From contig ONAB01000010.1 of the NCBI GenBank assembly GCA_900315705.1, forward strand, positions 1 through 64,000: DNA of 64,000 nt, in the 5' to 3' direction. Position 1 is the stretch's first letter. Every line of letters begins with the position of its first letter. The position numbers were made by a program, and so were the translations under genes. This DNA is from an uncultured Bacteroidales bacterium. Lineage in GTDB: Bacteria; Bacteroidota; Bacteroidia; Bacteroidales; WCHB1-69. Below, piece after piece: positions 1 to 64,000 of this stretch. A model generated the notes under the pieces. The model ran no database searches and was not told the DNA's origin. It saw only the letters and a list, made by a program, of their open reading frames with translations.

Positions 1-1338
1 AAACGTGAGGCTGCAGTCCTCGTTGTTGACCTGCTTTATGTTGAAATGGGGCACCATATCGTAGATCTGAAGCTTGGCCTTATAGACGAACGGCACGCCA
101 GTCCACGACTCCATCACGCAGCAGTAGTAGGGCCACACCGTCGTGTTCGGGTCGTTACGCATAATCTGCAACTGCTGCGTCTGGTTGTCCAGCAGGTAGC
201 GCGGCGAGTTCTCGTTCAATCCATAGCACCATTGGTATGTCTTGAATCCCCAGGGCACATCGAGGGTGATGATATCGTCATTGTTGCAGACATCGGCCTC
301 CACCTTGCCCGGCACCATCTTCGCTGTGAAATACATCTCCGCCCAGTGGGCTGCCGGCGTACAACCACGCTTATAAATCTTGAGTTTGACGGTCTGGCCC
401 AGTCTGGCCTGCTCCGTCAGGTTGAAGGCCACAATGGTGTAGGGATATGACACCACCTCGTAGCTTCCCGACTGGCAACCGCTCGAAGCTTGTCCCTGAG
501 GACAAGTATAATACTGAAAGTCCACCCACGAGGGTGTCATCTCCGCATAGGCGCTACCTCCTGTTCCAGGAGCCGCGAACACATACTTGGCATAGGGCCA
601 AGCCGTATTCGCCTGATAGCCCGGATTGTCGTTGTAGTCGATTGTCCAAGGACCGTGCGGGCCGAAATTGCCGTTGATGGGGCGGTTCACATTGTACGTG
701 AAGGGACCGCTGCTCGTGGGGGAAGTCTGCTGATAGCCTGTATAGTAGTCGTTGGGATAATAGCCCAACGGCAGCAGTTGCCCGTTCGCATTGGTCACGG
801 AAATCTCGATACGGGGGTTGCCTTGGAAGTGATGGGAAGAGTTCACCACATTCTGCAACACGGTCATATAGTTCAAAAGCAAAACAGGGTTTATCGTATC
901 CGGTTTAAAAGTATAGATGAGTTCCTGGCATCTGTTTCCACCAATAGTCGTGTAACGGTCGCCAATTTGGATGACGGTGTCCACAAACGCACCCGGGGAG
1001 CCGTCCCAAGCGGGAGCCATCACGTTCATATGGTAATTGTAATTGTTCCCGAAACCGTAACAGGCGGCACAGTCAGTGCCCGACTGTCCGTTGGCCGTTC
1101 TCACCACGAAAGCGTGACTGTGGTTGCCGCTGCCGTCGGTAGTCGTGGTCAGCTGGTTCACCCCGGAGTTCGTGGTGGTCGTGCCACCCGATGTGGTTCC
1201 ATAACGGGGTTCCACCCAAGGTTGTCCCTGCAAATACATAAAGGATGCGGGTGAGCCCTGGTGGACGTTGGTCTGGGCTTCCAGTGTATATAAGCCCGAA
1301 AGGAAGAAAGACAGCAACAGGAACAAATATTTTTTCAT
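1..1338 (-). CDS. Secreted surface protein, C-terminus beyond window edge
   Basis: The frame is open for 446 codons from an ATG at 1338 to the window edge, so the C-terminus is missing. The first ~21 residues form a signal peptide (KKY, a Leu/Phe core, then ...LEAQ). The mature part is rich in Tyr, Asn, Gly and Thr. It is a paralogue of the next gene upstream: both open with a TPP/SPA-SFM motif followed by a Cys- and Tyr-rich region, and share a module around 'HWAEMYFTAK' here and 'HWAYGYFTAK' there, followed by a Cys-containing strand and a WPYYCCV / YPYYRCEV motif. By analogy a C-terminal T9SS sorting domain lies beyond the edge; that is inference. No catalytic motif is visible. Export, and probably a cell-surface location, is as far as the function can be taken. 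Confidence 0.8.
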   Translation of the reverse strand, partial: MKKYLFLLLSFFLSGLYTLEAQTNVHQGSPASFMYLQGQPWVEPRYGTTSGGTTTTNSGVNQLTTTTDGSGNHSHAFVVRTANGQSGTDCAACYGFGNNYNYHMNVMAPAWDGSPGAFVDTVIQIGDRYTTIGGNRCQELIYTFKPDTINPVLLLNYMTVLQNVVNSSHHFQGNPRIEISVTNANGQLLPLGYYPNDYYTGYQQTSPTSSGPFTYNVNRPINGNFGPHGPWTIDYNDNPGYQANTAWPYAKYVFAAPGTGGSAYAEMTPSWVDFQYYTCPQGQASSGCQSGSYEVVSYPYTIVAFNLTEQARLGQTVKLKIYKRGCTPAAHWAEMYFTAKMVPGKVEADVCNNDDIITLDVPWGFKTYQWCYGLNENSPRYLLDNQTQQLQIMRNDPNTTVWPYYCCVMESWTGVPFVYKAKLQIYDMVPHFNIKQVNNEDCSLTF

Positions 1339-1397
1339 TTCAAATCTATTATTACAAATCAAAAACGTAAAAAGGGAGTGTGATGTTTCACTTTCCG

Positions 1398-3236
1398 TTA
1401 TTTTTTCACAACTTTTCTACTCAAGCCGCCTTTATCGGTCTTTATTTTCAGCAGATAGGTTCCAGCCGTGAGGTCCGTCAAATCCAACTGTGCACGCGTG
1501 TCGTTCACGGAAATGTGCATCACCAATTTGCCCATCAAGTCATAAAGGAAGGCTTCGTGGATGGGGATGTCGCCCGTCTCAATATCCAGCAATCCCGATG
1601 TGGGGTTGGGATGAACTGTCAGGTCGGCATCCTGAATATGGTCTTGGATTCCGCTGTGAGGGACCGCCTCCACACGCACATAATTAACGGTCGTGTCGGG
1701 GCACTGGCCGTCCGCCCCACTCTGGACCAGCTGGACCCTATAGACACCAAGGGTGTCATAGACGTGGATGGGGTTGAAGGCGGTGGAGACGGGCGTGCCG
1801 TCACCGAAATCCCATTCCACATTGGGCTGCGCACCGGTTTGCGGGGTGAAGATTCCCGCGGTGGGATCATAATTGTATTGCGTGTATTGGCTGCAGTTGC
1901 TGAAGCGCACCTGATATTGGTGGTTGACGGTGTCAGCCGTCAGCTGCTCATAGGTGTAGCAGCCGTTCAGCTGATGATAGGAACTGACATAACCCTGATA
2001 GACGATGGGCACGCCAGCCTGCGTACGCACCTCGCAACGGTAGTATGGATAGATGCTGTCGCCAGCAGCGTAATTCAGGAAAATGTTGTGCAGGCCGTCA
2101 TAGCGCTCCGTATGCACGGCAGAGGCGGAGTCGGCGCCCGCATACCAGACGTAGGAGTTCTCGCTGAAGCCGTTGGGAACAGAGAGCCACACCTCGTTGT
2201 CGCCACAGGAACTGACCTTGATATGACTGTCAATCAACTTCGCCGTGAAATAGCCGTAAGCCCAGTGGAAGTTCATCACGCACGACTGCGCTCTGACGCG
2301 GAAAATGACGGTCTTGTGCTGTTGGGCCGCCTTACGGACATCAAAAGCTATCTGGGTGTACTTGAACCACTGACTGTTACAGCCGGAGTGCGACACGGGC
2401 ACCTGACCACTGAACTGGGCGTAGGGGCAATCGGTCACCTCAAAAGCTTTGTTCTCGTCGTTGGTGCCGTAGTAATCATAGCCCACAGGCGTGGCCAGAC
2501 AGTATGGCAAATGGCAGGTGCTGTTGCTCGCATTAATGGGTACATAGAGGAAGCGGGAATAGGGCCAGTAATAGGGGGTGTGGTCCTGAGGAACACCGTT
2601 CAGATCAGGATAGTATCCGAGATTCAGCAGATTGTAGGCCGAGTCCATCACCTCCACATAGAACTTGGCGTTCTGATAGGTCGGGTGGTTGGAGGCCTCC
2701 GTGGCGAAAGCCAGCATCACCAGAATCACGGCCTGGTCGGGGTCGGGACGGAACCAGTATTCGATGGACTGGCTCTTCTTGCCCTGCTCGACAGGGCCGC
2801 CCAGTTGGATGACCGTGTCAATCGGGTCATACAGGGTGCTGGGCTCCAAATCCCAACCGCCCTCGGGAAGGACAGTCGCCTGTGCGTATGTTCCCGCACC
2901 TGTCTGATAGCACATACAAGGGTCGGTGGCCGTGTGCGAGGTGATGAAACGGTGGCTCCAGTTGGTGGAAGTGGGTGTCAGGATGCCGTTCGTGGCATTG
3001 TTGGCCGTGCCGCTGTAACTTCCCTGCGTCCAGTTGTTAGGATTATTGCCGGAGCAGGTCCAATAACTGTTGTTCGGGTCGCACGAGCACCATTGCGTGC
3101 CGTAACGGCATTTCACGTATGAAGCCGTGAAGGTCATAAACGTGGGCGGCGTGCCGTTATAAACTGTCTGCGCCACCGCATCCGACAAAACAAAGCCCCA
3201 GAAACAGGCTAAAACAAGGAATAATATCTTTTTCAT
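1398..3236 (-). CDS. Secreted PKD-domain protein with T9SS type A sorting domain
   Basis: 612 residues. An N-terminal signal peptide ends near 'SDAVAQ'. A long middle region of unknown fold follows, rich in Tyr, Trp and Cys. At about residues 465-522 there is a PKD domain, shown by 'VEWDFGDGTP' and 'HVYDTLGVYRVQLV'. The last ~89 residues are a type A T9SS C-terminal domain: 'VHPNPTSG', then 'YDLMGKLV', then 'AGTYLLKI' and a basic 'RKVVKK' end. Such proteins are carried over the outer membrane by the gliding/Por secretion system and anchored on the surface. The gene is followed after 59 bp by its paralogue on the same strand, so the two are probably one transcript. A Bacteroidetes promoter box lies upstream (3301-3308). 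The substrate or ligand is unknown. Confidence 0.88.
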   Translation of the reverse strand: MKKILFLVLACFWGFVLSDAVAQTVYNGTPPTFMTFTASYVKCRYGTQWCSCDPNNSYWTCSGNNPNNWTQGSYSGTANNATNGILTPTSTNWSHRFITSHTATDPCMCYQTGAGTYAQATVLPEGGWDLEPSTLYDPIDTVIQLGGPVEQGKKSQSIEYWFRPDPDQAVILVMLAFATEASNHPTYQNAKFYVEVMDSAYNLLNLGYYPDLNGVPQDHTPYYWPYSRFLYVPINASNSTCHLPYCLATPVGYDYYGTNDENKAFEVTDCPYAQFSGQVPVSHSGCNSQWFKYTQIAFDVRKAAQQHKTVIFRVRAQSCVMNFHWAYGYFTAKLIDSHIKVSSCGDNEVWLSVPNGFSENSYVWYAGADSASAVHTERYDGLHNIFLNYAAGDSIYPYYRCEVRTQAGVPIVYQGYVSSYHQLNGCYTYEQLTADTVNHQYQVRFSNCSQYTQYNYDPTAGIFTPQTGAQPNVEWDFGDGTPVSTAFNPIHVYDTLGVYRVQLVQSGADGQCPDTTVNYVRVEAVPHSGIQDHIQDADLTVHPNPTSGLLDIETGDIPIHEAFLYDLMGKLVMHISVNDTRAQLDLTDLTAGTYLLKIKTDKGGLSRKVVKK

Positions 3237-3300
3237 AGCTTAAAAATTATGGTTAAAATTCAATAAAAAACTCCACTCCACCTTTTAACCCAACAGGCGG

Positions 3301-3308
3301 CAAATATA
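3301..3308 (-). promoter_or_regulatory. Promoter -7 box for the tandem T9SS proteins
   Basis: TATATTTG read on the minus strand, about 65 bp upstream of the start codon at 3236. It matches the Bacteroidetes sigma-ABfr -7 consensus TAnnTTTG. Confidence 0.6.
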
Positions 3309-3341
3309 CAAAATAATTTTTACGAAGGGATTTAAGAGGAC

Positions 3342-3370
3342 AAAAAAAAATGCAAACCGTAAAGCTTGCA
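3342..3370 (-). terminator. Rho-independent terminator after tRNA-Met
   Basis: On the minus strand a 7-bp stem (TGCAAGC / GGTTTGCA with one wobble) is followed by nine T residues. It starts ~10 bp after the 3' end of the tRNA. Confidence 0.8.
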
Positions 3371-3379
3371 TTTTTCCAG

Positions 3380-3453
3380 TGGCGGGAACGGGAATTGAAC
3401 TCGTGACCTCCGGGTTATGAATCCGACGCTCTAACCGACTGAGCTACCCCGCC
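3380..3453 (-). tRNA. tRNA-Met (CAT anticodon)
   Basis: A 74-nt cloverleaf with acceptor stem GGCGGGG / TCCCGCC, discriminator A, a D arm (TAGCTCAGTCGGTTAGAG) and a T arm closing on GTTCAATTC. The anticodon loop is TTCATAA. The G1-C72 pair argues against initiator tRNA; elongator Met is most likely. The lysidine-modified Ile(CAT) species has the same anticodon and cannot be fully excluded. CCA is not encoded. A promoter box lies just upstream at 3467-3474. Confidence 0.9.
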
Positions 3454-3466
3454 ATTTTTGAGGCTG

Positions 3467-3474
3467 CAAATATA
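3467..3474 (-). promoter_or_regulatory. Promoter -7 box for tRNA-Met
   Basis: TATATTTG on the minus strand, ending 14 bp before the tRNA 5' end. The surrounding sequence (GAGGCTGCAAA read on +) recurs upstream of the tRNA-Pro/tRNA-Arg pair, so both tRNA loci share one promoter design. Confidence 0.65.
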
Positions 3475-3560
3475 CATTTTTTTCAATAGCAAAATATCCG
3501 CAACCCCAATTTTTTACAACATCCTTTGATTCAATTATTTAAAACATAAAACTACTAAAA

Positions 3561-5768
3561 TCAAGCATAACTGTGCACCCCTCCCAGCAGCAGGTTCACA
3601 CCAAAATAGGTGACCAACACCGCCAAAAACGCCACCAGCACATAGATATGGAACAGCATTGGCCGGCGGTCATCCCAGCGCAGGTAGAGGGGAATGGCAT
3701 AGACCACCGCCGTGATGAGTGCCCACACCTCCTTGGGGTCCCACGACCAGTAGTTGCCCCAGCTGATGTTGGCCCACACCGAGCCGATGAGTATGCCCGC
3801 CACCAGGAAGAAGAGCGCCGGATAGAGCATCAGCAGCGTGACGTCCCGCAGGCGCGTCACACTTTCCATCCACTCCTTGCGGAAGAGACGCTGCACCAAC
3901 GCAGCCACGGAATTCACCAGGGCGAAGGCCAGCAACGCATATGCGAACATAATCACCGCCACGTGAAGCAGGAGCAGCGGCGACTTGAGCACCGGCATCG
4001 CGTGCGACACGGGAGGGCGCAATCCGTCCATCATCGCGGCCAACATCACAAAGCCAAGTATCAGCAGCCCGCCGTGCAGCACCACCGACGAGCGGTGGCC
4101 GACCCACAGCGAGAACACCGACACGCACAACGCCAGGAAGAGCATCGTCTCATACCCGCCTGTAAGGGGCACGTAACCCGACAATATCCAGCGCAGGGCA
4201 AACAATAGCGCCAAGTACACGGCGGCGAGCAGCAGCAACCCGGCATTGGCCCGGCGCAACCATACGGCACCACGCCTCACCCCGGTAACTGCACAGCCCA
4301 GGAACACCAGCCCCAACAACACCGCGCCGATGGCCATCATCCGGCCCGGCATTATGGCATTGTAAAACTTCTCCAACTTGAACTTGGCCTCCGAAGGCAA
4401 AACATCGCCAGCCTTGTTTTTCTGGAATATCCTCTCCTTCTCGAAAACCGTGTTCAACATATCCATATCCCCCTTCACCACCAACTCTTGACAATAGCTA
4501 AGTTGCTTTCGCACAAACAAGTATTCCCCTTCTGTGAGGACATTTACCGGCAGCGGGTCCGACTGGGAATACCACGACAGGTGCCCGAGACTGTCCTTCA
4601 GCGGGAATATATTCAGGGATGTGCCGTTGAGCAACGACACAATCTGCATATACTGCCGGTTGGCCGCCGAGAACTGAGCCCGGCGGGGATCGGTCATCTT
4701 CATCGTGTCCAGCATCTTCCCGATGACATTCTCCCCATAATCGTTGAGGAAGTCGGACAAAGCGGCATATCGGCCGTCAAGCCCCATTGCGGCGCGCACC
4801 TCCTTGCCCTTTATCTTGAAGACGGGTTCCTTTTTCCAATCTTCGAAATAGAAGAGCCATCCGGCCAGCACCTGTTCGGCGGTATAGCCTTTGTACGACG
4901 TGCTGCCGCAGAGTTTATAGGTGAAGTCGCGGGCGAACGACTGCACGGGACAAATGCGGTTCTGGTGGAGGATGTACATATCCCCCATCTTGGCGGCGGT
5001 CTCCTTGGGCAAAGCGCGCGGGCGGTCGGCACGGGCCTGAAGACCTAATGCCGCGCCGCAGAACAGCAGGAGCAGAGCGATTCTGGCGGACGTCGCCCGC
5101 ACGACGGCACGGAAACGGCTTCCCTTGTCCAGAAACATCACAATGAACGACAGCAGGAGCAGGATGAAACCCGCATACACCACCGCCACGCCCCACGGGT
5201 CGCGCGAGACCATAAGCTCAATACCGCCCGATTCGTCGTAGTCCGACATATAGAAACGATAATGGTGATGCTGGCCGATGTTGTTCATCGAGATGACCGT
5301 TGGCTGTTGCAGATCAGACATCTGCACCGTGGCCACAAAGTCCATCGGGGCCTTGGTGCCCGGATAGGTCACCACCTCGAAAGTGTCGAGCGACACGGTG
5401 AAGGGCAGCGCGAGCGTGCCGCCTTTGCCGTCGTCATACTGGTCGGAAGGTTGGTGAGGAGCGAGTTTAAGCACGCCCGACCGCCCTGTGAAATTCGTCA
5501 GCAGTGCTCCCGCGAAGATGAGCAGCACGGAAGCCCACTGCAGCCAGCCCCACAACCGAACCTGGCGACGTTGCGAGAACACCAGCACTGTCACAAGGGC
5601 CAGCTCCAGCGCCCACAACAGGACCGTCACGGGATGATGATAGACTTGCGCAATGGCGGCATCAGAGCCGTGCGATTTCTCATACACGGTCCCGAACGCC
5701 ATCAGCGCCACCAGGATAACGGTCATTATTGCCGTCAGGATTTTCAGGAATTTCACAGGCGATTTCAT
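3561..5768 (-). CDS. ccsA: Cytochrome c biogenesis protein, CcsB-CcsA (ResB-ResC) fusion
   Basis: 735 residues, the size of the fused System II cytochrome c synthetase of Bacteroidetes. The N-terminal third is ResB/CcsB-like: three hydrophobic segments within residues ~10-110, a periplasmic part, then a segment near 210-225. The C-terminal ~300 residues are CcsA-like with many membrane segments. The tryptophan-rich haem-handling motif 'WGNYWSWDPKE' begins near residue 670 and is complete (WGxxWxWDxxE). System II ligates haem to CxxCH motifs on the outer face of the inner membrane. The di-haem protein encoded next door carries two CxxCH motifs and is an obvious client. A promoter box lies at 5800-5807, so the gene can be transcribed independently of its upstream neighbour. 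Confidence 0.9.
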   Translation of the reverse strand: MKSPVKFLKILTAIMTVILVALMAFGTVYEKSHGSDAAIAQVYHHPVTVLLWALELALVTVLVFSQRRQVRLWGWLQWASVLLIFAGALLTNFTGRSGVLKLAPHQPSDQYDDGKGGTLALPFTVSLDTFEVVTYPGTKAPMDFVATVQMSDLQQPTVISMNNIGQHHHYRFYMSDYDESGGIELMVSRDPWGVAVVYAGFILLLLSFIVMFLDKGSRFRAVVRATSARIALLLLFCGAALGLQARADRPRALPKETAAKMGDMYILHQNRICPVQSFARDFTYKLCGSTSYKGYTAEQVLAGWLFYFEDWKKEPVFKIKGKEVRAAMGLDGRYAALSDFLNDYGENVIGKMLDTMKMTDPRRAQFSAANRQYMQIVSLLNGTSLNIFPLKDSLGHLSWYSQSDPLPVNVLTEGEYLFVRKQLSYCQELVVKGDMDMLNTVFEKERIFQKNKAGDVLPSEAKFKLEKFYNAIMPGRMMAIGAVLLGLVFLGCAVTGVRRGAVWLRRANAGLLLLAAVYLALLFALRWILSGYVPLTGGYETMLFLALCVSVFSLWVGHRSSVVLHGGLLILGFVMLAAMMDGLRPPVSHAMPVLKSPLLLLHVAVIMFAYALLAFALVNSVAALVQRLFRKEWMESVTRLRDVTLLMLYPALFFLVAGILIGSVWANISWGNYWSWDPKEVWALITAVVYAIPLYLRWDDRRPMLFHIYVLVAFLAVLVTYFGVNLLLGGVHSYA

Positions 5769-5799
5769 ATTTTTCAGACACTACGTGTTTTTGAAAGGG

Positions 5800-5807
5800 C
5801 AAAAATA
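5800..5807 (-). promoter_or_regulatory. Promoter -7 box for ccsA
   Basis: TATTTTTG on the minus strand, in the 54-bp gap between the di-haem oxidoreductase stop and the ccsA start. Confidence 0.5.
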
Positions 5808-5822
5808 ACAAATTTTAACTTC

Positions 5823-7406
5823 TTATATCGCTTCGATAAAAGCCACCATCGCATCGCGGTCAGACTTGGACAAGCGGCGGAACTTCTCGACCGACCAGCG
5901 GGCGTCGCTCTGGCTGCTGCCGTGCCACATAATGGCTTCGATGACGTTGCGGGCGCGGCAGTCGTGCAGACGGTCGGAGGCACCGGTGCAGACGTACGAC
6001 AGTCCGCGGCCCCAGAGCGGCGTGGTGCGGCACCAGCCGGTGCGGATGTCGTTGACCATAAAGAGACGGTGTTGCACCATATCGGAATAGGGCCATATTT
6101 TCTGATGCGGATAGCGCGGCAGGCGACGGTCCCCGTCGGTGAAAAAGCCGTTGGGGTCGGTAAAGTTGTCGGGGCCAGTGGTCCAGCTGGGACGGTGACA
6201 GGTGGCGCAGCCGCACTCGCGGAACAGCTTGCGACCCCGCTGGATGGTGCTGTCACCCAAGTTACGGGCAGCGGGCACGGCCAGGCCGCGGTGCCAGACC
6301 ATAAAGTTCACATAGTCGGACTTGCTCATCTCCACCGGCAACTCGCGATTCATCAGATAGTTGTAAATATCCGTCTCGGGATTGCCCGTTTGGTTCCATT
6401 CCGGGAAATAGTGGTAGAACTGCGCCTGCACCTCGGGATCCTTGGAGGCCTTGGTGGCGTATGCGGCGGTCATATAATGGTAGCGGCGGTCGGATCGCGT
6501 CACGTTAGTAATGTTCCAGATGGCGTTGGCGCCGGCAGCATCCTGCAGCGGTCCTCTTGACAGCGCGTAGGTAAAGCGTTTGGGATGATTGGTGTTGCCG
6601 TAAGTGCTGGCCCACGTGCTCCCGGCCCAAATAGCGGGATTCAGGGTGGCGCCCGCCTGGTACTCTTTGAGATACTGTGCTTTCAGAGAGTCGTCGGGGA
6701 TGGCGTCGAGCAGTCCCGTGCCATAAATGCCGATGGTGCTCTCCAATCGCACCTTGAGCTGGCCGTAGCTGATGTCCTGGCCGTTGACCTGCAAAGGCAC
6801 GTAGAAGGCGCTCTCCGGGATGGTCACCTCCGGATAGATCAGGTCATAGGTCTCCCCGTCGGGGAAACGGTTGCCCCATTCGTCCACATACGGAAGCCAG
6901 GATATCTGAATCTGGTCCTCGTCAATGGGAGCCTTGAAGGGCGCCACAGCCTTGGTTTGCGGCATCCCCGTGTAGGAGCTCAAGTAGTTGTCGTTCTGGT
7001 CGGTGAGCACGAGCAGATAGCCGTTGCCCCACTCGTCGGCACGGTAGCGGTCCATACGCTTGCCGTGGCCATAGCCCGGGTGGCAGCTAATGCAGGAACT
7101 GCGCACATAAAGCGGGCCCAAGCCGTTGAAGGGCGCATTGCTTTGCGTGATAGTGCGCTCGAAGAAATACTCGCCATACATAAAGTCGGCGGTCAAGCCG
7201 GCCTGTTCCACGGCGGGAGTGGGATCCTCGTATGCGGAGGCGGTGGCGTTGAAGGTCGTACCCAGACGCCCGCCGGCATACGTTTCCTCAATGATGCTGT
7301 TCTGCTCTTCCACAGTGGAGAAGGGCGTGTCGCTACAGCCCGCCACCATCAGGGCGAGACCGCAACAGACCATAAGTCTTTTGATTTGTCGTGTATTCAA
7401 GGTCAT
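5823..7406 (-). CDS. Di-haem oxidoreductase (thiol oxidoreductase / DHOR family) lipoprotein
   Basis: 527 residues. The signal sequence ends in a lipobox (VAGC, Cys24), so this is a lipoprotein facing the periplasm or outer membrane. Two haem c motifs are visible: CISCH at residues 105-109 and CATCH at 400-404. The layout (long insert between the two haems, 'RGRKLFRECGCATCH' before the second) fits the DHOR/DUF1111 family, which is related to MauG and di-haem peroxidases. It lies 19 bp downstream of the imelysin gene, the family's commonest partner, and upstream of the ccsA-type haem ligation gene. Family members are linked to iron uptake or redox chemistry, but their substrate is not settled. 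I infer periplasmic electron transfer in a metal-acquisition locus. Confidence 0.87.
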   Translation of the reverse strand: MTLNTRQIKRLMVCCGLALMVAGCSDTPFSTVEEQNSIIEETYAGGRLGTTFNATASAYEDPTPAVEQAGLTADFMYGEYFFERTITQSNAPFNGLGPLYVRSSCISCHPGYGHGKRMDRYRADEWGNGYLLVLTDQNDNYLSSYTGMPQTKAVAPFKAPIDEDQIQISWLPYVDEWGNRFPDGETYDLIYPEVTIPESAFYVPLQVNGQDISYGQLKVRLESTIGIYGTGLLDAIPDDSLKAQYLKEYQAGATLNPAIWAGSTWASTYGNTNHPKRFTYALSRGPLQDAAGANAIWNITNVTRSDRRYHYMTAAYATKASKDPEVQAQFYHYFPEWNQTGNPETDIYNYLMNRELPVEMSKSDYVNFMVWHRGLAVPAARNLGDSTIQRGRKLFRECGCATCHRPSWTTGPDNFTDPNGFFTDGDRRLPRYPHQKIWPYSDMVQHRLFMVNDIRTGWCRTTPLWGRGLSYVCTGASDRLHDCRARNVIEAIMWHGSSQSDARWSVEKFRRLSKSDRDAMVAFIEAI

Positions 7407-7425
7407 ACTATATAATAATAAATGG

Positions 7426-8565
7426 TTATTTTAAGACTTTGTTGACTTCCGACATCACCGCATCCAGCTCCTGGCAAGCGTCGGAGGCGGCACCGGCGGT
7501 GGCGTCGGTATAGTTGCTGACAAACGGGCGCTTCATCTTGCTGATGGCGTCAAGGGCCTTGTCGATGGCGGCACACACCCGCGCATCCAGATCTTTATCA
7601 TTGTCAGCCACATACTTATGAATGGACTTACTCTCATCGCGTCTGCCTTCCACTCCGCCCATATAGGCATTCTGGATGCTGATGATATTGTCATAGAAGT
7701 CGTCAATGGATTTCTGGCTATAGGGAGATTCAATGTAGGTGGGGTCCTCGCCATTGTAGGGCTTGCCGATTTTCGACGTGCCCACCTCATCGGCGATAGA
7801 ACAGCAGCCATCCACGATGACCATCAGCGCGGTGGCGCGAGTGGCGTAGGTGCTGCCGGCGTTGCCTGCATTGAGCATATTCTTGCCGTAAGAGGCGCTG
7901 CCGCCGTTGACGGTGGTGTTGAACTCAAGCTCCTCCATACGGGCCACGTGTGCGGCAGGGGCATCATCACCCAGCCAACTCACCTCCAACTGGAAGCAGC
8001 GGTTGCGCAAGTCACCGGCCACCGCCACGGCATACACCATCTGAAGGTCGGTGATTTCGGAAGCCGATTTGGGCTGGCCATTGGCAAAGAGGATATACTC
8101 GATGCCGTGGAAGCCGAGCAGGGCGTTGCCGAGATAGTCGCCGGCATAAACGTCGCTATCCTCGCCGGCCAGGGCCTGCATTTGCGCGGTGTTGGACATC
8201 ATCGTGTTGAAGCCGTCCTCATCCAGCGGCCAGGAGTCGATGTGCGGGTCAATGCCGAAGTCGTTGGCCGGGCCGAACAGGAAAGCCTCGCTCTTCTCCC
8301 ACCACGAACGGGCTTCGAGAAAGATACCGCAGGCGTTCCGCACGTTGGCGTCTGTCTTGTTGGCCTGTAAAGCCACCAAGGCATCCACCAGCTCTTGCGA
8401 CTTGGCAGCCAGGTTGGTGTAGGTCGGAGCTATGGTATTCTCCACATACTGGTTCAGGATTTTGCCCATCGCCTCGTCGTTGGCGGCCTCGGGATCCTTG
8501 CACGCGGCAAAAGCCACCATAAGTCCAATGAATGAACTCAACATTAATAATCTTCTGATTTTCAT
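7426..8565 (-). CDS. Imelysin family (M75-type) lipoprotein
   Basis: 379 residues with a lipobox ending at Cys22 (AFAAC). The signature GxHxxE is present as 'GFHGIEYILF' at residues 151-160 (His153, Glu156), and the mostly helical two-bundle pattern of imelysins is apparent. Family members (ICMP, IrpA, EfeO-related proteins) are iron-regulated and thought to bind iron or iron complexes at the cell surface; peptidase activity is doubtful for most. The gene starts ~40 bp downstream of the barrel protein gene and ends 19 bp before the di-haem gene. This fits an operon reading barrel, imelysin, di-haem protein. The assignment to the family is firm; the ligand is inferred. Confidence 0.9.
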   Translation of the reverse strand: MKIRRLLMLSSFIGLMVAFAACKDPEAANDEAMGKILNQYVENTIAPTYTNLAAKSQELVDALVALQANKTDANVRNACGIFLEARSWWEKSEAFLFGPANDFGIDPHIDSWPLDEDGFNTMMSNTAQMQALAGEDSDVYAGDYLGNALLGFHGIEYILFANGQPKSASEITDLQMVYAVAVAGDLRNRCFQLEVSWLGDDAPAAHVARMEELEFNTTVNGGSASYGKNMLNAGNAGSTYATRATALMVIVDGCCSIADEVGTSKIGKPYNGEDPTYIESPYSQKSIDDFYDNIISIQNAYMGGVEGRRDESKSIHKYVADNDKDLDARVCAAIDKALDAISKMKRPFVSNYTDATAGAASDACQELDAVMSEVNKVLK

Positions 8566-8605
8566 TTTTTTTGGTTTTTAATTATAATATAATATTGTTA
8601 AATGA

Positions 8606-9943
8606 TTATCTCTTGAAAAAGGCGCTGTAGCAAATGCCCAGTGACACCCACGGTTCATTGTTATATTGTTGGGCCAGAAGCCGGTAGCCGAATTCGCCCT
8701 TGAGAACTATCTGAGGGATGGGATAATAGTTCAGTCCTGCCGAAAAGACGTGCCGCTCGGTCCATTTATAGTCGCTGAGGGGCACGCGTTCGCCGTTGGA
8801 GATGACATACGCGGGATTGTAGGAGTCGTAATACTCGTAACGGGCGAAGAGGAAAAGCTTGCGGTTCGTCCTCTCAGGAAGCAGATTCGCGCCGAACTCG
8901 AGGGCTCCGTCGCAGACCGAGCGGCCCACGAGGGTGTGGGGATAAGGGGCGGAAGAGCTGTTGGGCAGATAATTGTTGTAACGGGAAATGAGGGCCGCGT
9001 CGCCCAGATAGCCATAGTCGGCATTGCCTCTGAGCACCAGCCATTTGTGCTTGTAGCAGAAATCGAAGGAGCCATACACCACGGTGCCTTTCACATCTTT
9101 GTAGGTGGAGGAGTTCTCCTCGGTGACAATATCGTTGTTGAAGGTGTTGCCCACATAGCCGCTCAGACTGAGCCGGAGGCCTTTCACGGAGGTGTTGTCC
9201 ACGCGGAAAGCGCCCGCCAGCTTGTTGGCGGCGCGGAACTCGTAGGGCGAGGCGGAGGCGTCGTGGGCCCACCCCTGCACGTTGAACATCGAGGAGTTGA
9301 GGGCGGGCAGCAGCTGCACCTCGTAGCGCCAGCCGCCGGCCTGGCCCCAGACACTGATGCCCGTCTCGTGCCAGGTGCAGGGAATAATGGTGTTCTCGCC
9401 CTCGGGCCGGAACACGTTGAAAAACTCAGTGGGCAGATGATGGGCATTGGTCGCCCCCACCGGCACCACGATGTGCCCGACGCGGACATTCAACTTGTTG
9501 GACAGGAAACTCTTCTGCAGCCAGAACTGTTCCAGGGCCACTTCCCCACCCCGTTCAACCTCCTGCTCGTATTCGCCGGTTTCCTCGTTCTCGATCTCCA
9601 CGGCCGCCTCGGTGCCGCCGTGTTCAAACTCGATTTCCGTGCCCATAGACCAGCCTTTCCCGAAATCGTAGCCCAGCATCAGCACCACGTGCGGCAGGTC
9701 CACCTGCCCGTGGCCTTTGGAGTTGGCGTAACGGTCGGCATAGGAGTAGCGGAAGGCATTGTCGCTGTAGAAATTGTATCTGTAGGTAGCCTCGCCATAG
9801 CCGCCTATGGTCAGGCGTTCCACCCGTTTCTTGGCGGTGGTGTCGGCACGGCGCAGATGGATGGTGTCTTGGGCAGAGGCAAAACCTACGGCCATCGTTA
9901 AAACAATCAGAGTAACAGCTCTTTTCATAAAAACAGACTTCAT
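8606..9943 (-). CDS. Outer-membrane beta-barrel (porin-like) protein
   Basis: About 445 residues from the ATG at 9943 (MKSVFMKRAV...); a second in-frame ATG at 9928 also gives a good signal peptide ending FASAQ. The mature part has the alternating pattern of a transmembrane barrel ('GYGEATYRYNF', 'GYDFGKGWSMGTEIEFEH', 'LNVRVGHIVVPVG', 'EFGYRLLAQQ') and ends on an aromatic-rich strand ('GICYSAFFKR'). It resembles the uncharacterised porins of Bacteroidetes that sit next to imelysin genes. Probable role: passage of the ligand handled by the imelysin and di-haem lipoproteins encoded downstream. No TonB box or plug domain is present, so it is not a TonB receptor. Confidence 0.8.
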   Translation of the reverse strand: MKSVFMKRAVTLIVLTMAVGFASAQDTIHLRRADTTAKKRVERLTIGGYGEATYRYNFYSDNAFRYSYADRYANSKGHGQVDLPHVVLMLGYDFGKGWSMGTEIEFEHGGTEAAVEIENEETGEYEQEVERGGEVALEQFWLQKSFLSNKLNVRVGHIVVPVGATNAHHLPTEFFNVFRPEGENTIIPCTWHETGISVWGQAGGWRYEVQLLPALNSSMFNVQGWAHDASASPYEFRAANKLAGAFRVDNTSVKGLRLSLSGYVGNTFNNDIVTEENSSTYKDVKGTVVYGSFDFCYKHKWLVLRGNADYGYLGDAALISRYNNYLPNSSSAPYPHTLVGRSVCDGALEFGANLLPERTNRKLFLFARYEYYDSYNPAYVISNGERVPLSDYKWTERHVFSAGLNYYPIPQIVLKGEFGYRLLAQQYNNEPWVSLGICYSAFFKR

Positions 9944-10084
9944 ACAACCAAAGATTTTTACAGGTTGCAAAAGTGTTTCATTTACAGAAAAGAAATCCTA
10001 ATCAAAAATGAGGATAATGTGGGGGAATGGTCCCAAAAAGGAGGGAAAACGCCACTCTTTCACATTCATCAATCAAAATACAAA

Positions 10085-10118
10085 ACAAAAAAAGCACTTG
10101 CCCAATCGACAAGTGCTT
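10085..10118 (-). terminator. Rho-independent terminator after tRNA-Arg
   Basis: A perfect 9-bp stem (AAGCACTTG / CAAGTGCTT) with a 9-nt loop, followed on the minus strand by a T-rich tract. It starts ~10 bp after the tRNA-Arg 3' end. Confidence 0.85.
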
Positions 10119-10127
10119 GAATTTTTG

Positions 10128-10201
10128 TGATTCCGCTGCGACTCGAACGCAGAACCTGCTGCTTAGAAGGCAGCTGCTCTATCCAGTTGAGCTACGGAAC
10201 C
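10128..10201 (-). tRNA. tRNA-Arg (TCT anticodon)
   Basis: A 74-nt cloverleaf: acceptor GGTTCCG / CGGAATC with a G-T pair, discriminator A, and anticodon stem GCTGC / GCAGC around loop CTTCTAA. The T arm is complete (GTTCGAGTC). It reads minus, 7 bp downstream of tRNA-Pro, and shares that gene's promoter and terminator. CCA is not encoded. Confidence 0.95.
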
Positions 10202-10208
10202 ATCCGCG

Positions 10209-10283
10209 TCGGGATAGCCTGATTCGAACAGGCGACCTCCTGCTCCCAAAGCAGGCGCGATAACCGGACTACGCTATATCCCG
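10209..10283 (-). tRNA. tRNA-Pro (TGG anticodon)
   Basis: A 75-nt cloverleaf: acceptor CGGGATA / TATCCCG, discriminator A, anticodon stem CCTGC / GCAGG with loop TTTGGGA, and T arm GTTCGAATC. It is the first gene of a two-tRNA transcript with tRNA-Arg. CCA is not encoded. Confidence 0.95.
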
Positions 10284-10294
10284 TTTCGAGGCTG

Positions 10295-10302
10295 CAAAAA
10301 TA
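10295..10302 (-). promoter_or_regulatory. Promoter -7 box for tRNA-Pro / tRNA-Arg
   Basis: TATTTTTG on the minus strand, 11 bp before the tRNA-Pro 5' end, in the same context as the tRNA-Met promoter. Confidence 0.65.
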
Positions 10303-10432
10303 CATTTTTTTTCATTTTATCAAATTGAAGCTGCCGTTTTTTATTTATTTGTAATTCAGCCATATACAATAACAAGCTTTTCAAAACCGATTATAATGGA
10401 CATTGTTTCCGTCCTTTCGCCACTAATTTTCG

Positions 10433-10440
10433 TATTTTTG
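10433..10440 (+). promoter_or_regulatory. Promoter -7 box for queA, leaving almost no leader
   Basis: TATTTTTG ends only 8 bp before the queA ATG at 10449. A start site at the usual distance would give a leader of about one to three nucleotides. Confidence 0.5.
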
Positions 10441-10448
10441 CCGCCATT

Positions 10449-11666
10449 ATGACAGACGATAGAAACATACGAATCGAGGACTACAACTACGAGCTGCCCG
10501 AAGAGCGAATCGCCTTCTTCCCCGCCGCCCAGCGCGACCAGTCCAAACTGCTCGTTTACAGGGACGGGACCATCACAGACAGCCAGTTCAGCCAGTTGGC
10601 CGAACAACTCACCCCCAATGACTTGCTCATCCTCAACGACTCCAAGGTCATTCACGCGCGGCTGCTGGTGCACAACACCACGGGCGCGGCCATCGAGATT
10701 TTCTGCCTCGAGCCCCTCGCCCCCACCACCGACCCCGCCACGGCCTTCGCCCAGACGGGCACGGTGACGTGGAAATGTATGGTGGGCAACGCCAAACGCT
10801 GGAAACACCCGCTCTTCATCGACGTGCCTATCGGTGACCGGCAAGTGCGCGTCACCGCCACGCGCGGCGAAAATATGGAAGGCGCCTCCTTCGAGGTGAC
10901 CTTCTCGTGGAACGCCCCCGACGTGTCGTTTGCCGAATGGCTGGAACATTACGGCAAGATCCCCCTCCCACCCTACATCAAGCGCGCCGCCACCGCCGAC
11001 GATGAGACACGCTATCAAACCGTTTACGCCAAATATGACGGCTCCGTGGCCGCCCCCACCGCCGGACTGCACTTCACCCCCGCCGTGTTCGAATCCCTCC
11101 ATCAAAAAGGCATTCGCACCGAGTATGTGACCTTGCACGTCGGAGCCGGCACCTTCAAGCCCGTCTCTACAGAGACCATCGGCGACCACTATATGCACGA
11201 GGAGAAAATCGTCATCACAGAGGCACTCATCAACCTGCTGCTGAACAATATGGGCCGCCGGCGCATCGCCGTGGGCACCACCGTGGCGCGCACATTGGAG
11301 TCGCTCTTCATTATCGGCGCCAAATTGAAGACCGGACGCCCCCACCCTCTTCTGGTGGAGCAATGGGAAATATACGACGACCCGGCCCTGCGCGCCGTCA
11401 CCCTCGAGGATTCGCTCACAGCCATCCACGATTATCTGGAACAACAAGACACCGACCTGCTGCGCGCCGCCACGCGCCTGATCATCCTCCCCACCTACAA
11501 GCCTTGTGTCGTGCAGGGCATCATCACGAACTTCCACCAGCCCAAAAGCACGCTGCTGCTGCTCATCTCCGCCTTTGTCGGCGACCAATGGCGTGCCATC
11601 TACCGCCACGCCCTCGACCACGGCTACCGCTTCCTCAGCTACGGGGATTCGAACCTGTACCTATAG
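10449..11666 (+). CDS. queA: S-adenosylmethionine:tRNA ribosyltransferase-isomerase
   Basis: 405 residues, slightly longer than the typical 340-360. QueA transfers and isomerises the ribosyl part of AdoMet onto 7-aminomethyl-7-deazaguanine in tRNA, making epoxyqueuosine at the wobble position. Family signatures are present in order: 'YELPEERIAFFPAAQRDQSK' near the N-terminus, 'LLILNDSKVIHARL', 'KYDGSVAAPTAGLHFT' and 'LHVGAGTFKPV' in the centre, and 'NFHQPKSTLLLLISAF' near the C-terminus. It stands alone on the plus strand. No other queuosine gene is in the window. Confidence 0.96.
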   Translation: MTDDRNIRIEDYNYELPEERIAFFPAAQRDQSKLLVYRDGTITDSQFSQLAEQLTPNDLLILNDSKVIHARLLVHNTTGAAIEIFCLEPLAPTTDPATAFAQTGTVTWKCMVGNAKRWKHPLFIDVPIGDRQVRVTATRGENMEGASFEVTFSWNAPDVSFAEWLEHYGKIPLPPYIKRAATADDETRYQTVYAKYDGSVAAPTAGLHFTPAVFESLHQKGIRTEYVTLHVGAGTFKPVSTETIGDHYMHEEKIVITEALINLLLNNMGRRRIAVGTTVARTLESLFIIGAKLKTGRPHPLLVEQWEIYDDPALRAVTLEDSLTAIHDYLEQQDTDLLRAATRLIILPTYKPCVVQGIITNFHQPKSTLLLLISAFVGDQWRAIYRHALDHGYRFLSYGDSNLYL

Positions 11667-11743
11667 TCAACCGTCAAGGCTTTGATTTTAAACCAAGAAG
11701 TCAAGATCGTCTTTAATACTAAAGTTCTAATACTCACATCTTT

Positions 11744-14494
11744 ATGAGAAAGACTCTACTATTGTTCCTTTCCTTCTTGTGGTGCACCGCGATATTCGGG
11801 CAAACCCAACCGGTTCGCATCGTCAGTCCCACCGTGGAGATGCAGGATGGTTCTCAGCCGCTCGCCACGAACCAGCCCCGCTTCAGCTGGAAATATGCCG
11901 ACAATGATTCTGTCCAAAATGTCCGGCAGACCTCCTATCGTCTCATTGTGGCCTCCACGAAGGAAAATGCGCGCCGCAACGTCGGGGACCTTTGGGACAC
12001 CAAGACCGTCTCTTCCGACCAAATGCTCTATATTCCTTACAAAGGCAAACCGTTGGAAAGCCGCGACAAGGCCTATTGGAAAGTCGTGACTTATGTTACA
12101 TACACTGTAGAGAATAGGAACCAGAAAAAAAACAATACGGGAACGTCAACCATAATAGAAGTATTGGAAAGTGAAGTCAAATCGTTTGAGATCAGCCTGT
12201 TAAATTCCGAAGATTGGAGTGCGTTATGGATCGGGCACGAGTTCAACGACGACAATCTGTTGCGCAGAACCCGCATCGCGGCGCGATACTTGCGCAAGGA
12301 GTTTCACTTGCGCGACGACATCCGCGAGGCACGGCTCTATGTGTGCGGCCTCGGCCAGTACAGCGCCTTCCTCAACGGCACGGAAGTTGCAGCGGAAGAG
12401 ATCTTCAAGCCCGCCCTCTCCGACTATCGCAAGAGAGTGTATTTCAACGCCTTTGATGTGACCCAGCAGTTGCATAAGGGCGACAATGCCATTGGCGTCA
12501 TCCTTGCCGCCGGCCGCTACTTCGCTATGCGCTACAACCGTGGCGAGAATGAATGGGGCGGCGAGACCCACGTGATGCACTACGGGCGCCCTAGAATGAT
12601 CCTCCAGCTGGAGGTCACCTACCAGGACGGCACCACCGAGCGCATCGTCAGCAACGACAGCTGGAAAATCACCAACCAAGGGCCCATCCGCACCCTGAAT
12701 GAGTTTGATGGCGAGACCTACGACGCGCGCCTCGAGCTCGGCGACTGGACCTCAGCAGGTTACGACGACTCCCAATGGATACCCGTTTTCGGCGTTCACC
12801 CGCCCGAAGGGAACCTGATGCCGCAATCCAACCCCAACCTCAAGGTGCAAGACACCGTGAGGCCCGTCGCATTGTTCCGCAAGGGCGACCAATGGATGCT
12901 CGATATGGGGCAGAATATGGTGGGCTACCTGAATATGCGCATCCAGGGACAGCACATTGGCGACACCATCACCCTGCGTTTCGGCGAGAGTCTCAACCCC
13001 GACAGCACGCTCTATACGGAGAACCTTCGCGGAGCCGGGTTCACCGACCGCTACGTGGCGGGCTCGGACCGCACGTTCCAGTGGCACCCCACCTTCATTT
13101 ATCACGGCTTCCGCTATGTGGAAATCAGTGGCTTGCGGAATGCTCCGGAGGCGAGCAACTTCCAAGGACTGGTGCTCTACGACAAGATGAACGTGACAGG
13201 GCATTTCGAGACCTCCAATGAAATCATCAATACAGTATATCACAACGCATACTGGGGCATCCGCGGCAATTACCGCAGTATGCCCACCGACTGTCCGCAG
13301 CGCGACGAGCGTATGGGCTGGACCGGCGACCGCACCACGGGCAACTACGGCGAGTCGTACATCTTCGACAACCACCGCCTTTATAGCAAATGGCTCATCG
13401 ACGGCGAGGACAGTCAATGGCACAGCGGTTCCCTGTCGGACGTGTGGCCGAACTACTGGCGGCGCTACACCGACAATATGACCTGGCCCGGGGCGCTCAT
13501 CACCGTGGCCGATATGCTCTACACCCGCTACGGCGACATCGAGCCCATCCGTCTGCATTACGAGGCTATGAAGCGCTGGATGCTCTATATGAAACGCAGT
13601 TACCTGGTGGATGGCATCCTCACCCGCGACTGCTACGGCGACTGGTGTATGCCGCCCGAGTCACTCGACCTTGTACACGCCAAGGACCCATCCCGTATGA
13701 CGCAAGCGCCCGTCATCTCCACCCCATTCTATTGCTATCTGGCAGGAAAAATGGCCTATTTTGCAGGATTGTTGGGAAAAACTACAGATGTCGCTATGTT
13801 TCAAGCAGACATCGCCTACATCACAAAAGCGTACAATGCAAAATATCTTGACCAAAAGACCGGACGCTACGACAACAACACCGTCACTGCCAACATCCTG
13901 CCATTAGCCTTCGGTATGGTGCCGAAAGATATGGAGGACAAGGTGTTTGCCAACATCATAGACAAGACGATGAACGAGTTCGGAGGGCACGTCTCCACCG
14001 GAGTGGTAGGCATCCAGCAACTGATGCGCACCCTCACGGACCACGGGCGCGGCGACCTCGCCTTCAAGATTGCCAGCAGCGACACTTACCCGAGCTGGGG
14101 CTATATGGTTCGCAACGGCGCCACCACCATCTGGGAACTCTGGAACGGCAACACCGCCGCCCCCTATATGAATTCAGGCAACCACGTGATGCTGCTCGGC
14201 GATTTGATCCTTTGGGAATACGAATACCTGGCCGGCATCCGTGCCCTGGAGCCGGGATACCGCAAAATACAACTCAAGCCCTACCCTGTCGATGGATTGA
14301 ACCGGGTGACCTGCACCTACCAGTCGGTTTCCGGAGACATCACCAGCAGCTGGCGACACAACAGAGGACGACTGGAATGGAATATACACATCCCGGCAAA
14401 CACGGAAGCCGAGGTGTGGCTACCCACCTCAAAAGGCTATGAAGTGAAGACCTTCGGCAGTGGAAACTACAGACTTACCTCCAGGCTGCCCTAG
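11744..14494 (+). CDS. Secreted GH78 alpha-L-rhamnosidase
   Basis: 916 residues with a signal peptide ending 'AIFGQ'. The order is that of GH78: an N-terminal fibronectin-like domain (~25-150), the Bac_rhamnosid_N domain (~170-330), a beta-sandwich (~350-450), an (alpha/alpha)6 catalytic domain and a C-terminal beta-sandwich. The catalytic acid region is intact as 'DCPQRDERMGWTGD' at about residues 515-530. It releases terminal L-rhamnose from glycans such as pectin side chains or glycosides. No SusC/D pair is adjacent, so it is not in an obvious polysaccharide utilisation locus. Two short stretches (about 12090-12200 and 13735-13860) are noticeably AT-richer than the rest of the gene and may be recombined segments. 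Confidence 0.93.
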   Translation: MRKTLLLFLSFLWCTAIFGQTQPVRIVSPTVEMQDGSQPLATNQPRFSWKYADNDSVQNVRQTSYRLIVASTKENARRNVGDLWDTKTVSSDQMLYIPYKGKPLESRDKAYWKVVTYVTYTVENRNQKKNNTGTSTIIEVLESEVKSFEISLLNSEDWSALWIGHEFNDDNLLRRTRIAARYLRKEFHLRDDIREARLYVCGLGQYSAFLNGTEVAAEEIFKPALSDYRKRVYFNAFDVTQQLHKGDNAIGVILAAGRYFAMRYNRGENEWGGETHVMHYGRPRMILQLEVTYQDGTTERIVSNDSWKITNQGPIRTLNEFDGETYDARLELGDWTSAGYDDSQWIPVFGVHPPEGNLMPQSNPNLKVQDTVRPVALFRKGDQWMLDMGQNMVGYLNMRIQGQHIGDTITLRFGESLNPDSTLYTENLRGAGFTDRYVAGSDRTFQWHPTFIYHGFRYVEISGLRNAPEASNFQGLVLYDKMNVTGHFETSNEIINTVYHNAYWGIRGNYRSMPTDCPQRDERMGWTGDRTTGNYGESYIFDNHRLYSKWLIDGEDSQWHSGSLSDVWPNYWRRYTDNMTWPGALITVADMLYTRYGDIEPIRLHYEAMKRWMLYMKRSYLVDGILTRDCYGDWCMPPESLDLVHAKDPSRMTQAPVISTPFYCYLAGKMAYFAGLLGKTTDVAMFQADIAYITKAYNAKYLDQKTGRYDNNTVTANILPLAFGMVPKDMEDKVFANIIDKTMNEFGGHVSTGVVGIQQLMRTLTDHGRGDLAFKIASSDTYPSWGYMVRNGATTIWELWNGNTAAPYMNSGNHVMLLGDLILWEYEYLAGIRALEPGYRKIQLKPYPVDGLNRVTCTYQSVSGDITSSWRHNRGRLEWNIHIPANTEAEVWLPTSKGYEVKTFGSGNYRLTSRLP

Positions 14495-14510
14495 CCGTTT
14501 ACTTTTTTTA

Positions 14511-14518
14511 TATATTTG
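14511..14518 (+). promoter_or_regulatory. Promoter -7 box for thrS
   Basis: TATATTTG, 47 bp before the thrS start codon, directly after the rhamnosidase stop. Confidence 0.6.
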
Positions 14519-14565
14519 CACGCCTTTTCAAGGCAACCCCATTTTTACTATAACATACTGATATT

Positions 14566-16503
14566 ATGATTAATATAACATTGCCTGACGGCTCTATTAA
14601 GCAGATGGAAAAGGGTTCCACCCCCTATCAGGTGGCACTCGCCATCAGCGAAGGCTTGGCCCGCAACGTCTTGGTGGCCAAAGTGAACGACCAACTGGTA
14701 GAACTCGACAAACCCATCAACGAGGATGCCACCCTCACCCTTTACACCTGGAACGACCGCGAAGGCAAGGACACCTTCTGGCACAGTTCCGCCCACTTGA
14801 TGGCCGCTGCCATCGAGTCGCTGTACCCGGGCGTGAAGTTCGGCATCGGCCCCCATATCGAGACCGGCTTCTACTACGACATCGACTTTATGGACTATAA
14901 CATCTCCTCCGACGACTTCCCGAAGATTGAGGAGAAGATGAAGGAGTTAGCCTCCCAGAAGATCCAGTTCGTGCGCCGCGAGGTGTCCAAGGCCGAGGCT
15001 CTCGACTATTTCCAGAAAAAGGGCGACGAGTACAAACTGGAACTTATTGACGGTTTGGAAGACGGACAGATCTCCTTCTACGAGAGCGGTCCTTTCACCG
15101 ACCTCTGCCGCGGTCCGCACTTGCACGACACCTCCGCCATCAAGGCCATCAAGCTGCTCAAGACGGCCGGTGCCTACTGGCGCGGCGACGAGAAGCGCAA
15201 ACAGCTGACCCGTATTTACGCCGTCACCTTCCCGAAGAAGAAGGAACTCGACGAATACTTGGCTCTCCTCGAAGAAGCCGCCAAGCGCGACCACCGCAAA
15301 CTGGGCCGTGAGATGGAACTGTTCACCTTCTCCCCGCTGGTGGGACAAGGTCTGCCGTTGTGGCTGCCGAAGGGTGCCGCCCTCCGCGACCGCCTCGAGC
15401 AGTTCCTTCGCAAAGTGCAGAAAAGATATGGTTATCTGCAGGTTATCACCCCGCATATCGGCAATGTGAACCTTTATAAGACCTCTGGTCACTATGCCAA
15501 ATATGGTGCGGACTCCTTCCGCCCCATCACCACGCCGCAAGAGGGCGAGGAGTTCTTCCTCAAGCCGATGAACTGCCCGCACCACTGCCAGATCTACGCC
15601 GCACGTCCGCGCTCCTACAAAGAGCTGCCCCTCCGTCTCGCGGAGTTCGGAACCGTGTATCGCTACGAGCAGAGCGGTGAGTTGCACGGTCTGACGAGAG
15701 TCCGTGGTTTTACGCAGGACGACGCCCACCTCTTCTGCACCTCTGACCAGATCAAGGAGGAGTTCTGCAAGGTCATCGACATCATTCTCTACATCTTCAA
15801 GACTTTGAAGTTCGAAAATTATAAGGCTCAGGTCTCCCTGCGCGACCCGAATAACAAGGAGAAGTACATCGGCACCGACGAGAACTGGGAGAAGGCACAG
15901 CGCGCCATCATCGAGGCTGCCGCCGAGAAGGGTCTCAACACCATTGAGGTGGAGGGCGAAGCCGCCTTCTACGGCCCGAAGCTCGACTTTATGGTGAAAG
16001 ACGCGATCGGCCGCGAGTGGCAGTTGGGTACGGTCCAAGTGGACTACAACCTGCCCGAGCGTTTCGGTCTGGAATACACCGACGCCGACGGCCAGAAGAA
16101 GCGCCCGGTGATGATTCACCGCGCTCCGTTCGGCTCTATGGAGCGTTTCGTGGCAGTGTTGTTGGAGCACACCGGCGGTAATTTCCCGTTGTGGCTCACC
16201 TCCGACCAGGTGGTCATCCTGCCCATCAGCGAGAAGTATATGGACTACGCGCAGAAGGTGCGCGCCGCTTTGGACGAGCAGGACATCCGCTGCTACATCG
16301 ACGAGCGCAGCGAGAAGACCGGCCGTAAGATCCGCGACGCCGAAACTGCCAAGATCCCCTATATGCTCATCGTGGGTGAGAATGAGGAGAAGGACGGCAC
16401 TGTCTCTGTCCGCCGCCACGGCAACATCAACGACGGCACGATGCCGCTCGGCGATTTCGTGAAACTCATCAACGAAGCCATCAAGGCGGAGCTTGAGAAT
16501 TAA
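14566..16503 (+). CDS. thrS: Threonine--tRNA ligase
   Basis: 645 residues, full length for the family. An N-terminal TGS domain occupies ~1-62. The N2 editing domain follows, with its HxxxH motif (HSSAH, residues 73-77) and a further Cys/His motif around '[11 protein letters not shown]'. The class II catalytic core carries '[11 protein letters not shown]' (zinc cysteine), '[18 protein letters not shown]' (motif 2) and '[14 protein letters not shown]' (motif 3). The C-terminal anticodon-binding domain ends the protein. It charges tRNA-Thr and hydrolyses Ser-tRNA-Thr. The last codons run into a short 7-bp repeat array and then a strong terminator. In many Bacteroidetes infC, rpmI and rplT follow thrS; here they do not. 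Confidence 0.98.
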
Positions 16504-16529
16504 GAATGAAGAATTGATAATTAATAATG
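16495..16529 (+). repeat. Five-unit 7-bp array at the thrS 3' end
   Basis: Units such as GAGAATT, AAGAATG and GATAATT in strict 7-bp register. The array begins inside the last codons of thrS and runs into the terminator stem. It is one of the window-wide heptamer arrays. Confidence 0.55.
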
Positions 16530-16562
16530 GGAGTAGGGAAATGTACCTGCTCCCATTTTTTT
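16527..16562 (+). terminator. Rho-independent terminator after thrS
   Basis: An 11-bp stem (ATGGGAGTAGG / CCTGCTCCCAT, one G-T pair) with an 8-nt loop, followed by a run of T. It lies 24 bp after the thrS stop. Confidence 0.9.
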
Positions 16563-16593
16563 CTGAATTATCCCCTTGAATCTTGTAAATGTC

Positions 16594-16664
16594 CTGTCTG
16601 CGTATTTCTGCGAGTTCAGCGGGCTTATGATTGTCCCGCAGACCACGCAGATTAACGCGGATTA
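16594..16664. repeat. Dispersed 'CTGCG' intergenic repeat, copy 1
   Basis: Contains CTGCGTATTTCTGCGAGTTC, a GCGGGC...CCCGC pair and CAGATTAACGCGGATT. A related copy lies at 32271-32338. Its partly self-complementary pattern suggests a folded element. It has no coding potential. The rest of the 16504-16811 gap holds the thrS terminator and a heptamer array. Confidence 0.5.
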
Positions 16665-16757
16665 TCACACCGTTTTTTTGCAAGACTTAAAGGGATAATT
16701 CCGTTTCATTTTGCTTCATAAGAGATCCCTTTTATTTAGCGATGTGAAGTTTGTGGT

Positions 16758-16820
16758 GGTTAGGAATTAGCCGTTAGCCTTGAGCTACCAACAACTATTA
16801 TCTATCATCTATTAACTCTT
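16758..16820. repeat. Nine-unit drifting 7-bp array
   Basis: Units such as GGTTAGG, CGTTAGC and ATCTATC in unbroken 7-bp register. The array overlaps the 3' end of the TIGR03915 gene at 16812. Confidence 0.5.
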
Positions 16821-17609
16821 ATTTGTCTGTTTCTCCGTCAGATACCTCCAGTACCTTCTTGGCATATCCTGAAGTTGCTTGCGGGGGTTCATCCGCTCCT
16901 TGATGCAGATGGCCTTGAAGTAGGTGCGCCACAGGTCCTGCAGCAGGTGGTCGTCGTCGCTCAGCACCTCGTCGTTCAGACGGCCGTCGGTGAGGCTGAA
17001 GGCCACAGCGGACTCGTCGGCGAAGGTGATGCGCACCGGCTCCCCTGTCCCGTCGTAGTAGAATCCGTAGTGGCGCTTGGCGTCGTAGATGAGCCACGGC
17101 TGGTCGTTGAAGCGGTCGGCGAAATGGTCGATGATGAGCGGCAGAACGTTGTGGTCAGGCGAGATGACGGCCAGATAGGTGCCGTCCTTGGCCTTCTGGA
17201 AACGGATGAACTGTTTCATCCGCAACTGCTCGTGCATCACCTTGCGGGCGATGTTAGTCACGGCCAGCACATCCGGGTCGGCGAAGTTCCGCTCAATGCT
17301 CTCGCCTCCTTCCGGCTGCCGGAATACTTTGCAGATGTAGTGGAACAGTGCGTTGTTGAGTTCGGGCAGCTCCGACAACCAGCTGACCGCAATCATCTTG
17401 ACAGCTTCCTTCGACAGCCGTTTCTCCAGCCCCTTCCACACGCGGCTGGCCTTCTCCGTATCGGTGGGAACGGCATACAACCGATCGCAGAACAACGGCA
17501 CGGGATCGCCTTCCGACAACAGCATTTCCGGCTGTTCGTGCAGGGCGAACGCCTCAAAGACGGCGGTGAGGAGACCGTCCAAGGTGTTGTCGAAGGAGTA
17601 GCAGGTCAT
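16812..17609 (-). CDS. TIGR03915 family (DUF4130) predicted DNA metabolism protein
   Basis: 265 residues. The opening 'MTCYSFDNTLDGLLTAVFEA', the 'ADPDVLAVTNIARKVMHEQLRMKQFIRFQ' block and 'YLAVISPDHNVLPLIIDHFADRF' are hallmarks of TIGR03915/DUF4130. This family is normally encoded directly beside the radical-SAM protein TIGR03916 and is often fused to a uracil-DNA-glycosylase-like domain; here it is the short form without the glycosylase. The pair is predicted to act in DNA repair or modification, without biochemical proof that I know of. Here the partner lies 2.9 kb away on the same strand (20522-21835), separated by an AT-rich island. The C-terminal ~45 residues are basic. Confidence 0.85.
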   Translation of the reverse strand: MTCYSFDNTLDGLLTAVFEAFALHEQPEMLLSEGDPVPLFCDRLYAVPTDTEKASRVWKGLEKRLSKEAVKMIAVSWLSELPELNNALFHYICKVFRQPEGGESIERNFADPDVLAVTNIARKVMHEQLRMKQFIRFQKAKDGTYLAVISPDHNVLPLIIDHFADRFNDQPWLIYDAKRHYGFYYDGTGEPVRITFADESAVAFSLTDGRLNDEVLSDDDHLLQDLWRTYFKAICIKERMNPRKQLQDMPRRYWRYLTEKQTNKS

Positions 17610-17616
17610 TTTTAAT

Positions 17617-17714
17617 GGTTATGGGTTAGTGGTTATTGAAGGTTAGGGCTCAATGGTCAATGGTCAATGGGCGATGGTCAAAGTTTCAGGTTTCAAGCTG
17701 GTTAGTAGGTTGTT
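17617..17714. repeat. Fourteen-unit drifting 7-bp array upstream of the TIGR03915 gene
   Basis: The units run from GGTTATG through AATGGTC to CAGGTTT and GTTAGTA, in strict 7-bp register over 98 bp. A three-unit run (AAAGTTT, then CAGGTTT, then CAAG...) is almost identical to one inside the array at 60934-61080. Confidence 0.65.
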
Positions 17715-17777
17715 GGTAGCAGTACCGATCCTCAATGATGTCGTTTTTTTTATACTGCACAAATCTGTGCTGGTAAT

Positions 17778-17884
17778 GTTGCGTGTCTCCGACACGTTGC
17801 TGTCGCGGGAAGCCACTTCTACCCCACACTCGCGGTGTGGGGTGGACGATGCGCGGAAGGGGCGGTGTGTCGGAGACACGCAAC
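17778..17884. mobile_element. MITE-like element, short copy (107 bp)
   Basis: Bounded by 19-bp inverted repeats (GTTGCGTGTCTCCGACACG on the left; the right end has one mismatch). Inside is a perfect palindrome CCCCACACTCGC-GTGTGGGG and a GGACGATGCGCGG tail. The right half matches the right half of the 269-bp element at 18914-19182, so this is an internally deleted relative. It ends 3 bp after the stop of the membrane protein gene. Confidence 0.7.
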
Positions 17885-17887
17885 AAG

Positions 17888-18643
17888 TTATTTTACCCAC
17901 TGCAACCGGTAGAAATATCCGACTTCCGGATTTGTCAAAACATATTCGTAGCTTTTGGAATACGAATTGAATGAAACCGTTTCAAGTATTTGATAATCCG
18001 TCGGGATTCCGCTGTTGATAGGCTTTCGCATAAATTGTGCCCTTTCTGAAAAATGATCGTCTTTATATGCCAATATCACACGGAAATCAACGACACTGAT
18101 AGGTTCTTCAATCTTGACATCCAGATATGGTTGTGCAGTATTGTCCACATCATCCATGTTGGCATGGAAATGAACTACTGCGGATTCATTGTAAGAAAGT
18201 GCTTTCTTGAATTTCAGGACAACATGGTCATAGTCATTCGAAGTGTTTTCAATTATTTTACCATCGCAATCCTGCAGGGTTGAGCTAATAATCGGCTGTT
18301 TGGAGCCTGACCATTTGAATGCCCATTTAATACTTGGTAAAAAGGCTCGCTTAGATTGAATCAGACGATAACCATCATAGATAATGTGATTTTGGTTAAT
18401 GTATTCACATTTTGTAAAGAACGAAAGCTTTATGTATTCCCTGTCAAATTCTTTGTGAACAATTTTGTGAATGGCATACCAAACTGAAAGCAGCAATGCT
18501 ACAAGAAAGACAATGATGGCAATCAACACAATAACAACCTTGCTTTGATCCGAACTCAAAGCGACAAAAAAGCCTGCAATTGAGGATATGCCACTCAAAA
18601 TCGCAAGCCAAAACAATAATGTTTCTTTTGTATTGCCTGTCAT
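17888..18643 (-). CDS. Unrecognised membrane-anchored protein (two N-terminal TM helices)
   Basis: 251 residues, AT-rich compared with the core genes. Two hydrophobic segments (~residues 9-28 and 36-58) form a hairpin, and the ~190-residue remainder would then face the cytoplasm. The soluble part is rich in Lys, Asp, Tyr and beta-prone residues ('VVLKFKKALSYNESAVVHFHA', 'PISVVDFRVILAYKDD') and ends 'VGYFYRLQW'. I recognise no family. The layout (short TM hairpin plus a beta-rich domain, in an AT-rich island between MITE-like repeats) resembles membrane-acting effectors of defence islands, but no sensor or signal-synthesising enzyme is adjacent. That idea is only a suggestion. Confidence 0.7.
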   Translation of the reverse strand: MTGNTKETLLFWLAILSGISSIAGFFVALSSDQSKVVIVLIAIIVFLVALLLSVWYAIHKIVHKEFDREYIKLSFFTKCEYINQNHIIYDGYRLIQSKRAFLPSIKWAFKWSGSKQPIISSTLQDCDGKIIENTSNDYDHVVLKFKKALSYNESAVVHFHANMDDVDNTAQPYLDVKIEEPISVVDFRVILAYKDDHFSERAQFMRKPINSGIPTDYQILETVSFNSYSKSYEYVLTNPEVGYFYRLQWVK

Positions 18644-18913
18644 ACTGTACTGATAACTAATCTGTTCCCATATTTATTTTTTTATTTTTGGTTTAATAAA
18701 ACACCGCAAAAATACACAAATTTTAATCACAAAACACTTCTCTCTGATTTTTTTCTAATAAAACGAATAATATCATAATAAACCATTGTATATTATAACG
18801 TTATCCCTATAAAATATACGAAAAGAGGCTGGCGAAGCCACCTTCCACACCAACGAAGAGGTGTTCTCAAGTATCCGTATTTAATCTCGAACCGACTGGG
18901 GGCGGCGTGTGTA
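18644..18913. other. AT-rich spacer, no gene seen
   Basis: The first ~180 bp are very AT-rich and the sequence then becomes mixed. I see no credible ORF or RNA. It lies between the membrane protein start and the long MITE-like element. Confidence 0.5.
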
Positions 18914-19182
18914 GTTGCGTGTCTCCGACACGCTGACTCCGTGTGCGCACGCCCAACCCCACACGGCACTCACTTCGTTCGTTTCGTGTGGGATTACTAA
19001 AATATCGTGTCTTCAACACGAGGAGGGATGTTGAACAGAATATGGGCATGGACATTATCCGGCGCGACGGTTGGCCATTGTTGATATCGCCCCGTGCCAT
19101 GGGCACGAAACCTCAACAACCCCACACTCGCAGTGTGGGGTGGACGATGCGCGGGAGGGACGGCGTGTCGGAGACACGCAAC
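18914..19182. mobile_element. MITE-like element, long copy (269 bp)
   Basis: Flanked by perfect 19-bp inverted repeats: GTTGCGTGTCTCCGACACG at 18914-18932 and its complement at 19164-19182. It contains a second CCCCACACTCGC-GTGTGGGG palindrome at 19120-19140 and a CACACGAAACGAACG-type arm. On the minus strand the interior reads as a short broken peptide with 'NVHAHILFNIPP', faintly like the HUH region of IS200-type Tyr transposases. No intact transposase is present. With the short copy at 17778-17884 it brackets the membrane protein gene. Confidence 0.65.
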
Positions 19183-19303
19183 TAATAGGTAGTTTGACAA
19201 CAATCATTGATTACACTCCGTCAACAAATAGAAAAACAGTAGCAGCTCGAGTTTCATTTGTTCGAATGAAGAGTATTTGATGTTTCATATTTCAGAATAG
19301 TGG

Positions 19304-19726
19304 CTAGTATTCGTATACACCAAACACATTAATCATTGTTCCAGTTGGAATATATGCGTTTTTTCCATGCAACCAACGCCATTTCCGAAGTTTACCACCT
19401 TTTGTATAACTTTCATTAAAAAAAACTCTTTGTCCTTTAATTGTATTTACTCCTACGATATTAATTGTGATAGAACCAACACGATTTCGAGAACGTGCTT
19501 TGTGAACCTCAATACGAGTATCCACAGGCGTGTTTTCCTTAATCAATAGCTCACCATTATAATAGACATCATGAGCTACTTCACAAACATAATTTGGCAG
19601 TTCCGTAGTGTATGCATTACTTTTAATTGGAGTAATTGTTCGAATAGTAACATGTAATTCCGCATTTTGGGAATGGAGACTAAAGACAAATACAATTAAA
19701 AGATTTAATATGATTATTCTTTTCAT
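19304..19726 (-). CDS. Small secreted protein of unknown function
   Basis: 140 residues: a signal peptide ('IIILNLLIVFVFSLHSQ') followed by a beta-rich, basic domain ('YYNGELLIKENTPVDTRIEV', 'KGQRVFFNESYTKGGKLRKW'). No family is recognised. The start codon overlaps the stop of the upstream lipoprotein gene by four bases (ATGA), so the two are translationally coupled. AT-rich composition sets it apart from flanking core genes. The C-terminus 'TGTMINVFGVYEY' ends on a strand. Confidence 0.75.
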   Translation of the reverse strand: MKRIIILNLLIVFVFSLHSQNAELHVTIRTITPIKSNAYTTELPNYVCEVAHDVYYNGELLIKENTPVDTRIEVHKARSRNRVGSITINIVGVNTIKGQRVFFNESYTKGGKLRKWRWLHGKNAYIPTGTMINVFGVYEY

Positions 19727-20100
19727 TTCACGAATTCAATGATTTCTCCTGAAAATGTCACAGTTATTCTATCCGTATTAATCATATAATCAACACTCGT
19801 ATTAACTATGGCACGACTACCTGTTAGTTCTACACCTGCTGCACGAGCATTGTTTAGAAATTCCTTTTTTGCCTCGGAAACGAGTCCATCCCTATTTTTG
19901 ATATTAAACAATTTCTTTTTAGATGTGGCATTTCCTGTAAAACTGCCTAACACTCTAAAATTATTTCCATTTAGAACCACCTGCGTTTGGTTCACTTGAC
20001 CATAAAAAGAATCCGAGCCTCCAAATTGAATAGTTTTGCATGAGGACATGCCTATGATAACACATATTATTAAGATGATTTTTTTCATATTTGATTTCAT
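19723..20100 (-). CDS. Small lipoprotein, DUF6567-like
   Basis: 125 residues. The lipobox is 'GMSSC'; an alternative start four codons in (MKKIILI) gives an equally good signal. The rest matches the DUF6567 pattern known from Bacteroidetes lipoproteins: 'NQTQVVLNGNNFRVLGSFTG', an alpha-helical 'GLVSEAKKEFLNNARAAG', then 'SRAIVNTSVDYM' and a final beta strand ending 'GEIIEF'. Function unknown. It overlaps the small secreted protein gene by 4 bp (ATGA), forming a two-gene unit within the AT-rich island. Confidence 0.75.
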   Translation of the reverse strand: MKSNMKKIILIICVIIGMSSCKTIQFGGSDSFYGQVNQTQVVLNGNNFRVLGSFTGNATSKKKLFNIKNRDGLVSEAKKEFLNNARAAGVELTGSRAIVNTSVDYMINTDRITVTFSGEIIEFVK

Positions 20101-20180
20101 TTTGACTTATTATTAAAGGGATGCCATCGAAGAATTCATATCACGCACACAAAAAAAGCGTGGCACTTTTTCGCCTTCAT

Positions 20181-20307
20181 TGGATTCCTGAGGTCTTGGA
20201 CTACCTAAATCTCCCAACTACAACGAACAAAGCCCACGCCGGATGGCGGGAGCGCCGTTGCTTTACTCTGGGAGATTAACTGAAAGTGTCCAAGTTTCAG
20301 GAATCCA
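20181..20307. repeat. Long imperfect inverted-repeat element, possible structured RNA or cruciform
   Basis: Nested complementary arms close on one another: TGGATTCCTGA (20181-20191) with its complement at 20297-20307; CTTGGAC (20195-20201) with 20288-20294; AATCTCCCA (20208-20216) with 20269-20277; CAACG (20221-20225) with 20256-20260; and a small apical CGCC/GGCG stem. Bulges separate the arms. The surrounding 20101-20521 holds no credible gene. It could be a mobile-element relic, a structured RNA or a recombination site; the sequence alone does not decide. Confidence 0.65.
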
Positions 20308-20461
20308 GTGTACAAGCTACTTCGCTTTTTCCTATTCTATGGTGTGCATAACGGAATTATGCGGTTCTGCTCATAGGCGATTTGTTTCGTTACTACTTAA
20401 TTTTCTTTTTGTCATTTTTCAACCCGCAAAGATACAACTTTTTCTATATGCCCGCCACCTT

Positions 20462-20503
20462 GGTCAAGGTTCAAAGGTCAAAGGTCAAGGTTCGGGTTTC
20501 ACG
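20462..20503. repeat. Six-unit 7-bp array
   Basis: Units GGTCAAG, GTTCAAA and GGTCAAA, then GTTCGGG, in strict register just downstream of the radical-SAM gene. Confidence 0.55.
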
Positions 20504-20521
20504 ATAATCGTTTATGGGGAG

Positions 20522-21835
20522 TTACTCTCCCCCTTTAGGGGGCTGGGGGGGGTCAAACTCCAACGACAATTGCGCCTCCTTCGCGGAGAGTTTTTGCTCC
20601 GTCTTGGAGACGAGCAGCGGGCGCAGGCGTTCGGGGCTCAGTTCGTTGATGCCGAGGAGAGGCTGCAGGTCAGAGGCGCCGAGCTCGTGGCAGGTGATGA
20701 AGTATTTGGCCTTTTTCATCACCACCCCCATCTTCTTGAGGTCGAAGGTGGTGAGGCGGTTGAAGCGGCGGGAGTTGACGATGAGCCACGCCGACTTGGT
20801 GCCGAGGCCGGGCACACGCAGCAACATCTCGTAGTCTGCAGTGTTGATATCGACGGGAAATGCCTCGGGGTGGCGCAGTGCCCACGCCAATTTCGGATCC
20901 ACCTCCAAGTCGAGGTTCGGGTGCAGGTCATCGACAATCTCCTCCACCTTGAAATGGTAGAAGCGGAGCAGCCAGTCGGCCTGATAGAGGCGGTTCTCGC
21001 GCACGAGCGGCGGCTGTTTGAGCACCGGAAGTCTTGTGTCGAAGGTGTTGACACTCACGTAGCCGGAGTAATATACGCGGCGCATCGAGGGCTGGCCATA
21101 GAGCAGCGACGACATCGTGAGGATCTCTCGGTCAGAGTCCTGGGTGGCCCCCACGATCATCTGGGTGGATTGCCCGGCGGGCACAAAACGCGGCGCGTGG
21201 CGCATCCGCTGCCGGTCCTCCTTGTTCTCGAGCACGCCCTGCTGGATGAGCTTCATCGGCTGGAAGACACTCTGGTGGTCCTTCTCGGGCGCAAGCATCT
21301 TCAGCGACTCCTCGCGGGGGATCTCGATGTTCACGCTCATACGGTCGGCGTAGCGCCCAGCCACGTTGAGCAACTCCTGCGAGGCACCGGGGATGGCCTT
21401 CAGGTGGATGTAGCCGTTGAAACGATGCACTAACCGCAGGTCGCGGACGATGGCGGTGAGCCGCTCCATCGTGTAGTCGGGGTTGCGCACCACCCCGCTG
21501 GAGAGGAACAGTCCCTCGATGTAGTTGCGGCGGTAGAACTCCATTGTAATCTCCTCCAACTCGCTGACACTGAGCGTGGCGCGCTTGATGTCATTGGAGC
21601 GGCGATTCACGCAGTAGGCGCAGTCGTACATACAGTGGTTGGTCAGCATCACCTTCAGCAGCGAGATGCAGCGGCCGTCGTCGGCAAACGAGTGGCAGAT
21701 GCCTACGCCGCCCACGGTGTTGCCCACCATTCCCTTCTTGCCGCTGCGCACAGTGCCGCTCGACGAACACGACACGTCGTATTTCGCCGACTCCGCCAGG
21801 ATGCGCAGCTTCTCCAATGTCTTCTCCGCCAGCAT
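20522..21835 (-). CDS. Putative DNA modification/repair radical SAM protein (TIGR03916)
   Basis: About 437 residues from the ATG at 21835 ('MLAEKTLEKLRILAESAKYD'); upstream in-frame codons do not look coding. The radical SAM cluster motif is 'NHCMYDCAYC' (CX3CX2C). The family opening 'YDVSCSSSGT' and 'GICHSFADDGRCISLLK' are present. A C-terminal helix-hairpin-helix ('DINTADYEMLLRVPGLGTKS') suggests DNA binding. TIGR03916 proteins normally pair with TIGR03915/DUF4130, here 2.9 kb downstream on the same strand. The last residues (FDPPQPPKGGE) are encoded by a GC-rich intergenic-type repeat, so the native stop may have been lost and replaced by repeat sequence. Confidence 0.88.
   Translation of the reverse strand: MLAEKTLEKLRILAESAKYDVSCSSSGTVRSGKKGMVGNTVGGVGICHSFADDGRCISLLKVMLTNHCMYDCAYCVNRRSNDIKRATLSVSELEEITMEFYRRNYIEGLFLSSGVVRNPDYTMERLTAIVRDLRLVHRFNGYIHLKAIPGASQELLNVAGRYADRMSVNIEIPREESLKMLAPEKDHQSVFQPMKLIQQGVLENKEDRQRMRHAPRFVPAGQSTQMIVGATQDSDREILTMSSLLYGQPSMRRVYYSGYVSVNTFDTRLPVLKQPPLVRENRLYQADWLLRFYHFKVEEIVDDLHPNLDLEVDPKLAWALRHPEAFPVDINTADYEMLLRVPGLGTKSAWLIVNSRRFNRLTTFDLKKMGVVMKKAKYFITCHELGASDLQPLLGINELSPERLRPLLVSKTEQKLSAKEAQLSLEFDPPQPPKGGE
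20527..20550. repeat. GC-rich palindromic repeat forming the 3' end of the radical-SAM gene
   Basis: CTCCCCCTTTAGGGGGCTGG followed by more G, a common intergenic repeat type in Bacteroidetes. Here it is translated as the PPQPPKGG tail. Confidence 0.6.
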
Positions 21836-21962
21836 ACGGTTGCTGTTTTTGCTATTTTTCTGTCTGTAAAGGTTATTTGGTTTCTTCCTTCGGGAACGAA
21901 GGCAGGTGCAAAGGTACACTTTTTAGGATTACAAGCGCTGTTTCTGTTTGCTTTATTTTTCC

Positions 21963-21970
21963 TATTTTTG
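21963..21970 (+). promoter_or_regulatory. Promoter -7 box for the DUF3667 gene
   Basis: TATTTTTG, 16 bp before the ATG at 21987. Confidence 0.6.
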
Positions 21971-21986
21971 CACCGTTACTATCTAT

Positions 21987-22901
21987 ATGAAAAAAAGATT
22001 CAACATTAAAGAGAAAATCCAGCAGTTCCGTGCTTGGCGGGAGCGGCCTCGCGAGGTTGCCCCGATGTCGCAAGAGGAGCACGAGTGCCTGAACTGTCAC
22101 GACCATTATACCGGCAATTACTGTCCCCGTTGCGGACAGGCAGCCTCCACCAGTCGTTTTTCGACGAAGGTGGCGGCGGAAAACTTCGCCGAAGCCTACG
22201 GGATGGGCGAGCGCGGGATGTTCCGCACCATACTTGACCTCATACTGCGCCCGGGCCACCTGATCCTTGATTTCCTCCGCGGCAAGAGAGCCTCCTATTT
22301 TGCCCCCTTCAAAATGTATTTCCTGCTCGCGGCGGTCTCCCTCCTCGTGACACACGGGCTGAATATCACCGGGCAACCGCTCCACGATGACTCCGAAGCC
22401 ACTGTTGAAGAGGTGAAGAAGGGCGAGGATGCGAATAAAACAGCCGAAACAACCAGTTCTTTTGAAAAGGATTATCCTCAGGCATCACGAAGTCATACTA
22501 TCATACGCAGAGCTATGGACAAGATGGAACGTTTTGAGGAAAAATACCCCAGTATTAACATCTTGTTGCTGTTGATGCTGATTTCCGGGAATCTCTTCCT
22601 CTTTTTCCGGCACAGTCCGAACATCCCCGATCTGCGTTATCCCGAGCTCTTTATTTCGTTGGTCTATATCGCCAATATGTACACGGTCTATTCCATTGTG
22701 TTCGATTTCTTCAGCCTGACAAAACTGGCGTCGCTTTCCATATTCCTCACAATCATCCCGCTCAAACAGATGAGCGGTTACAGCTGGTGGCGCACCATCC
22801 TGAAAACCGTCGTGGCCTTCACCATTATGTTTGTGCTGCTCATCGTGCTCATCGTGTTGGCGGTGCTTGGCGTCAGACTATTTGTGAAATACCACGGGTG
22901 A
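21987..22901 (+). CDS. DUF3667 zinc-ribbon membrane protein
   Basis: 304 residues from the ATG at 21987, chosen because the promoter box ends at 21970. A zinc ribbon (CLNC ... YCPRCGQ) at about residues 32-52 is followed by 'LILRPGHLILDFLRGKRASYFAPFKMYF', the core DUF3667 signature (a PGxxI...GKR..Y..P motif). Three or four hydrophobic segments follow (~115-135, 195-215, 230-260, 275-300). The charged loop after the first of these is long. Its function is unknown; the zinc ribbon predicts a cytosolic metal site. It is divergent from the radical-SAM gene. Confidence 0.85.
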   Translation: MKKRFNIKEKIQQFRAWRERPREVAPMSQEEHECLNCHDHYTGNYCPRCGQAASTSRFSTKVAAENFAEAYGMGERGMFRTILDLILRPGHLILDFLRGKRASYFAPFKMYFLLAAVSLLVTHGLNITGQPLHDDSEATVEEVKKGEDANKTAETTSSFEKDYPQASRSHTIIRRAMDKMERFEEKYPSINILLLLMLISGNLFLFFRHSPNIPDLRYPELFISLVYIANMYTVYSIVFDFFSLTKLASLSIFLTIIPLKQMSGYSWWRTILKTVVAFTIMFVLLIVLIVLAVLGVRLFVKYHG

Positions 22902-22938
22902 TGAATATTTATCTCTGTCGTTATATCCGGAAGAGCCG

Positions 22939-24126
22939 TTAATGTTCGTGTTGTCCATCTTGTTCCTCCAACAGCCATTCCACACTGAAGTTGTAGAACA
23001 CCATCGAGTAGTTCGCATCGTTGTTGCAGGCCTCCTCCACATAGAGGCCGATGGTGCCGTCGGGGAGCTGACACAATGAGGAGTAGGCCGACGAGTAGGG
23101 AACAATGGTGCGATGGAGGGGCCAGGTTTCCCCTTCGTCGAAGCTGACAAAGACAGTGACGTCTTTGCGCTCTTTGCCGTAGGGCAGCGAATGCAGCAGC
23201 AGAGTCCTGCCATCGGGGGCGGTGCAGTGGAGAAGGTCACCATTGCAAGCCGGCGCCTCCAGTTCGGGCCACACGGAGGTAGTGTCGCGCCAAGTGATGC
23301 CGTCGTCCTCTGAAATATTGTATAATCGGTGGCCTTCGGCACGAATGCTCATCAGGATGCGCCCGTCGGAGAGTTCCACCACTTTCGCCTCGTCACCCTT
23401 GGGCGATGCCTTCTGTGAGCACTGCCACGTTTCGCCGTCATCATCGGAGTAGAAGACGTAGTTGCAGGCCATCCAGAGGGAGTCCTCGCGCACGGCGGCC
23501 ACGAACATCAGGCGCCCCGTGGAGGTGCGCAGGCCCGCGCCTGAGGCGAAGAACGACGACCACCAGCTGCGGTGTTCCGGGATCACACAGTCGGGACCGA
23601 GGATGAAGTGGGTGATATCCTTCGGCTCGCTCCACGTGCGACCGTTGTCGCGACTGCGGCAGAGGTAGGTGCGCAGCGGGTTGCCGGGCCGCGATTGCCA
23701 GAAGCCCACACCGCCGACAAAAACGGCAAGGAGTCCGCCCTCCTCGTTGGTGCGCACCAGGGCACAGTCACCGAAGCCGCGCCCCACGCCCGTGCCTTCG
23801 GCCAAGGTCAGCGGCGCGCTCCACGTGCGCCCGCCATCGGTGCTGCGGTTGACGAGGATGTCAATATCCTCCGGAAGGTCTCGGTCGTTGTACTTGCGCT
23901 TGTCGGTGGCCACCACCAACGAGCCGTCGCCCGCCGTGATGACAGCCGGAATGCGGTAGTTCTTGGAATTATAGTCGCCAGGACGGTAGAGCACGACGCG
24001 TCTATAGACATCCTTCGGCTTCGCGAGCGTAGTCCAGCAGGTGTCGCCGGCATCCTGTCCCGCAAATTGCGCGAAAAGCGGAAGAGACACCAGAAGGAGG
24101 AATGCCAACAAGGGATATTTCCGCAT
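22939..24126 (-). CDS. nanH: Secreted GH33-type exo-alpha-sialidase
   Basis: 395 residues with a signal peptide ending 'LPLFAQ'. The arginine-triad opening 'NYRIPAVITAGDGSL' is followed by 'ATDKRKYND' (catalytic Asp region). Five Asp-box repeats mark a six-bladed propeller: STDGGRTW, SRDNGRTW, SDDDGETW, SEDDGITW and a last FDEGETW. Near the C-terminus, 'YSSLCQLPDGTIGLYVEEA' carries the usual Tyr and Glu region. It should release terminal sialic acid from host glycoconjugates. Compared with Bacteroides NanH it lacks an N-terminal carbohydrate-binding domain, and it has no T9SS domain. No sialate catabolic genes are nearby. The gene symbol rests on family resemblance only. Confidence 0.88.
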   Translation of the reverse strand: MRKYPLLAFLLLVSLPLFAQFAGQDAGDTCWTTLAKPKDVYRRVVLYRPGDYNSKNYRIPAVITAGDGSLVVATDKRKYNDRDLPEDIDILVNRSTDGGRTWSAPLTLAEGTGVGRGFGDCALVRTNEEGGLLAVFVGGVGFWQSRPGNPLRTYLCRSRDNGRTWSEPKDITHFILGPDCVIPEHRSWWSSFFASGAGLRTSTGRLMFVAAVREDSLWMACNYVFYSDDDGETWQCSQKASPKGDEAKVVELSDGRILMSIRAEGHRLYNISEDDGITWRDTTSVWPELEAPACNGDLLHCTAPDGRTLLLHSLPYGKERKDVTVFVSFDEGETWPLHRTIVPYSSAYSSLCQLPDGTIGLYVEEACNNDANYSMVFYNFSVEWLLEEQDGQHEH

Positions 24127-24179
24127 ATTGTCTCGTTTTAGAATGAGACGGCAAAGGTATAAATTTTCTGAAAGAACAC

Positions 24180-24262
24180 CTACCGTTTCATCACCTTCCG
24201 CGCGGTGAGCGTTTGGCCGTCGCGGTCAACGACCTTAAGCAGATAGATGCCGCTGGAATAAG
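24180..24262 (-). pseudogene. Orphan T9SS sorting-domain remnant
   Basis: On the minus strand this stretch reads SSGIYLLKVVDRDGQTLTAR and then KVMKR before a TAG stop. This is the last part of a type A T9SS domain ('SGIYLLKV...G....RKV.K'). Nothing upstream continues it; the sequence changes directly into the promoter of the plus-strand transferase gene. It is the 3' stub of a deleted surface-protein gene. Confidence 0.75.
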
Positions 24263-24273
24263 AACAATTTTTG

Positions 24274-24281
24274 TAATTTTG
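24274..24281 (+). promoter_or_regulatory. Promoter -7 box for the phosphopantetheinyl transferase gene
   Basis: TAATTTTG, 40 bp before the start codon at 24322, right at the edge of the T9SS stub. Confidence 0.5.
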
Positions 24282-24321
24282 CAAACTCAAAAAATGAGTT
24301 TTTCAAACTCTTCGAGTAAAG

Positions 24322-24882
24322 ATGGTTTATATCAACGACAAAGTGGATTCGCTCAACCTTGACCTCGCATTGGCACAGGTTTCAGAGCAGCGACGCGAGC
24401 AAGCTCTGCGGTTCCGTTTCGAGAGCGGCCGCCGTCTCTGCCTCGCCGCATACCTCCTGCTGATGGAGGGCCTGCAAAAAGAGTACGGCATCACCGAGAA
24501 ACCCGTTTTTGACTATTCGGAAAAAGGAAAGCCATCCATCATCGGGCATCCCGACATCCATTTCAACTTCAGCCATTCCGGCAACATCGCCCTGTGCGCC
24601 CTTAGCAACCAGCCCGTGGGAGCGGATGTGGAGACCCTCCGCAAAATCACTCCCTCGCTGATCCGCTTTACGATGAACGACATCGAACAGACGCAAATCA
24701 ACACCTCACCCAATCCCACGATGCAGTTCCTCTTTTACTGGACACGCAAGGAAGCCCTTCTCAAACTCACAGGAGACGGCATCCGGAATGATATAAAAGA
24801 TGTACTGACAGATTCGGACAACTATCATATAGAAACCGTCACATCGGACCAATACGTCTATTCCATCGCCAATTATTTATAA
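24322..24882 (+). CDS. 4'-phosphopantetheinyl transferase family protein
   Basis: 186 residues, the short Sfp/AcpT type. Visible motifs: 'KGKPSIIGHPDIHFNFSHSG' (the P-loop-like and FNxSHS motif), 'PVGADVE' (magnesium-binding GxDxE equivalent) and 'FYWTRKEALLKLTGDGI' (W/F-x-x-KEA-x-x-K). It activates acyl or peptidyl carrier proteins by moving the phosphopantetheine arm of CoA onto a serine. It is a single gene with its own promoter. Immediately after its TAA stop, in the same frame, lies a remnant of another gene. Confidence 0.92.
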   Translation: MVYINDKVDSLNLDLALAQVSEQRREQALRFRFESGRRLCLAAYLLLMEGLQKEYGITEKPVFDYSEKGKPSIIGHPDIHFNFSHSGNIALCALSNQPVGADVETLRKITPSLIRFTMNDIEQTQINTSPNPTMQFLFYWTRKEALLKLTGDGIRNDIKDVLTDSDNYHIETVTSDQYVYSIANYL

Positions 24883-25050
24883 ATCGCGAATGTCAAAATC
24901 GGGGCCGGATACTCCTATATGCGCGGTACAGAGACGATGGAGACACTACAGCGCGTCTCCGAAAAGCGCCGTCTGCACTGGGGGTGGGTTATGCTAACCG
25001 TCACCCCGACGCTGTTCACCACTGGCTGGAATGACAAGAAGAACCGTTAG
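24883..25050 (+). pseudogene. C-terminal remnant of a beta-barrel-like protein
   Basis: Fifty-five sense codons in frame right after the transferase stop: it opens 'NVKIGAGYSYMRGTE', has 'LQRVSEKRRLHWGWVML', and ends 'TPTLFTTGWNDKKNR' at a TAG. The aromatic, alternating pattern is that of the last strands of an outer-membrane or lipid-facing barrel protein. No start codon or promoter of its own is present. The TAG stop forms part of the first unit of the heptamer array that follows. Confidence 0.6.
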
Positions 25051-25157
25051 ACATTAGCCATTGGCTGTTGGCTATTAGCTATTAGCCATTAGCTGTTAGC
25101 TATTTAACGTCTAAAGTCGTAAGTCGTAAATCGCAAATCGTAAATCGCAAATCGCAA
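25046..25157. repeat. Sixteen-unit drifting 7-bp array
   Basis: An unbroken 7-bp register from 25046 to 25157. The units pass from ATTAGCC/GTTAGCT types through GTCTAAA to GTCGTAA and finally ATCGCAA. It fills the space between the stop of the barrel remnant (its TAG is inside unit 1) and the stop of the fibronectin-III protein gene. Unit types and order match the array upstream of murG. Confidence 0.85.
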
Positions 25158-25162
25158 ATCAC

Positions 25163-27229
25163 CTACCTGTTCACCACTTTCCTCACCACTACCCCACTCT
25201 TTGTCTCGCAATAGAGCAGGAAGGCACCGCTTTCCGGCAGGTGCAGTTCCATCGTCTCCTTCTGTGGGACCAACTCTTTCAGCAAGGCACCGTCGATGGA
25301 ATACAGGCGCACCACTTTGGGCAGTTCTTGTCCAAAGTGCAGCGTGCAATGCCCGTGCGCCGGATTCGGGTATATCTTCACCTCATAATTGACATAGTTA
25401 TGGATGCCCACCGAGTCGTCAATGACCGACGGCAACGTGTCGGTATGGAAGGTCATCATAGCCCAGTTGCCCCAGAGGTCATTGCCGCAGCCGCAGCGCA
25501 CATAAACGTCGTAATAGGTGTCGGGTTGCAGGTCTGTGAGATATAAGAAGCTCTCGCTGGGATGGAGAGTTGTGCCGCTGCCCTGGGCAAACCCCTGGGC
25601 GCCATACTCCACTTCAAAATCAAAGACATTGCCCTCAAAGGCCCATCCTATCGTGGCGCTTGTGGTGTCCACATTGATGACGTGCAGGTTGAAAACCGCA
25701 CTGCAGGTATCCGGGTCGGGAATGACCGGTGGCACCAGCGTGTCGGTGCAGAAAGTGAGGGTGGACCAGTTGCCCCAGAGGTTGTTGCCGCATCCGCAGC
25801 GCACATAGATGTCGTAACAGGTGCCCGGTTGCAGGTTGGAGAGATGCATAAAGCTCTCGCTGGGGTGGAGGGTTGTGCCGCTGCCCTGGGCAAACCCCTG
25901 GGCGCCATACTCCACTTCAAAATCAAAGACATTGCCCTCAAAGCCCCAGCCGATGGTGGCGGAGTTGGTGTCCACCTCGATGACGTGCAGGTTGAAAACC
26001 GCACTGCAGGTGTCCGGGTCAGGAATAATCGGCAGCACGAGCGTGTCGGTATGGAAAGAGACCATCACCCAATCGCTTGCGAGCGTGCTGCTACAGACGC
26101 TGCGCACATACGCGTCGTAATGGGTGCCGGGCTGCAGCGACGAGAGGGTGTGCGTGTTGCCGTTGACGTTCACCGTTGTGCCGGCGCCGTGGGCAAAGCC
26201 CTGCACGCCGTACTCCAGCTCAAAGTGGTCGGGCGTTCCAGCGCAGGTCCAGTTCAGCGTGGCGTGCATCGTGTCCACATTCTGGACGGTCAGGTTGGCC
26301 ACTGCGGCACAAGTGTCTGCAACGGCCGCCTGTTGCGCCCAAAGCTGAAGGTTATCCAGAAACAGGGCCGAGCCTTGCTGGGGAGTTGCGTTGGCTGAGG
26401 AGAGCATCAGAATAATCAACGAGTCGGCCTCCACATTCGGAAATGAAGGATAGACATCAGAAACAGGCGTGTAGTTCACCTCAAAGGGCGCATAATCGGA
26501 AGTGTCGGTCAGGGCCACGGTATAGCCGCCGCCCACGATTTCGCGTTTATGGGTGGCCGTGTTGTATTTGGAGCCGAGTATCAATATTCCGCCATTGTCG
26601 CCGCCCACAGCCGAAGTGTATTTGTAGTATCCCGTCAACTTGTCGGGAGTGGCGCCGTTCAGGGCCACGCCACCTGCTATCAGCGTGTTCAGGTCCACAT
26701 TGATAAAGGTGGAGAGCACCTGCGACAAACTCCCGAGACTGGAGGTCAGCGTGCTCAGCAGGGGCAGCAGGTTGTCGATGTCAACCGCGCCGGTGGAGAG
26801 CACTGTAGGGAACACGGTCGTGGTCAGCATCGGGTCCAGCGATGAAGAGGCAAGATTATAGACGGTGGAGCTGATGATATCGGAGAGCATAAAGCTCTGC
26901 ATCTTGAGGGCGTGCGAGCCGTCCACGGCGCCGCTGGTCTGGTTGGCCACCTTCAGCAGCGGCAGGTTGGTGTTCACGTTCACCGTCGTACCGCTATAGG
27001 TGATGCTTTCGTTCACCGGATAGGTGGGGTAATTCCACCCAGTGGGATAGGTGTAGCTGCTATAGACCTGCAGAGGGAAGATGACCACGGTGACACTGTA
27101 GCCGTTACCATTCGACCAATTTTCGAAACTGGGATTAGGTATGGCGATGGTGCTGTCCTGGTTTTGGGCACTCAAGTTCAAGGAGAAGAGGAGGCAAAGG
27201 GCCAAAAGGAGTAGAGATGCACGTTTCAT
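25163..27229 (-). CDS. Surface protein with fibronectin-III repeats and T9SS sorting domain
   Basis: 688 residues from the ATG at 27229; the preceding in-frame codons are not signal-like. A signal peptide ends 'SLNLSAQ'. Residues ~25-310 form a PCMD-like carbohydrate-associated domain ('IPNPSFENWSNGNGYSVTVV', 'ALFLDNLQLW'). Three fibronectin-III-like repeats of ~101 residues follow, each opening 'CSAVFNLHV' or 'CAAVANLTV'. The second and third are nearly identical even at DNA level (303-bp period). The last ~75 residues are a T9SS type A domain ('VKIYPNPAHGHCTLHF', 'LLYCETKSGVVVRKVVNR'). A cell-surface adhesin or glycan-binding role is plausible; no catalytic motif is seen. Confidence 0.88.
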   Translation of the reverse strand: MKRASLLLLALCLLFSLNLSAQNQDSTIAIPNPSFENWSNGNGYSVTVVIFPLQVYSSYTYPTGWNYPTYPVNESITYSGTTVNVNTNLPLLKVANQTSGAVDGSHALKMQSFMLSDIISSTVYNLASSSLDPMLTTTVFPTVLSTGAVDIDNLLPLLSTLTSSLGSLSQVLSTFINVDLNTLIAGGVALNGATPDKLTGYYKYTSAVGGDNGGILILGSKYNTATHKREIVGGGYTVALTDTSDYAPFEVNYTPVSDVYPSFPNVEADSLIILMLSSANATPQQGSALFLDNLQLWAQQAAVADTCAAVANLTVQNVDTMHATLNWTCAGTPDHFELEYGVQGFAHGAGTTVNVNGNTHTLSSLQPGTHYDAYVRSVCSSTLASDWVMVSFHTDTLVLPIIPDPDTCSAVFNLHVIEVDTNSATIGWGFEGNVFDFEVEYGAQGFAQGSGTTLHPSESFMHLSNLQPGTCYDIYVRCGCGNNLWGNWSTLTFCTDTLVPPVIPDPDTCSAVFNLHVINVDTTSATIGWAFEGNVFDFEVEYGAQGFAQGSGTTLHPSESFLYLTDLQPDTYYDVYVRCGCGNDLWGNWAMMTFHTDTLPSVIDDSVGIHNYVNYEVKIYPNPAHGHCTLHFGQELPKVVRLYSIDGALLKELVPQKETMELHLPESGAFLLYCETKSGVVVRKVVNR

Positions 27230-27739
27230 ATTCGTAAAGATTTTAAAGATGCAAAAGTAAAAAAAATGTTTAGACACAAGAACAATAAAAATTTTCTGCA
27301 ATTTGTTTCATTTCCTGCACGGCTATGAAGGCATCTGCGTCTCGCTGATGCTTCGGCACGATTCCCGAACCGACCTAGCAGGGGCGATGCCTTCACCCCT
27401 TCATCTCCAAAAAGGCAGTGGCGTCCTCCAATAGTTTCTTGTCAGTGGAATATTCCGTTTTTGATAATTTTTCCATATTGTTTTTAATCAGCATACACGC
27501 TGTATTATACAGGTCTTTGTGTTGTTCCCAGAAAAATGTTATTATTGCGCTTGAAACTGACAAATTCCGCCAAATCAAATTGCAAAAATTAACAATTAAA
27601 TATTAAATTATTAAATCATTTTTACAAGTGTTTGATTGTCAGTATTGAAAAAATCTTCTAGAAGTCTTGACTCCAGCGTTTTGTCTTTGTATATTTGCCA
27701 AGCATTCAAACATATTCTCAATCATCAAAATAAAGCACT
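27230..27739. other. Gene-poor spacer with possible gene fragments
   Basis: It contains GAAGGCATC at about 27327 paired with GATGCCTTC near 27391. On the minus strand, 27393-27578 reads as an open frame ('FFWEQHKDLYNTACMLIKNN' ... 'LLEDATAFLEMKG') without a good start codon. It may be the 3' stub of a lost gene. Otherwise I see only AT-rich sequence and a promoter box near its right end. Confidence 0.4.
27690..27697 (+). promoter_or_regulatory. Promoter -7 box driving a truncated ORF
   Basis: TATATTTG, 42 bp before the ATG at 27740, with a TTTG-rich upstream region. Confidence 0.5.
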
Positions 27740-27808
27740 ATGACTAATATCTTGGAAGTTGAAAACGGAATGATTACCCTGCGAGGGCGGCAAGCGGAGA
27801 GCCGCTAA
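27740..27808 (+). pseudogene. Truncated N-terminus resembling an ORF6N-type protein
   Basis: A 22-codon ORF behind a good promoter: 'MTNILEVENGMITLRGRQAE' then SR and stop. The opening matches the usual start of ORF6N (phage antirepressor-type) proteins, 'VIENxIxxIRGQ'. The sequence then breaks off into the 3' end of the convergent AAA ATPase gene. It is best read as the 5' stub of a deleted gene. Confidence 0.4.
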
Positions 27809-29559
27809 CTGCAGCTCCTGAACCCGATGCCGCCGCTCTCCTTGCCGCCAATCTTCTCGTGACGGCACAACTCCTCGATGCCGGCAAGATCGGGACGGGT
27901 GCCGTCAAGCACCTCGCTCATCGTGATCTTGCGCACCACGTTGTCGATTTCACCCCCGGAGAAGTTGTAACGCTCGGCCAACACACGGCTATCCTCATCG
28001 GAAAGCCAGTCCAGTTTGCTCTTCCAGATGGACTGCTTGGCCTCCACCGTGGGATTGTTGAAACGGATTTTGAACAGGAACCTGCGCTCGAAAGCCGGGT
28101 CCAAGTTGTCGATGAGGTTGGTGGTGGCAATCATAATGCCCTCCAGTTTCTCCATCTCTTCCAGGATGATGTTCTGGATAGCGTTCTCGGTTTGCGCCAC
28201 GCTGCTGGAGCCCGGAGCACTTCCGATACTCTGGCGGTTACTGAGCAATGCGTCCGCCTCGTTGAAGAGCAAAATCGGCTTGAGTTTCTCCTTTTCGCAC
28301 AACTGCTTGTAATCGGTGAAGATACGCTTCACCAACTTCTGGCTTTCGCCATACCAGCAGGTCTTGGCGGCGCTGATGTCCACGTGGCACACCGCCCTGC
28401 CCGTGGCCTTGGCGATTTGCATTGCCGTCTCGGTCTTGCCCGTGCCCGGCTGTCCGTGAAACAACGCCACTATACCCTTGGGCATAGACTTTTCCTCAAG
28501 GCGTTTCTGCAAGTCGGCGAATTTCCCCTCCTCCAGATTCCGGCTGAAGAGGCGCAACTGGCGTTCCAACTCTTCGTCATAGAACATCTGTTTCTCCGGA
28601 ATCTGATCCGGATACAACAGTTTCTGGTTTTTCTTTTTGGTGCTGGCAAAAAGGGCAAAATCCTCTTCCAGGAAGAGTTCCTTCCCCTTCTCCGTCAGCT
28701 CAAGCCCTGTTTCAGAAAACATTCTTTCGGGAAGAAGGTTCACCAAATCAAGGGTTTGCAGGGGGTGACGCTCATCCATCATCTGCTTAGCGATGCGGAA
28801 GCGCGTGCTGGGCGACTCATACATATCCTTCAGGGTGCAGTTGATGCCGGTTTCCCCGCCCGCGAGGAAATCGTCGCAAATCTCATACAGCAGCACCCTC
28901 TCTTCAATGTCGATGCGCAGTTTCAGGACCTGCTGCACAAAAGTCATATCCGCATTGCACTGCTCCAGGTCGGCAGCCTTCTCAAAGAGCATCGGTGTGG
29001 GGAAGCTGTCATTGCTGCGCTGCTCTATAAGATCGGAAATCTCGTGCACAAACTTGTAGCGGTCATAATGGAGGTCTTTCAGGTCCTGGGGGGCGAAGCC
29101 CTTCCCGTTCATCACGGCATCCATTACGCAAGGGGCGATTTCAAAGCCGCCGAAACGCATTCCTGCGGGCCGCAGGTAATGATTTTTCACCAGCTGGTCG
29201 AAGTCCTTTTTCAAGGGGAGAATCACCATTCCTTTCACTTCAAAAAACTGCCGGACATCATCCCATTCGATGGTGGAATCCTGGAACTTACGGCTAAAAG
29301 CCACCACCATCAGGGAAGCCTGCACAGGATTGAGACTCAGGAATTTTGCAAAGCACTTGATTCTCTCCACGACGTTTTCCACATCCTGCGGAGAAATATC
29401 AGGTTCATCCTCAAAACCGAACCTATGGCTCTCGCGCGTGAATTTCGTGGGCATATGTACCAAGGTTTGTGGCGCGATGGCTTCCAGAATCCGGGTGCCC
29501 GAATTTTCCATCTTCAGTGCGAGGTAACTTAAAGTCTGCAATATATCTTCTTTTTTCAT
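27805..29559 (-). CDS. AAA+ ATPase of unknown role
   Basis: 584 residues. The N-terminal ~360 residues are helical and unrecognised. The C-terminal AAA+ domain has Walker A 'HGQPGTGKTE' near residue 368, a Walker B-like 'ILLFNEADALL' (Asn-Glu where Asp-Glu is usual, typical of this subgroup), sensor 1 'MIATTNL' and an arginine-finger region 'DPAFERRFLFKI'. A sensor-2-like 'FSGGEIDNVVRKI' follows. The domain resembles CbbX/FtsH/Vps4-type remodelling ATPases, with the N-terminal part as a substrate or partner module. It is alone on its transcript, so no partner can be named. A promoter box lies at 29680-29687. Confidence 0.85.
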   Translation of the reverse strand: MKKEDILQTLSYLALKMENSGTRILEAIAPQTLVHMPTKFTRESHRFGFEDEPDISPQDVENVVERIKCFAKFLSLNPVQASLMVVAFSRKFQDSTIEWDDVRQFFEVKGMVILPLKKDFDQLVKNHYLRPAGMRFGGFEIAPCVMDAVMNGKGFAPQDLKDLHYDRYKFVHEISDLIEQRSNDSFPTPMLFEKAADLEQCNADMTFVQQVLKLRIDIEERVLLYEICDDFLAGGETGINCTLKDMYESPSTRFRIAKQMMDERHPLQTLDLVNLLPERMFSETGLELTEKGKELFLEEDFALFASTKKKNQKLLYPDQIPEKQMFYDEELERQLRLFSRNLEEGKFADLQKRLEEKSMPKGIVALFHGQPGTGKTETAMQIAKATGRAVCHVDISAAKTCWYGESQKLVKRIFTDYKQLCEKEKLKPILLFNEADALLSNRQSIGSAPGSSSVAQTENAIQNIILEEMEKLEGIMIATTNLIDNLDPAFERRFLFKIRFNNPTVEAKQSIWKSKLDWLSDEDSRVLAERYNFSGGEIDNVVRKITMSEVLDGTRPDLAGIEELCRHEKIGGKESGGIGFRSCS

Positions 29560-29679
29560 AACGATAATGGTTTACTCTTATAATATACTGAACAAAATTC
29601 AAAAACGAATCTGAAATTTTGGGAAAAAATTGTTCCTCAATGTCTTTCATATCGTTTTGTTATTGAATGAATGATGCGG

Positions 29680-29687
29680 CAAAGATA
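29680..29687 (-). promoter_or_regulatory. Promoter -7 box for the AAA+ gene
   Basis: TATCTTTG on the minus strand, 120 bp before the start at 29559. The leader contains another ATG (29650) opening a frame that overlaps the AAA+ start. The remaining 29688-29850 holds nothing I recognise. Confidence 0.5.
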
Positions 29688-29850
29688 ATATTTTCATTTT
29701 AATATTATTTATCTTTTAATTAAAAAATAAAAATTCTATGACGACTTGCCAACAGAGGCTACGAGAGAGAGGAAAAAGATGTAATTGTCTTTTGGACAAG
29801 CCAGAGACACATTACCGTTGGCTCATCCCTCCTTTTTTCTCAATATTTTG

Positions 29851-29858
29851 TATTTTTG
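29851..29858 (+). promoter_or_regulatory. Promoter -7 box for the TonB-dependent receptor
   Basis: TATTTTTG, 20 bp before the ATG at 29879. Confidence 0.6.
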
Positions 29859-29878
29859 CATTCTGATATTTGTCGATT

Positions 29879-32245
29879 ATGATGCCTAAACGTCCCCTCT
29901 ACCTCGCCGTTATTCTGCTGATCATCAGCATTTCTGCCTTCGCGCAAAAGCATCCGTGCTCAGTGTGGGGCACGGTTGTGACGGCCAATGAATACCCCTT
30001 GCAGTATGCCTCCATCTTTATCTCGCAGAATGATACGGTAGCGAATGGCACGCTGACGTATCAGGACGGCAAGTTTGAGCTGATAATTCCCCGATCAAAG
30101 GAACCCTATCTTCTCACGATAGTGTTCGTGGGGTACAAAACTAAACAGGTCGAAATTGTGGCCGATGAGCCAACACTTCCATTGGGAAAGATTATGATGG
30201 AGGCTACCTCTCAGATGCTGGACGAAGTAAACATCTCTTCGCAAGCTGGTGAACAAGGCCATATTACAGCTGCTCATACTACGATAGCACCTGCGGATGC
30301 AACAGTCTTTATGGGTGGCACTGTTGCCGACCTCCTGCGCCAGCAGTCCTCCGTGACCGTTGACCCCGACGGCAACGTCTCCATCCGCGGTAACGGCAAT
30401 GTACTGCTGCTCCTCGACGGGGTGCCCACGAACCTCGGTTCCATCAACGCGATACCCTCCTCCAACGTGGCGAGCATCGACATCATCACGAACCCGAATG
30501 CCAGCTACGATGCAGAGGGCACCGGCGGCATCATCAACATCGTCACCAAGAAGGACGGGAAAAAGGGCCTCAGCGGGATGGCGGCGGTCAATTACGGCTT
30601 CAACCACTTCACCAACGGCAGTCTTGCGCTGAACTACACCCGCAACAAGTTCGCCCTGCGCTTCAACTACCAGGTGAAATACGAGGATGACCTCAACAAC
30701 GGCTACCTCTACCGCTATTACCGCACCACCGGCGACAGTCTCAGCCAGCAGATCCACGCCCTGCGGACGGTCTTCAACAACAACATCGCCCTCGGGGTGA
30801 CCATCAAGCCCGATATGCGGAACAAGATCGATGTCGATTTCCGGCTCATCCTGCCTCGCTTCAACACCGTGCAGGATCTCTCCAACGACTGGCTCTACAG
30901 CGGCATCCTGACGCACGAGAACCGTCGCAGCGATGTGACCTGGAATCGCGAAAATCTTGACGGCACGTTGACCTACTGGCACGGTATACGTCCCGGGAAA
31001 CTCTCCTTCTCCATCAAAGCGAATGTCTCCAAGATTTGGGGACACCGCCCGTCGTACTACTTCTTGGAGGGTGACTCGGTCAGCAAGTCGGTGTCGGGCG
31101 GTAGTCCGCTGCTCACCTCCGCGCAGACAGATTGGAGCATCATCGAGAAATACGGCTTCTGGAATGCGGGCGTGAAGTTCTCCTACCGCCAGAACGACAT
31201 CTACCACAACTTCTTCGTGCGCGACAGTCTCGGTTGGGACTACTCCCATCAATTCAGTAACGACCTGATGCACAGGGAGTACGTGCCTGCCGCCTACGTG
31301 CAGTTCACCTCTAGGGAGTGGCGCGACCGGTTCACTTGGAGTGCCGGTCTCCGTGCCGAATACAGCCGTACGCATTTGCATAGCGAGAAAGGGCTGTCGG
31401 ACGAGTCGTCGCAGCATTTCTTCCTCGGACCGTCGTTGTCATTCAAGTACAAGATTTCCAAGAAGCACAGTCTGTCGTTCGCATACTCGCGGCGCATCGC
31501 GCGGCCCACGTATCCGCAGCTCAACCCCTATATGAGTATGATCGACCCGCACAACTTCGAGCAGGGCAACATGCACCTCCAGCCCGAAACCGCCGACAAC
31601 GCGGAGGTGCTCTACCAGTTCAAAGTGCCGAAATGGGCTGTGAATGTGGGCGTTTACGGCAACTACATCCACAACTACATCACGCAGGTGGCCCGTTTCG
31701 AGGGCGACATCCTGCTGATGACCTACATCAACGCCACCTCGCAGACCAAGGCGGGGCTGGACTTGAGCGTGAAGGCCGACCCGTGGAAGTGGATGACGGC
31801 GACACTCGGCACGAACACCTACTACCTTCGTTCGGTGGGCAACATCGGGGAATGGGACATCTCGAACGACGGCTGGGTCAACAACAGCAACGTGCGGTTA
31901 GATTTCCGCCCGATCAAGGGGATGAACATCAACCTGCAGTATTTTGTGAACACGCCGCAGTATTACCCGCAGTTCACCACGCGCCTCTCGCACTACCTGA
32001 ACATCGGCATCAGCCAGAAGTTCCTGAAGGGTGCGCTCACAGTCTCCGCGCAGCTCACGGACGTCTTCAACACCCGCAAGTGGGAGATTTTCGCCGACAA
32101 CCAGTACTATCAGTTAGACAATATGTTGCACGGCAAGAGCCGGATGTTCTGGTTAGGGGTGAGCTACAACTTCAACGCTTACAAGAAGGCCGGTGCGGGC
32201 AAGGTTGAAGGGGAGGACAGGAGCAAGATCCGGACGGGAGTGTGA
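29879..32245 (+). CDS. TonB-dependent outer-membrane receptor (outer membrane beta-barrel family)
   Basis: 788 residues from the ATG at 29879. Signal peptide ('LYLAVILLIISISAFAQ'), then a carboxypeptidase-regulatory-like domain (~25-110, 'VWGTVVTANEYPLQYASIFI'), a plug domain (~130-230, 'VADLLRQQSSVTVDPDGNVS', 'LDGVPTNLGSI', 'ASYDAEGTGGIINIVTKK') and a long barrel. This is the 'OMP_b-brl_3' architecture rather than a SusC protein: no SusD partner follows. Such receptors import an unknown ligand using TonB energy. It stands alone between two intergenic regions. The C-terminal tail is basic and probably not part of the barrel. Confidence 0.9.
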   Translation: MMPKRPLYLAVILLIISISAFAQKHPCSVWGTVVTANEYPLQYASIFISQNDTVANGTLTYQDGKFELIIPRSKEPYLLTIVFVGYKTKQVEIVADEPTLPLGKIMMEATSQMLDEVNISSQAGEQGHITAAHTTIAPADATVFMGGTVADLLRQQSSVTVDPDGNVSIRGNGNVLLLLDGVPTNLGSINAIPSSNVASIDIITNPNASYDAEGTGGIINIVTKKDGKKGLSGMAAVNYGFNHFTNGSLALNYTRNKFALRFNYQVKYEDDLNNGYLYRYYRTTGDSLSQQIHALRTVFNNNIALGVTIKPDMRNKIDVDFRLILPRFNTVQDLSNDWLYSGILTHENRRSDVTWNRENLDGTLTYWHGIRPGKLSFSIKANVSKIWGHRPSYYFLEGDSVSKSVSGGSPLLTSAQTDWSIIEKYGFWNAGVKFSYRQNDIYHNFFVRDSLGWDYSHQFSNDLMHREYVPAAYVQFTSREWRDRFTWSAGLRAEYSRTHLHSEKGLSDESSQHFFLGPSLSFKYKISKKHSLSFAYSRRIARPTYPQLNPYMSMIDPHNFEQGNMHLQPETADNAEVLYQFKVPKWAVNVGVYGNYIHNYITQVARFEGDILLMTYINATSQTKAGLDLSVKADPWKWMTATLGTNTYYLRSVGNIGEWDISNDGWVNNSNVRLDFRPIKGMNINLQYFVNTPQYYPQFTTRLSHYLNIGISQKFLKGALTVSAQLTDVFNTRKWEIFADNQYYQLDNMLHGKSRMFWLGVSYNFNAYKKAGAGKVEGEDRSKIRTGV

Positions 32246-32270
32246 CAAACTCTTTCGTATAGAAATATTC

Positions 32271-32338
32271 TATCTGCGTGAATCTGCGAGTTCTGAGGGA
32301 GAAAATGTGCCCGCTGAGCCCGCAGATTTAGCAGAAAG
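32271..32338. repeat. Dispersed 'CTGCG' intergenic repeat, copy 2
   Basis: TATCTGCGTGAATCTGCGAG and a following GCCCGC/GCCCGCAGATT block, related to 16594-16664. It lies between the receptor stop and the exonuclease stop, two convergent genes. Confidence 0.5.
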
Positions 32339-32346
32339 ATTATTCT

Positions 32347-32853
32347 TTACAAAAGGTAATTTTCTAGATACATCGCAATCCTCGCGCACGCCTCCGCGTC
32401 GGCGAGGGCGTGGTGATGGTTGGTCATCGGGCAGCCACAGGCCTCGGCCACGGTGTGCAGCTGGTGGTTGGGCAAGCGGCGCCCGAAATGGCGCCGCGAA
32501 GCCCGACAAGTGCAATAGAATTGATAATCGGGATAGTCCATCTGATAGACGCGGAACACTGCCTTGAGGCAGCCCTCGTCGAAGGGACTGTTGTGCGCCA
32601 CGAGGGGCAGTCCGGCGATGAGCGGCTCGATCTGTCGCCACACCACGGGGAACACGGGCGCGTTGTCGGTGTCCTCGTGCGAGAGGCCGTGCACTTCCTG
32701 ACAGAACCAGGCGTAGTAGTCGGGTTCGGGATGGATGAGCGAGTAGAACGTGTCGGTGATGACGCCACCGCGCACCACCACCACGCCCACACTGCAGACG
32801 CTGCTGCGCTGCCCGTTGGCGGTTTCGAAATCTATGGCGGCAAAGTCGGTCAT
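32347..32853 (-). CDS. DEDDh 3'-5' exonuclease (DnaQ-like)
   Basis: 168 residues, a stand-alone exonuclease domain. The acidic residues are in place: 'AIDFETA' (Exo I), 'VAHNSPFDEGCLK' (Exo II) and 'HHALADAEACA' (Exo III with the DEDDh histidine). The C-terminal 'TCRASRRHFGRRLPNHQL' segment is typical of the short DnaQ-like proteins of Bacteroidetes, which differ from the replicative epsilon subunit. It may work in repair or RNA trimming. It lies ~110 bp downstream of the PLD nuclease gene on the same strand; an array of 7-bp units precedes the start. Confidence 0.92.
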   Translation of the reverse strand: MTDFAAIDFETANGQRSSVCSVGVVVVRGGVITDTFYSLIHPEPDYYAWFCQEVHGLSHEDTDNAPVFPVVWRQIEPLIAGLPLVAHNSPFDEGCLKAVFRVYQMDYPDYQFYCTCRASRRHFGRRLPNHQLHTVAEACGCPMTNHHHALADAEACARIAMYLENYLL

Positions 32854-32857
32854 TGTG

Positions 32858-32892
32858 GTGATTAGTGATTAGTGAACTGTGATTTTAGATTA
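32858..32892. repeat. Short 7-bp array upstream of the exonuclease gene
   Basis: About five units (GGTGATT, AGTGATT, AGTGAAC and two more) in register between the exonuclease start and the PLD nuclease stop. Confidence 0.45.
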
Positions 32893-32962
32893 CATTCAAA
32901 AATTAAGAATCGGCGACAAAGATAGCACGCGGTTGTGCAAGAGTGTGGCAAATTGGCACACG

Positions 32963-33475
32963 TCACGCTATCGGGTCACCGCAATACTTTCGCCGCAGGC
33001 ATTTCGCGCAGTGCAGTCCCATCCAGACCTCGTCGAACTGTTGCATCGCCTGGCGCACCAGTTTGGGCTCGTCGGTGAGGACACCCGCCTCGAAGTTGCG
33101 GGTGTTGGCCCCCTTCATCCCGATGCCCGCGCCGGTGAGGTTGGCGCTACCGAAATAGACCGCGCTCCCGTCGAAGACCAGCATCTTAAAGTGGACCCGC
33201 GGGCAGAGCACCCGTTCCAGCCCGCTTGCCAGCGACGGGTATTTGTCGAAGTCCTCGCGGAAGGCCGGTCCAGGTTCCTTGGCGTGGATGAGGCGCACCT
33301 CCACGCCCTTGCGCACCAGCTGCGCCAGCACCGCCAGAAACGGCAGCGTGCCCTCTCCTACCCTCACATAGAGGTCTTTGATGTCGGCGGTGCCAATCCA
33401 CAGCGACTTCCTGACGGAGGCCACGCGGGAGAGGACGAGGTTATAATGGTCGGTGTTGGAGATGTAGGTGAGCAT
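32963..33475 (-). CDS. Phospholipase D-like nuclease with C-terminal Cys cluster
   Basis: 170 residues with one HxKxxxxD motif ('VHFKMLVFDGSAVYFGSANL'), so it probably acts as a dimer like Nuc-type nucleases. A central 'GVEVRLIHAKEPGPAF' and C-terminal 'WMGLHCAKCLRRKYCGDPI' are visible. The last has three Cys and one His that could bind zinc, a feature shared by several Bacteroidetes PLD proteins that act on nucleic acid. There is no signal peptide, so it is cytosolic. It is 12 bp downstream of the ATPase gene on the same strand. The tight spacing suggests co-expression. Confidence 0.85.
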   Translation of the reverse strand: MLTYISNTDHYNLVLSRVASVRKSLWIGTADIKDLYVRVGEGTLPFLAVLAQLVRKGVEVRLIHAKEPGPAFREDFDKYPSLASGLERVLCPRVHFKMLVFDGSAVYFGSANLTGAGIGMKGANTRNFEAGVLTDEPKLVRQAMQQFDEVWMGLHCAKCLRRKYCGDPIA

Positions 33476-33487
33476 AATATAAAAATG

Positions 33488-34615
33488 TCAAAGTCGTTCT
33501 AACCAATGCGAAAAGAAAACATCGTTGACCGAGTATTCGGTGCGGTGGAGGGTGGTCTCGGCATTCAGCAATCCTTTTTCGCACAGAGAGTCAGTTTGTT
33601 TGCGGGCGGTTGAAGGGGTTCCAATTTTGTGTTTTCTTAAAAATTCCGCTGATGTGATTTGTGTCACACTGCCCTCCTTAGCGATGGCAATCATGAAATT
33701 CCATTGTTTCTCGGTCAGCATCTGGCGATATTGGAGATAAACCGCCTCCCCCTGCTGCATCAACTGGGCGCAGGCGTGTTTCACATCGTCAAGTCCAATA
33801 TCGGTAGCACCGTTGTCATAAATGGTGTGACATAACTGCTGGGTGTAAAAGGTATGCCGGCGGGTCCATTCAAGAATAAAATCCGCAGCTTCGTGTTGGA
33901 TAGTTCGATTCTTTTGGTTGAAAAGTTTGACAATGAATGTTTTGTATTTTTCAATTGGAATCTTATCAAGGGTAATGAAGGCGGTGCTGGAGTAAAACGG
34001 TTTGCGTGCGTTGGCAAAAATGTCAGTCATTATATGCTTTTTGCTACCGCAAAAGATAAACGTGATATTCTTTGTCTGCTGTATGTAGGTGCGCAACAGC
34101 GCCTCCATATTCTGTTCCGGATATTCACGAATTTGCTGGAACTCGTCAATGGCCAACACGATGGGGGTGTTTTGGCTGTCCAAAAACTCAAACAAACCAC
34201 GCAGGGTGTACTCTTTTTCGTGGGCGGTCTGGTAAGAGATTTGCAATTGGGGCTCGCCGGTGATGGGGTCGAACGAGATTTGTGGACGAAGTGCTTTAAT
34301 GAATAACATGAGTTTGTCCAAGAGGGAGCTTTTGGGACGAAAAGCCCGCATAGCCGCTTCCGCCATCATCTTGATGAAATCGTCCATATTCTGGGAGGCG
34401 AAAATATCCATATAGATGGTCTGGATATCGGGATGTGTGATCGATAGTTCGTCAAACAGCCGCAGAATCAGGCCGGTTTTACCGATACGTCTTTGGGAGA
34501 TGAGGGTGGTGTCGGTGTGACCAGTGGTGTTGTGAAGCAGCTGTTGGAGCTCTTCTTCACGGTCGCAGAACAGTTCTTTTGACTCGTACGATTTGATAAT
34601 GAATGGGTTATCCAT
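33488..34615 (-). CDS. ATP-binding protein of the archaeal-type ATPase (STAND-like) family
   Basis: 375 residues. Walker A is 'SQRRIGKTGLI' (residues ~40-50), preceded by 'LFCDREEELQQLL', and Walker B is 'IVLAIDEFQQI'. A sensor-1-like 'ITFIFCGSKKHIM' follows, and a C-terminal winged helix ('GSVTQITSAEFLRKHKIGTP', 'DSLCEKGLLNAE') ends the protein. This is the Arch_ATPase/PF01637 layout common in Bacteroidetes. Their role is mostly unknown; some such ATPases sense signals. The gene is AT-rich. A palindromic direct repeat lies upstream (34661-34693). It is followed after 12 bp by the PLD nuclease gene. Confidence 0.85.
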   Translation of the reverse strand: MDNPFIIKSYESKELFCDREEELQQLLHNTTGHTDTTLISQRRIGKTGLILRLFDELSITHPDIQTIYMDIFASQNMDDFIKMMAEAAMRAFRPKSSLLDKLMLFIKALRPQISFDPITGEPQLQISYQTAHEKEYTLRGLFEFLDSQNTPIVLAIDEFQQIREYPEQNMEALLRTYIQQTKNITFIFCGSKKHIMTDIFANARKPFYSSTAFITLDKIPIEKYKTFIVKLFNQKNRTIQHEAADFILEWTRRHTFYTQQLCHTIYDNGATDIGLDDVKHACAQLMQQGEAVYLQYRQMLTEKQWNFMIAIAKEGSVTQITSAEFLRKHKIGTPSTARKQTDSLCEKGLLNAETTLHRTEYSVNDVFFSHWLERL

Positions 34616-34660
34616 GACGATTCATTTTATAGCGGCTGCAAAAATACACAATTTTTCAAA

Positions 34661-34693
34661 ATTACACAAAAGGTGTAATACAAAAGGTGTAAA
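34661..34693. promoter_or_regulatory. Candidate operator: palindrome plus direct repeat
   Basis: ATTACAC AAAAG GTGTAAT (34661-34679) is immediately followed by a second ACAAAAGGTGTAA copy. It lies 46-78 bp upstream of the ATPase start at 34615, a fitting place for a repressor site. The binding protein is not known; autoregulation is possible. Confidence 0.45.
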
Positions 34694-34773
34694 ATGTTTT
34701 TTTGCAAAGTCACTCCTCGAAACTCATAAACTCGCCGATGAGGATACCGAGGAAGATGATGACGGCTCTCTTT

Positions 34774-35232
34774 CTACAACTTCTTATAAAAGACAAACAC
34801 TTTTTTCGCACCTTGCTCCACAGAGAAGTTGGTGAGCAACTCCAGTTGGCGGACATAGCCGATGGAGCGTTCACGGATGATTTCGGTGAGGGAAGTGGTT
34901 ATGGTGCTGTCCACAGGGTTCTCTGAAGTGGTGATGACGAGATCCGAGGTGATGGTGGAACCGTTGAAGAAGGTGCTGACTTGCCGCTGTGCCTTGACCA
35001 TACCCACGCGGTTCATATCCGACTCGGAACTATAGTTGGCGACAGGTAGCACCACCACAGAGAGGATGTACTCGTTGTCGTAGTCCTGCATCACTTTCAC
35101 ACCCTCGAACGGCGCATTGCGGTACATCCTCTCCACAAACATCGACAGTTCGGTTTTGTCGTTGTTGAAACCTTGGGCACTAACGGACAGCGCGGTGAAC
35201 AGGAGTGTAAGATTAATCAGAAGTTTTTTCAT
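34774..35232 (-). CDS. Small secreted protein of the DUF6175-associated cassette
   Basis: 152 residues with a signal peptide ending 'ALSVSAQ'. The mature domain mixes helix and strand ('TELSMFVERMYRNAPFEGVK', 'EYILSVVVLPVANYSS') and ends 'AKKVFVFYKKL'. No catalytic residues stand out. I recognise it only as a conserved unknown of Bacteroidetes. Composition is GC-richer than that of the gene immediately upstream (35246-35638), matching the secreted cassette farther upstream. It is 13 bp downstream of the small P-loop gene. Confidence 0.75.
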   Translation of the reverse strand: MKKLLINLTLLFTALSVSAQGFNNDKTELSMFVERMYRNAPFEGVKVMQDYDNEYILSVVVLPVANYSSESDMNRVGMVKAQRQVSTFFNGSTITSDLVITTSENPVDSTITTSLTEIIRERSIGYVRQLELLTNFSVEQGAKKVFVFYKKL

Positions 35233-35245
35233 AATGTGAAGATTT

Positions 35246-35638
35246 TCAGATTAAAGCCATTATTTCATTCATAGCGCGAAGATTATCTGCATCATTAGCT
35301 TCAATCTTGTTAATTAGAGGGTACACATTCATATACACGTTCTGTAATCGTCTGACAGGAAGTATATTGCTAATATTACATGCGCATATTAACACATCAC
35401 AATTTAGTTTGTCATAATCCGTCATAATCCGATTGACTTCCCGCGAATAATCACCTCTACTAAAAAATGCCACTTTCTGATCGTTGTATTGAATAATTGC
35501 TTTGAAATCGTTATTTTCAACAACTTCTCGAGTGCAGATGTCTTCTGCCTGGGAATCATCTTTTAACTTTTTATACACCATATTAATGGTTGTTGTTTTT
35601 CCACAACTTGACGGACCGTAGAGCATAATAATCTTCAT
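35246..35638 (-). CDS. Small P-loop NTPase
   Basis: 130 residues. Walker A is 'GPSSCGKTTT' near the N-terminus, and a hydrophobic strand 'CDVLICACNI' takes the place of Walker B. There is no signal peptide, so it is cytosolic. The small size and the 'ICTREVVENNDFKAIIQYND' stretch recall nucleoside/shikimate-kinase-like or zeta-type small NTPases, but the substrate cannot be told. It is strongly AT-rich and sits between genes for secreted proteins, so it may be a later insertion into that cassette. Confidence 0.7.
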   Translation of the reverse strand: MKIIMLYGPSSCGKTTTINMVYKKLKDDSQAEDICTREVVENNDFKAIIQYNDQKVAFFSRGDYSREVNRIMTDYDKLNCDVLICACNISNILPVRRLQNVYMNVYPLINKIEANDADNLRAMNEIMALI

Positions 35639-35693
35639 AATTACTAAATTTTAAGAATATATAATATGTTCACTTTTTATAGCCGACTAATTA

Positions 35694-37379
35694 TTAATCA
35701 TCTGTGGAGTCTTCTGTCTCCTTTCTCTGGAGTTTCAGTTGCTCAAACTCTTCCTTCGACAATCGACCGTATAATTTGATGTCTAAGAAAAGTGGTTCCT
35801 CTCCAAATTCGTATTCTTCATCCATCATTAGGTCGTAAAATTCCTGACCATTGAAGATGAAAGTAGCACTGTCGCCTACATGCATCATACGGATTGCGGC
35901 ATACAGATCATTATAATCAACAGAATCCATTTCTATTTCATTGTAAGTTAATGGTATTAATGTTGAATCCTCTGTCCTCAATATGAAATTGACCCCCACC
36001 AAATCCCCTGTTTTAGGTTTGGCAGCTTCTTTATGGATTTTATCATAGAATTTGTAATAAATCCCTGTGGTTTCGTCTCTTTCATACTCTTTAAGAACAT
36101 CTTCCGCTTTACGTACTGATATACTTGTTATTTTAGAGATCTCATCTAATGTGTATGTGATTCTTCCTGAAATTATGGCATATTTTACTAAATGATCATT
36201 ATTTTCTCGAGACAACAATATTTTATGATTAGTACCACATACATCATTATAATAACAGGGTGATGATGGCCAACTATTACACCAATCTTTTCCATAATAC
36301 GAAAATTCCAGATTGGCATTTTTCCCGTCGTTAAGTGGATAACATGGATTTTTAAAAGAGGGTATTGTTATTTTTTTAAGATTATCTTCAACATAGATGT
36401 TTTTAAACATTTCGCGAATTCCTTTTTGTTGTAATTCTTCTATAAGATTAACGGAAACTCTTGAACGAAAATAAAAAGGCTCTTCTTTATATTGATTTTT
36501 AATTGTAAAACGAATTCCGTGATTGGCATCTTGCTCTTCTTCAATAGGAATATGCCAATAACTACAATATTTTTTCAACATGTTAATATTCTCAACATCA
36601 GTAGAGCCGAACCACTTCTTAGTGACTATGCGCCCACTATACATACGCCAAGTTTCGATACCACCAAGACTTAGAAGGAATATATTATTAAAGAAATTAT
36701 TTGCCACACGTAATTGATATGTGTTTTTGTTAACTTCTGAATATTTATTTCGTTCTGAATTAGACAGCGAAATAGATGTTAATGTGTGATACATAATATC
36801 TATCATAGAAACCATATTGTTATTTGGTTTGGCTGCTATATAATAAGACACATAGTATTGGGTATCGCTATATGTTTTAGGCTCTTCAACCTTAATCTCA
36901 TAATCAAACAGTGTCGGCAGCATAGTTTCCAACTGTTTGCAAAGGTTTTCCACTGCTTTTTCCTCGGCTTGTTTGTCAAACTCCATCTTCTTGATGTTCA
37001 TAGCAAAAAGACCGCCTTTCAGTTCGGCTTCCATACCTTTGCTTTCGGCAAAGGAGACTAATTTGTCGATACTTACTGTGGCTGAGAGGGTGACAAACGT
37101 ATTGCCATCAGGCATCTTGTTCTCGCTTACGTATTCGTACTTTTTGATGTTGCCCGAGGAGAGCGACACTATCTCATCCGCCACCAATTGGTCGTTCAGC
37201 ACAGTGGTGTTGGCTGACACGAAGGTGCCGTATGCCTGCTCAATAGCACTGCGCAAGGCTTTGAAAGTGGCCTCTTCCTTGTCTTTACCTTCTCCTGATA
37301 CCACCAAATTCACTTCATTTTGCGCCCAAAGGGTGCAAGTCACCAAACAAAAGGCGATGATAGTCATTAGTTTTTTCAT
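35694..37379 (-). CDS. Secreted LPP20/FlgT-like protein with C-terminal FKBP-like domain
   Basis: About 561 residues from the ATG at 37379 (MKKLMTI...); another ATG at 37388 is equally possible, while one at 37415 would overlap the preceding stop. Signal peptide ends 'TCTLWAQ'. Residues ~20-170 are LPP20/FlgT-N-like: 'VVSGEGKDKEEATFKALRSA', then 'TVSIDKLVSFAESKG'. A ~260-residue middle part is unrecognised. The last ~100 residues look FKBP-like ('KTGDLVGVNFILRT', 'MHVGDSATFIFNGQEFYD', 'LFLDIKLYG'), though the active-site aromatic set cannot be checked. The C-terminal two thirds are visibly AT-richer than the N-terminal third, as if joined by recombination. Confidence 0.8.
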   Translation of the reverse strand: MKKLMTIIAFCLVTCTLWAQNEVNLVVSGEGKDKEEATFKALRSAIEQAYGTFVSANTTVLNDQLVADEIVSLSSGNIKKYEYVSENKMPDGNTFVTLSATVSIDKLVSFAESKGMEAELKGGLFAMNIKKMEFDKQAEEKAVENLCKQLETMLPTLFDYEIKVEEPKTYSDTQYYVSYYIAAKPNNNMVSMIDIMYHTLTSISLSNSERNKYSEVNKNTYQLRVANNFFNNIFLLSLGGIETWRMYSGRIVTKKWFGSTDVENINMLKKYCSYWHIPIEEEQDANHGIRFTIKNQYKEEPFYFRSRVSVNLIEELQQKGIREMFKNIYVEDNLKKITIPSFKNPCYPLNDGKNANLEFSYYGKDWCNSWPSSPCYYNDVCGTNHKILLSRENNDHLVKYAIISGRITYTLDEISKITSISVRKAEDVLKEYERDETTGIYYKFYDKIHKEAAKPKTGDLVGVNFILRTEDSTLIPLTYNEIEMDSVDYNDLYAAIRMMHVGDSATFIFNGQEFYDLMMDEEYEFGEEPLFLDIKLYGRLSKEEFEQLKLQRKETEDSTDD

Positions 37380-37408
37380 TTTACCCATTTTATTAAGTTT
37401 TAAGATGT

Positions 37409-38377
37409 TTACCATATTATGTATTCTCGTTTCGGCTGGTTTTGAGCGAAAGCTATTGCCACCTCCTTGGCCGCCTGTATGCCCATCCGCCTCAACTCTT
37501 GTTCATTACGGGCAGCATCACGTTCTTGCCGCACGCAGTCGTTGTATTGGCGGAGCTGGAATTGCCAGGTACGTTCCTCATCCTGTTTGATTTTTGCCGT
37601 GATGTCGCTGATGAGTTTGGAGACTTCTTCCTGACAATCGGCAGCAGGATTAATCTGTCTCAGATAATTGACGGCCTCTTCCGCACCAGCCTCATCTTGA
37701 GATTGAGCCCAAGCGGTTCGCGCCAACTTCAGCAACTGTTGTCCCTCCGCATTGATTTTGGCCTGCCAAATCTGTACCATTGCATTTTGGCAGTGGGCAT
37801 AACAGTCCGTGCCAATATTGGGGATACATGCCAACGTGTAGATAGCCTCGTCATATTGCTGTCGTTTGGCCAGTCCCTGCGCTTCCGCATAGATGGATTC
37901 GCAATGTTGTTGGTAATACTGCACAATCTTACCTTTGGCCTGCTTCAGAAAAACGGCAATCTGTTTGTCGTTCTTCCGTATCTGTTTGAAAGCCTCCATA
38001 TAGGCTTTGGTAAGGTTGGTGCCAATGCCCACCATTGTCAGAGAAGTAGATGCAAAGAGTTTGTTATCTATTGCATCACCTACCTGTAACGTAATGTTCA
38101 AGGTCTGCGAAATCCGTTGCGGTGACCCTGCCACAATGTCCTTCTGCAACACATCCACCTTTGCAGTGAGAATGAAGCGGTCGCAAACCACCAAGTCGGC
38201 TGTCCCGTTTTCTGTAGCTATATTTTCGAGTTGGTTTTCCAAGAATTGTAGCGCGGCTTCGGGAATCTCGCTGTTTTTTGGCATATATATGCACAACAAG
38301 ACATTTGCGTCCGATTGCGCCATCATACAGGATAGAAATCCTGTCATTAGGAGCGTTATAAAGATTATCCTTTTCAT
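37409..38377 (-). CDS. Secreted LPP20-like protein of the DUF6175 cassette
   Basis: 322 residues with a signal peptide ending 'SCMMAQ'. The N-terminal half resembles CsgG/LPP20-type domains ('ADLVVCDRF', 'SQTLNITLQVGDAIDNKLFA', a 'GIGTNLTKAYMEAFKQI' helix). The C-terminal half is long, helical and Gln/Ala/Arg-rich ('QDEERTWQFQLRQYND'), probably a coiled coil. Cysteines occur in the TPR-like middle ('YTLACIPNIGTDCYAHCQ'). It is periplasmic or anchored through a partner. The gene lies 27 bp after the DUF6175 gene and 29 bp before the FlgT-like gene. Confidence 0.78.
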   Translation of the reverse strand: MKRIIFITLLMTGFLSCMMAQSDANVLLCIYMPKNSEIPEAALQFLENQLENIATENGTADLVVCDRFILTAKVDVLQKDIVAGSPQRISQTLNITLQVGDAIDNKLFASTSLTMVGIGTNLTKAYMEAFKQIRKNDKQIAVFLKQAKGKIVQYYQQHCESIYAEAQGLAKRQQYDEAIYTLACIPNIGTDCYAHCQNAMVQIWQAKINAEGQQLLKLARTAWAQSQDEAGAEEAVNYLRQINPAADCQEEVSKLISDITAKIKQDEERTWQFQLRQYNDCVRQERDAARNEQELRRMGIQAAKEVAIAFAQNQPKREYIIW

Positions 38378-38404
38378 ATTAATGTTTTTTTGATGTTGCT
38401 ATTA

Positions 38405-39367
38405 TTATTTTTCACCCAATACAAGAATAGCCTCACCGAGACCGCGAATCATCACTTTGGCGGTGATGAGAAAGGGTTCCTTTTTAAGGTATCGTTGCAA
38501 CTGTACGGCGAAAGCACGGGCATCCAAGGCTTTGCCGTTTACATCGCACAGTGGAATCATTACTTGCTCAAACTGGGCAAAATTTTCCGTGCCATCGGTC
38601 AGGTTATATTGGCCGTTCACCGTGTTGGAGGCCATCCATTCGTCTATCCAGTCGGTAAGTTCCTTGTCACCAAATTCGGTTTCGAGATTCTTGTCCCAAT
38701 TGTCCCAGCATCTTATGGTCAATACAATCTCCCTGCCATTGGTCTCCATCCGGTTGTACCATGAGGTCAATTGCTTGTCAAAAGTGGTAATATTTTCGCG
38801 GATAGTATTAGCCAGTAATCGGGGTATAATCTCTTCGGAAGCCGCACTGGTGCCGCTATAGGTGGCGATGCGCTTGCTAGTATAGGTGTCAAACGCCTCA
38901 ATGGTAAACGAGACAGAATGGCCGACCGCTTCTTTGTTCACTTTCCACCAGATTTGCAGCAGAATGTCAGCTTTGACACGTCTTTTGAGCACATCCAACG
39001 GGGATTCCGAAAGGTAGGAACGGCTTGTGGAACTTGTGGTCACGTTGTCCTCTTGCGCACGAGCCGTGATGGCTTTCAGTTCCTGTTCTGCATCCTTGAC
39101 ACTGTAGCCGAAGTCGGTGAGCAACGCACCCACGTTTGCAATCACCATCGGCAGTTCCGAGTCCTGTTGGAATGCGGTCAGATAGTCTGGTATTTTCACT
39201 TCCGTTCCTTGATTGTCGTAAGTTGTCATAAAGTAGCGTGCGGCACACCAATTGTCGCTTGGCAGTATAGTAAGGGTGGGTTTCTTGACGGAACCTTGTC
39301 CGTATCCATTTTGTGTGATGGCAGTGAGAATGCACAGCATCACCAAAAACATCGTTCTCTTTTTCAT
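38405..39367 (-). CDS. DUF6175 family secreted protein
   Basis: 320 residues from the ATG at 39367. Signal peptide ends 'NGYGQ'. The DUF6175 pattern is clear: 'KPTLTILPSDNWCAARYFMT', 'DNQGTEVKIPDY', 'ESPLDVLKRRVKADILLQIW', 'SFTIEAFDTYTSKRIA' and the closing 'GLGEAILVLGEK'. The family is restricted to Bacteroidetes as far as I know, and is usually clustered with LPP20-like secreted proteins. Function unknown; an outer-membrane or periplasmic assembly is plausible because CsgG/LpoB-like folds recur in its neighbours. It is the first gene of the secreted cassette. Confidence 0.85.
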   Translation of the reverse strand: MKKRTMFLVMLCILTAITQNGYGQGSVKKPTLTILPSDNWCAARYFMTTYDNQGTEVKIPDYLTAFQQDSELPMVIANVGALLTDFGYSVKDAEQELKAITARAQEDNVTTSSTSRSYLSESPLDVLKRRVKADILLQIWWKVNKEAVGHSVSFTIEAFDTYTSKRIATYSGTSAASEEIIPRLLANTIRENITTFDKQLTSWYNRMETNGREIVLTIRCWDNWDKNLETEFGDKELTDWIDEWMASNTVNGQYNLTDGTENFAQFEQVMIPLCDVNGKALDARAFAVQLQRYLKKEPFLITAKVMIRGLGEAILVLGEK

Positions 39368-39468
39368 AATATCCTGAATTAAATTGTACAAAAACTACGC
39401 TACTTGTCAATTACAGTTAAATGCCTACTCTGTTGGACGCTTTTCGGTGGGAGCGTTAAGGGGGTGTT

Positions 39469-40611
39469 TTATAATGCAAGGTTCTGCTGTTTCACTATTT
39501 CCAGTAATTCTTTGATACAGCTAATAAAAGCATCAGCTACTTTGCCGTTGAAGATGTCTTCAAATGTGTCAGAATTCCACCAATAATAAGGTTCAGGAAA
39601 ATTCTTCCACAGCCAATTGCCATTATGTCTGTAATTACTGAGCTTGATGTCTTGAGGGCGTCCAGCAGGCCAATTAATTCCATATACAAGGCCGTCGGTG
39701 CCACCATATTTGTCAAATTCAAACACTATCAAGGCATTATGCCAATATTCAACTTCAATTCCGATGCTGGAATACGCCCCTTCCCCATAATCAAAATGAG
39801 AGAGTGTGCATTCTGGTAACTCCTTCAATTTATCCTCTAATTGCGGTTTGAAAACCGTATAGACAATTTGTTTCTTTATTTCTTGAAAATTGGATGCCAC
39901 TAATGCGGCTGTTTGGAAATTTTCTTGGTTTGCCATCAAATCGACAATGGCATTTTTGATATTGTCTTCGCTATTCATACCTGTTAAATTTTTGATTAAT
40001 GAAATGTATTGGTTGATGGTCTCTCTAACGAGCGGTTTGTTGTATGCATCTCTCGCGCATTGTTCGAGCCACGGCAAAATATCGTTCCGATAGGAAATGA
40101 GTTGAATATCATTGTCGGATAGTCCTTTGAGGGAATCAGGCGAAGGTTCATGTCCGTCCAACGTGAGATAAAGCAATCGGAACCCTCCAGTGTGGTTGGC
40201 AGTTGCGTAGTCATAATACCGCTTCATCTGCGCATCTTGGTCAACTGCATAGATTTTGTTCTCTATGACGATAGCCTTATGATCGAGATTGTCCGCAATC
40301 AAAATGTCGATTCGGCCATCGCCAGTGAAGTGCTCTACTTGAACGGTGCATCGTTCGGTGACAAGATTAAGATCGGCACAGCCAGTTTTCGCAATGAAAG
40401 ATTCGAGAAAAGCATTTTTCATACCATGGTCGCCGTCAGGATTCAGTAGCGAGGCAAGGAACGCCGAATGGGTCTCCATTTCGGCCGTTTCCATTCTCAG
40501 CACACTGAACACATTGAAGTGTTCGCCCCTTTTACGGGCTTCTTCTTTTTGTTTGTTGTCCAACTCGACATGACGTCGAATTTTTGATAATAGATTTTGA
40601 ATGTTTTCCAT
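39469..40611 (-). CDS. PD-(D/E)XK nuclease superfamily protein
   Basis: 380 residues from the ATG at 40611 ('MENIQNLLSKIRRHVELDNK'). The catalytic core is 'GDGRIDILIADNLDHKAIVI' followed by 'ENKIYA', a D...(E)xK arrangement, then 'DQDAQMKRYYDYA'. The N-terminal 'FNVFSVLRMETAEMETHSAF' is the usual start of this PD-(D/E)XK group (PF14281-like), often found near phage-defence or restriction genes. C-terminal ~130 residues form a separate domain with many Trp and Tyr. AT-rich, single gene. A defence role is possible but no partner gene adjoins it. Confidence 0.82.
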   Translation of the reverse strand: MENIQNLLSKIRRHVELDNKQKEEARKRGEHFNVFSVLRMETAEMETHSAFLASLLNPDGDHGMKNAFLESFIAKTGCADLNLVTERCTVQVEHFTGDGRIDILIADNLDHKAIVIENKIYAVDQDAQMKRYYDYATANHTGGFRLLYLTLDGHEPSPDSLKGLSDNDIQLISYRNDILPWLEQCARDAYNKPLVRETINQYISLIKNLTGMNSEDNIKNAIVDLMANQENFQTAALVASNFQEIKKQIVYTVFKPQLEDKLKELPECTLSHFDYGEGAYSSIGIEVEYWHNALIVFEFDKYGGTDGLVYGINWPAGRPQDIKLSNYRHNGNWLWKNFPEPYYWWNSDTFEDIFNGKVADAFISCIKELLEIVKQQNLAL

Positions 40612-41143
40612 ATCTTTTCTGTTTATTCCAACTTTACGTCCCGTTTTAGCAACATCCCATCTGCGTCCCGCAGACGGCTCCATACCCAAACCAATACGAA
40701 AACAGCGCACCCCTTCCGCCCTTCAGGTAGAAAAGGCATCGCCAAACGCCACGAGACACTGAAAAACCGAAAAGAGTACGCCTATGGCAGACGTACCTAT
40801 CAGTGCGACCTGTCTCTAAGATTTGGCGATTTCTTTCTACAGACACACCATAGCTTACGCTATCTTCAAATACGCTGCAAACATACAAAATATTTCTGTT
40901 CGGCATACTCTTCTCTCTTTTTCGCCTGCAAAAATAAGGGACAACTGTGTCGTTCCACAGCACAGTGCCGCCTGCCATGGGAAATGTGGGACGGGAAACC
41001 TCCGTAGAACCATAATGGTCGTTTGCCTGTTTCATACGGCAAAAATAACCATTTGTGCTTTGCGCACGTTGGTTCTAGTTTGTTCTAATTCGGGGGGGGG
41101 GCTTCGATTCCATGCAAAAAGGTGATAGCGTGGTCGTGCGACC
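40612..41143. other. 530-bp spacer, status unresolved
   Basis: A 130-codon frame is open on the minus strand (40646-41035) but its composition (many Cys, Arg, Trp, Gly) and lack of promoter or signal argue against a gene. Short palindromes such as AGCTTACGCT-like pieces occur. A run of ten G (41092-41101) lies ~45 bp after the kinase stop. I recognise no RNA family. Confidence 0.4.
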
Positions 41144-42709
41144 CTACCGGTTCTTCACACACCTGACGGAACGCCCGGTGCGCTTGAGACTTCCGTGATA
41201 GATTCCGAAAACAGGCATGTCATGATCGACATAGCGGTAAGGGGCCTTGTAGGTGCTGTACTCTGTGGAGGTCCAGAAATAGGCGCTTTGGTGAAAGTAA
41301 TTCCCCGGTCCTCCGATGACATCGCCGGCGGGTAGTGCGGAGAATCCCGTGGCGTTGTTCGTGGCACGGTCGTGACCGGGAGAGTGCAGAAGATGCGCCT
41401 CCTCACTGGAAAAGTTATCCCAGCTGGAAGTGTCGGCCAATGCTTTGCCGATGTGCGAGCCTTCGTTGTCGCAGACATATCGGTCTATGCTGCTCACGTG
41501 CGACTCCAAATCGTTGAACTCGTGCAAGCTGGGCAGGTGCCAGCCGTCGGGACATACACCCTGCACACCGCTCGGGTTGGCGTCGGAGGGGGATTCTTTT
41601 CCGATGGCAGCGCTCCAGTTGTAGAGGTATCCATAGACCGCCACATTCCGTTTGTCGTGGTCGGGATAGTAGCGATAGGGTTCGGAGTCGGAGTATTTCG
41701 CCGTGTCTATCGGCACAGGGGTGCCGTCGGCGTAGCGCGTGGTGCGCAGGTTCTCGCGCATCCAGCACTGGCACCCGATTTGCACGGTGGTGTAGGTGTT
41801 GCCGTCGATGTCGGTCACCGTGGGCGCATCCGGACAGGGGCGACCGTCGAACTCGCCGGCCCTGAATCGCGCCTGCAACATTGCTTCGGCATCGGCACGG
41901 TGCGACCGCATCCAAAAGAGGGCAAGAACCGATGCCAACAGTAGTAGCAATATCGCGACCAGCGCTATCTTGCGGCGACGTATGCCGATCAGCACGTCAT
42001 CAGCGGTGTTGGGCCGCTTGTCGCGGTCTGCGCGGGTGCAGCGACGGGCAGCGCCGCGCCAGAAAAAGGCTCCAGCGGGCATCATCTCGCGCAGGATGGC
42101 CCCCGCTGCGTAAAGGTCGGCACGGCCGTCGAGCGTTTCTCCCGACTGTTGCTCGGGCGACATGTACTTGGGCGATCCGACGGGTTGCTTGAGCACGGCA
42201 GAGTCATCGCTGTCGGCCAACCCGAAATCGATGATTTTCACATTGCCGCCGTTACGCGTGATGAGGATGTTGCTGGGTTTCAGGTCGCGATGGATGATTT
42301 GCAAGCCGTGAAAGTAGCGCATCGCCTCCATCAGCTGCCGGGCCACCCGCTTGCGAGCAGCCAACGAAGGCTTGGTGTTCAGGAAGTCGGCGAGCGTGAC
42401 ACCGTCCACATATTCCATCACGATGCAATCTCCGACCACCTTGTCGTTTTCGAGGGAGAAGAACCGCACAATGTTGGGATGGTCCATCCGTTTCCCCAAC
42501 TGGAACTCTCGAGCCAACAGTTCCCGGCGTACGAGGTCGTCGCGAAATTCGGGGCGCAAAGCCTTGAGCACAAACCATTGTCCTTTGCGCCGGGCCTTGT
42601 AGAGCACATTGACTACGCCTCCTGCCAGCAAAATATGTCCTGTAAACACATCCGACAACTCAAGGTCGTCGGCCGTCACTTTGCCCGATGTGGAGATGTT
42701 GTCGTTCAT
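41144..42709 (-). CDS. Receptor-like Ser/Thr kinase with FISUMP ectodomain
   Basis: 521 residues from the ATG at 42709, which overlaps the stop of the preceding gene as ATGA. Residues ~20-225 are a Hanks-type kinase: 'LLAGGVVNVLYKARRKGQWFVLK' region with the ATP-binding Lys, 'IIHRDLKPSNILI' catalytic loop, 'KIIDFGLAD' (DFG) and 'GSPKYMSPEQ'. A single TM helix ('IALVAILLLLLASVLALFWM') follows at ~250. Outside is a FISUMP domain (Fib_succ_major): 'DIDGNTYTTVQIGCQCWMRE', 'GVCPDGWHLPS', 'SVRCVKNR'. This gives an intracellular kinase with an extracytoplasmic sensor-like domain. The ligand and substrates are unknown. Confidence 0.9.
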   Translation of the reverse strand: MNDNISTSGKVTADDLELSDVFTGHILLAGGVVNVLYKARRKGQWFVLKALRPEFRDDLVRRELLAREFQLGKRMDHPNIVRFFSLENDKVVGDCIVMEYVDGVTLADFLNTKPSLAARKRVARQLMEAMRYFHGLQIIHRDLKPSNILITRNGGNVKIIDFGLADSDDSAVLKQPVGSPKYMSPEQQSGETLDGRADLYAAGAILREMMPAGAFFWRGAARRCTRADRDKRPNTADDVLIGIRRRKIALVAILLLLLASVLALFWMRSHRADAEAMLQARFRAGEFDGRPCPDAPTVTDIDGNTYTTVQIGCQCWMRENLRTTRYADGTPVPIDTAKYSDSEPYRYYPDHDKRNVAVYGYLYNWSAAIGKESPSDANPSGVQGVCPDGWHLPSLHEFNDLESHVSSIDRYVCDNEGSHIGKALADTSSWDNFSSEEAHLLHSPGHDRATNNATGFSALPAGDVIGGPGNYFHQSAYFWTSTEYSTYKAPYRYVDHDMPVFGIYHGSLKRTGRSVRCVKNR

Positions 42710-43290
42710 AAGCGCGGTTCTTTCCATAATTTCACTTCCCCGAGGCCTCCTTTCTTGCCGACCACGAAGACGGAGGCCGGCTCGTCACCGTGTTTGAATT
42801 CGTAGAGATAGAGCGGTTGTCCCACAATAAAGCAGCCGCAATGGAAGGTGTCGCCGACTTGGAGCTTGGAGTTCACGGATTCCGTCACCTTGAAGTGTCC
42901 CTCTCCTAAGTGTAGGAAGAGGCATCGGCGGTCGGGCTGCCACGTCACCAACACGCTGGCGTCCTTTGCGATGTCGTTGGCGTAAAGGGTGTCGTTAAGG
43001 ACGTAGTGGGAGGTCTCGCCGTGGGTGGCGTGATGTTGCAGGAAGTCTTGCCAGTCGCGGAAGCCCACACAGCGAGCTAACAACGAGAGCGTTGTCGCGT
43101 TGGTGGAGCCGTAGCCCTTCACGTAGCCCCAGATGCGCTTGAGGGTGGAATCGCTCAGCGTGTCTTGGCATCGCACGGCAATCGTTTCTCTTAGAAAGGC
43201 GAAATCGGCGGGTGTGGTGACACTCCGCCCTATGGATTGCTCAATCATCTGGCGCAAAGCGGCAATTTCATTGTCGTAGGGTTCTCTCAT
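42706..43290 (-). CDS. Partner protein of the FISUMP kinase, probable N-terminal HTH-like domain
   Basis: 194 residues. The first ~90 carry a pattern common in Bacteroidetes regulators: 'TPADFAFLRETIAV', 'TLSDSTLKRIWGYVKGYGST', 'TTLSLLARCVGFRDWQDFLQ'. The rest ('VGDTFHCGCFIVGQPLYLYE', 'FVVGKKGGLGEVKLWKE') is a small beta-rich domain. No signal peptide, so cytosolic. The stop overlaps the kinase start (ATGA), so the two are made together. It may be a substrate or adaptor of the kinase; that is inference from coupling only. Confidence 0.78.
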   Translation of the reverse strand: MREPYDNEIAALRQMIEQSIGRSVTTPADFAFLRETIAVRCQDTLSDSTLKRIWGYVKGYGSTNATTLSLLARCVGFRDWQDFLQHHATHGETSHYVLNDTLYANDIAKDASVLVTWQPDRRCLFLHLGEGHFKVTESVNSKLQVGDTFHCGCFIVGQPLYLYEFKHGDEPASVFVVGKKGGLGEVKLWKEPRL

Positions 43291-43481
43291 CGTCTTGAAT
43301 GATTATTGAGCGGCAAAAATAAGAAAAATAGCAACCACTTTCTTCATTCAACAATCATACCCAACGGACAGCCGAACCTTCCCCCTCGTCTCCCGCAATA
43401 TCTCGCATATTTTCTTCGAGAGGCGAGACCACAATGGCACAACCATCCCAGACTGTGCCACAAAATTTCACACCTATTGCT

Positions 43482-43489
43482 TATCTTTG
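43482..43489 (+). promoter_or_regulatory. Promoter -7 box for the WYL regulator
   Basis: TATCTTTG, 29 bp before the ATG at 43519, in the 228-bp divergent gap. Confidence 0.65.
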
Positions 43490-43518
43490 CCGCGTCGATC
43501 TTTTAAAAACCTGCAGTT

Positions 43519-44445
43519 ATGACTAAAGAACTCATCAGGAAGTATATCTGGCTGATAGACACGGTGAACCAAGCGGGATCCACCGGAATCACATTCAAAG
43601 ACATCCGCAGCAAATGGGAACGGAACGACCTGCTTTCCGGTGGCATCCAGTACCCGAAACGCTCGTTCCACAACCACGTGACGGCGATACGCGAACTGTT
43701 CGGCATCGAAATCGCCTGCAACAAAAACACCAATTCCTACTATATAGCCAACAGCCGCGAGCTCAAGGACAGCTCCGGCTTCAAAGGGTGGCTACTGGAC
43801 GCGCTCTCGCTCAACAACCAACTGGAGGAGAGCAGCCAGCTGAAGGACCGTATCCTCCTGGAAGAAAACCCCTCTGGCCGCGAGTTGCTGCCCACCATCC
43901 TGGAGGCTATGCGCGACAACAAGATGCTGACATTCAGCTACAAGCCTTATTGGGTTGAGGACGATCACATCTCCAACCTCTATCACGTGGAACCTTACGC
44001 CCTGAAGGTGTTCAAACGCCGGTGGTACCTGTTGGGCAAGTATGGCGACAGTCCGCTGAAGGTCTATGCTCTGGACAGGATATTGGACATTGACATTGAA
44101 TTCGAGAGCTTCACGCTGCCCGCCGACTTCGACGCGGAGTCCTTTTTCAGCTCCTGCTTCGGTATTATCGTCAGCGACAAAGACCCGCAAACCATCAAAC
44201 TGAAGGTGGATGCCTTCCAGTCAAACTACCTGCGCTCGCTGCCTTTGCATCCGTCGCAGAAGGAAACCGAGCGCACGGAGGAGTACTCCGTGTTCACCTA
44301 CTTTCTCCGTCCCACCTTCGATTTCGTCCAGGAACTGTTAACCTTGCGCGAGACCGCCGAAGTATTGGCCCCCAAGGAGTTGCGCGCAGAAATGGCGCGG
44401 ATCGGGAAAAACATAGCGAAGAAGAATGGCGGGCGCCGACAATAA
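43519..44445 (+). CDS. WYL-domain transcriptional regulator
   Basis: 308 residues. An N-terminal winged-helix region (~1-75, 'GITFKDIRSKWERND', 'SFHNHVTAIRELFGIEI') precedes a WYL domain (~125-205) with 'EAMRDNKMLTFSYKPYW', 'VEPYALKVFKRRWYLLGKY' and 'VYALDRILDI'. A WCX-like C-terminal part follows. WYL proteins bind ligands such as nucleotides or ssDNA and regulate stress, repair or defence genes. It is divergent from the kinase pair and may control it or itself; no operator was identified. Confidence 0.9.
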   Translation: MTKELIRKYIWLIDTVNQAGSTGITFKDIRSKWERNDLLSGGIQYPKRSFHNHVTAIRELFGIEIACNKNTNSYYIANSRELKDSSGFKGWLLDALSLNNQLEESSQLKDRILLEENPSGRELLPTILEAMRDNKMLTFSYKPYWVEDDHISNLYHVEPYALKVFKRRWYLLGKYGDSPLKVYALDRILDIDIEFESFTLPADFDAESFFSSCFGIIVSDKDPQTIKLKVDAFQSNYLRSLPLHPSQKETERTEEYSVFTYFLRPTFDFVQELLTLRETAEVLAPKELRAEMARIGKNIAKKNGGRRQ

Positions 44446-44463
44446 CACAATGCAATTCTGTAA

Positions 44464-44483
44464 AGACGTTTCTTGAAACGTCT
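44464..44483. repeat. Palindromic repeat between convergent genes, copy 1
   Basis: AGACGTTTC TT GAAACGTCT, a 9-bp stem in the 42-bp gap after the WYL gene. A related sequence occupies 47942-47984, also between convergent genes. Confidence 0.6.
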
Positions 44484-44487
44484 CCAC

Positions 44488-45288
44488 CTACCGCAAATCA
44501 CGGACATAAATCTCATAACTGGCCGTGGTGCTGCAGCCTTTCCACCGTGGCATTGCCTTCAGAATGCGAGTGGCATCTTCATAAAACGCTTTCTCCTCGG
44601 CAGTCGGCGACTCGTTCCTCGGCTGGAACACCACCTCTTTCACTTCACCCTTATCACTGATAATGAGCACAATGTAGGCGTTGTTGTATTTCTTATCACG
44701 GAGAAAGTCTGTCGGGGCGGTCAAATGGGATTTCAGGTATTGTGCGGGGGTGCCCTCGATGTCGGGCGCCCACTCAGAAGAGGGGTCATCCAATATTTCC
44801 ACTGGTACATCTCCCTCATAACCATCCGCACATAAATCCCAGTCTTCCTCGTCACTCAAAGAAGAAGACTTGGAGGTGCAACGGTACGATGAAGAATCAG
44901 CGACAAGGCCTAAAACCACTTCTTTCATTTCAAACGTATCAACGCTACCTGGGGCTGGCACATCCTGATCAGGTGTCTTATCGGACAAGGGCTGCACCGA
45001 GGTCTCCGTGGCGGGAGCGGGGGACTCTCCGGGAGTTTGCTGATTGTGGCAGCCGCCCATCATCATAGCGGAGACGGCAATGCCCGCTACGGTCACGGCC
45101 TTCCCGAGGCTCCGGCGCTTGGAGAGTTCCTGCTCCAAATAGCGCACCTCGGCCTCGCAATAGGGGCACGTGCCGCGGCAATCACCCTTGTGGGTGCACT
45201 CGCGTATCTCCAGCGGGATGCCGTTCTCCCGTGCCACACGCTGCCGCACCTCCTTCAAGAACTCACAAGTCCGTTTTCCTTTACTCAT
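44488..45288 (-). CDS. Cys-rich membrane/lipoprotein with degenerate TonB-C-like end
   Basis: 266 residues from the ATG at 45288. The N-terminal ~55 residues are cytosolic with a Cys/His cluster ('ECTHKGDCRGTCPYCEAE'), a pattern seen at the start of some Bacteroidetes energy-transducer-like proteins. A hydrophobic segment ending 'GGC' (~65-80) is a membrane anchor or an internal lipobox. An acidic, low-complexity linker follows. The C-terminal ~100 residues resemble a TonB C-terminal domain ('YIVLIISDKGEVKEVVFQPR', 'ILKAMPRWKGCSTTASYEIY'). It is divergent from another TonB-C-like gene. The upstream region of this gene pair is duplicated at 50011-50150. Confidence 0.75.
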   Translation of the reverse strand: MSKGKRTCEFLKEVRQRVARENGIPLEIRECTHKGDCRGTCPYCEAEVRYLEQELSKRRSLGKAVTVAGIAVSAMMMGGCHNQQTPGESPAPATETSVQPLSDKTPDQDVPAPGSVDTFEMKEVVLGLVADSSSYRCTSKSSSLSDEEDWDLCADGYEGDVPVEILDDPSSEWAPDIEGTPAQYLKSHLTAPTDFLRDKKYNNAYIVLIISDKGEVKEVVFQPRNESPTAEEKAFYEDATRILKAMPRWKGCSTTASYEIYVRDLR

Positions 45289-45348
45289 ATCATTATCTAA
45301 AAACACGTTGCAAAAGTAGAAAAAAAACGTTGTATTCCATAAAAATAT

Positions 45349-45356
45349 TATTTTTG
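45349..45356 (+). promoter_or_regulatory. Promoter-like -7 box at the TonB-C protein gene
   Basis: TATTTTTG only 9 bp before the ATG at 45366, implying a very short leader. A homologous stretch recurs near 50085 upstream of the broken copy. Confidence 0.45.
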
Positions 45357-45365
45357 CAAAAAAAA

Positions 45366-45776
45366 ATGACGATGAATCCTCTTGTCAAATTTGCAATTAC
45401 TTGGGTGGTTGCCCTGATGTGTTTCACCGGACTGGCACAAGACAGCCCAGACCTTCAGGACGACCCGCCATTGCATTACACCGATGAGATGCCCGAGTTC
45501 CCGGGCGGCACAGACTCTCTAACCGCGTTTCTCCAGCGGGAAATAGTCTATCCGCCAATTGCGAAAAAGTACGGCATCACCGGCACAGTGCTGATAGATT
45601 TTGTGGTGGAAAGGGACGGACAGGTGACCCACGGCAAGGTCAAGGTGCCGCTCTTCCCCGACTGCGATGTGGAGGCACTGCGCGTTGTAATGTCAATGCC
45701 ACGGTGGAAACCCGGCAGATACTTCGGGAAACCTATTCGGTGCTTCTATACGGTGCCGGTAAGGTTTGAGAATTGA
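45366..45776 (+). CDS. Small secreted TonB C-terminal domain protein
   Basis: 136 residues with a signal peptide ending 'TGLAQ'. The rest is one TonB-C domain: 'MPEFPGGTDSLTAFLQREIV', 'YPPIAKKYGITGTVLIDFVV', 'SMPRWKPGRYFGKPIRCFYT'. It lacks the N-terminal TM anchor and the proline-rich linker of real TonB, so it is unlikely to energise receptors by itself. Many Bacteroidetes carry such stand-alone domains. The end of the gene (RFEN) is encoded by the first unit of a heptamer array. Confidence 0.85.
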   Translation: MTMNPLVKFAITWVVALMCFTGLAQDSPDLQDDPPLHYTDEMPEFPGGTDSLTAFLQREIVYPPIAKKYGITGTVLIDFVVERDGQVTHGKVKVPLFPDCDVEALRVVMSMPRWKPGRYFGKPIRCFYTVPVRFEN

Positions 45777-45872
45777 GAGTTGAGAATTGAGAGTTGAGAA
45801 TTGAGAATTAATTAAGACTGGAGACTTAAGACTTTAGACTGAAGACCGTAAACCGTAAAACGTAAATCGCAA
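45768..45872. repeat. Fifteen-unit drifting 7-bp array ending exactly at a start codon
   Basis: The units pass from GAGAATT/GAGAGTT through ACTTAAG and ACCGTAA to ATCGCAA with no break in register. The first unit contains the last codons of the TonB-C gene, and unit 15 is followed directly by the ATG at 45873. Confidence 0.9.
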
Positions 45873-47945
45873 ATGTCCAGAAAGCGCCACACTTTGATTC
45901 TTTTACTGACAATATGCACGTTGTCGGCGTTTGCGCAACAGGAGAAGGATTTCAATGAAAGAATAACTCCTCCCTTCGATTGTGTGGCAGTGTCGCCGGG
46001 AGGAGACCTGTGGGGATCCCAAGAACACCGGGGACTTCTATATCACGCTGGGAGTCTCCGCGATCTTTGGCACGTTGTGGACAACCTCGGCAAAGGCCAT
46101 CCCGACGACAGCCATTATGACGGCGGGGGCAAACTATCCCACATCATCTGCCCGGACAGCAACACCGTACTGGTGGTTGGAGAGATTCACAACCCCTTCA
46201 AACACAAACAGGTCCGCAACACCTACTGGTACTCCAACGATCGGGGGAAGACGTGGGAGTCGAGAGTTTTTGCCGCCAACAAAGACCAGATCCGCTGCAC
46301 ATTCTGTTCCCCATCCGGCGAGGTCTGGATTGCGAGCGACACGCTTTATTGCTCCGCCGACAAGGGATTGTCCTTCACAAAGCTCAACCACTTCCCGCAC
46401 ACGCTCTCCTCGATCTCAATGAACCCGGACCTGCGCACAGGCGTTGCAGGGTGCTATGACAATGCCATCTACTACACCGAAGACAACTGGACCACCTACC
46501 GTGACATCCGAACCCCCGACAAGCAGAATCTCCTCAATAAGGACAACAGCCATTCCGAAGAACCCAGGTACAAAAGATGTTTAAGGACTCTGATCTTCAA
46601 AGAATGGATTGTGGTGTACCAGGGCGATGAATGGTTTCGCTCTGCAAGGGACAGAATCAAATGGGAAAGATTTCCCGAAGGCCTCACGCCCCAAACCCAC
46701 GATCTCGAATCCGGCGTCCTCCTGCTAACCGACGAAGCAGGCGACATTTTAAGGACGAGGGATCTTCTGCATTTTGACACCGTGTTCCATTCTCAAGGAG
46801 GCTACCCTTTCAGGCTCCGTGTCTGCAACGGACAGCTATACGGTTACATCTCGACAGCCGCGGACCACTTTTTCTGCCATTTTTCCGGTGATTCCTGCAC
46901 CCGTATGGGATTCTTCAGCGACGACCATCCCATCCCCGCGCCGTGGCACAGGGCCACCGCCAGTTGGGTCTGGTTTGATTTCGCTGTTGAACATCTTAAG
47001 GACAGAGTGTACTCTGAAAAATATCCTTGGGGTTGGGAGAAGAAGGACATCCTCCATTTCGACTCTGAAAAAAAACAGTGGCACAGGGTTGTTACCGCAC
47101 CGTTTAAGATTCAATATATGTACCCGTACAGCGATGGGAAATGCCCTGACGGGCAGCAGGTTGTTATCAGTGATGGCAAACAATCCTATCTGGTTAGCGA
47201 GCACAATCCTACCCTACGGCCGTTTCGCATAGAAAGGCCCTTGGACAAATTCCTGCGCTATCCTGTCTCCCAAGTCATCTTCACCCCTTATACCGGCGGC
47301 TGCTTCCATTTCTGGCAAGATTCCATCAGCTATGTTAGAGAAAACGATCTCTTTGTGGCAAAAAATGCCATCCTCCACAATGACACCGTGGAACTAAGCC
47401 TTTCTTTCAGAGCGGAAGCGCTGGACGCCTTGCTCAGAGACCTCAACCTGCACTACGACACCTCCATCACAATGGGGATGTTCTCTTTCGCAAAGGCCGA
47501 CTACGATTCTGTGATGAGCCTTTACAAGAAAAACTCGTCGTTATACCTTTTCAGGTTCGCCACGCTCAAAGACATCTACCAGTTGGACGACACCGTCTCC
47601 CACTTCAGCGATTCGCTGATCCACTATATAATGACCAGCGGTTTCGGTGACGGCTGCACCACAACAGCATTCTTCACAGCGCGAATCATCAACCAAAACG
47701 GAGACGAGCTGATCGTCAGCGGTGAAGACGCGTCTTGCCACCTCGGGGAGCACTCCTTTATGATGCCGGTAGAACTGCGCACAGACAGCCTTATCCTGTC
47801 CTGCACGCACATCCCGTTTCTTCGCTTCCTAGGCGAATTAATGCCACAAAAGATGGTGACCCGACGAAACTTCACCGACCTCGACGTGCTGTTGAAATGC
47901 CTCCGTTACCTCACCCACCCGAAAGAGAACTGGGAGACACTGTAG
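45873..47945 (+). CDS. Large secreted protein with N-terminal beta-propeller, function unknown
   Basis: 690 residues with a signal peptide ending 'LSAFAQ'. The N-terminal ~400 residues look like a propeller with one clear Asp box ('YSNDRGKTWES') and weaker ones ('YCSADKGLSFTKL', 'YYTEDNWTTYRDI'). The C-terminal ~200 residues are unrecognised and hold repeated Ser/Thr/Phe-rich strands. Sialidase residues (RIP arginine) are absent, so hydrolase activity is doubtful. No T9SS domain is seen. It begins immediately after a heptamer array, and its TAG stop lies inside the repeat at 47942-47984. Confidence 0.78.
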   Translation: MSRKRHTLILLLTICTLSAFAQQEKDFNERITPPFDCVAVSPGGDLWGSQEHRGLLYHAGSLRDLWHVVDNLGKGHPDDSHYDGGGKLSHIICPDSNTVLVVGEIHNPFKHKQVRNTYWYSNDRGKTWESRVFAANKDQIRCTFCSPSGEVWIASDTLYCSADKGLSFTKLNHFPHTLSSISMNPDLRTGVAGCYDNAIYYTEDNWTTYRDIRTPDKQNLLNKDNSHSEEPRYKRCLRTLIFKEWIVVYQGDEWFRSARDRIKWERFPEGLTPQTHDLESGVLLLTDEAGDILRTRDLLHFDTVFHSQGGYPFRLRVCNGQLYGYISTAADHFFCHFSGDSCTRMGFFSDDHPIPAPWHRATASWVWFDFAVEHLKDRVYSEKYPWGWEKKDILHFDSEKKQWHRVVTAPFKIQYMYPYSDGKCPDGQQVVISDGKQSYLVSEHNPTLRPFRIERPLDKFLRYPVSQVIFTPYTGGCFHFWQDSISYVRENDLFVAKNAILHNDTVELSLSFRAEALDALLRDLNLHYDTSITMGMFSFAKADYDSVMSLYKKNSSLYLFRFATLKDIYQLDDTVSHFSDSLIHYIMTSGFGDGCTTTAFFTARIINQNGDELIVSGEDASCHLGEHSFMMPVELRTDSLILSCTHIPFLRFLGELMPQKMVTRRNFTDLDVLLKCLRYLTHPKENWETL

Positions 47946-47984
47946 AGACGTTTCGTGTTGAGACGTTTTAAAAAACGTCTCTAC
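47942..47984. repeat. Palindromic repeat between convergent genes, copy 2
   Basis: GTAGAGACGTTT on the left and AAACGTCTCTAC on the right with another GAGACGTTTT in the middle. It exactly fills the space between two convergent stop codons and could serve as a bidirectional terminator. Confidence 0.6.
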
Positions 47985-50006
47985 TCATTGTATCTCCTCC
48001 ACCGTGAAACATATCACCTCCGTGGGCGCTTGGGACTGCCGCTTGGCTTTTTTTCGAGCGGTGAGATCCTCTTTGGGAAAAACATAGTGATAACAAATCC
48101 CGAATCCCGATTTGACACACAACGATTTCAAATATTCCATTGCTGCATCACCCTCATTCATCAGATTCATACGAAGCATCGCGCGCAACACATTAGCATC
48201 ATAATAGGAGTTGGAATTTGAGACAGAAAAATAATAGACGAAATTCTGGCCGTCAACGCCCACCGAGTCCAGCGTGGTAATCTCATCAACCACAACGGGG
48301 CATTGGAGGTTGGTGACACGGATGATGCCTTCCAGCGCACTGCCAACTGCCTTGCCTCCGTCAGCATTCGCCGCCTCCTGCATCCTCTTCAATTCCTCCG
48401 ACGAGAACGCCACTGTTAGCACCGTATCAACGCTCCGTATGTGAAAATGGTACGCGATGGCGCCATTCAATGCCAGCAGATTCCGGAAAACATTGTCGTC
48501 TTGGACACCACTGATTTGTTCCGCGAGGTTCAACTTCATTTGTTCTCGCAAAAGATCAATGTTGAAGAAGACGGGGCCCAAGGTGTCCACCACATTGTAA
48601 ATGTTCAGCACTCCGTCCTCAAAACTCATTCTCTCCACGCTCGCTTTCCCATCCCCTTGTGGAAAATTCTCGCGACTGTACTGCTCAATCGCCTGCGCGA
48701 ACAACTCCGAACTCAGCTGGGACGCAATTATCTCACTGGAAAGGGAATCCACACTCTCCCCTATCTTTTCAGCATTGTTTATCTCCTGAGCCGAAACAAA
48801 CAGGTCAATTGCTCTCCGGGTGTTCTCTTCCATATAGAGAATCCGCAAACCTTTGAAATACTGACAGAAGAGTTCTTTTGTTATCATAATGGAATCGAAA
48901 ACCTCCGGAGTGGTGTAGGAGTCTTCGATGATGGTTTTCATCACGGACGCGAGCTTTGCCTTGACAATACTCTGCTCTTTGGCGGTCATATTGAAGTTCA
49001 TCGTATTCTCCTGCACAGCATAGACCAAGAGAAAGATGCCGTCATTGTACTCTGCACTTTCCATCTTCATATTACTGGCACTGTCCATTGCCTCTTCGAA
49101 GGACTCCATCATATCTTCCGCCGCCAATTCCATATATTCCCGCATTTGAGAATCATTGGCCAGTGTCAGTTTTTTCGCCTGCGAGCGCCATTCTTTCAAC
49201 AACGTTAAAGGGAAGTCCATTATCAAACTATCTGTACGTAGCTGATTAAAAACCAGATAACGAAAACCGCACTCGGCATCAATCATTTGGTCCAGTCTGT
49301 CGGGGTCCGCCAACAACGCATCCCTATTGTTGGAGAGCACCACTTCCTGATTCTCCACATAGAGTCTAAAACTGCTATCATCCACAGGATGCATATAATA
49401 CACAATCCAGTCTTCCGTCATCGCCAGCGAGTCCGGAAGCAGGTATGAGGGGGGCTCCTGCGGGGGTGACGTTTGCAGGAAAGCTCGAATTTGCGCATTC
49501 GCAATGAACACATTCCGCTGCAAGAATCTACGGGCCTTCCATCTCTTGGCGTTCTTATAGGCGGGCTTGGACCGGTCGGACCAGATTTGGCGGACCTCCT
49601 GCGGGGAGTAGGCTATGGTGAAACTGCTGTCGCTGTCCGCAAGGGTGAAATGGTACGAGAGACCGCCGTTGATATCGCCGAGATGACTGTAAAGATAGTT
49701 GAAATACTCGTGTTCCAGCCGATAGCGGAGCCGGTCGGCATAAAACTTCTTCAATTCAGGAATGCTGAGTCCCATCAAAACCTGCTCTTTGGCGGTGATA
49801 TGGAAGTGAAGCCGCCCCGGGGTGTACGATAATTTTTCGATGTTGACGCCCTCTTCAAAAAAAGGACAGTTGTGTTTGGAATTGGAACGCACCACATTGG
49901 CATACATCTCACGGTCAATCGGCTGCGCAACCAAAGCGCCGCACCACAACAGCCCAACAATCATCAAGCATCTTAAGAATCGTGTAACTATATGCCTATC
50001 CATCAT
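47985..50006 (-). CDS. Large periplasmic protein with repeated domain, function unknown
   Basis: 673 residues (start 50006 or 50003). Signal peptide ends 'GALVAQ'. At least two copies of one domain are visible. One near residues 40-150 has 'VNIEKLSYTPGRLHFHITAK' and 'GGLSYHFTLADSDSSFTIAY'. The other near 430-560 has 'ASVERMSFEDGVLNIYNV' and 'GAIAYHFHIRSVDTVLTVAF', followed by an 'EELKRM'-type helix. Two more partial copies may lie between and after them. The domain is not one I can name. A homologue of the adjoining upstream region lies at 45281-45366, so this gene's 5' end came from a duplication. Confidence 0.75.
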   Translation of the reverse strand: MMDRHIVTRFLRCLMIVGLLWCGALVAQPIDREMYANVVRSNSKHNCPFFEEGVNIEKLSYTPGRLHFHITAKEQVLMGLSIPELKKFYADRLRYRLEHEYFNYLYSHLGDINGGLSYHFTLADSDSSFTIAYSPQEVRQIWSDRSKPAYKNAKRWKARRFLQRNVFIANAQIRAFLQTSPPQEPPSYLLPDSLAMTEDWIVYYMHPVDDSSFRLYVENQEVVLSNNRDALLADPDRLDQMIDAECGFRYLVFNQLRTDSLIMDFPLTLLKEWRSQAKKLTLANDSQMREYMELAAEDMMESFEEAMDSASNMKMESAEYNDGIFLLVYAVQENTMNFNMTAKEQSIVKAKLASVMKTIIEDSYTTPEVFDSIMITKELFCQYFKGLRILYMEENTRRAIDLFVSAQEINNAEKIGESVDSLSSEIIASQLSSELFAQAIEQYSRENFPQGDGKASVERMSFEDGVLNIYNVVDTLGPVFFNIDLLREQMKLNLAEQISGVQDDNVFRNLLALNGAIAYHFHIRSVDTVLTVAFSSEELKRMQEAANADGGKAVGSALEGIIRVTNLQCPVVVDEITTLDSVGVDGQNFVYYFSVSNSNSYYDANVLRAMLRMNLMNEGDAAMEYLKSLCVKSGFGICYHYVFPKEDLTARKKAKRQSQAPTEVICFTVEEIQ

Positions 50007-50010
50007 TTTC

Positions 50011-50150
50011 CTTTATCATATCATTATCTAAAAATCACGTTGCAAAAGTAGCAAAAAACAGTCGTATTCCACAATTATTATTTTTTGCAAAAAAATGACG
50101 ATTATTCCTATTGTCAAATTTGAGATTACCTGGGTGTATTGCCCAAAAAA
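50011..50150. repeat. Duplicate of the 45281-45415 promoter/start region
   Basis: From CATATCATTATCTAAAAA to CTGGGTG-TTGCCC the sequence runs parallel to 45286-45415 with scattered differences. It includes the first bases of the minus-strand gene on one side and the first ~16 codons of the TonB-C protein on the other. Confidence 0.8.
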
Positions 50151-50175
50151 TCGTATCTTTGCCGCCGCAAATTAG
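50095..50175 (+). pseudogene. Truncated copy of the TonB-C protein start
   Basis: Reads MTIIPIVKFEITWVYCPKN and a few more residues to a TAG, against 'MTMNPLVKFAITWVVAL' in the intact gene at 45366. Homology stops near 50148, after which the ffh promoter begins. Confidence 0.7.
50154..50161 (+). promoter_or_regulatory. Promoter -7 box for ffh
   Basis: TATCTTTG, 51 bp before the ffh ATG, lying inside the broken TonB-C copy. Confidence 0.65.
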
Positions 50176-50212
50176 GCGCATTATTTTACGTTGAAAAAAG
50201 AAAGTTTGAAAT

Positions 50213-51553
50213 ATGTTTGAAAATTTATCCGACAGACTAGAACGCGCGTTTAAAATCATCAAAGGCCAGGGATATATCACCGAAATCAACGTGGCCGAGA
50301 CGATGAAGGAGGTCCGCAAGGCCCTTCTGGACGCGGATGTGAGTTATAAGATTGCCAAGGAATTCACCGACAATGTCAAGAAGAAAGCCTTGGGTATGAA
50401 CGTCCTGAAGGCCGTCTCGCCCAGCCAGCTGATGGTGAAGCTGACCTACGACGAGCTCATCGGCCTGATGGGGCGCGAGGCCATCGACATCAACCTCAAG
50501 GCCAACCCCGCCATCATCCTGATGTCCGGCCTGCAGGGCTCCGGTAAAACCACCCACGCGGCCAAGCTGGCCAACTTGCTGAAAACCAAGCGCGGCAAAA
50601 AGCCCCTGTTGGTGGCCTGCGACGTCTATCGTCCCGCCGCCATCGACCAGCTCAAGGTGCTGGGCGAGCAGATCGGCGTGCCCGTCTATACCGAAGAGGG
50701 CAGCAAGGAGCCCGTCAAGATTGCCAAGAACGGTGTGGCCCACGCCAAGGAGTATGGCTATGACGTGGTGCTCATCGATACCGCCGGCCGTCTGGCTGTG
50801 GACCAGGAGATGATGGACGAGATCGGCAACATCAAGGATGCCGTCAACCCGCACGAGATTCTCTTCGTGGTGGACGCGATGACCGGCCAGGACGCCGTCA
50901 ACACCGCCAAAGCCTTCAACGACAAGCTCAACTTCGACGGCGTGATCCTCACCAAGATGGACGGCGACACCCGCGGCGGTGCGGCCCTCACCATCAAGGC
51001 GGTGGTCGATAAGCCCATCAAGTTCATCGGCACCGGCGAGAAGATGGAGGCCCTCAGCGTCTTCCACCCCGACCGTATGGCCGAACGTATCCTCGGTATG
51101 GGTGATATCCGCTCCTTCGTGGAGAAGGCCCAAGACCAGTTCGACCAGGAAGAGGCCGCCAAACTGCAGAAAAAACTGGCCAAGAACCAGTTCGACTTCA
51201 ACGACTTTATGGCCCAGATCCAGCAAATCAAGAAGATGGGCAACGTGAAGGACCTGATGTCGATGATCCCGGGTATGGGCAAGATTGTGAAGGATATGGA
51301 TTTCGACGACAACGCCTTCAAGAGCGTGGAGGTGATCATCCAATCGATGACCCCCGAGGAGCGCGCCAACCCTGACATCATCAACGGCTCGCGCAGACGC
51401 CGCATCGCCAACGGCAGCGGCAGCAACATCCAGGATGTCAACCGCCTGCTGAAACAGTTCGAGGACACCCGCAAGATTATGCGGATGGAAAACAGCGGCA
51501 AGGCCAAACGCCTGATGCGCGCGATGAACACTCCCGGAAGAAGACCGTTTTAG
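50213..51553 (+). CDS. ffh: Signal recognition particle protein (SRP54)
   Basis: 446 residues, full length. N domain (~1-85), then the G domain with 'GLQGSGKTTHAAKLA' (G1), 'DVYRPAAIDQL', 'DTAGRLAVD' and 'TKMDGDTRGGAAL'. The Met-rich M domain (~300-446) has 'MIPGMGKIVKDM', 'GSRRRRIANGSGSNIQDVNR' and 'MRMENSGKAKRLMRAM', which bind 4.5S RNA and signal sequences. It delivers nascent membrane proteins to FtsY. Housekeeping gene; it begins a plus-strand run with folD and murG. Confidence 0.98.
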   Translation: MFENLSDRLERAFKIIKGQGYITEINVAETMKEVRKALLDADVSYKIAKEFTDNVKKKALGMNVLKAVSPSQLMVKLTYDELIGLMGREAIDINLKANPAIILMSGLQGSGKTTHAAKLANLLKTKRGKKPLLVACDVYRPAAIDQLKVLGEQIGVPVYTEEGSKEPVKIAKNGVAHAKEYGYDVVLIDTAGRLAVDQEMMDEIGNIKDAVNPHEILFVVDAMTGQDAVNTAKAFNDKLNFDGVILTKMDGDTRGGAALTIKAVVDKPIKFIGTGEKMEALSVFHPDRMAERILGMGDIRSFVEKAQDQFDQEEAAKLQKKLAKNQFDFNDFMAQIQQIKKMGNVKDLMSMIPGMGKIVKDMDFDDNAFKSVEVIIQSMTPEERANPDIINGSRRRRIANGSGSNIQDVNRLLKQFEDTRKIMRMENSGKAKRLMRAMNTPGRRPF

Positions 51554-51677
51554 TTTATGAAATTATTAAAATATGAAATTATGAAGATTATTCTGTTCTG
51601 AAACCATTGTTCATTCAGAAAAGCACATCTTTATGATTTAACATTTTTAATGGTTTAATGATTTAATAAATAGAATT

Positions 51678-52547
51678 ATGGCAACTATCATTGATGGCAA
51701 GGAGATTGCCGCAACCATAAAGACCGAAATCGCCACCGAGGTGAAAGCATTGTTGGACCAGGGACGTCCCGCCCCGCATCTGGCGGTCATCATCGCCGGC
51801 GAGGACGGCGCCGCCCTCAGCTACGTCAACAGCATCGAGAAGCAGTGCAAGGCCGTGGGCTACATCTGCTCCGCCTACAAGTTCCCCGAGAACGTCAAGG
51901 AGCAGGACATCCTCGACACCATCGATTTCCTCAACCAGGACAACGAGATCAACGGCTACATCATCCAGATGCCGCTGCCCAAGCAGGTTTCCATCGACAA
52001 AGTGACCGCGCACGTGGACCCGCGCAAGGATATGGACTGCTTCCATCCCGCCAATATGGGCAATCTGCTGCTGGGCAAGGAGTGCTACCTGCCCGCCACG
52101 CCCCACGGTGTGATGGAGCTCATCCGTCGCAGCAACATCGAGACCACCGGCAAGGAGTGCGTCATTCTCGGTCGCAGCAACATCGTGGGCAAGCCTTTGG
52201 CTATGTTGTTGTTGCAGAAGGACGCCAACGCCACAGTCACCGTGTGCCACAGCCGCACCAAGAACCTCAAGCGGGTGTGCAGTCGCGCCGACATCCTCAT
52301 CGTGGCCATCGGCCAGCCGGAGATGATCACGGAGGAGTACGTCAAGGACAAAGCCACGGTTATTGACGTGGGCATCCACCGCATCCCAGACCCGGGGCAA
52401 CCCAACGGGTATCGCGTCTGCGGCGACGTCAAGTACGACGAGGTCAGCAAGAAGTGCGAGGCCATCACGCCCGTGCCTGGCGGCGTGGGACCGATGACGA
52501 TGGCCTGCCTGCTGCTCAACACGATGAAAGCATATAAGGGATGTTAG
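51678..52547 (+). CDS. folD: Bifunctional-type FolD with substituted catalytic lysine
   Basis: 289 residues, full length. Methylenetetrahydrofolate dehydrogenase/cyclohydrolase signatures: 'GYIIQMPLPKQV', 'KDMDCFHPANMG', 'LPATPHGVMELI', 'GRSNIVGKPLAMLLLQ' and 'TPVPGGVGPMTMACLLLNT'. In other FolD proteins the conserved tyrosine is followed four residues later by the catalytic lysine (YxxxK). Here the aligned stretch 'SYVNSIEKQCKAVG' has isoleucine at that place, with a lysine two residues on. Known lysine substitutions in the human enzyme abolish cyclohydrolase activity. The usual DVDG motif also reads DMDC. The stop codon lies in the first unit of a heptamer array. Confidence 0.93.
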   Translation: MATIIDGKEIAATIKTEIATEVKALLDQGRPAPHLAVIIAGEDGAALSYVNSIEKQCKAVGYICSAYKFPENVKEQDILDTIDFLNQDNEINGYIIQMPLPKQVSIDKVTAHVDPRKDMDCFHPANMGNLLLGKECYLPATPHGVMELIRRSNIETTGKECVILGRSNIVGKPLAMLLLQKDANATVTVCHSRTKNLKRVCSRADILIVAIGQPEMITEEYVKDKATVIDVGIHRIPDPGQPNGYRVCGDVKYDEVSKKCEAITPVPGGVGPMTMACLLLNTMKAYKGC

Positions 52548-52668
52548 CCATTAGCTGTTAGCTGTTAGCTGTTAGCTGTTAGCTGTTAGCTGTTAGCTGT
52601 TAGCTGTTAGCTGTTAGCTATTAGCCATTAATCGTAAATCGTAAATCGTAAATCGTAAATCGCAAATC
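52543..52668. repeat. Eighteen-unit 7-bp array bridging folD stop and murG start
   Basis: 126 bp in unbroken 7-bp register. The order is GTTAGCC, ATTAGCT, nine consecutive GTTAGCT, then ATTAGCC, ATTAATC, four GTAAATC and one GCAAATC. The folD TAG is inside unit 1; two bases after unit 18 the murG ATG begins. Confidence 0.95.
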
Positions 52669-52670
52669 GT

Positions 52671-53786
52671 ATGTCAAAACGATATCTCATCAGCGGCGGC
52701 GGCACCGGCGGGCACATCTTCCCCGCATTGGCCATCGCCAACAAGATCCGCAAGGAAGAACCTGACGCCGAGTTCCTTTTCATCGGCGCCGACAACAAAA
52801 TGGAGATGCAGCGCGTGCCCGAGGCCGGCTACCCCATCGAGGGACTGACCATCTACGGCATCAGCCGCGACTTTTCTTGGACGGGCATCAAGAAGAACCT
52901 CAAGCTGCCCTTCGTGCTGCTGCGCGCGATGCGCAAGGCCAAGTCCATCATCCGCGACTTCCATCCCGACATCGCCATCGGTGTGGGCGGCTTTGCCAGT
53001 GGCCCGGCTCTGAAAACCGCCGACAAGCTCGGCATCCCCACCCTACTCCAGGAGCAGAACTCCTACCCGGGTGTCACCAACAAGATGCTCGCACCCAAGG
53101 CCAAACGCATCTGCGTGGCCTACGACGGGCTGAACAAATATTTCCCCGCCGAGAAGATTGTCAAGACCGGCAATCCCATCCGCGCCGAGATTCTCAACAT
53201 CCAGCGCAAGAATCCCGCCGCCTACAAGTTCTTCAACTTCAGTCCCGAGCGCAAAACCGTGCTCGTCGTCGGCGGCAGTCTCGGCGCCCTGACCCTCAAC
53301 AAGACGATGGCGGCTCATCTCGACGATTTCCGCAAGGCCGACCTGCAGTTGCTGTGGCAGACCGGCGAGCAATATTTCCGCGACATCGACTCCAAGCTCC
53401 TCGCCGAGCAGGACGACCACATCCGCATCGTGCCCTTCATCAAGAATATGAACGACGCCTACAGTATGGCCGATGTCATCATATCGCGGGCTGGCGCTCT
53501 GGCCCTCTCCGAGCTGGCCATCGTGGGAACGCCTACCATCCTGGTGCCTTTCCCCTACGCCGCTGAGGACCATCAGACCTACAACGCCCGCGCCCTGTCC
53601 GACAAAGGCGCCGCCATCCTCATCGCCGACAAGGACGCCCAGGCGCAACTCATACCCCAGCTGATGGAACTTGTACAGGACGAGGCCCGTTGCGCACAGA
53701 TGAGCCAGAGCCTGAGCACTTTCGCTCAGCCCGCAGCAATTGACGCTATCTACAAGGAAATCAAAGAGGTGGTTCGGAGAGGCTAA
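52671..53786 (+). CDS. murG: UDP-GlcNAc:MurNAc-pentapeptide undecaprenol GlcNAc-transferase
   Basis: 371 residues, full length. It makes lipid II at the inner face of the cytoplasmic membrane. The N-terminal loop 'SGGGTGGHIFPALAIA' and the second G loop 'VGVGGFASGPAL' bind lipid I phosphates. The C-terminal Rossmann domain has 'VVGGSLGALTLN', 'SRAGALALSELA' and 'PFPYAAEDHQTYNA' for UDP-GlcNAc. It is not in the usual mur/fts cluster; folD lies upstream across the heptamer array. The stop codon directly abuts the stop codon of convergent nqrF, with no spacer. Confidence 0.97.
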   Translation: MSKRYLISGGGTGGHIFPALAIANKIRKEEPDAEFLFIGADNKMEMQRVPEAGYPIEGLTIYGISRDFSWTGIKKNLKLPFVLLRAMRKAKSIIRDFHPDIAIGVGGFASGPALKTADKLGIPTLLQEQNSYPGVTNKMLAPKAKRICVAYDGLNKYFPAEKIVKTGNPIRAEILNIQRKNPAAYKFFNFSPERKTVLVVGGSLGALTLNKTMAAHLDDFRKADLQLLWQTGEQYFRDIDSKLLAEQDDHIRIVPFIKNMNDAYSMADVIISRAGALALSELAIVGTPTILVPFPYAAEDHQTYNARALSDKGAAILIADKDAQAQLIPQLMELVQDEARCAQMSQSLSTFAQPAAIDAIYKEIKEVVRRG

Positions 53787-55028
53787 TCACCCGCCGAAAT
53801 CATCATAGTGGATCATCTCCTTCCCGACGCCTAAACTATCCAACATCTTCAGTACTGCCTGTAACATCATAGGCGGTCCACAGATGTAGTACTCGATATC
53901 TTCGGGAGCAGGATGTGTCTTCAGATATTGTTCGTATATGACATTGTGGATAAAGCCCGTGGGGCCCGTCCAGTTGTCCTCGGGCAAGGCATCCGACAGG
54001 GCGATGTGGAACTCAAAATTGTCGTGTTCGGCGGCAAGTTGTTCAAACTCATCCATATAGAAAAGCTCCTTGCGCGAACGACCGCCATACCAGAAACTGG
54101 TTTTCCGGGTGGTATGCTTCACCTTGAACTGGTCGAAAATGTGCGAGCGCATCGGGGCCATACCCGCGCCCCCACCGATGAACATCATTTCACGATCGGT
54201 GTCCTCCACGAAAAAGTCGCCATAAGGCCCAGACACACTGACCTTGTCGCCGGGCTTCAGACTGTAGATGAAGGATGAGGCCACCCCAGGGTTCACCTTC
54301 TCCATCCTACCCTTCTTGCGGTTGAAGGGCGGCACGGCGATGCGCACATTGAGCATCACAATGCCATTCTCTGCAGGATAGTTGGCCATAGAATAAGCTC
54401 TAACCGTGGGAGTTCCGTTCTTCATCCGCAGGTCAAAAAGGCCCATCTTCTGCCAGTCGGCACGATAAGGCTCGTCGATATCCATATCTGCAAACGGGAC
54501 CGTGCAGGCGGGGATGTCAATCTGGATATAGCCACCGGAGCGAAAGTCCATCGTCTGACCATCAGGCAGTTGCAGCACCAACTCTTTGATGAAGGTCGCC
54601 ACATTACGGTTGGAGAGCACGGTGCACTCCCATTTGCGGATACCGAAGAAGCTTTCGGGGATCTCGATTTCCATATCTTCGCGCACCTTTACCTGGCAGA
54701 AGAGGCGGTAGTGCTCGGCGGCCTCCTTGCGGGAGATATGGGTCAACTCGGTAGGCAGAATCTCGCCGCCGCCGGAGAGCACCTTGCCGCGGCAAGTGCC
54801 ACAGGAGCCGCCCCCGCCGCACGCCGACGGCACAAAGACTTTCCCGTCGGCCAAGGCCTGCAGCAGCGTGCAGCCCCGCTCGTGCTCAATCTCCTTTTTG
54901 CCGTTGATATTGATTTTCACGGTGCCTTCGGGAATCATCCTCTTGCGGGCAAACAAAAGAATGCCCACCAGTAACCAGATGATTACCAGGAAGATCACTA
55001 TTGCAGCTATGAGGGTTGATGTTTGCAT
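53787..55028 (-). CDS. nqrF: Na+-translocating NADH:quinone reductase subunit F
   Basis: 413 residues. One N-terminal TM helix (~5-26), then a [2Fe-2S] ferredoxin domain with Cys70, Cys76, Cys79 and Cys111 ('[16 protein letters not shown]', 'LFCQVKV'). An FAD domain ('[13 protein letters not shown]') and an NADH-binding domain ('[14 protein letters not shown]', '[14 protein letters not shown]') follow. It is the electron entry subunit of Nqr, the respiratory complex that pumps sodium. It is the last gene of the nqrBCDEF run. The 40-bp gap to nqrE is made of 7-bp units ending near its ATG. Confidence 0.97.
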
Positions 55029-55030
55029 TG

Positions 55031-55062
55031 TACGATTTTCGATTTGCGATTTACGATTTGCG
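55031..55062. repeat. 7-bp array between nqrE and nqrF
   Basis: On the minus strand GCAAATC, GTAAATC, GCAAATC and GAAAATC precede GTACA and the nqrF ATG. These are the same unit types as upstream of murG. Confidence 0.75.
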
Positions 55063-55068
55063 GCTGCC

Positions 55069-55680
55069 TCACATTCCCAAAAACGCCATAAAACCTATCC
55101 CCAAGAGGCCGGTGATGATATAGGCGATGCCATTGCCTTGCAGCGCGGGCGGGACTTTGGCGTAACGGAGGCGCTCGCGGATGGCGGCGAAGGCTGTGAT
55201 GGCCAGAAGCCAACCGAGGCCCGAGCCAAGTGCATACGAGAGACTGTGCGCCACCGTGGGGAAATTGCGCTCCTGCATAAAGAGCGAACCACCGAGAATG
55301 GCACAGTTCACGGCTATCAGGGGTAAAAATATGCCCAAAGCCATATTCAATGCGGGCAGATAACGCTCAAACACCATCTCCAAAAGCTGCACAATGCCCG
55401 CAATCACCGCGATGAAGATGATCAGCGACAGGAACGAGAGGTCAGTTTCCGCAAAACCACTGCTGAGCCAAGTCAGAGCCCCCTCCCGCAACAGGTATTT
55501 GTCAATCAGATAGTTGACCGGCACCGTAACCGTCAGCACAAAACATACGGCCAACCCTAACCCAAAGGAAGTCTTCACATTCTTGGAAACCGCCAGATAG
55601 GAACACATCCCCAAGAAATAGGCGAAAACCATATTGTCGATGAAAACCGAACGGACGAAAATATTGAAAATATCACCCAT
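55069..55680 (-). CDS. nqrE: Na+-translocating NADH:quinone reductase subunit E
   Basis: 203 residues, six TM helices. Conserved pieces of the RnfA/NqrE family: '[20 protein letters not shown]' near the N-terminus (the Cys is an iron ligand in Nqr structures), '[20 protein letters not shown]' with the second such Cys, and '[19 protein letters not shown]'. Together with NqrD it forms the inverted pair that holds a membrane [2Fe-2S] cluster. Confidence 0.97.
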
Positions 55681-55736
55681 ATCTAACTATCTAATTCCCT
55701 TAACTTTTAACTTCTTAACTTCTTAGTTTCTTAATT
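55681..55736. repeat. 8-bp-period array between nqrD and nqrE
   Basis: On the minus strand AAATTAAG, AAACTAAG, AAGTTAAG and further drifting copies lead to GATATGGG, which contains the nqrE ATG. The period here is 8, not 7. Confidence 0.6.
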
Positions 55737-56328
55737 TCCCATCCCCCACTCCATTCTTCACCCAAATAATGCTCCCCACCAGGATCAGTGCCATCGGCGG
55801 GAGAATCATCAGGCCGTTGTTGAGGTAGCCGGCGGCGTACCAAGACTGCGGCACGACGGGATGGTTCCAGAGCGTGCCCGAGCCGAGCAGTTCACGGAAA
55901 AAGGCGACCACAACGAGCACCAGTCCGTACCCCACGCCATTCATCACTCCGTCCATCAAGGAGGGCAACGGCTTGTGCGACAGCGCAAAAGCCTCCAGAC
56001 GGCCCATCACGATGCAGTTGGTGATGATGAGGCCCACAAACACCGACAGCATCTTGCTCACATCATAGAGGTAGGCCTGCAACATTTGGTCCACCAGAAT
56101 GACAAAGAAAGAAACCACCAGCAACTGCACGATGATGCGGATTCTCGGCGGTATCGTATTACGTATCAAGGAGATGATAAAGTTGGAGCAGGCGCACACC
56201 ACCGTCACGGACAGCGCCATCACCACGGCGGGCTTCAACTGCGCCGTGACCGCCAGCGCCGAGCACACGCCAAGCGTCTGCACCAAAATGGGGTTGTCTT
56301 TACTAAGTGGTCCGAGATATTTCTTCAT
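55723..56328 (-). CDS. nqrD: Na+-translocating NADH:quinone reductase subunit D
   Basis: 201 residues, six TM helices. The signature 'NPILVQTLGVCSALAVTAQL' carries the conserved Cys near residue 22. 'LIITNCIVMGRLEAFAL' with the second Cys and 'DGVMNGVGYGLVLVVVAFFR' follow. It overlaps the nqrC stop by four bases (ATGA), so the two are coupled. Confidence 0.97.
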   Translation of the reverse strand: MKKYLGPLSKDNPILVQTLGVCSALAVTAQLKPAVVMALSVTVVCACSNFIISLIRNTIPPRIRIIVQLLVVSFFVILVDQMLQAYLYDVSKMLSVFVGLIITNCIVMGRLEAFALSHKPLPSLMDGVMNGVGYGLVLVVVAFFRELLGSGTLWNHPVVPQSWYAAGYLNNGLMILPPMALILVGSIIWVKNGVGDGKLRN

Positions 56329-56954
56329 TCTTTATTATCAGGCTGCAAAGGTACATTTTTTACAATGGGGGTTATTTCTCTCATCATCTCATCCACCCCT
56401 CTGGAGGTAATGGTCGCACCGGAGATGGCGTCCACCCGGTTCTCTTCGGCAATCTCACTTGAAGTGCCCGATTTCAGCACTCTGACGGAGACAAAATCAC
56501 CCTTTTTATCATATAGTTTCTTTCCTTCAAAGGATTTCAGAAAGGCCTCTTGGGTGATTTTCGCGCCAAGGCCAGGGGTTTCCGACTTGTGGTCGAGGGA
56601 GATGCCCTTGAGCGTTTGTCCATCTTCAGAGAGCACCGCATAGCCCCATATCGGCCCCCACAATCCCTTGCCATCCAGGCGCAGGGCGATGCCTTTGGAG
56701 CCGTCGGCGCAGACGATGCTATATTGTCGTCCGTCATCCGTCAAGGGCACTGCCAATTGCGGGAAGGCGACCACGGCTTTCTCCCGGTCGATGTCGTGAC
56801 CCGCCGCGCGCAGGATCTGCTGATACATCTCTGCCTGCCGGTTACGGTCGCGGCGCGGCTTCAGAGCCGAAAACGCCACCGTCAGCACCACTGTAATCAA
56901 CAGCACCAAAGCAGTGATATACGCAAAGATATATGTATTACTGAATTTTCTCAT
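56325..56954 (-). CDS. nqrC: Na+-translocating NADH:quinone reductase subunit C
   Basis: 209 residues from the ATG at 56954 ('MRKFSNTYIFAYITALVLL'); an ORF start 11 codons earlier lacks support. One TM helix near the N-terminus, then a periplasmic FMN-binding domain. The covalent flavin site is 'DAISGATITSRGVDEMMREI' (Thr of SGAT). It passes electrons from the membrane iron-sulphur centre to NqrB. Confidence 0.96.
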   Translation of the reverse strand: MRKFSNTYIFAYITALVLLITVVLTVAFSALKPRRDRNRQAEMYQQILRAAGHDIDREKAVVAFPQLAVPLTDDGRQYSIVCADGSKGIALRLDGKGLWGPIWGYAVLSEDGQTLKGISLDHKSETPGLGAKITQEAFLKSFEGKKLYDKKGDFVSVRVLKSGTSSEIAEENRVDAISGATITSRGVDEMMREITPIVKNVPLQPDNKE

Positions 56955-56992
56955 AACCTTTTTTCTCAATAACCTTTCTTGCCTCAACGAAC

Positions 56993-57030
56993 CATCGTCT
57001 TTCGTCTAACGTCTCAAGTCTTAACTCTCC
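56993..57030. repeat. Five-unit 7-bp array between nqrB and nqrC
   Basis: On the minus strand GAGAGTT, AAGACTT, GAGACGT, TAGACGA and AAGACGA in register, between the nqrB stop and the nqrC start. Confidence 0.65.
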
Positions 57031-58081
57031 TCCGTCGTTTAACATTCGTCTGTATCACACAATAATCGATAAGCGGGGCGAAGATGTTCATCAGCAGGAT
57101 GGCAAGCATCATACCTTCAGGATAGCCCTTATTGAGGGTTCGGATGAGAATGGCGAGCACGCCGATGAGCAGTCCGTAGATATACTTGCCCGTGCGGGTG
57201 TGTGCGGCTGTGACGGGGTCGGTGGCCATAAAGACCGCGCCGAAGAGGAATCCGCCCATCAGCAGCTGTTGATGGGCCGCCGCGGGGCAGAGTCCGGCGA
57301 GATTGCAGATGAGTGCCGTTGCATAGCCACCTGCGACGACCGTGAGCATAATGCGCCAATCGGCCACCTGCGTGAAGAGGAGGATGGCGGCGCCAATGAG
57401 GATGGCAATCTTGCAGGTCTCCCCGATGCAGCCCGGGATGGTACCGAGGAAGAGTTCCCAGGTGGAGGGCAGCGCCTCGGGGTGACCGTTCATCACGAGA
57501 GCCAGGGGCGTGGCACCGGTGACGGCATCCGCGCCGGCTGAGATCCAGACCTTGTCGCCAGAGATGACCGACGGGTAGGCAAAGAAGACGAAGGCGCGGG
57601 CCAACAGCGCGGGATTCAGGAAGTTATAGCCTGTGCCACCGAACACCTCCTTGCCGAAAAGCACGGCGAAGGCGGTGGCCAGCGCCACGATCCAGAGCGG
57701 CACATCGGGTGGCATAATCATCGGGATGATGAAGCCCGTGACGAAAAAGCCCTCCGCCACCTCTTCCTTGCGTATTTGGGAGAAGAGGACCTCAACGCCC
57801 AGTCCGCTGACGTAGGTCACGATGACCAGCGGCAGCCATTTGAGGAAGCCGTACCAGGCAGCGCCCAAAACCGTGGGGGCGTAGCCCATAGAGAGGAAAT
57901 GCTGGTAGCCCACATTCCACCAGCCGAAAAACAGTGCGGGACAAAGCGCAATCATCACGGTGATCATAATGCGCTTCATATCAACCGCGTCGCGCACGTG
58001 GCAGCGTCCCTCCGTCACAGTGGCGGGGGTGCGCAGGAACGTGTCCATCGCATCCAGCAAGGCGTTGAACTTCTTGGGCAT
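57014..58081 (-). CDS. nqrB: Na+-translocating NADH:quinone reductase subunit B
   Basis: 355 residues, somewhat shorter than the ~400 of Vibrio. Multiple TM helices. Diagnostic NqrB (not RnfD) pieces are 'KEVFGGTGYNFLNPALLARA', 'SGDKVWISAGADAVTGATPL' (flavin-linking Thr) and 'DPVTAAHTRTGKYIYGLLIG'. It binds riboflavin and covalent FMN and forms much of the sodium path. It is the first gene of the nqrBCDEF transcript, with its own promoter box at 58103-58110. nqrA, normally directly upstream, is instead 4.9 kb away. Confidence 0.96.
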   Translation of the reverse strand: MPKKFNALLDAMDTFLRTPATVTEGRCHVRDAVDMKRIMITVMIALCPALFFGWWNVGYQHFLSMGYAPTVLGAAWYGFLKWLPLVIVTYVSGLGVEVLFSQIRKEEVAEGFFVTGFIIPMIMPPDVPLWIVALATAFAVLFGKEVFGGTGYNFLNPALLARAFVFFAYPSVISGDKVWISAGADAVTGATPLALVMNGHPEALPSTWELFLGTIPGCIGETCKIAILIGAAILLFTQVADWRIMLTVVAGGYATALICNLAGLCPAAAHQQLLMGGFLFGAVFMATDPVTAAHTRTGKYIYGLLIGVLAILIRTLNKGYPEGMMLAILLMNIFAPLIDYCVIQTNVKRRRRVKT

Positions 58082-58102
58082 TTGCTTTTTCTTTTAGGGG
58101 TG

Positions 58103-58110
58103 CAAAAATA
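58103..58110 (-). promoter_or_regulatory. Promoter -7 box for nqrB-F
   Basis: TATTTTTG on the minus strand, 21 bp before the nqrB ATG. Its presence means nqrB-F do not depend on transcription from nqrA. Confidence 0.65.
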
Positions 58111-58141
58111 CACATATTTCCTATAGGTAACAAATTTTTCT

Positions 58142-58149
58142 TATCTTTG
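58142..58149 (+). promoter_or_regulatory. Promoter -7 box for the lipoprotein gene
   Basis: TATCTTTG, 29 bp before the ATG at 58179, divergent from the nqrB promoter within the same 97-bp gap. Confidence 0.65.
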
Positions 58150-58178
58150 CAGCGTCCTTATTTCCTAAACGAATAATT

Positions 58179-59354
58179 ATGAAAAAAAACGCCCTCAAAC
58201 AAATCTCGCCCGTCCTGGTCTGGTTGTTTCTGATGTTCGGCTTTTCAGGATGCATTATCGATCCCATAGAGCCCTCACATCCAACGCACACGGGGCTGAC
58301 TCCCATTGAATACACCCCTGAAGTTCAAGAGCCCATCACCAACGACTTCACCCTGATAAAGGCTTGCTTAGGGAAATCCCAATCCGAATCTGCCGCCCTG
58401 CTGACACATTATGGCTTCTCGCCCACAGAAGGGAACAAATTTGTAAAAACAGAAAATGGCCTCACAAAAGAGGCAACCATATACTCTTCCAGCAATGTTG
58501 CGCTGGCCCTGCTCGAAAGCGACTTCGACCTTCAGAAACAAGTTTTCTCTCAATGGATGCGAGAAATCCGGAATTCGGTGGCTTACACGAAGATGGTCAG
58601 ATCCTCCTTCTCGCTCAGTACTGGCTGGAACAACGGGTATCAACACTTCAACACTCCTGAAGAATTATTGGCCGACCTCGCAATCGTGCCTCCTGCCGAT
58701 GGAATGTCGGCCTCATTCTACGGGAACGACATCTACGCCAACCAGTACTATCTGGATATGATGCCGGACATTGGTGGCGTTTGTATGCAGATCATCAACC
58801 AGCGTGCCGGCCAACCCGCAGATGACTTCACCGAAAGCGACCTTAGGCCCACAGATTTGCAAAAACACATACTGATTTCCAAGGTGGACTACTTGACATT
58901 CCGTTACAAGGGCTTTTATGCGCTCAATGTCACTAACAAACTGAACACTGGAAATGAGATTCCTTTTGTGGCAGATTACCGGTCACCAGGAGATTTTGGA
59001 TACATCAAACTCTATTATCGCAACACCAACAACTTGTTGATGGATGGCACCATCATCTGGTCGGGTTGCGGCGAACTCAATTTCCCCGAATCATTCCGTG
59101 CTGGACAGCGGTTGAGCAACGTTCTCCCCTATCCCGGCCAAAGTCGAATTGCCTTCATCAACCAAGAGGGGCATTACACGACCGTATCCGACGATACCGA
59201 ACTGCAACGTATCTGGCACACACTCTCCCGCCAGAAGGAATTCAGGCATTATTTCGGCCGCACCTCCAAAAAGATTGCGGTGTACCTCTACACGCCCAGT
59301 GTAGGTGTCGGCAACCCCGCCGATGCGTACTACCTGGTATTCACGGAGCAATAG
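58179..59354 (+). CDS. Lipoprotein of unknown function
   Basis: 391 residues. The lipobox is 'GFSGC' (Cys about residue 25), followed by a Pro/His/Thr-rich linker. The body is mixed alpha/beta: 'FTLIKACLGKSQSESAALLT', 'DIGGVCMQIINQRAGQPADD', 'YLYTPSVGVGNPADAYYLVF'. No family is recognised and no catalytic motif stands out. It is the first gene of the segment that separates nqrA from nqrB, followed 18 bp later by a TonB-C-type gene in the same direction. Confidence 0.78.
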   Translation: MKKNALKQISPVLVWLFLMFGFSGCIIDPIEPSHPTHTGLTPIEYTPEVQEPITNDFTLIKACLGKSQSESAALLTHYGFSPTEGNKFVKTENGLTKEATIYSSSNVALALLESDFDLQKQVFSQWMREIRNSVAYTKMVRSSFSLSTGWNNGYQHFNTPEELLADLAIVPPADGMSASFYGNDIYANQYYLDMMPDIGGVCMQIINQRAGQPADDFTESDLRPTDLQKHILISKVDYLTFRYKGFYALNVTNKLNTGNEIPFVADYRSPGDFGYIKLYYRNTNNLLMDGTIIWSGCGELNFPESFRAGQRLSNVLPYPGQSRIAFINQEGHYTTVSDDTELQRIWHTLSRQKEFRHYFGRTSKKIAVYLYTPSVGVGNPADAYYLVFTEQ

Positions 59355-59372
59355 GATTTTTTGTGCATTACG

Positions 59373-60218
59373 ATGAAAAGACCCCTTTTGATACTTCTTG
59401 CCCTCTTCACGCTGCTTAATGCAACCGCCCAGCGGCGCTACTATGTCGGGATTCCGTTCCATCAGGGCTATCTGAAGGATTCCACGCGGTTCGTGATCGA
59501 TTGTTTGCCGTGGCACCCGAATGGAAGACTGGACCAGAAATATATGCCACGCTATTTAGAGCCGCTGAAGCAGTTTATGGCAATGCACCCTGGCTATAAG
59601 TGCAACTTTTTGTTGTACAGTCACGAAGAAAATGAAGAAAAGAACTTAGGGTTTACTTCATACCAGACAAGACATCTGGCTGATTATTTCACGTATATAG
59701 ACACCCTCTTCGGGCAGCAATACCTCAACGAAATCATCCCCCACAGCGGTCCAAACCCTTTGTTCAAAGACGTACAAGCCGACAGCAGCCAGCGACTGCC
59801 TCGGTGGGAAGCCAACATCTGCTTGAAATCCAGCGTCATCATTGAACTTATTCAGCAATATCCAATCCACCGAATGGCGATGCAGACCGCCTACTTCTCA
59901 CATCCTTGCGAGGACAACGACTTTGATGAGGCACCCACTTTCTCCGGTGGGATGAGCGGGTTGTACGATTACTTAGCGCAGCGTATGGACTATTCCGTGG
60001 TGGGGCAATCGAACGTTATCGGCGTGGTGCTAATGGAGTTCACCATTGAGGCCGACGGCAGCGTGACCTCACCCGAAATCAAGGTGCCATTGTTTCTCGC
60101 CCTCAACGAACAGGCCCTGCAAATCGTAAGCGAGATGCCACGCTGGAGCCCCGCCCTCAAGGACGGCCGTCCCGTGCGCTGCCGGTACCAGATGCCGATG
60201 CATTATACGGGGAATTGA
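59373..60218 (+). CDS. Secreted protein with TonB C-terminal-like domain
   Basis: 281 residues from the ATG at 59373. Signal peptide ends 'LLNATAQ'. An unrecognised ~180-residue domain comes first. The last ~85 residues resemble a TonB-C domain: 'NVIGVVLMEFTIEADGSVTS', 'ALQIVSEMPRWSPALKDGRP', 'VRCRYQMPMHY'. This is the third such domain in the window (others at 44488 and 45366), with the same 'MPRW' core. It probably forms one transcript with the lipoprotein gene upstream. Confidence 0.8.
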   Translation: MKRPLLILLALFTLLNATAQRRYYVGIPFHQGYLKDSTRFVIDCLPWHPNGRLDQKYMPRYLEPLKQFMAMHPGYKCNFLLYSHEENEEKNLGFTSYQTRHLADYFTYIDTLFGQQYLNEIIPHSGPNPLFKDVQADSSQRLPRWEANICLKSSVIIELIQQYPIHRMAMQTAYFSHPCEDNDFDEAPTFSGGMSGLYDYLAQRMDYSVVGQSNVIGVVLMEFTIEADGSVTSPEIKVPLFLALNEQALQIVSEMPRWSPALKDGRPVRCRYQMPMHYTGN

Positions 60219-60230
60219 TGGCGCTTGCCC

Positions 60231-60480
60231 GCAGGCCTAACGGCCTGCGAAAAAAACACGGGGGACGCCGCATTCCTACCGAGCCCTTCAGCCCTAACGG
60301 GCTGAAATGCAAGTGGCATAACATCCTACCAAATTCGTTCTCTCTGAGGGCTGAAATGCAAATGGCATCGCATATACCGAGCCCTTCAGCCCTAATGGGC
60401 TGAAACGTGGGTGACACCACCTTCCCCTAAATCCGCTCTCTCCTAAAGGGCTGAAACGCAAATGGCAGGCCGTTTAGGTC
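60231..60480. repeat. Cluster of REP-like palindromes
   Basis: GCAGGCC TAAC GGCCTGC (60231-60248) is followed by four spaced copies of an AGCCC/GGGCTGAAAtGCAA-type unit near 60284, 60345, 60378 and 60433. Two of them are full palindromes (CAGCCCTAACGGGCTGAA and a TAATG variant). Another GCAGGCC..GGTCTGC pair lies just after. The 60219-60616 gap holds no gene. Confidence 0.7.
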
Positions 60481-60585
60481 TGCCGGGCTTGGTAGCAACG
60501 GGCGCCACGGAGACAACCATCGCAGGCCGTAGGTCTGCGGGCAAAGGGAAAGAATCCCTTAAGACACAAATACGCATAAAATTCG

Positions 60586-60593
60586 TATTTTTG
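60586..60593 (+). promoter_or_regulatory. Promoter -7 box for the TIGR04076 gene
   Basis: TATTTTTG, 23 bp before the ATG at 60617. Confidence 0.6.
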
Positions 60594-60616
60594 CATCTCG
60601 TAATAATCACAAAAAA

Positions 60617-60934
60617 ATGCCCCCTTACAACGTCAAAATCACCGTCATACGGAAAGTGCAGCACACCGACCTTTCCAAGCTTTACGAAAACCCCATCGAA
60701 CACGCGTGCGAGGTGCGGGAGGGCGACACGTGGATTGCCGTGGGCGGGCAGAAGCCCGAGGGGCTCTGCGACAGCGCGTGGGAGTCGATGCGGTGGTTCG
60801 TGGAGAAACTCGCCGCCGGACGCGGCAACTTCTACGACGGCTGGATGAAGAACCCCTTCTCCGCAATGATCAGCTGCAACGACGGCTTCCGCCCCGTGAG
60901 TTTCCTGCTGGAAAGATGCGAGGAGGGATGTTAG
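60617..60934 (+). CDS. TIGR04076 family small protein
   Basis: 105 residues, the usual size of the family. Pattern: 'YNVKITVIRKV', a charged strand 'ACEVREGDTWIAVGGQKPEG', 'LCDSAWESMRWFVEKLAAG' and a closing 'AMISCNDGFRPVSFLLER'. Two conserved Cys sit after the PEG-L motif and before the final strand. The role of TIGR04076 proteins is not known. No signal peptide. The TAG stop is inside the first unit of a long heptamer array, and the last residues (EGC) match the GC ending of folD because both stops lie in a TGTTAG unit. Confidence 0.85.
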   Translation: MPPYNVKITVIRKVQHTDLSKLYENPIEHACEVREGDTWIAVGGQKPEGLCDSAWESMRWFVEKLAAGRGNFYDGWMKNPFSAMISCNDGFRPVSFLLERCEEGC

Positions 60935-61087
60935 CGATTTGCGATTTGCGATTTGCGATGTGCGATGTGCGATGTGCGACTTACGACTTACGATTTGCGA
61001 TTTAAGGTCTACGGTCTAAGGTCTAAGGTTTCAGGTTTCAAGTCTAAAGTCTTAAGTCTTAATTCTTAACTTTCAACTCTCCACTCA
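60934..61087. repeat. Twenty-two-unit drifting 7-bp array
   Basis: The longest array: from 60934 every seventh base starts a new unit for 154 bp. It moves from GCGATTT and GCGATGT through ACGACTT, AAGGTCT and CAGGTTT to TAAGTCT and CAACTCT, neighbours usually differing by one or two bases. Nearly all units end in T. Read on the minus strand, unit types and order match the array at 45768-45872. Confidence 0.92.
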
Positions 61088-62977
61088 CTTATATTCCGTT
61101 ACCTCAATCACCCAAGCGTGTTCCAGATGGTTCAACAATTCCTGCGTTATACTGGAGAAGTCGATGGTGAGAGTGCCGTCCTTGTCCTGCTTCCATTTGA
61201 GTTTGGCATTATAACCCCAGTCTTCCAGCAGTCGGAATGTTGCCTTGGGATTGATTTTAGGCATGTTGTATATTTGTAATGGTTTTGTACAGTCTGGTCG
61301 TTCGAACTCGATGATGTAGAGGTTGTTGTTTTTGGTGGTGAAACAACGTACGGTTTTATCCCAATATATACCCCCATCCCAATTGGCTGGGATGGGAGTC
61401 TGTTCTCCACCATCTTTGCTCCACTTCAATGAGATGGAAGCTTCTAAATCCTTTTCTTGGAATTCAACCAAAAGGGGCAATATTTCGCCTTTTTGAAGTG
61501 TCAATACGGTTTGTGATAGAGGATTTTTCGAAGCGTCTTTGTCGTAACGAAGCACGTTATCCCATATCATCTTGAACGTCTCTTTGTAAACAAAAGCTTT
61601 GTCATCAGCAATCAGTGTTAATGTGTATTGCCCATCTTCGGGAATCACGACTTCGCCGCTCCAATGGATTGTGAAATGATCCGTACTTACGCAGCGCAAC
61701 GGTGCATTCCGAACCCAGTCGAAGTCAATGGTTTCAGATGGAGGCATCTGGGTTACACTTCTTTCTTGCTGGCACGGAATCTCATAAGGTCTTGTCCCAT
61801 ATATTGCCTCTCCGTTGATTTCCAGCCATTTGCCGAGAGCCTTCAGCCGTTCCTGCTGGATGAGCGGGATGGTGCCGTCGGCGTTGGGCCCTACATTGAG
61901 GGTCAGGCCACCGCCGTGCGCCACCAACTCCACGAAATGCTGGATTAGTTCCTGGTCAGTCAGGTAGTTGTCCAAATCCTCGTTGCGGTTGAGACCGAAG
62001 CTGCGTCCGAGTCCGCGGCACTCGGCCCAAGGCACCTCCGTGTTGGCGATGCCCGCGCTGTACTCGGGTGTCAAGAAACCGTGCTTCGTGCCGTGGCCCC
62101 AACGGTTGTTCACGATGGCATTTTTACCCACGGTGTTGTAGTACCAGCTGATCAGTTCCTGCGAACGAAGCTGCTCCGCCGTGTTGTTCCAGTCACCGTC
62201 GGAGAAGATGAGGTCGGGCTTGTAGCGCGTTACCAAATCCTTGAACTGCGGCACCATATAGTTGTCCACGTAGCTGCCAATCGCGCTGTCGGGGTCCTGC
62301 ATCCAGATGTGGCGCGGGTTAGTCCACTCAGGCAGCGAGTAGTAGAAGCCCATCCGCATTCCCTCGTCTCGCACCGCCGTGGTCAGTTCCTCCACGATGT
62401 TGCGCTTGGGACCGCTCGCCACACTGTTCCATTGCGGCTGCTGAGGACTGTCCCACAGACAATAGCCGTCGTGGTGCTTGGTGACCAAAACCACATATTT
62501 CGCTCCCGCATACTGGAAGAGGTCTGCCCATTCGTCTGGATTCCAGAGTTCAGCATACCAGTATTTGGTGAGTTCTTTGTACTGGTCGAAAACAGGCTTG
62601 GTAGTATCGGCGTAGTAGCTCATAATACGCATCCTTTCCACATCTTTCTGCATCAGTCCACGGTAGAACCACTCGCCGTAGCCCTCCTTGGAGGCGTAGG
62701 CCGGCACGGAGTAGAGTCCCCAGTGAATGAAGATGCCGAGCTTCGCATCCTGGAACCACTGCGGGTAGCCGCGCTGGTTGAGGGACTCCCAGGTGGGCTG
62801 AACTTGTGCAGGGGCACGCATCGTGAACCCAGCCAGCAGGAGCACGATTATGGTTGCGCCCCACACTGCGCAGCGCTTGTGAGGCAAGCCCCCACACTGC
62901 GGCTTCGCCTTGTGCGGGGTTACTTGCGCTTCGCGCACATTGTCCCTTCGGGACTGCTCAAAGAATAAATTCTCCAT
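61085..62977 (-). CDS. Secreted GH29 alpha-L-fucosidase
   Basis: 630 residues from the ATG at 62977. The first ~38 residues are encoded by REP-like palindromes and look unnatural; the actual hydrophobic signal is 'GATIIVLLLAGFTMRAPAQ' at ~42-60. The catalytic domain runs ~65-410: 'AKLGIFIHWGLYSVPAYASK', 'KYVVLVTKHHDGYCLWDS' and 'YKPDLIFSDGDWNN' (nucleophile Asp). A C-terminal PA14/chitobiase-like sandwich and a final unknown domain follow; these are AT-richer than the catalytic part. It removes L-fucose from host or plant glycans. It is co-directional with nqrA, whose stop codon it nearly touches. Confidence 0.93.
   Translation of the reverse strand: MENLFFEQSRRDNVREAQVTPHKAKPQCGGLPHKRCAVWGATIIVLLLAGFTMRAPAQVQPTWESLNQRGYPQWFQDAKLGIFIHWGLYSVPAYASKEGYGEWFYRGLMQKDVERMRIMSYYADTTKPVFDQYKELTKYWYAELWNPDEWADLFQYAGAKYVVLVTKHHDGYCLWDSPQQPQWNSVASGPKRNIVEELTTAVRDEGMRMGFYYSLPEWTNPRHIWMQDPDSAIGSYVDNYMVPQFKDLVTRYKPDLIFSDGDWNNTAEQLRSQELISWYYNTVGKNAIVNNRWGHGTKHGFLTPEYSAGIANTEVPWAECRGLGRSFGLNRNEDLDNYLTDQELIQHFVELVAHGGGLTLNVGPNADGTIPLIQQERLKALGKWLEINGEAIYGTRPYEIPCQQERSVTQMPPSETIDFDWVRNAPLRCVSTDHFTIHWSGEVVIPEDGQYTLTLIADDKAFVYKETFKMIWDNVLRYDKDASKNPLSQTVLTLQKGEILPLLVEFQEKDLEASISLKWSKDGGEQTPIPANWDGGIYWDKTVRCFTTKNNNLYIIEFERPDCTKPLQIYNMPKINPKATFRLLEDWGYNAKLKWKQDKDGTLTIDFSSITQELLNHLEHAWVIEVTEYK
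62866..62957. repeat. Cluster of palindromes inside the fucosidase 5' end
   Basis: Four successive hairpins: CCCCACACTGCGCAG-type, CCCCCACACTGCGG..CCTTGTGCGGGG, TGCGCTTCGCGCA and GTCCCTTCGGGAC. The GTGTGGGG motif also occurs in the MITE-like elements at 17.8 and 19.1 kb. Confidence 0.65.
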
Positions 62978-63000
62978 TCTCAATTCTCAATTCTCAATTC
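62966..63000. repeat. Five-unit 7-bp array joining nqrA stop and fucosidase start
   Basis: On the minus strand three GAATTGA units, then GAATGGA and GAATTTA. The nqrA stop TGA closes unit 3 and the fucosidase ATG is in unit 4. Confidence 0.8.
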
Positions 63001-64000
63001 AAAAGCCGCTTCCTCCACAATCCGCTGGCAATCTTTCTTGGAGGGGCACACCAGCTCGCAGAGGGCAAAGTCCTCGCTGTCAACTTCGTAAATGCCAAGG
63101 GCTTCCATCTGTTCTATATCCTTGATTTCACAAGCTTTGAGCAACTGGAGGGGCATCAAGTCAAAGGGAAAGACCTTATCATAAACGTCCGTCATCATAA
63201 AGGCGCGGCGACCACCGTGCAGCGAGGTGTTCACTTCGTAGGTGCGCTTGGGCGTGAGCCAGGCGAGGAAGGTGCGCGAGAGGCTCCACTTCTTCAACCC
63301 GGGCAACAACCAGCCCAAAAACTCACGCTTTCCGCCTTCCGCGATGACCGTCATCTGCTGGTCGTGGAAACCCAACAGGGGCAATTCCTGGCATTTGCGA
63401 CCGCTCAAGACACTGCCGCTGATAACGCGGACATTCTCCTGCGTGAGGTTGTCGTTGAGAAGCGCCGTTAGGTCCGCACCGTACACCGTGGTAAAGTAAC
63501 CCGTGCGCCTGATTTCAGGTCCCGTCAGGGCGGCGGTCTTCCCGAACTGCAGGATATGCTCCGCGAAGAAGCGCCCTATCCGGGCCACCTCCTGCGGATA
63601 GATGAACCAGACCGTTTCACCCTTGTCGATGGGGTCGATATGATGGATGTGCGTGCCCACGTTGCCAGCAGGGTGCGGACCGCTGAAGTAGTGTTTTTCC
63701 ACATTGTTCGCCCTCTCAAACAGCGCATTGTCAGCCCCTTTTCGCATACAAAGATGTATCGGAGCATCCTCAGCCGCCATCTGTAGAATCTGGAGTCCGC
63801 GCAGGAAAGAATCCTCCTGACCGCGCAAGAGGATGCTATAGTCAGGAGCGAGGGGATTGCTGTCGAAACAGGGCACAAACACCGACTTGGGGCGAACATC
63901 GGGGTTGGGGATCACCGCAAAGGGGCGCTGGCGAAGTGAGGACCACAGTCCATATTGCAGCAACAGCGCCCGGATGGCACGTCCGTCGGAGGGCTCGTCA
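62980..64000 (-). CDS. nqrA: Na+-translocating NADH:quinone reductase subunit A, N-terminus beyond window
   Basis: The frame is open from the right edge, giving ~339 residues of a protein normally ~450 long, so the N-terminal ~110 are missing. NqrA landmarks: 'PSDGRAIRALLLQYGLWSSL', 'GNVGTHIHHIDPIDKGE', 'TGPEIRRTGYFTTVYGADLT' and the Cys-rich-like end 'LGIYEVDSEDFALCELVCPS'. NqrA is the cytosolic, quinone-site-related subunit. The last residues (ELRIEN) are encoded by heptamer units. It is separated from nqrB-F by 4.9 kb with five inserted features, including three genes of opposite direction. Confidence 0.92.
   Translation of the reverse strand, partial: DEPSDGRAIRALLLQYGLWSSLRQRPFAVIPNPDVRPKSVFVPCFDSNPLAPDYSILLRGQEDSFLRGLQILQMAAEDAPIHLCMRKGADNALFERANNVEKHYFSGPHPAGNVGTHIHHIDPIDKGETVWFIYPQEVARIGRFFAEHILQFGKTAALTGPEIRRTGYFTTVYGADLTALLNDNLTQENVRVISGSVLSGRKCQELPLLGFHDQQMTVIAEGGKREFLGWLLPGLKKWSLSRTFLAWLTPKRTYEVNTSLHGGRRAFMMTDVYDKVFPFDLMPLQLLKACEIKDIEQMEALGIYEVDSEDFALCELVCPSKKDCQRIVEEAAFELRIEN

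Follow-up and report, generated by a model that had tools for sequence, protein, structure and literature searches.

Drifting 7-bp tandem arrays, mainly at gene 3′ ends, in a gut Bacteroidales lineage

Tandem arrays with a 7-bp period, in which unit length stays constant while the letters of the units change, are a real feature of an uncultured Bacteroidales bacterium and its genus, lie far beyond chance expectation, and belong mostly to gene ends. They may pass as copies from one gene end to another, and we put at roughly 45% the probability that copying of short blocks (about 4-5 units) between gene ends, 7-nt slippage and point mutation together explain them. The window analysed, i.e. the whole stretch of DNA under study, comprises 64,000 nucleotides of contig ONAB01000010.1 (assembly GCA_900315705.1), for which a sequence-only reading had proposed the arrays.

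A period of seven in the window and its genus

Using segments with at least 75% identity over 28 positions, the window holds 10 segments at lag 7, covering 813 bp, compared with 2 at lag 8 and none at any of lags 2-6 and 9-13; each of 20 Markov-3 simulations of the window yielded no lag-7 segment at the same threshold. A slightly laxer rule gives 13 arrays, 12 of them intergenic and 1 over an ORF end. A genus sample of 1.65 Mb from 15 genomes contains 220 lag-7 segments, whereas lags 8 and 6 yield 38 and 14. Lag 7 therefore dominates window and genus alike, rather than being no stronger than other lags, the outcome that the sequence-only reading had named against itself; its description of a genome-wide class with a specific period of 7 and constant unit length under changing letters was right.

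The sample from the window's own genome (G000) consists of 394 kb picked around AATCGYA hits, so array density and the AATCGYA family are over-represented there; the same genome also shows 19 lag-9 segments in the genus lag count. The other 14 genomes are represented by contigs known from an NqrE or an AATCGYA search; the AATCGYA search supplied those of G021, G015 and G006 at least, and contig C9 of G014 came from both. These contigs were read from their starts without regard to arrays and form small samples of 17-100 kb each. Genes were called with a simple hexamer script, and starts are rough.

Beyond the genus, other families of the order (400 kb, 13 genomes) have 16 lag-7 segments versus 1 at lag 8, nearly all in G063, and a class and phylum survey (400 kb, 20 genomes) has 4 versus 3. 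The scarcity of lag-7 segments beyond G063 indicates a patchy phenomenon. The named relatives are metagenome-assembled genomes (MAGs) or assemblies of uncultured bacteria, which would fit an assembly or sequencing artefact, but the pattern recurs in assemblies from several projects and hosts and an orthologous array is kept in three species; the artefact that the sequence-only reading had allowed for is thus improbable, to the point of being nearly negligible.

Arrays in the window

The arrays of the window, the four longest labelled A-D, are as follows.

16493..16528 (+): spans the thrS stop (TAA 16501-16503); GAATTAA/GAATGAA units
16793..16821 (-): spans the 3′ end of an opposing DUF4130 gene; TAGATGA/TAGATAA on the sense strand
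17641..17683 (+): intergenic; TCAATGG units
20462..20500 (+): intergenic; GGTCAAA units
25048..25160 (+): array A, 16 units plus 1 nt, occupying 110 of the 112 bp that separate two convergent ORFs; its first block, TAGCYRT, begins at the stop TAG (25048-25050) of a short script-called ORF (24919-25050, 44 aa), the least certain of the four upstream stops; block 2 is CGYAAAT, or TTTGCGA/TTTACGA as read from the opposing gene (25163-27301)
27584-27614: plain A/T-rich, doubtful as an array
32856..32885 (-): short, just upstream of the start of an exonuclease gene (32347-32853, minus); AATCACT on the sense strand
45767..45871 (+): array B, 15 units; TGAGAAT/TGAGAGT first, the TGA at 45774-45776 being the stop of a TonB_C gene; GACTTAA-type units follow, and AACCGTA/AATCGCA units come last, before the ATG at 45873
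52545..52670 (+): array C, 18 units filling a 123-bp gap; begins exactly on the stop TAG of a folD-type gene with 12 TAGCYRT units, of which 9 are TAGCTGT, and continues with AATCGTA-type units, its end adjoining the ATG of a murG-type gene (52671)
55029..55065 (-): most of the 40-bp nqrE-nqrF gap; AAATCGT/AAATCGC on the sense strand
56992..57028 (-): nqrB-nqrC gap, over the nqrB stop; TTAGACG/TTAAGAC on the sense strand
60932..61087 (+): array D, 22 units in the gap between two convergent genes; a TTGCGAT block starts at the stop TAG of a plus-strand ORF, and CTTAAGT/TTCAGGT blocks read GAGTTGA/GAATTAA/GACTTAA from the stop of an alpha-L-fucosidase gene (minus strand)
62966..63007 (-): over the 3′ end of an nqrA-type gene (62980-63963, minus); GAATTGA on the sense strand

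The unit counts first proposed for the four longest arrays (16, 15, 18 and 22) are exact, with starts at 25048, 45767, 52545 and 60932. Arrays A-D occupy nearly the whole gap between two genes, and each begins at the upstream stop codon or one unit before it.

Arrays lie mainly behind stop codons

The link to gene 3′ ends, which the sequence-only reading had missed, is evident from the positions of array edges. An edge lies at -10 to 0 bp of the stop on 70 of 224 3′ sides, whereas 200 random placements gave a mean of 26.1 and a maximum of 37; on a further 32 3′ sides the array reaches deeper (null mean 12.8). An array is found within 40 nt after 75 of 298 stops versus before 27 of 412 starts, and the start side shows a mild excess of edges at -3 to +5 bp (24 vs 14.2 in the null). 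Occupancy is partial: arrays stand at 115 of the 605 gene ends that have room for one, or at 75 of 466 when the own genome, sampled around array hits, is left out. G015 has none at 37 gene ends, and in G063, from another family, contact with a stop codon is limited to 3 of 15 arrays. The stop is repeated in phase in the next unit in only 34 of 109 stop-abutting arrays, 2 of which are not independent because they stand behind paralogous neighbouring genes. Among 562 array-free gene ends, a 7-mer at the stop has a copy at lag 7 in 9 cases and at lag 8 in 8, with 0-5 at other lags.

These positions bear on a purely local origin, in which chance duplication of a local 7-mer, replication slippage at 7 nt (which Mrazek proposed to be a polymerase-favoured length), point mutation, and purging from coding and promoter sequence would suffice, with no exchange between loci. 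We consider this possible rather than probable. The rarity of arrays in coding sequence (17 of 268) fits it, as does the reported abundance of heptamers among long simple repeats in most surveyed genomes (see below), but uniform seeding in gaps fails to give an excess exactly at the stop.

Frame closing, structure and selection

An alternative is that arrays are selected elements, serving either as three-frame translation backstops or as genome-specific sites for a putative factor that binds RNA or DNA and recognises 7-nt units. Of 106 array-bearing gene ends, 50 have all three frames closed within 30 nt, versus 31 of 408 without an array, and the next in-frame stop comes at a median of 18 nt versus 42 nt. 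Stop-triplet density in stop-abutting arrays is 0.110 on the sense and 0.082 on the antisense strand, the former exceeding the maximum of 0.105 (mean 0.090) among 300 period-keeping column permutations. Moreover, a folD stop loss (L090 vs L091; one case, judged by eye) ends inside the array, and array-bearing ends have a sense purine fraction of 0.564 vs 0.511. Against this, permutation nearly matches the frame closing (mean 38.4, sd 3.5, vs 43 of 82 observed), and the surplus of stop triplets is expected if the true stop was copied into the units that follow it. Selection for three-frame closing beyond periodicity was accordingly set aside, even though stop density exceeds that of permuted arrays. 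Since 7 = 1 mod 3, an A/T-rich array shuts every reading frame within a short distance of the stop, mainly as a side effect. The restriction of arrays to 115 of 605 gene ends, with none at the 37 in G015, also counts against selection, which we judge an unlikely explanation.

RNA structure was rejected as an array feature, because array gaps (mean z -1.24, 29 of 104 below -2) are no more structured than control gaps (-1.36, 37 of 104), and this likewise weighs against a selected element. The only Rfam matches in the window at gathering score are three tRNAs. The suggestion that an RNA or protein reads the register hence finds no support in structure or Rfam. Quadruplex formation was discarded as a candidate, with a G3 motif in only 2 of 251 arrays. 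Neighbouring arrays form 49 pairs, 12 inverted, 3 direct and 34 unrelated, and internal inversion is seen in 4 of 119 long arrays; another count, over 251 arrays, gave 27 with an inverted and 15 with a direct partner in the same gap.

Register, unit order and size

Neighbouring units are mostly identical at 5-7 of 7 positions inside blocks and at 2-4 of 7 at block junctions, so the apparent drift is partly juxtaposition of blocks; across a junction, homology gives the register no support. Over 251 arrays with about 1613 lag-7 units, there are 1985 neighbour substitutions versus 8 lag switches, and a direct detector, estimated to catch about half, found 7 indels of 1-2 bp. The claim that the arrays lack indels is therefore broadly sound, although not absolute.

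Different arrays had also been said to show the same unit types in the same order. In the own genome, 21 of 3434 locus pairs share drifting 16-mers with unit order preserved, versus 6 with order reversed; such 16-mers are common to 4 of 1266 pairs within other genomes and 17 of 26560 between genomes. The common order is a tendency, not a rule: it consists largely of stop-side families (TTAGCYA, GARTTGA, GACTTAA) followed by an AATCGYA block beside the neighbouring gene, and the 16-mers give a residual order signal. The shared order is in part two gene-side arrays fused within a short gap.

Array size has a preferred range. Spans of 24-28 bp number 59 at lag 7 (9, 2 and 1 at lags 8, 9 and 10), and spans of 6-10 bp number 22 (26, 38 and 32). 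Four units is the commonest class in one count, and the excess lies at spans of 17-28 bp, i.e. 4-5 units. Two-unit arrays, the obligatory first step of a local origin, show little or no excess over chance, which argues against that origin; this scarcity hinges on scoring, because a laxer two-unit count gives 97 at lag 7 vs 85, 70, 61 and 35 at lags 6, 8, 9 and 10.

Turnover between species and sharing between loci

Comparison of orthologous junctions showed that the same gap bears different 7-mers in congeners. The nqrE-nqrF gap has a lag-7 array in 12 of 29 genomes, with about 7 unit families, and a lag-8 array in 2; an array of equal strength at any other lag occurs in none of the 29. One nqrE-nqrF array has the same unit number and all units kept in three species while part of its flank has diverged, which would suit a selected element; sequence turnover at orthologous sites speaks against one. 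At the folD-murG gap, congeners differ in units and some have a short array-free gap (by eye); the array has about 3 units in L091 and 10 or more in L090 (by eye, unscored). In L078, two paralogous gene ends share one 7-bp array and differ by one adjoining 8-bp unit (by eye). Whole-unit change between close relatives or paralogues, again by eye, is compatible with a local origin.

Sharing of units between loci is harder to reconcile with such an origin. Within the 14 genomes other than the own, 207 pairs share a 9-mer, 2.1 times the rate under 1000 label shuffles (mean 98.6, maximum 134), and unit sharing within a genome at more than 50 kb is 0.128 vs 0.065 between genomes. Small samples from G015 and G020 gave 0 of 3 and 0 of 6 sharing pairs. 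The earlier contention that slippage alone is insufficient therefore holds, as local slippage poorly explains unit types common to unlinked loci. A local origin is favoured in turn by the finding of no clear composite block copied between loci. Strongly non-periodic shared segments occur in 6 of 2512 own-genome pairs vs 4 with unit order reversed, in 0 of 550 pairs within other genomes and in 8 of 14261 between genomes. Ungapped pair scores of at least 30 show a modest excess (110 vs 76 order-reversed, of 3466 pairs), and units in co-directional gaps are shared in the same orientation to the genes by a small margin (306 vs 212 opposite, of 2405 pairs).

Constant unit length, a multi-unit size mode and shared units would all fit an enzymatic or mobile process, such as reverse-transcriptase or telomerase-like templating or repeated insertion and excision with 7-bp target duplication. 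However, no RVT_1 match at E <= 0.001 was found in G000 (97.6% complete), where reverse transcriptase templating was thereby rejected, and RVT_1 is present in 3 of 10 genomes while lag-7 segments are present in 10 of 10; we regard such a process as very unlikely. Loss of MutS as a cause was dismissed, MutS_V being found in all 10 genomes searched.

Block copying between gene ends, with slippage and point mutation, remains our preferred explanation. The lag spectrum, the array edges at stops, the turnover in orthologous gaps, the sharing of units and of drifting 16-mers, the size range and the whole-unit changes all favour it. A new array would arise when template switching or ectopic conversion copies a short block of about 4-5 units from another array of the genome to a position behind a stop. 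It would then gain or lose whole units through 7-nt replication slippage with register kept, and its letters would drift by point mutation in a region that presumably tolerates arrays. Where the gap is short, the array of one gene end would meet that of its neighbour to form ordered composites. No instance of copying in trans was directly observed, and shared units could also stem from shared selection or mutational bias. The in-phase repeat of the stop in only 34 of 109 stop-abutting arrays, the lack of sharing in the G015 and G020 samples, the dependence of two-unit scarcity on scoring, the start-side excess of edges and the few stop contacts in G063 count against this explanation as well. 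It is more doubtful that the arrays are self-spreading without a dedicated transposase or reverse transcriptase, each species having its own 7-letter dialect, with TAACTGA and GGGAATC likewise dialects of one widespread class.

Comparison with known heptanucleotide repeats

As head-to-tail 7-nt units longer than chance would give, the arrays are heptanucleotide long simple sequence repeats (LSSR). The STRR of heterocystous cyanobacteria are heptanucleotide tandem repeats too. Three Calothrix heptanucleotides are mentioned in PMC4692102. According to accounts in PMC4679880 and PMC4692102, a survey of long simple sequence repeats of 5-11 nt (Mrazek et al. 2007) found heptamers most abundant in most genomes; drifting arrays would be under-counted if such a survey demands near-perfect repeats.

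TAACTGA direct repeats are described from Beggiatoaceae, cyanobacteria and five Bacteroidetes (MacGregor et al. 2015, PMC4679880) as intergenic, some over stop codons, with stops in all three frames. The arrays here are likewise intergenic heptamers, some over stop codons. The TAACTGA system, as portrayed there, has a single unit that in the main genome studied mostly sits directly upstream of starts, with near variants rare, whereas the units found here are variable and mostly follow stops (the 75 of 298 vs 27 of 412 given above). TAACTGA sets number 0 in the 458 kb of G000 examined, 3 in G050 (up to 5 units), and 1 each in G044 and L039 (two units each); its place among many units here argues against TAACTGA as a special transferred element. 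Literature searches listed no report on Bacteroidales that describes drifting heptamer arrays at gene ends, in keeping with the novelty first claimed, which is qualified by the TAACTGA heptamers reported from some Bacteroidetes.

Rehm et al. 2015 (PMC4692102) present the heptamers of Xanthomonas and Nostoc, GGGAATC and GGGGA(C/T)T, as a single G-rich type of unit that forms quadruplexes, and they also report heterogeneous heptamers overlapping stop codons for Xanthomonas. In the genomes sampled here, GGGAATC (G023) and GGGGACT (G006) form only single two-unit sets and GGGGATT none; many unit families per genome, block composites and species preferences take the place of one type. Like those heptamers, which by that account lie within 50 bp of a stop or overlap it, the arrays here are enriched, though not all found, within 40 nt and at the stop, and the four-unit preference described there has its counterpart in our commonest class and the excess at 4-5 units. 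Given a quadruplex motif in 2 of 251 arrays, neither the four-unit preference nor the seat at the stop needs a quadruplex.

For annotation, arrays at gene ends can shift the annotated C-terminus. More broadly, the arrays link scattered heptamer reports (Xanthomonas, Nostoc, Beggiatoa) with a gut Bacteroidales lineage whose units vary freely, so any explanation of the 7-nt preference by a single motif fails here. What is fixed is the length of 7, the seat at the stop codon and the number of about four units; the letters and the quadruplex potential are not. The old question of why bacteria favour 7 nt has become testable.

A seven-base period prevails in the window and the genus

The sequence-only reading had described tandem arrays that keep a unit length of 7 bp while the unit sequence drifts, and had named four long ones with 16, 15, 18 and 22 units. 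Recounting returned the same numbers of whole units.

Four named arrays and their coverage of the inter-ORF gap
Array A, 25048..25160: 110 of 112 bp covered
Array B, 45767..45871: 95 of 96 bp covered
Array C, 52545..52670, folD–murG gap: 123 of 123 bp covered
Array D, 60932..61087: 150 of 150 bp covered

Within a block of these arrays, adjacent units are mostly identical at 5-7 of 7 positions; across block junctions only 2-4 positions agree. A lag scan of the window (self-similarity at a fixed offset, match fraction at least 75% over 28 positions) revealed 10 segments at lag 7, totaling 813 bp, two at lag 8 and, at the same threshold, none at lags 2-6 and 9-13. Tandem Repeats Finder agreed with the scan, and 20 Markov-3 simulations of the window yielded no lag-7 segments. 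A probe-free count over 1.65 Mb from 15 genus genomes gave 220 segments at lag 7; lags 8, 9, 6 and 10 followed with 38, 24, 14 and 3, and lags 4 and 5 had none. Lag 7 was top among lags 4-13 in all 15 genomes (a tie in G015). The proposed period is the strongest in both window and genus sample.

The probe ATCGYAAATCGYAAATCGYAA matched 69 times in the window's own genome (43 + 26), where its reversed control pattern had no match. A search of 24 congeners detected it in 7, and none of 16 genomes of other families had it; the reversed control matched once among the other genomes, in G013. The 52 named related loci, titled Bacteroidales or Bacteroidetes bacterium, derive mostly from gut sites of ruminants and from the faeces of horses. 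Beyond the genus, heptamer arrays occur patchily. One locus from another family (L265, genome G063) carries 13 in 20 kb, with units ACCATCA, ACACTAA and TTTTCAC, mostly away from stop codons.

Arrays of 8 bp form a minor class, exemplified by TGAGACGA in the identical nqrE–nqrF gaps of two congeners (loci L045 and L048) and by a CTTAACTT-type array at window 55699-55738; these likewise shift the reading frame. The window also holds a 49-bp tandem repeat (60277-60405, 2.6 copies, containing CAGCCCTAAGGGCTG) and a 303-bp internal tandem repeat (25463-26224) within a fibronectin type III protein gene.

Arrays are seated at stop codons

Intergenic arrays numbered 251 of 268. An array edge fell -10 to 0 bp from the stop at 70 of 224 3′ sides, compared with a mean of 26.1 and a maximum of 37 in 200 random placements, and 32 edges lay deeper inside the gene 3′ end (null 12.8). 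There was no excess 1-10 bp past the stop (20 versus 18.4), bins more than 10 bp past it were depleted, and start-side edges at -3 to +5 bp showed only a mild excess (24 versus 14.2). For gaps no shorter than 120 bp, 75 of 298 stops had an array within the following 40 nt, and 27 of 412 starts had one within the preceding 40 nt; the corresponding values for gaps of at least 200 bp were 38 of 159 and 10 of 255. Among gene ends with room, 115 of 605 bear an array, 40 of the 115 coming from the enriched sample of the window's own genome. The 109 stop-abutting arrays contain 135 stop triplets in phase 0 with the true stop versus 26-64 in each of the other six phases, and the stop recurs already in the next unit in only 34 of them. 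For array C, the stop of the folD-type gene is the start of the first unit.

Units are shared within genomes and differ between species

Across 14 genomes other than the window's own, 207 within-genome array pairs had a common 9-mer, relative to a label-shuffled mean of 98.6 and maximum of 134 (1000 shuffles). Sharing was 0.28 at less than 1 kb and 0.10-0.16 farther away, with little additional drop, compared with 0.065 between genomes and ~0.03 among column-permuted arrays in the four genomes tested. G015 and G020, with small samples of 3 and 4 arrays, showed none. Two-unit arrays (span 6-10 bp) were not in excess, with 22 at lag 7 versus 26, 38 and 32 at lags 8, 9 and 10; spans of 17-28 bp were, with 135 versus 38, 9 and 6. 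A laxer count gave a small two-unit excess at lag 7 (97 versus 35-85 at lags 6, 8, 9 and 10) and, beyond two units, a peak at four (92). Neighboring units differed by 1985 substitutions over ~1613 units, with eight lag switches and seven detected indels of 1-2 bp.

The main rival explanation is local slippage alone, with no copying between sites. Shared units together with the scarcity of two-unit arrays argue, indirectly, for seeding by copying, in which short blocks would be drawn from a genome-wide pool to gene ends and arrays would then lengthen by whole 7-nt steps. Overall, the data fit heptanucleotide simple repeats at gene ends that are seeded from such a pool and grow in whole 7-nt steps.

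The claim that different arrays present the same unit types in the same order stood in part. In the window's own genome, clusters within 15 nt of a stop account for 7 of 8 TTAGCYA, 7 of 12 GARTTGA and 11 of 20 GACTTAA clusters, and for 3 of 24 of AATCGYA, which is not a stop-side family. Convergent gaps A and D hold one block per gene end. Much of the common order arises because, in short gaps, the stop-side block is fused to the block adjoining the neighboring gene. A residual signal persists, as drifting 16-mers occurred in the same order in 21 of 3434 locus pairs of this genome, in 4 of 1266 pairs within other genomes and in 17 of 26560 pairs between genomes; the corresponding counts with reversed unit order were 6, 1 and 7.

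Comparison of orthologous junctions across congeners indicated that units are replaced or absent. The nqrE–nqrF gap carries a lag-7 array in 12 of 29 genomes, built from AATCGYA, TTAGAAG, TAATAGA, TTAGYAG, GAATNAN, TGAAACC or AACCCTA families; two of the 29 have an 8-bp array and ten a gap of at most 21 bp. By eye, the beginning of array C, TAGCCATTAGCTGTT, is retained in the folD–murG gap of sister locus L127 (94% protein identity), but the array's nine-unit TAGCTGT run and AATCGTA block are missing there; further congeners have different units or no array. Unit number may stay constant among related species while single columns change. Two adjacent large paralogous genes (L078:5438-9305 and 9668-13421) have a common 3′ end and an identical 7-bp array, and their adjoining 8-bp arrays differ by one unit (by eye).

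Two congeners (loci L042 and L054) have an extra gene in the nqrD–nqrE gap of the nqr operon, a putative N6-adenine DNA methyltransferase from its DPPYNL and DPFSGSGTS-like motifs (by eye). In several species, many gaps also showed by eye a REP-like dispersed element, approximately CCTTGAGCAGYCCCG.AGGGRC...CCCCACACAAGCGAMG...GCGCAGTGTGGGG, located 3′ of the stop-side array; three such stretches were scanned for inverted repeats, and no arm reached 10 bp.

REP-like element, examples by eye
L076:650-870
L080:8670-9000
L080:13165-13400
nqr gaps of L042, L043 and L053

Frame closing, folding and inverted pairs

All three frames are closed within 30 nt at 50 of 106 array-bearing gene ends versus 31 of 408 array-free ends; for the same 106, the antisense strand gave 33 and shuffling ~11. 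Frame closing is largely a by-product of periodicity, because column-permuted arrays close three frames nearly as often (38.4 versus 43 observed, n = 82). Stop-triplet density, at 0.110, exceeded that of permuted arrays (0.090, maximum 0.105). At the folD end, the stop TAG of L091 aligns with CAG in L090 (by eye), whose predicted translation would end a few codons later within the heptamer array, a natural backstop case. RNA folding did not differ between array gaps and control gaps.

Long imperfect hairpins, in which two inverted heptamer arrays have the same unit variants on both arms, were observed at four sites.

Long imperfect hairpins of heptamer arrays
L174:15735
L153:6970
L165:12604-12685
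L027:1496-1584

Strand switching could make or correct such hairpins. The window's own genome has MutS_V and no match to RVT_1.

Comparison with known heptamer repeats

Heptamer repeats are a kind already known from Mrazek, Rehm (PMC4692102) and MacGregor (PMC4679880). According to Rehm et al., four units is the commonest size of Xanthomonas arrays, matching the peak here, and Xanthomonas repeats form inverted pairs, as do some arrays here. GTGATTA, the H. pylori heptamer mentioned in the same paper, is a unit in 6 of 15 genomes, reaching 14 units, and TAACTGA is also present as a unit. The occurrence of both heptamers suggests one process common to TAACTGA, H. pylori GTGATTA and the present arrays. 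Within reach of our literature search, the many-lettered, species-specific, composite form of these arrays is new.
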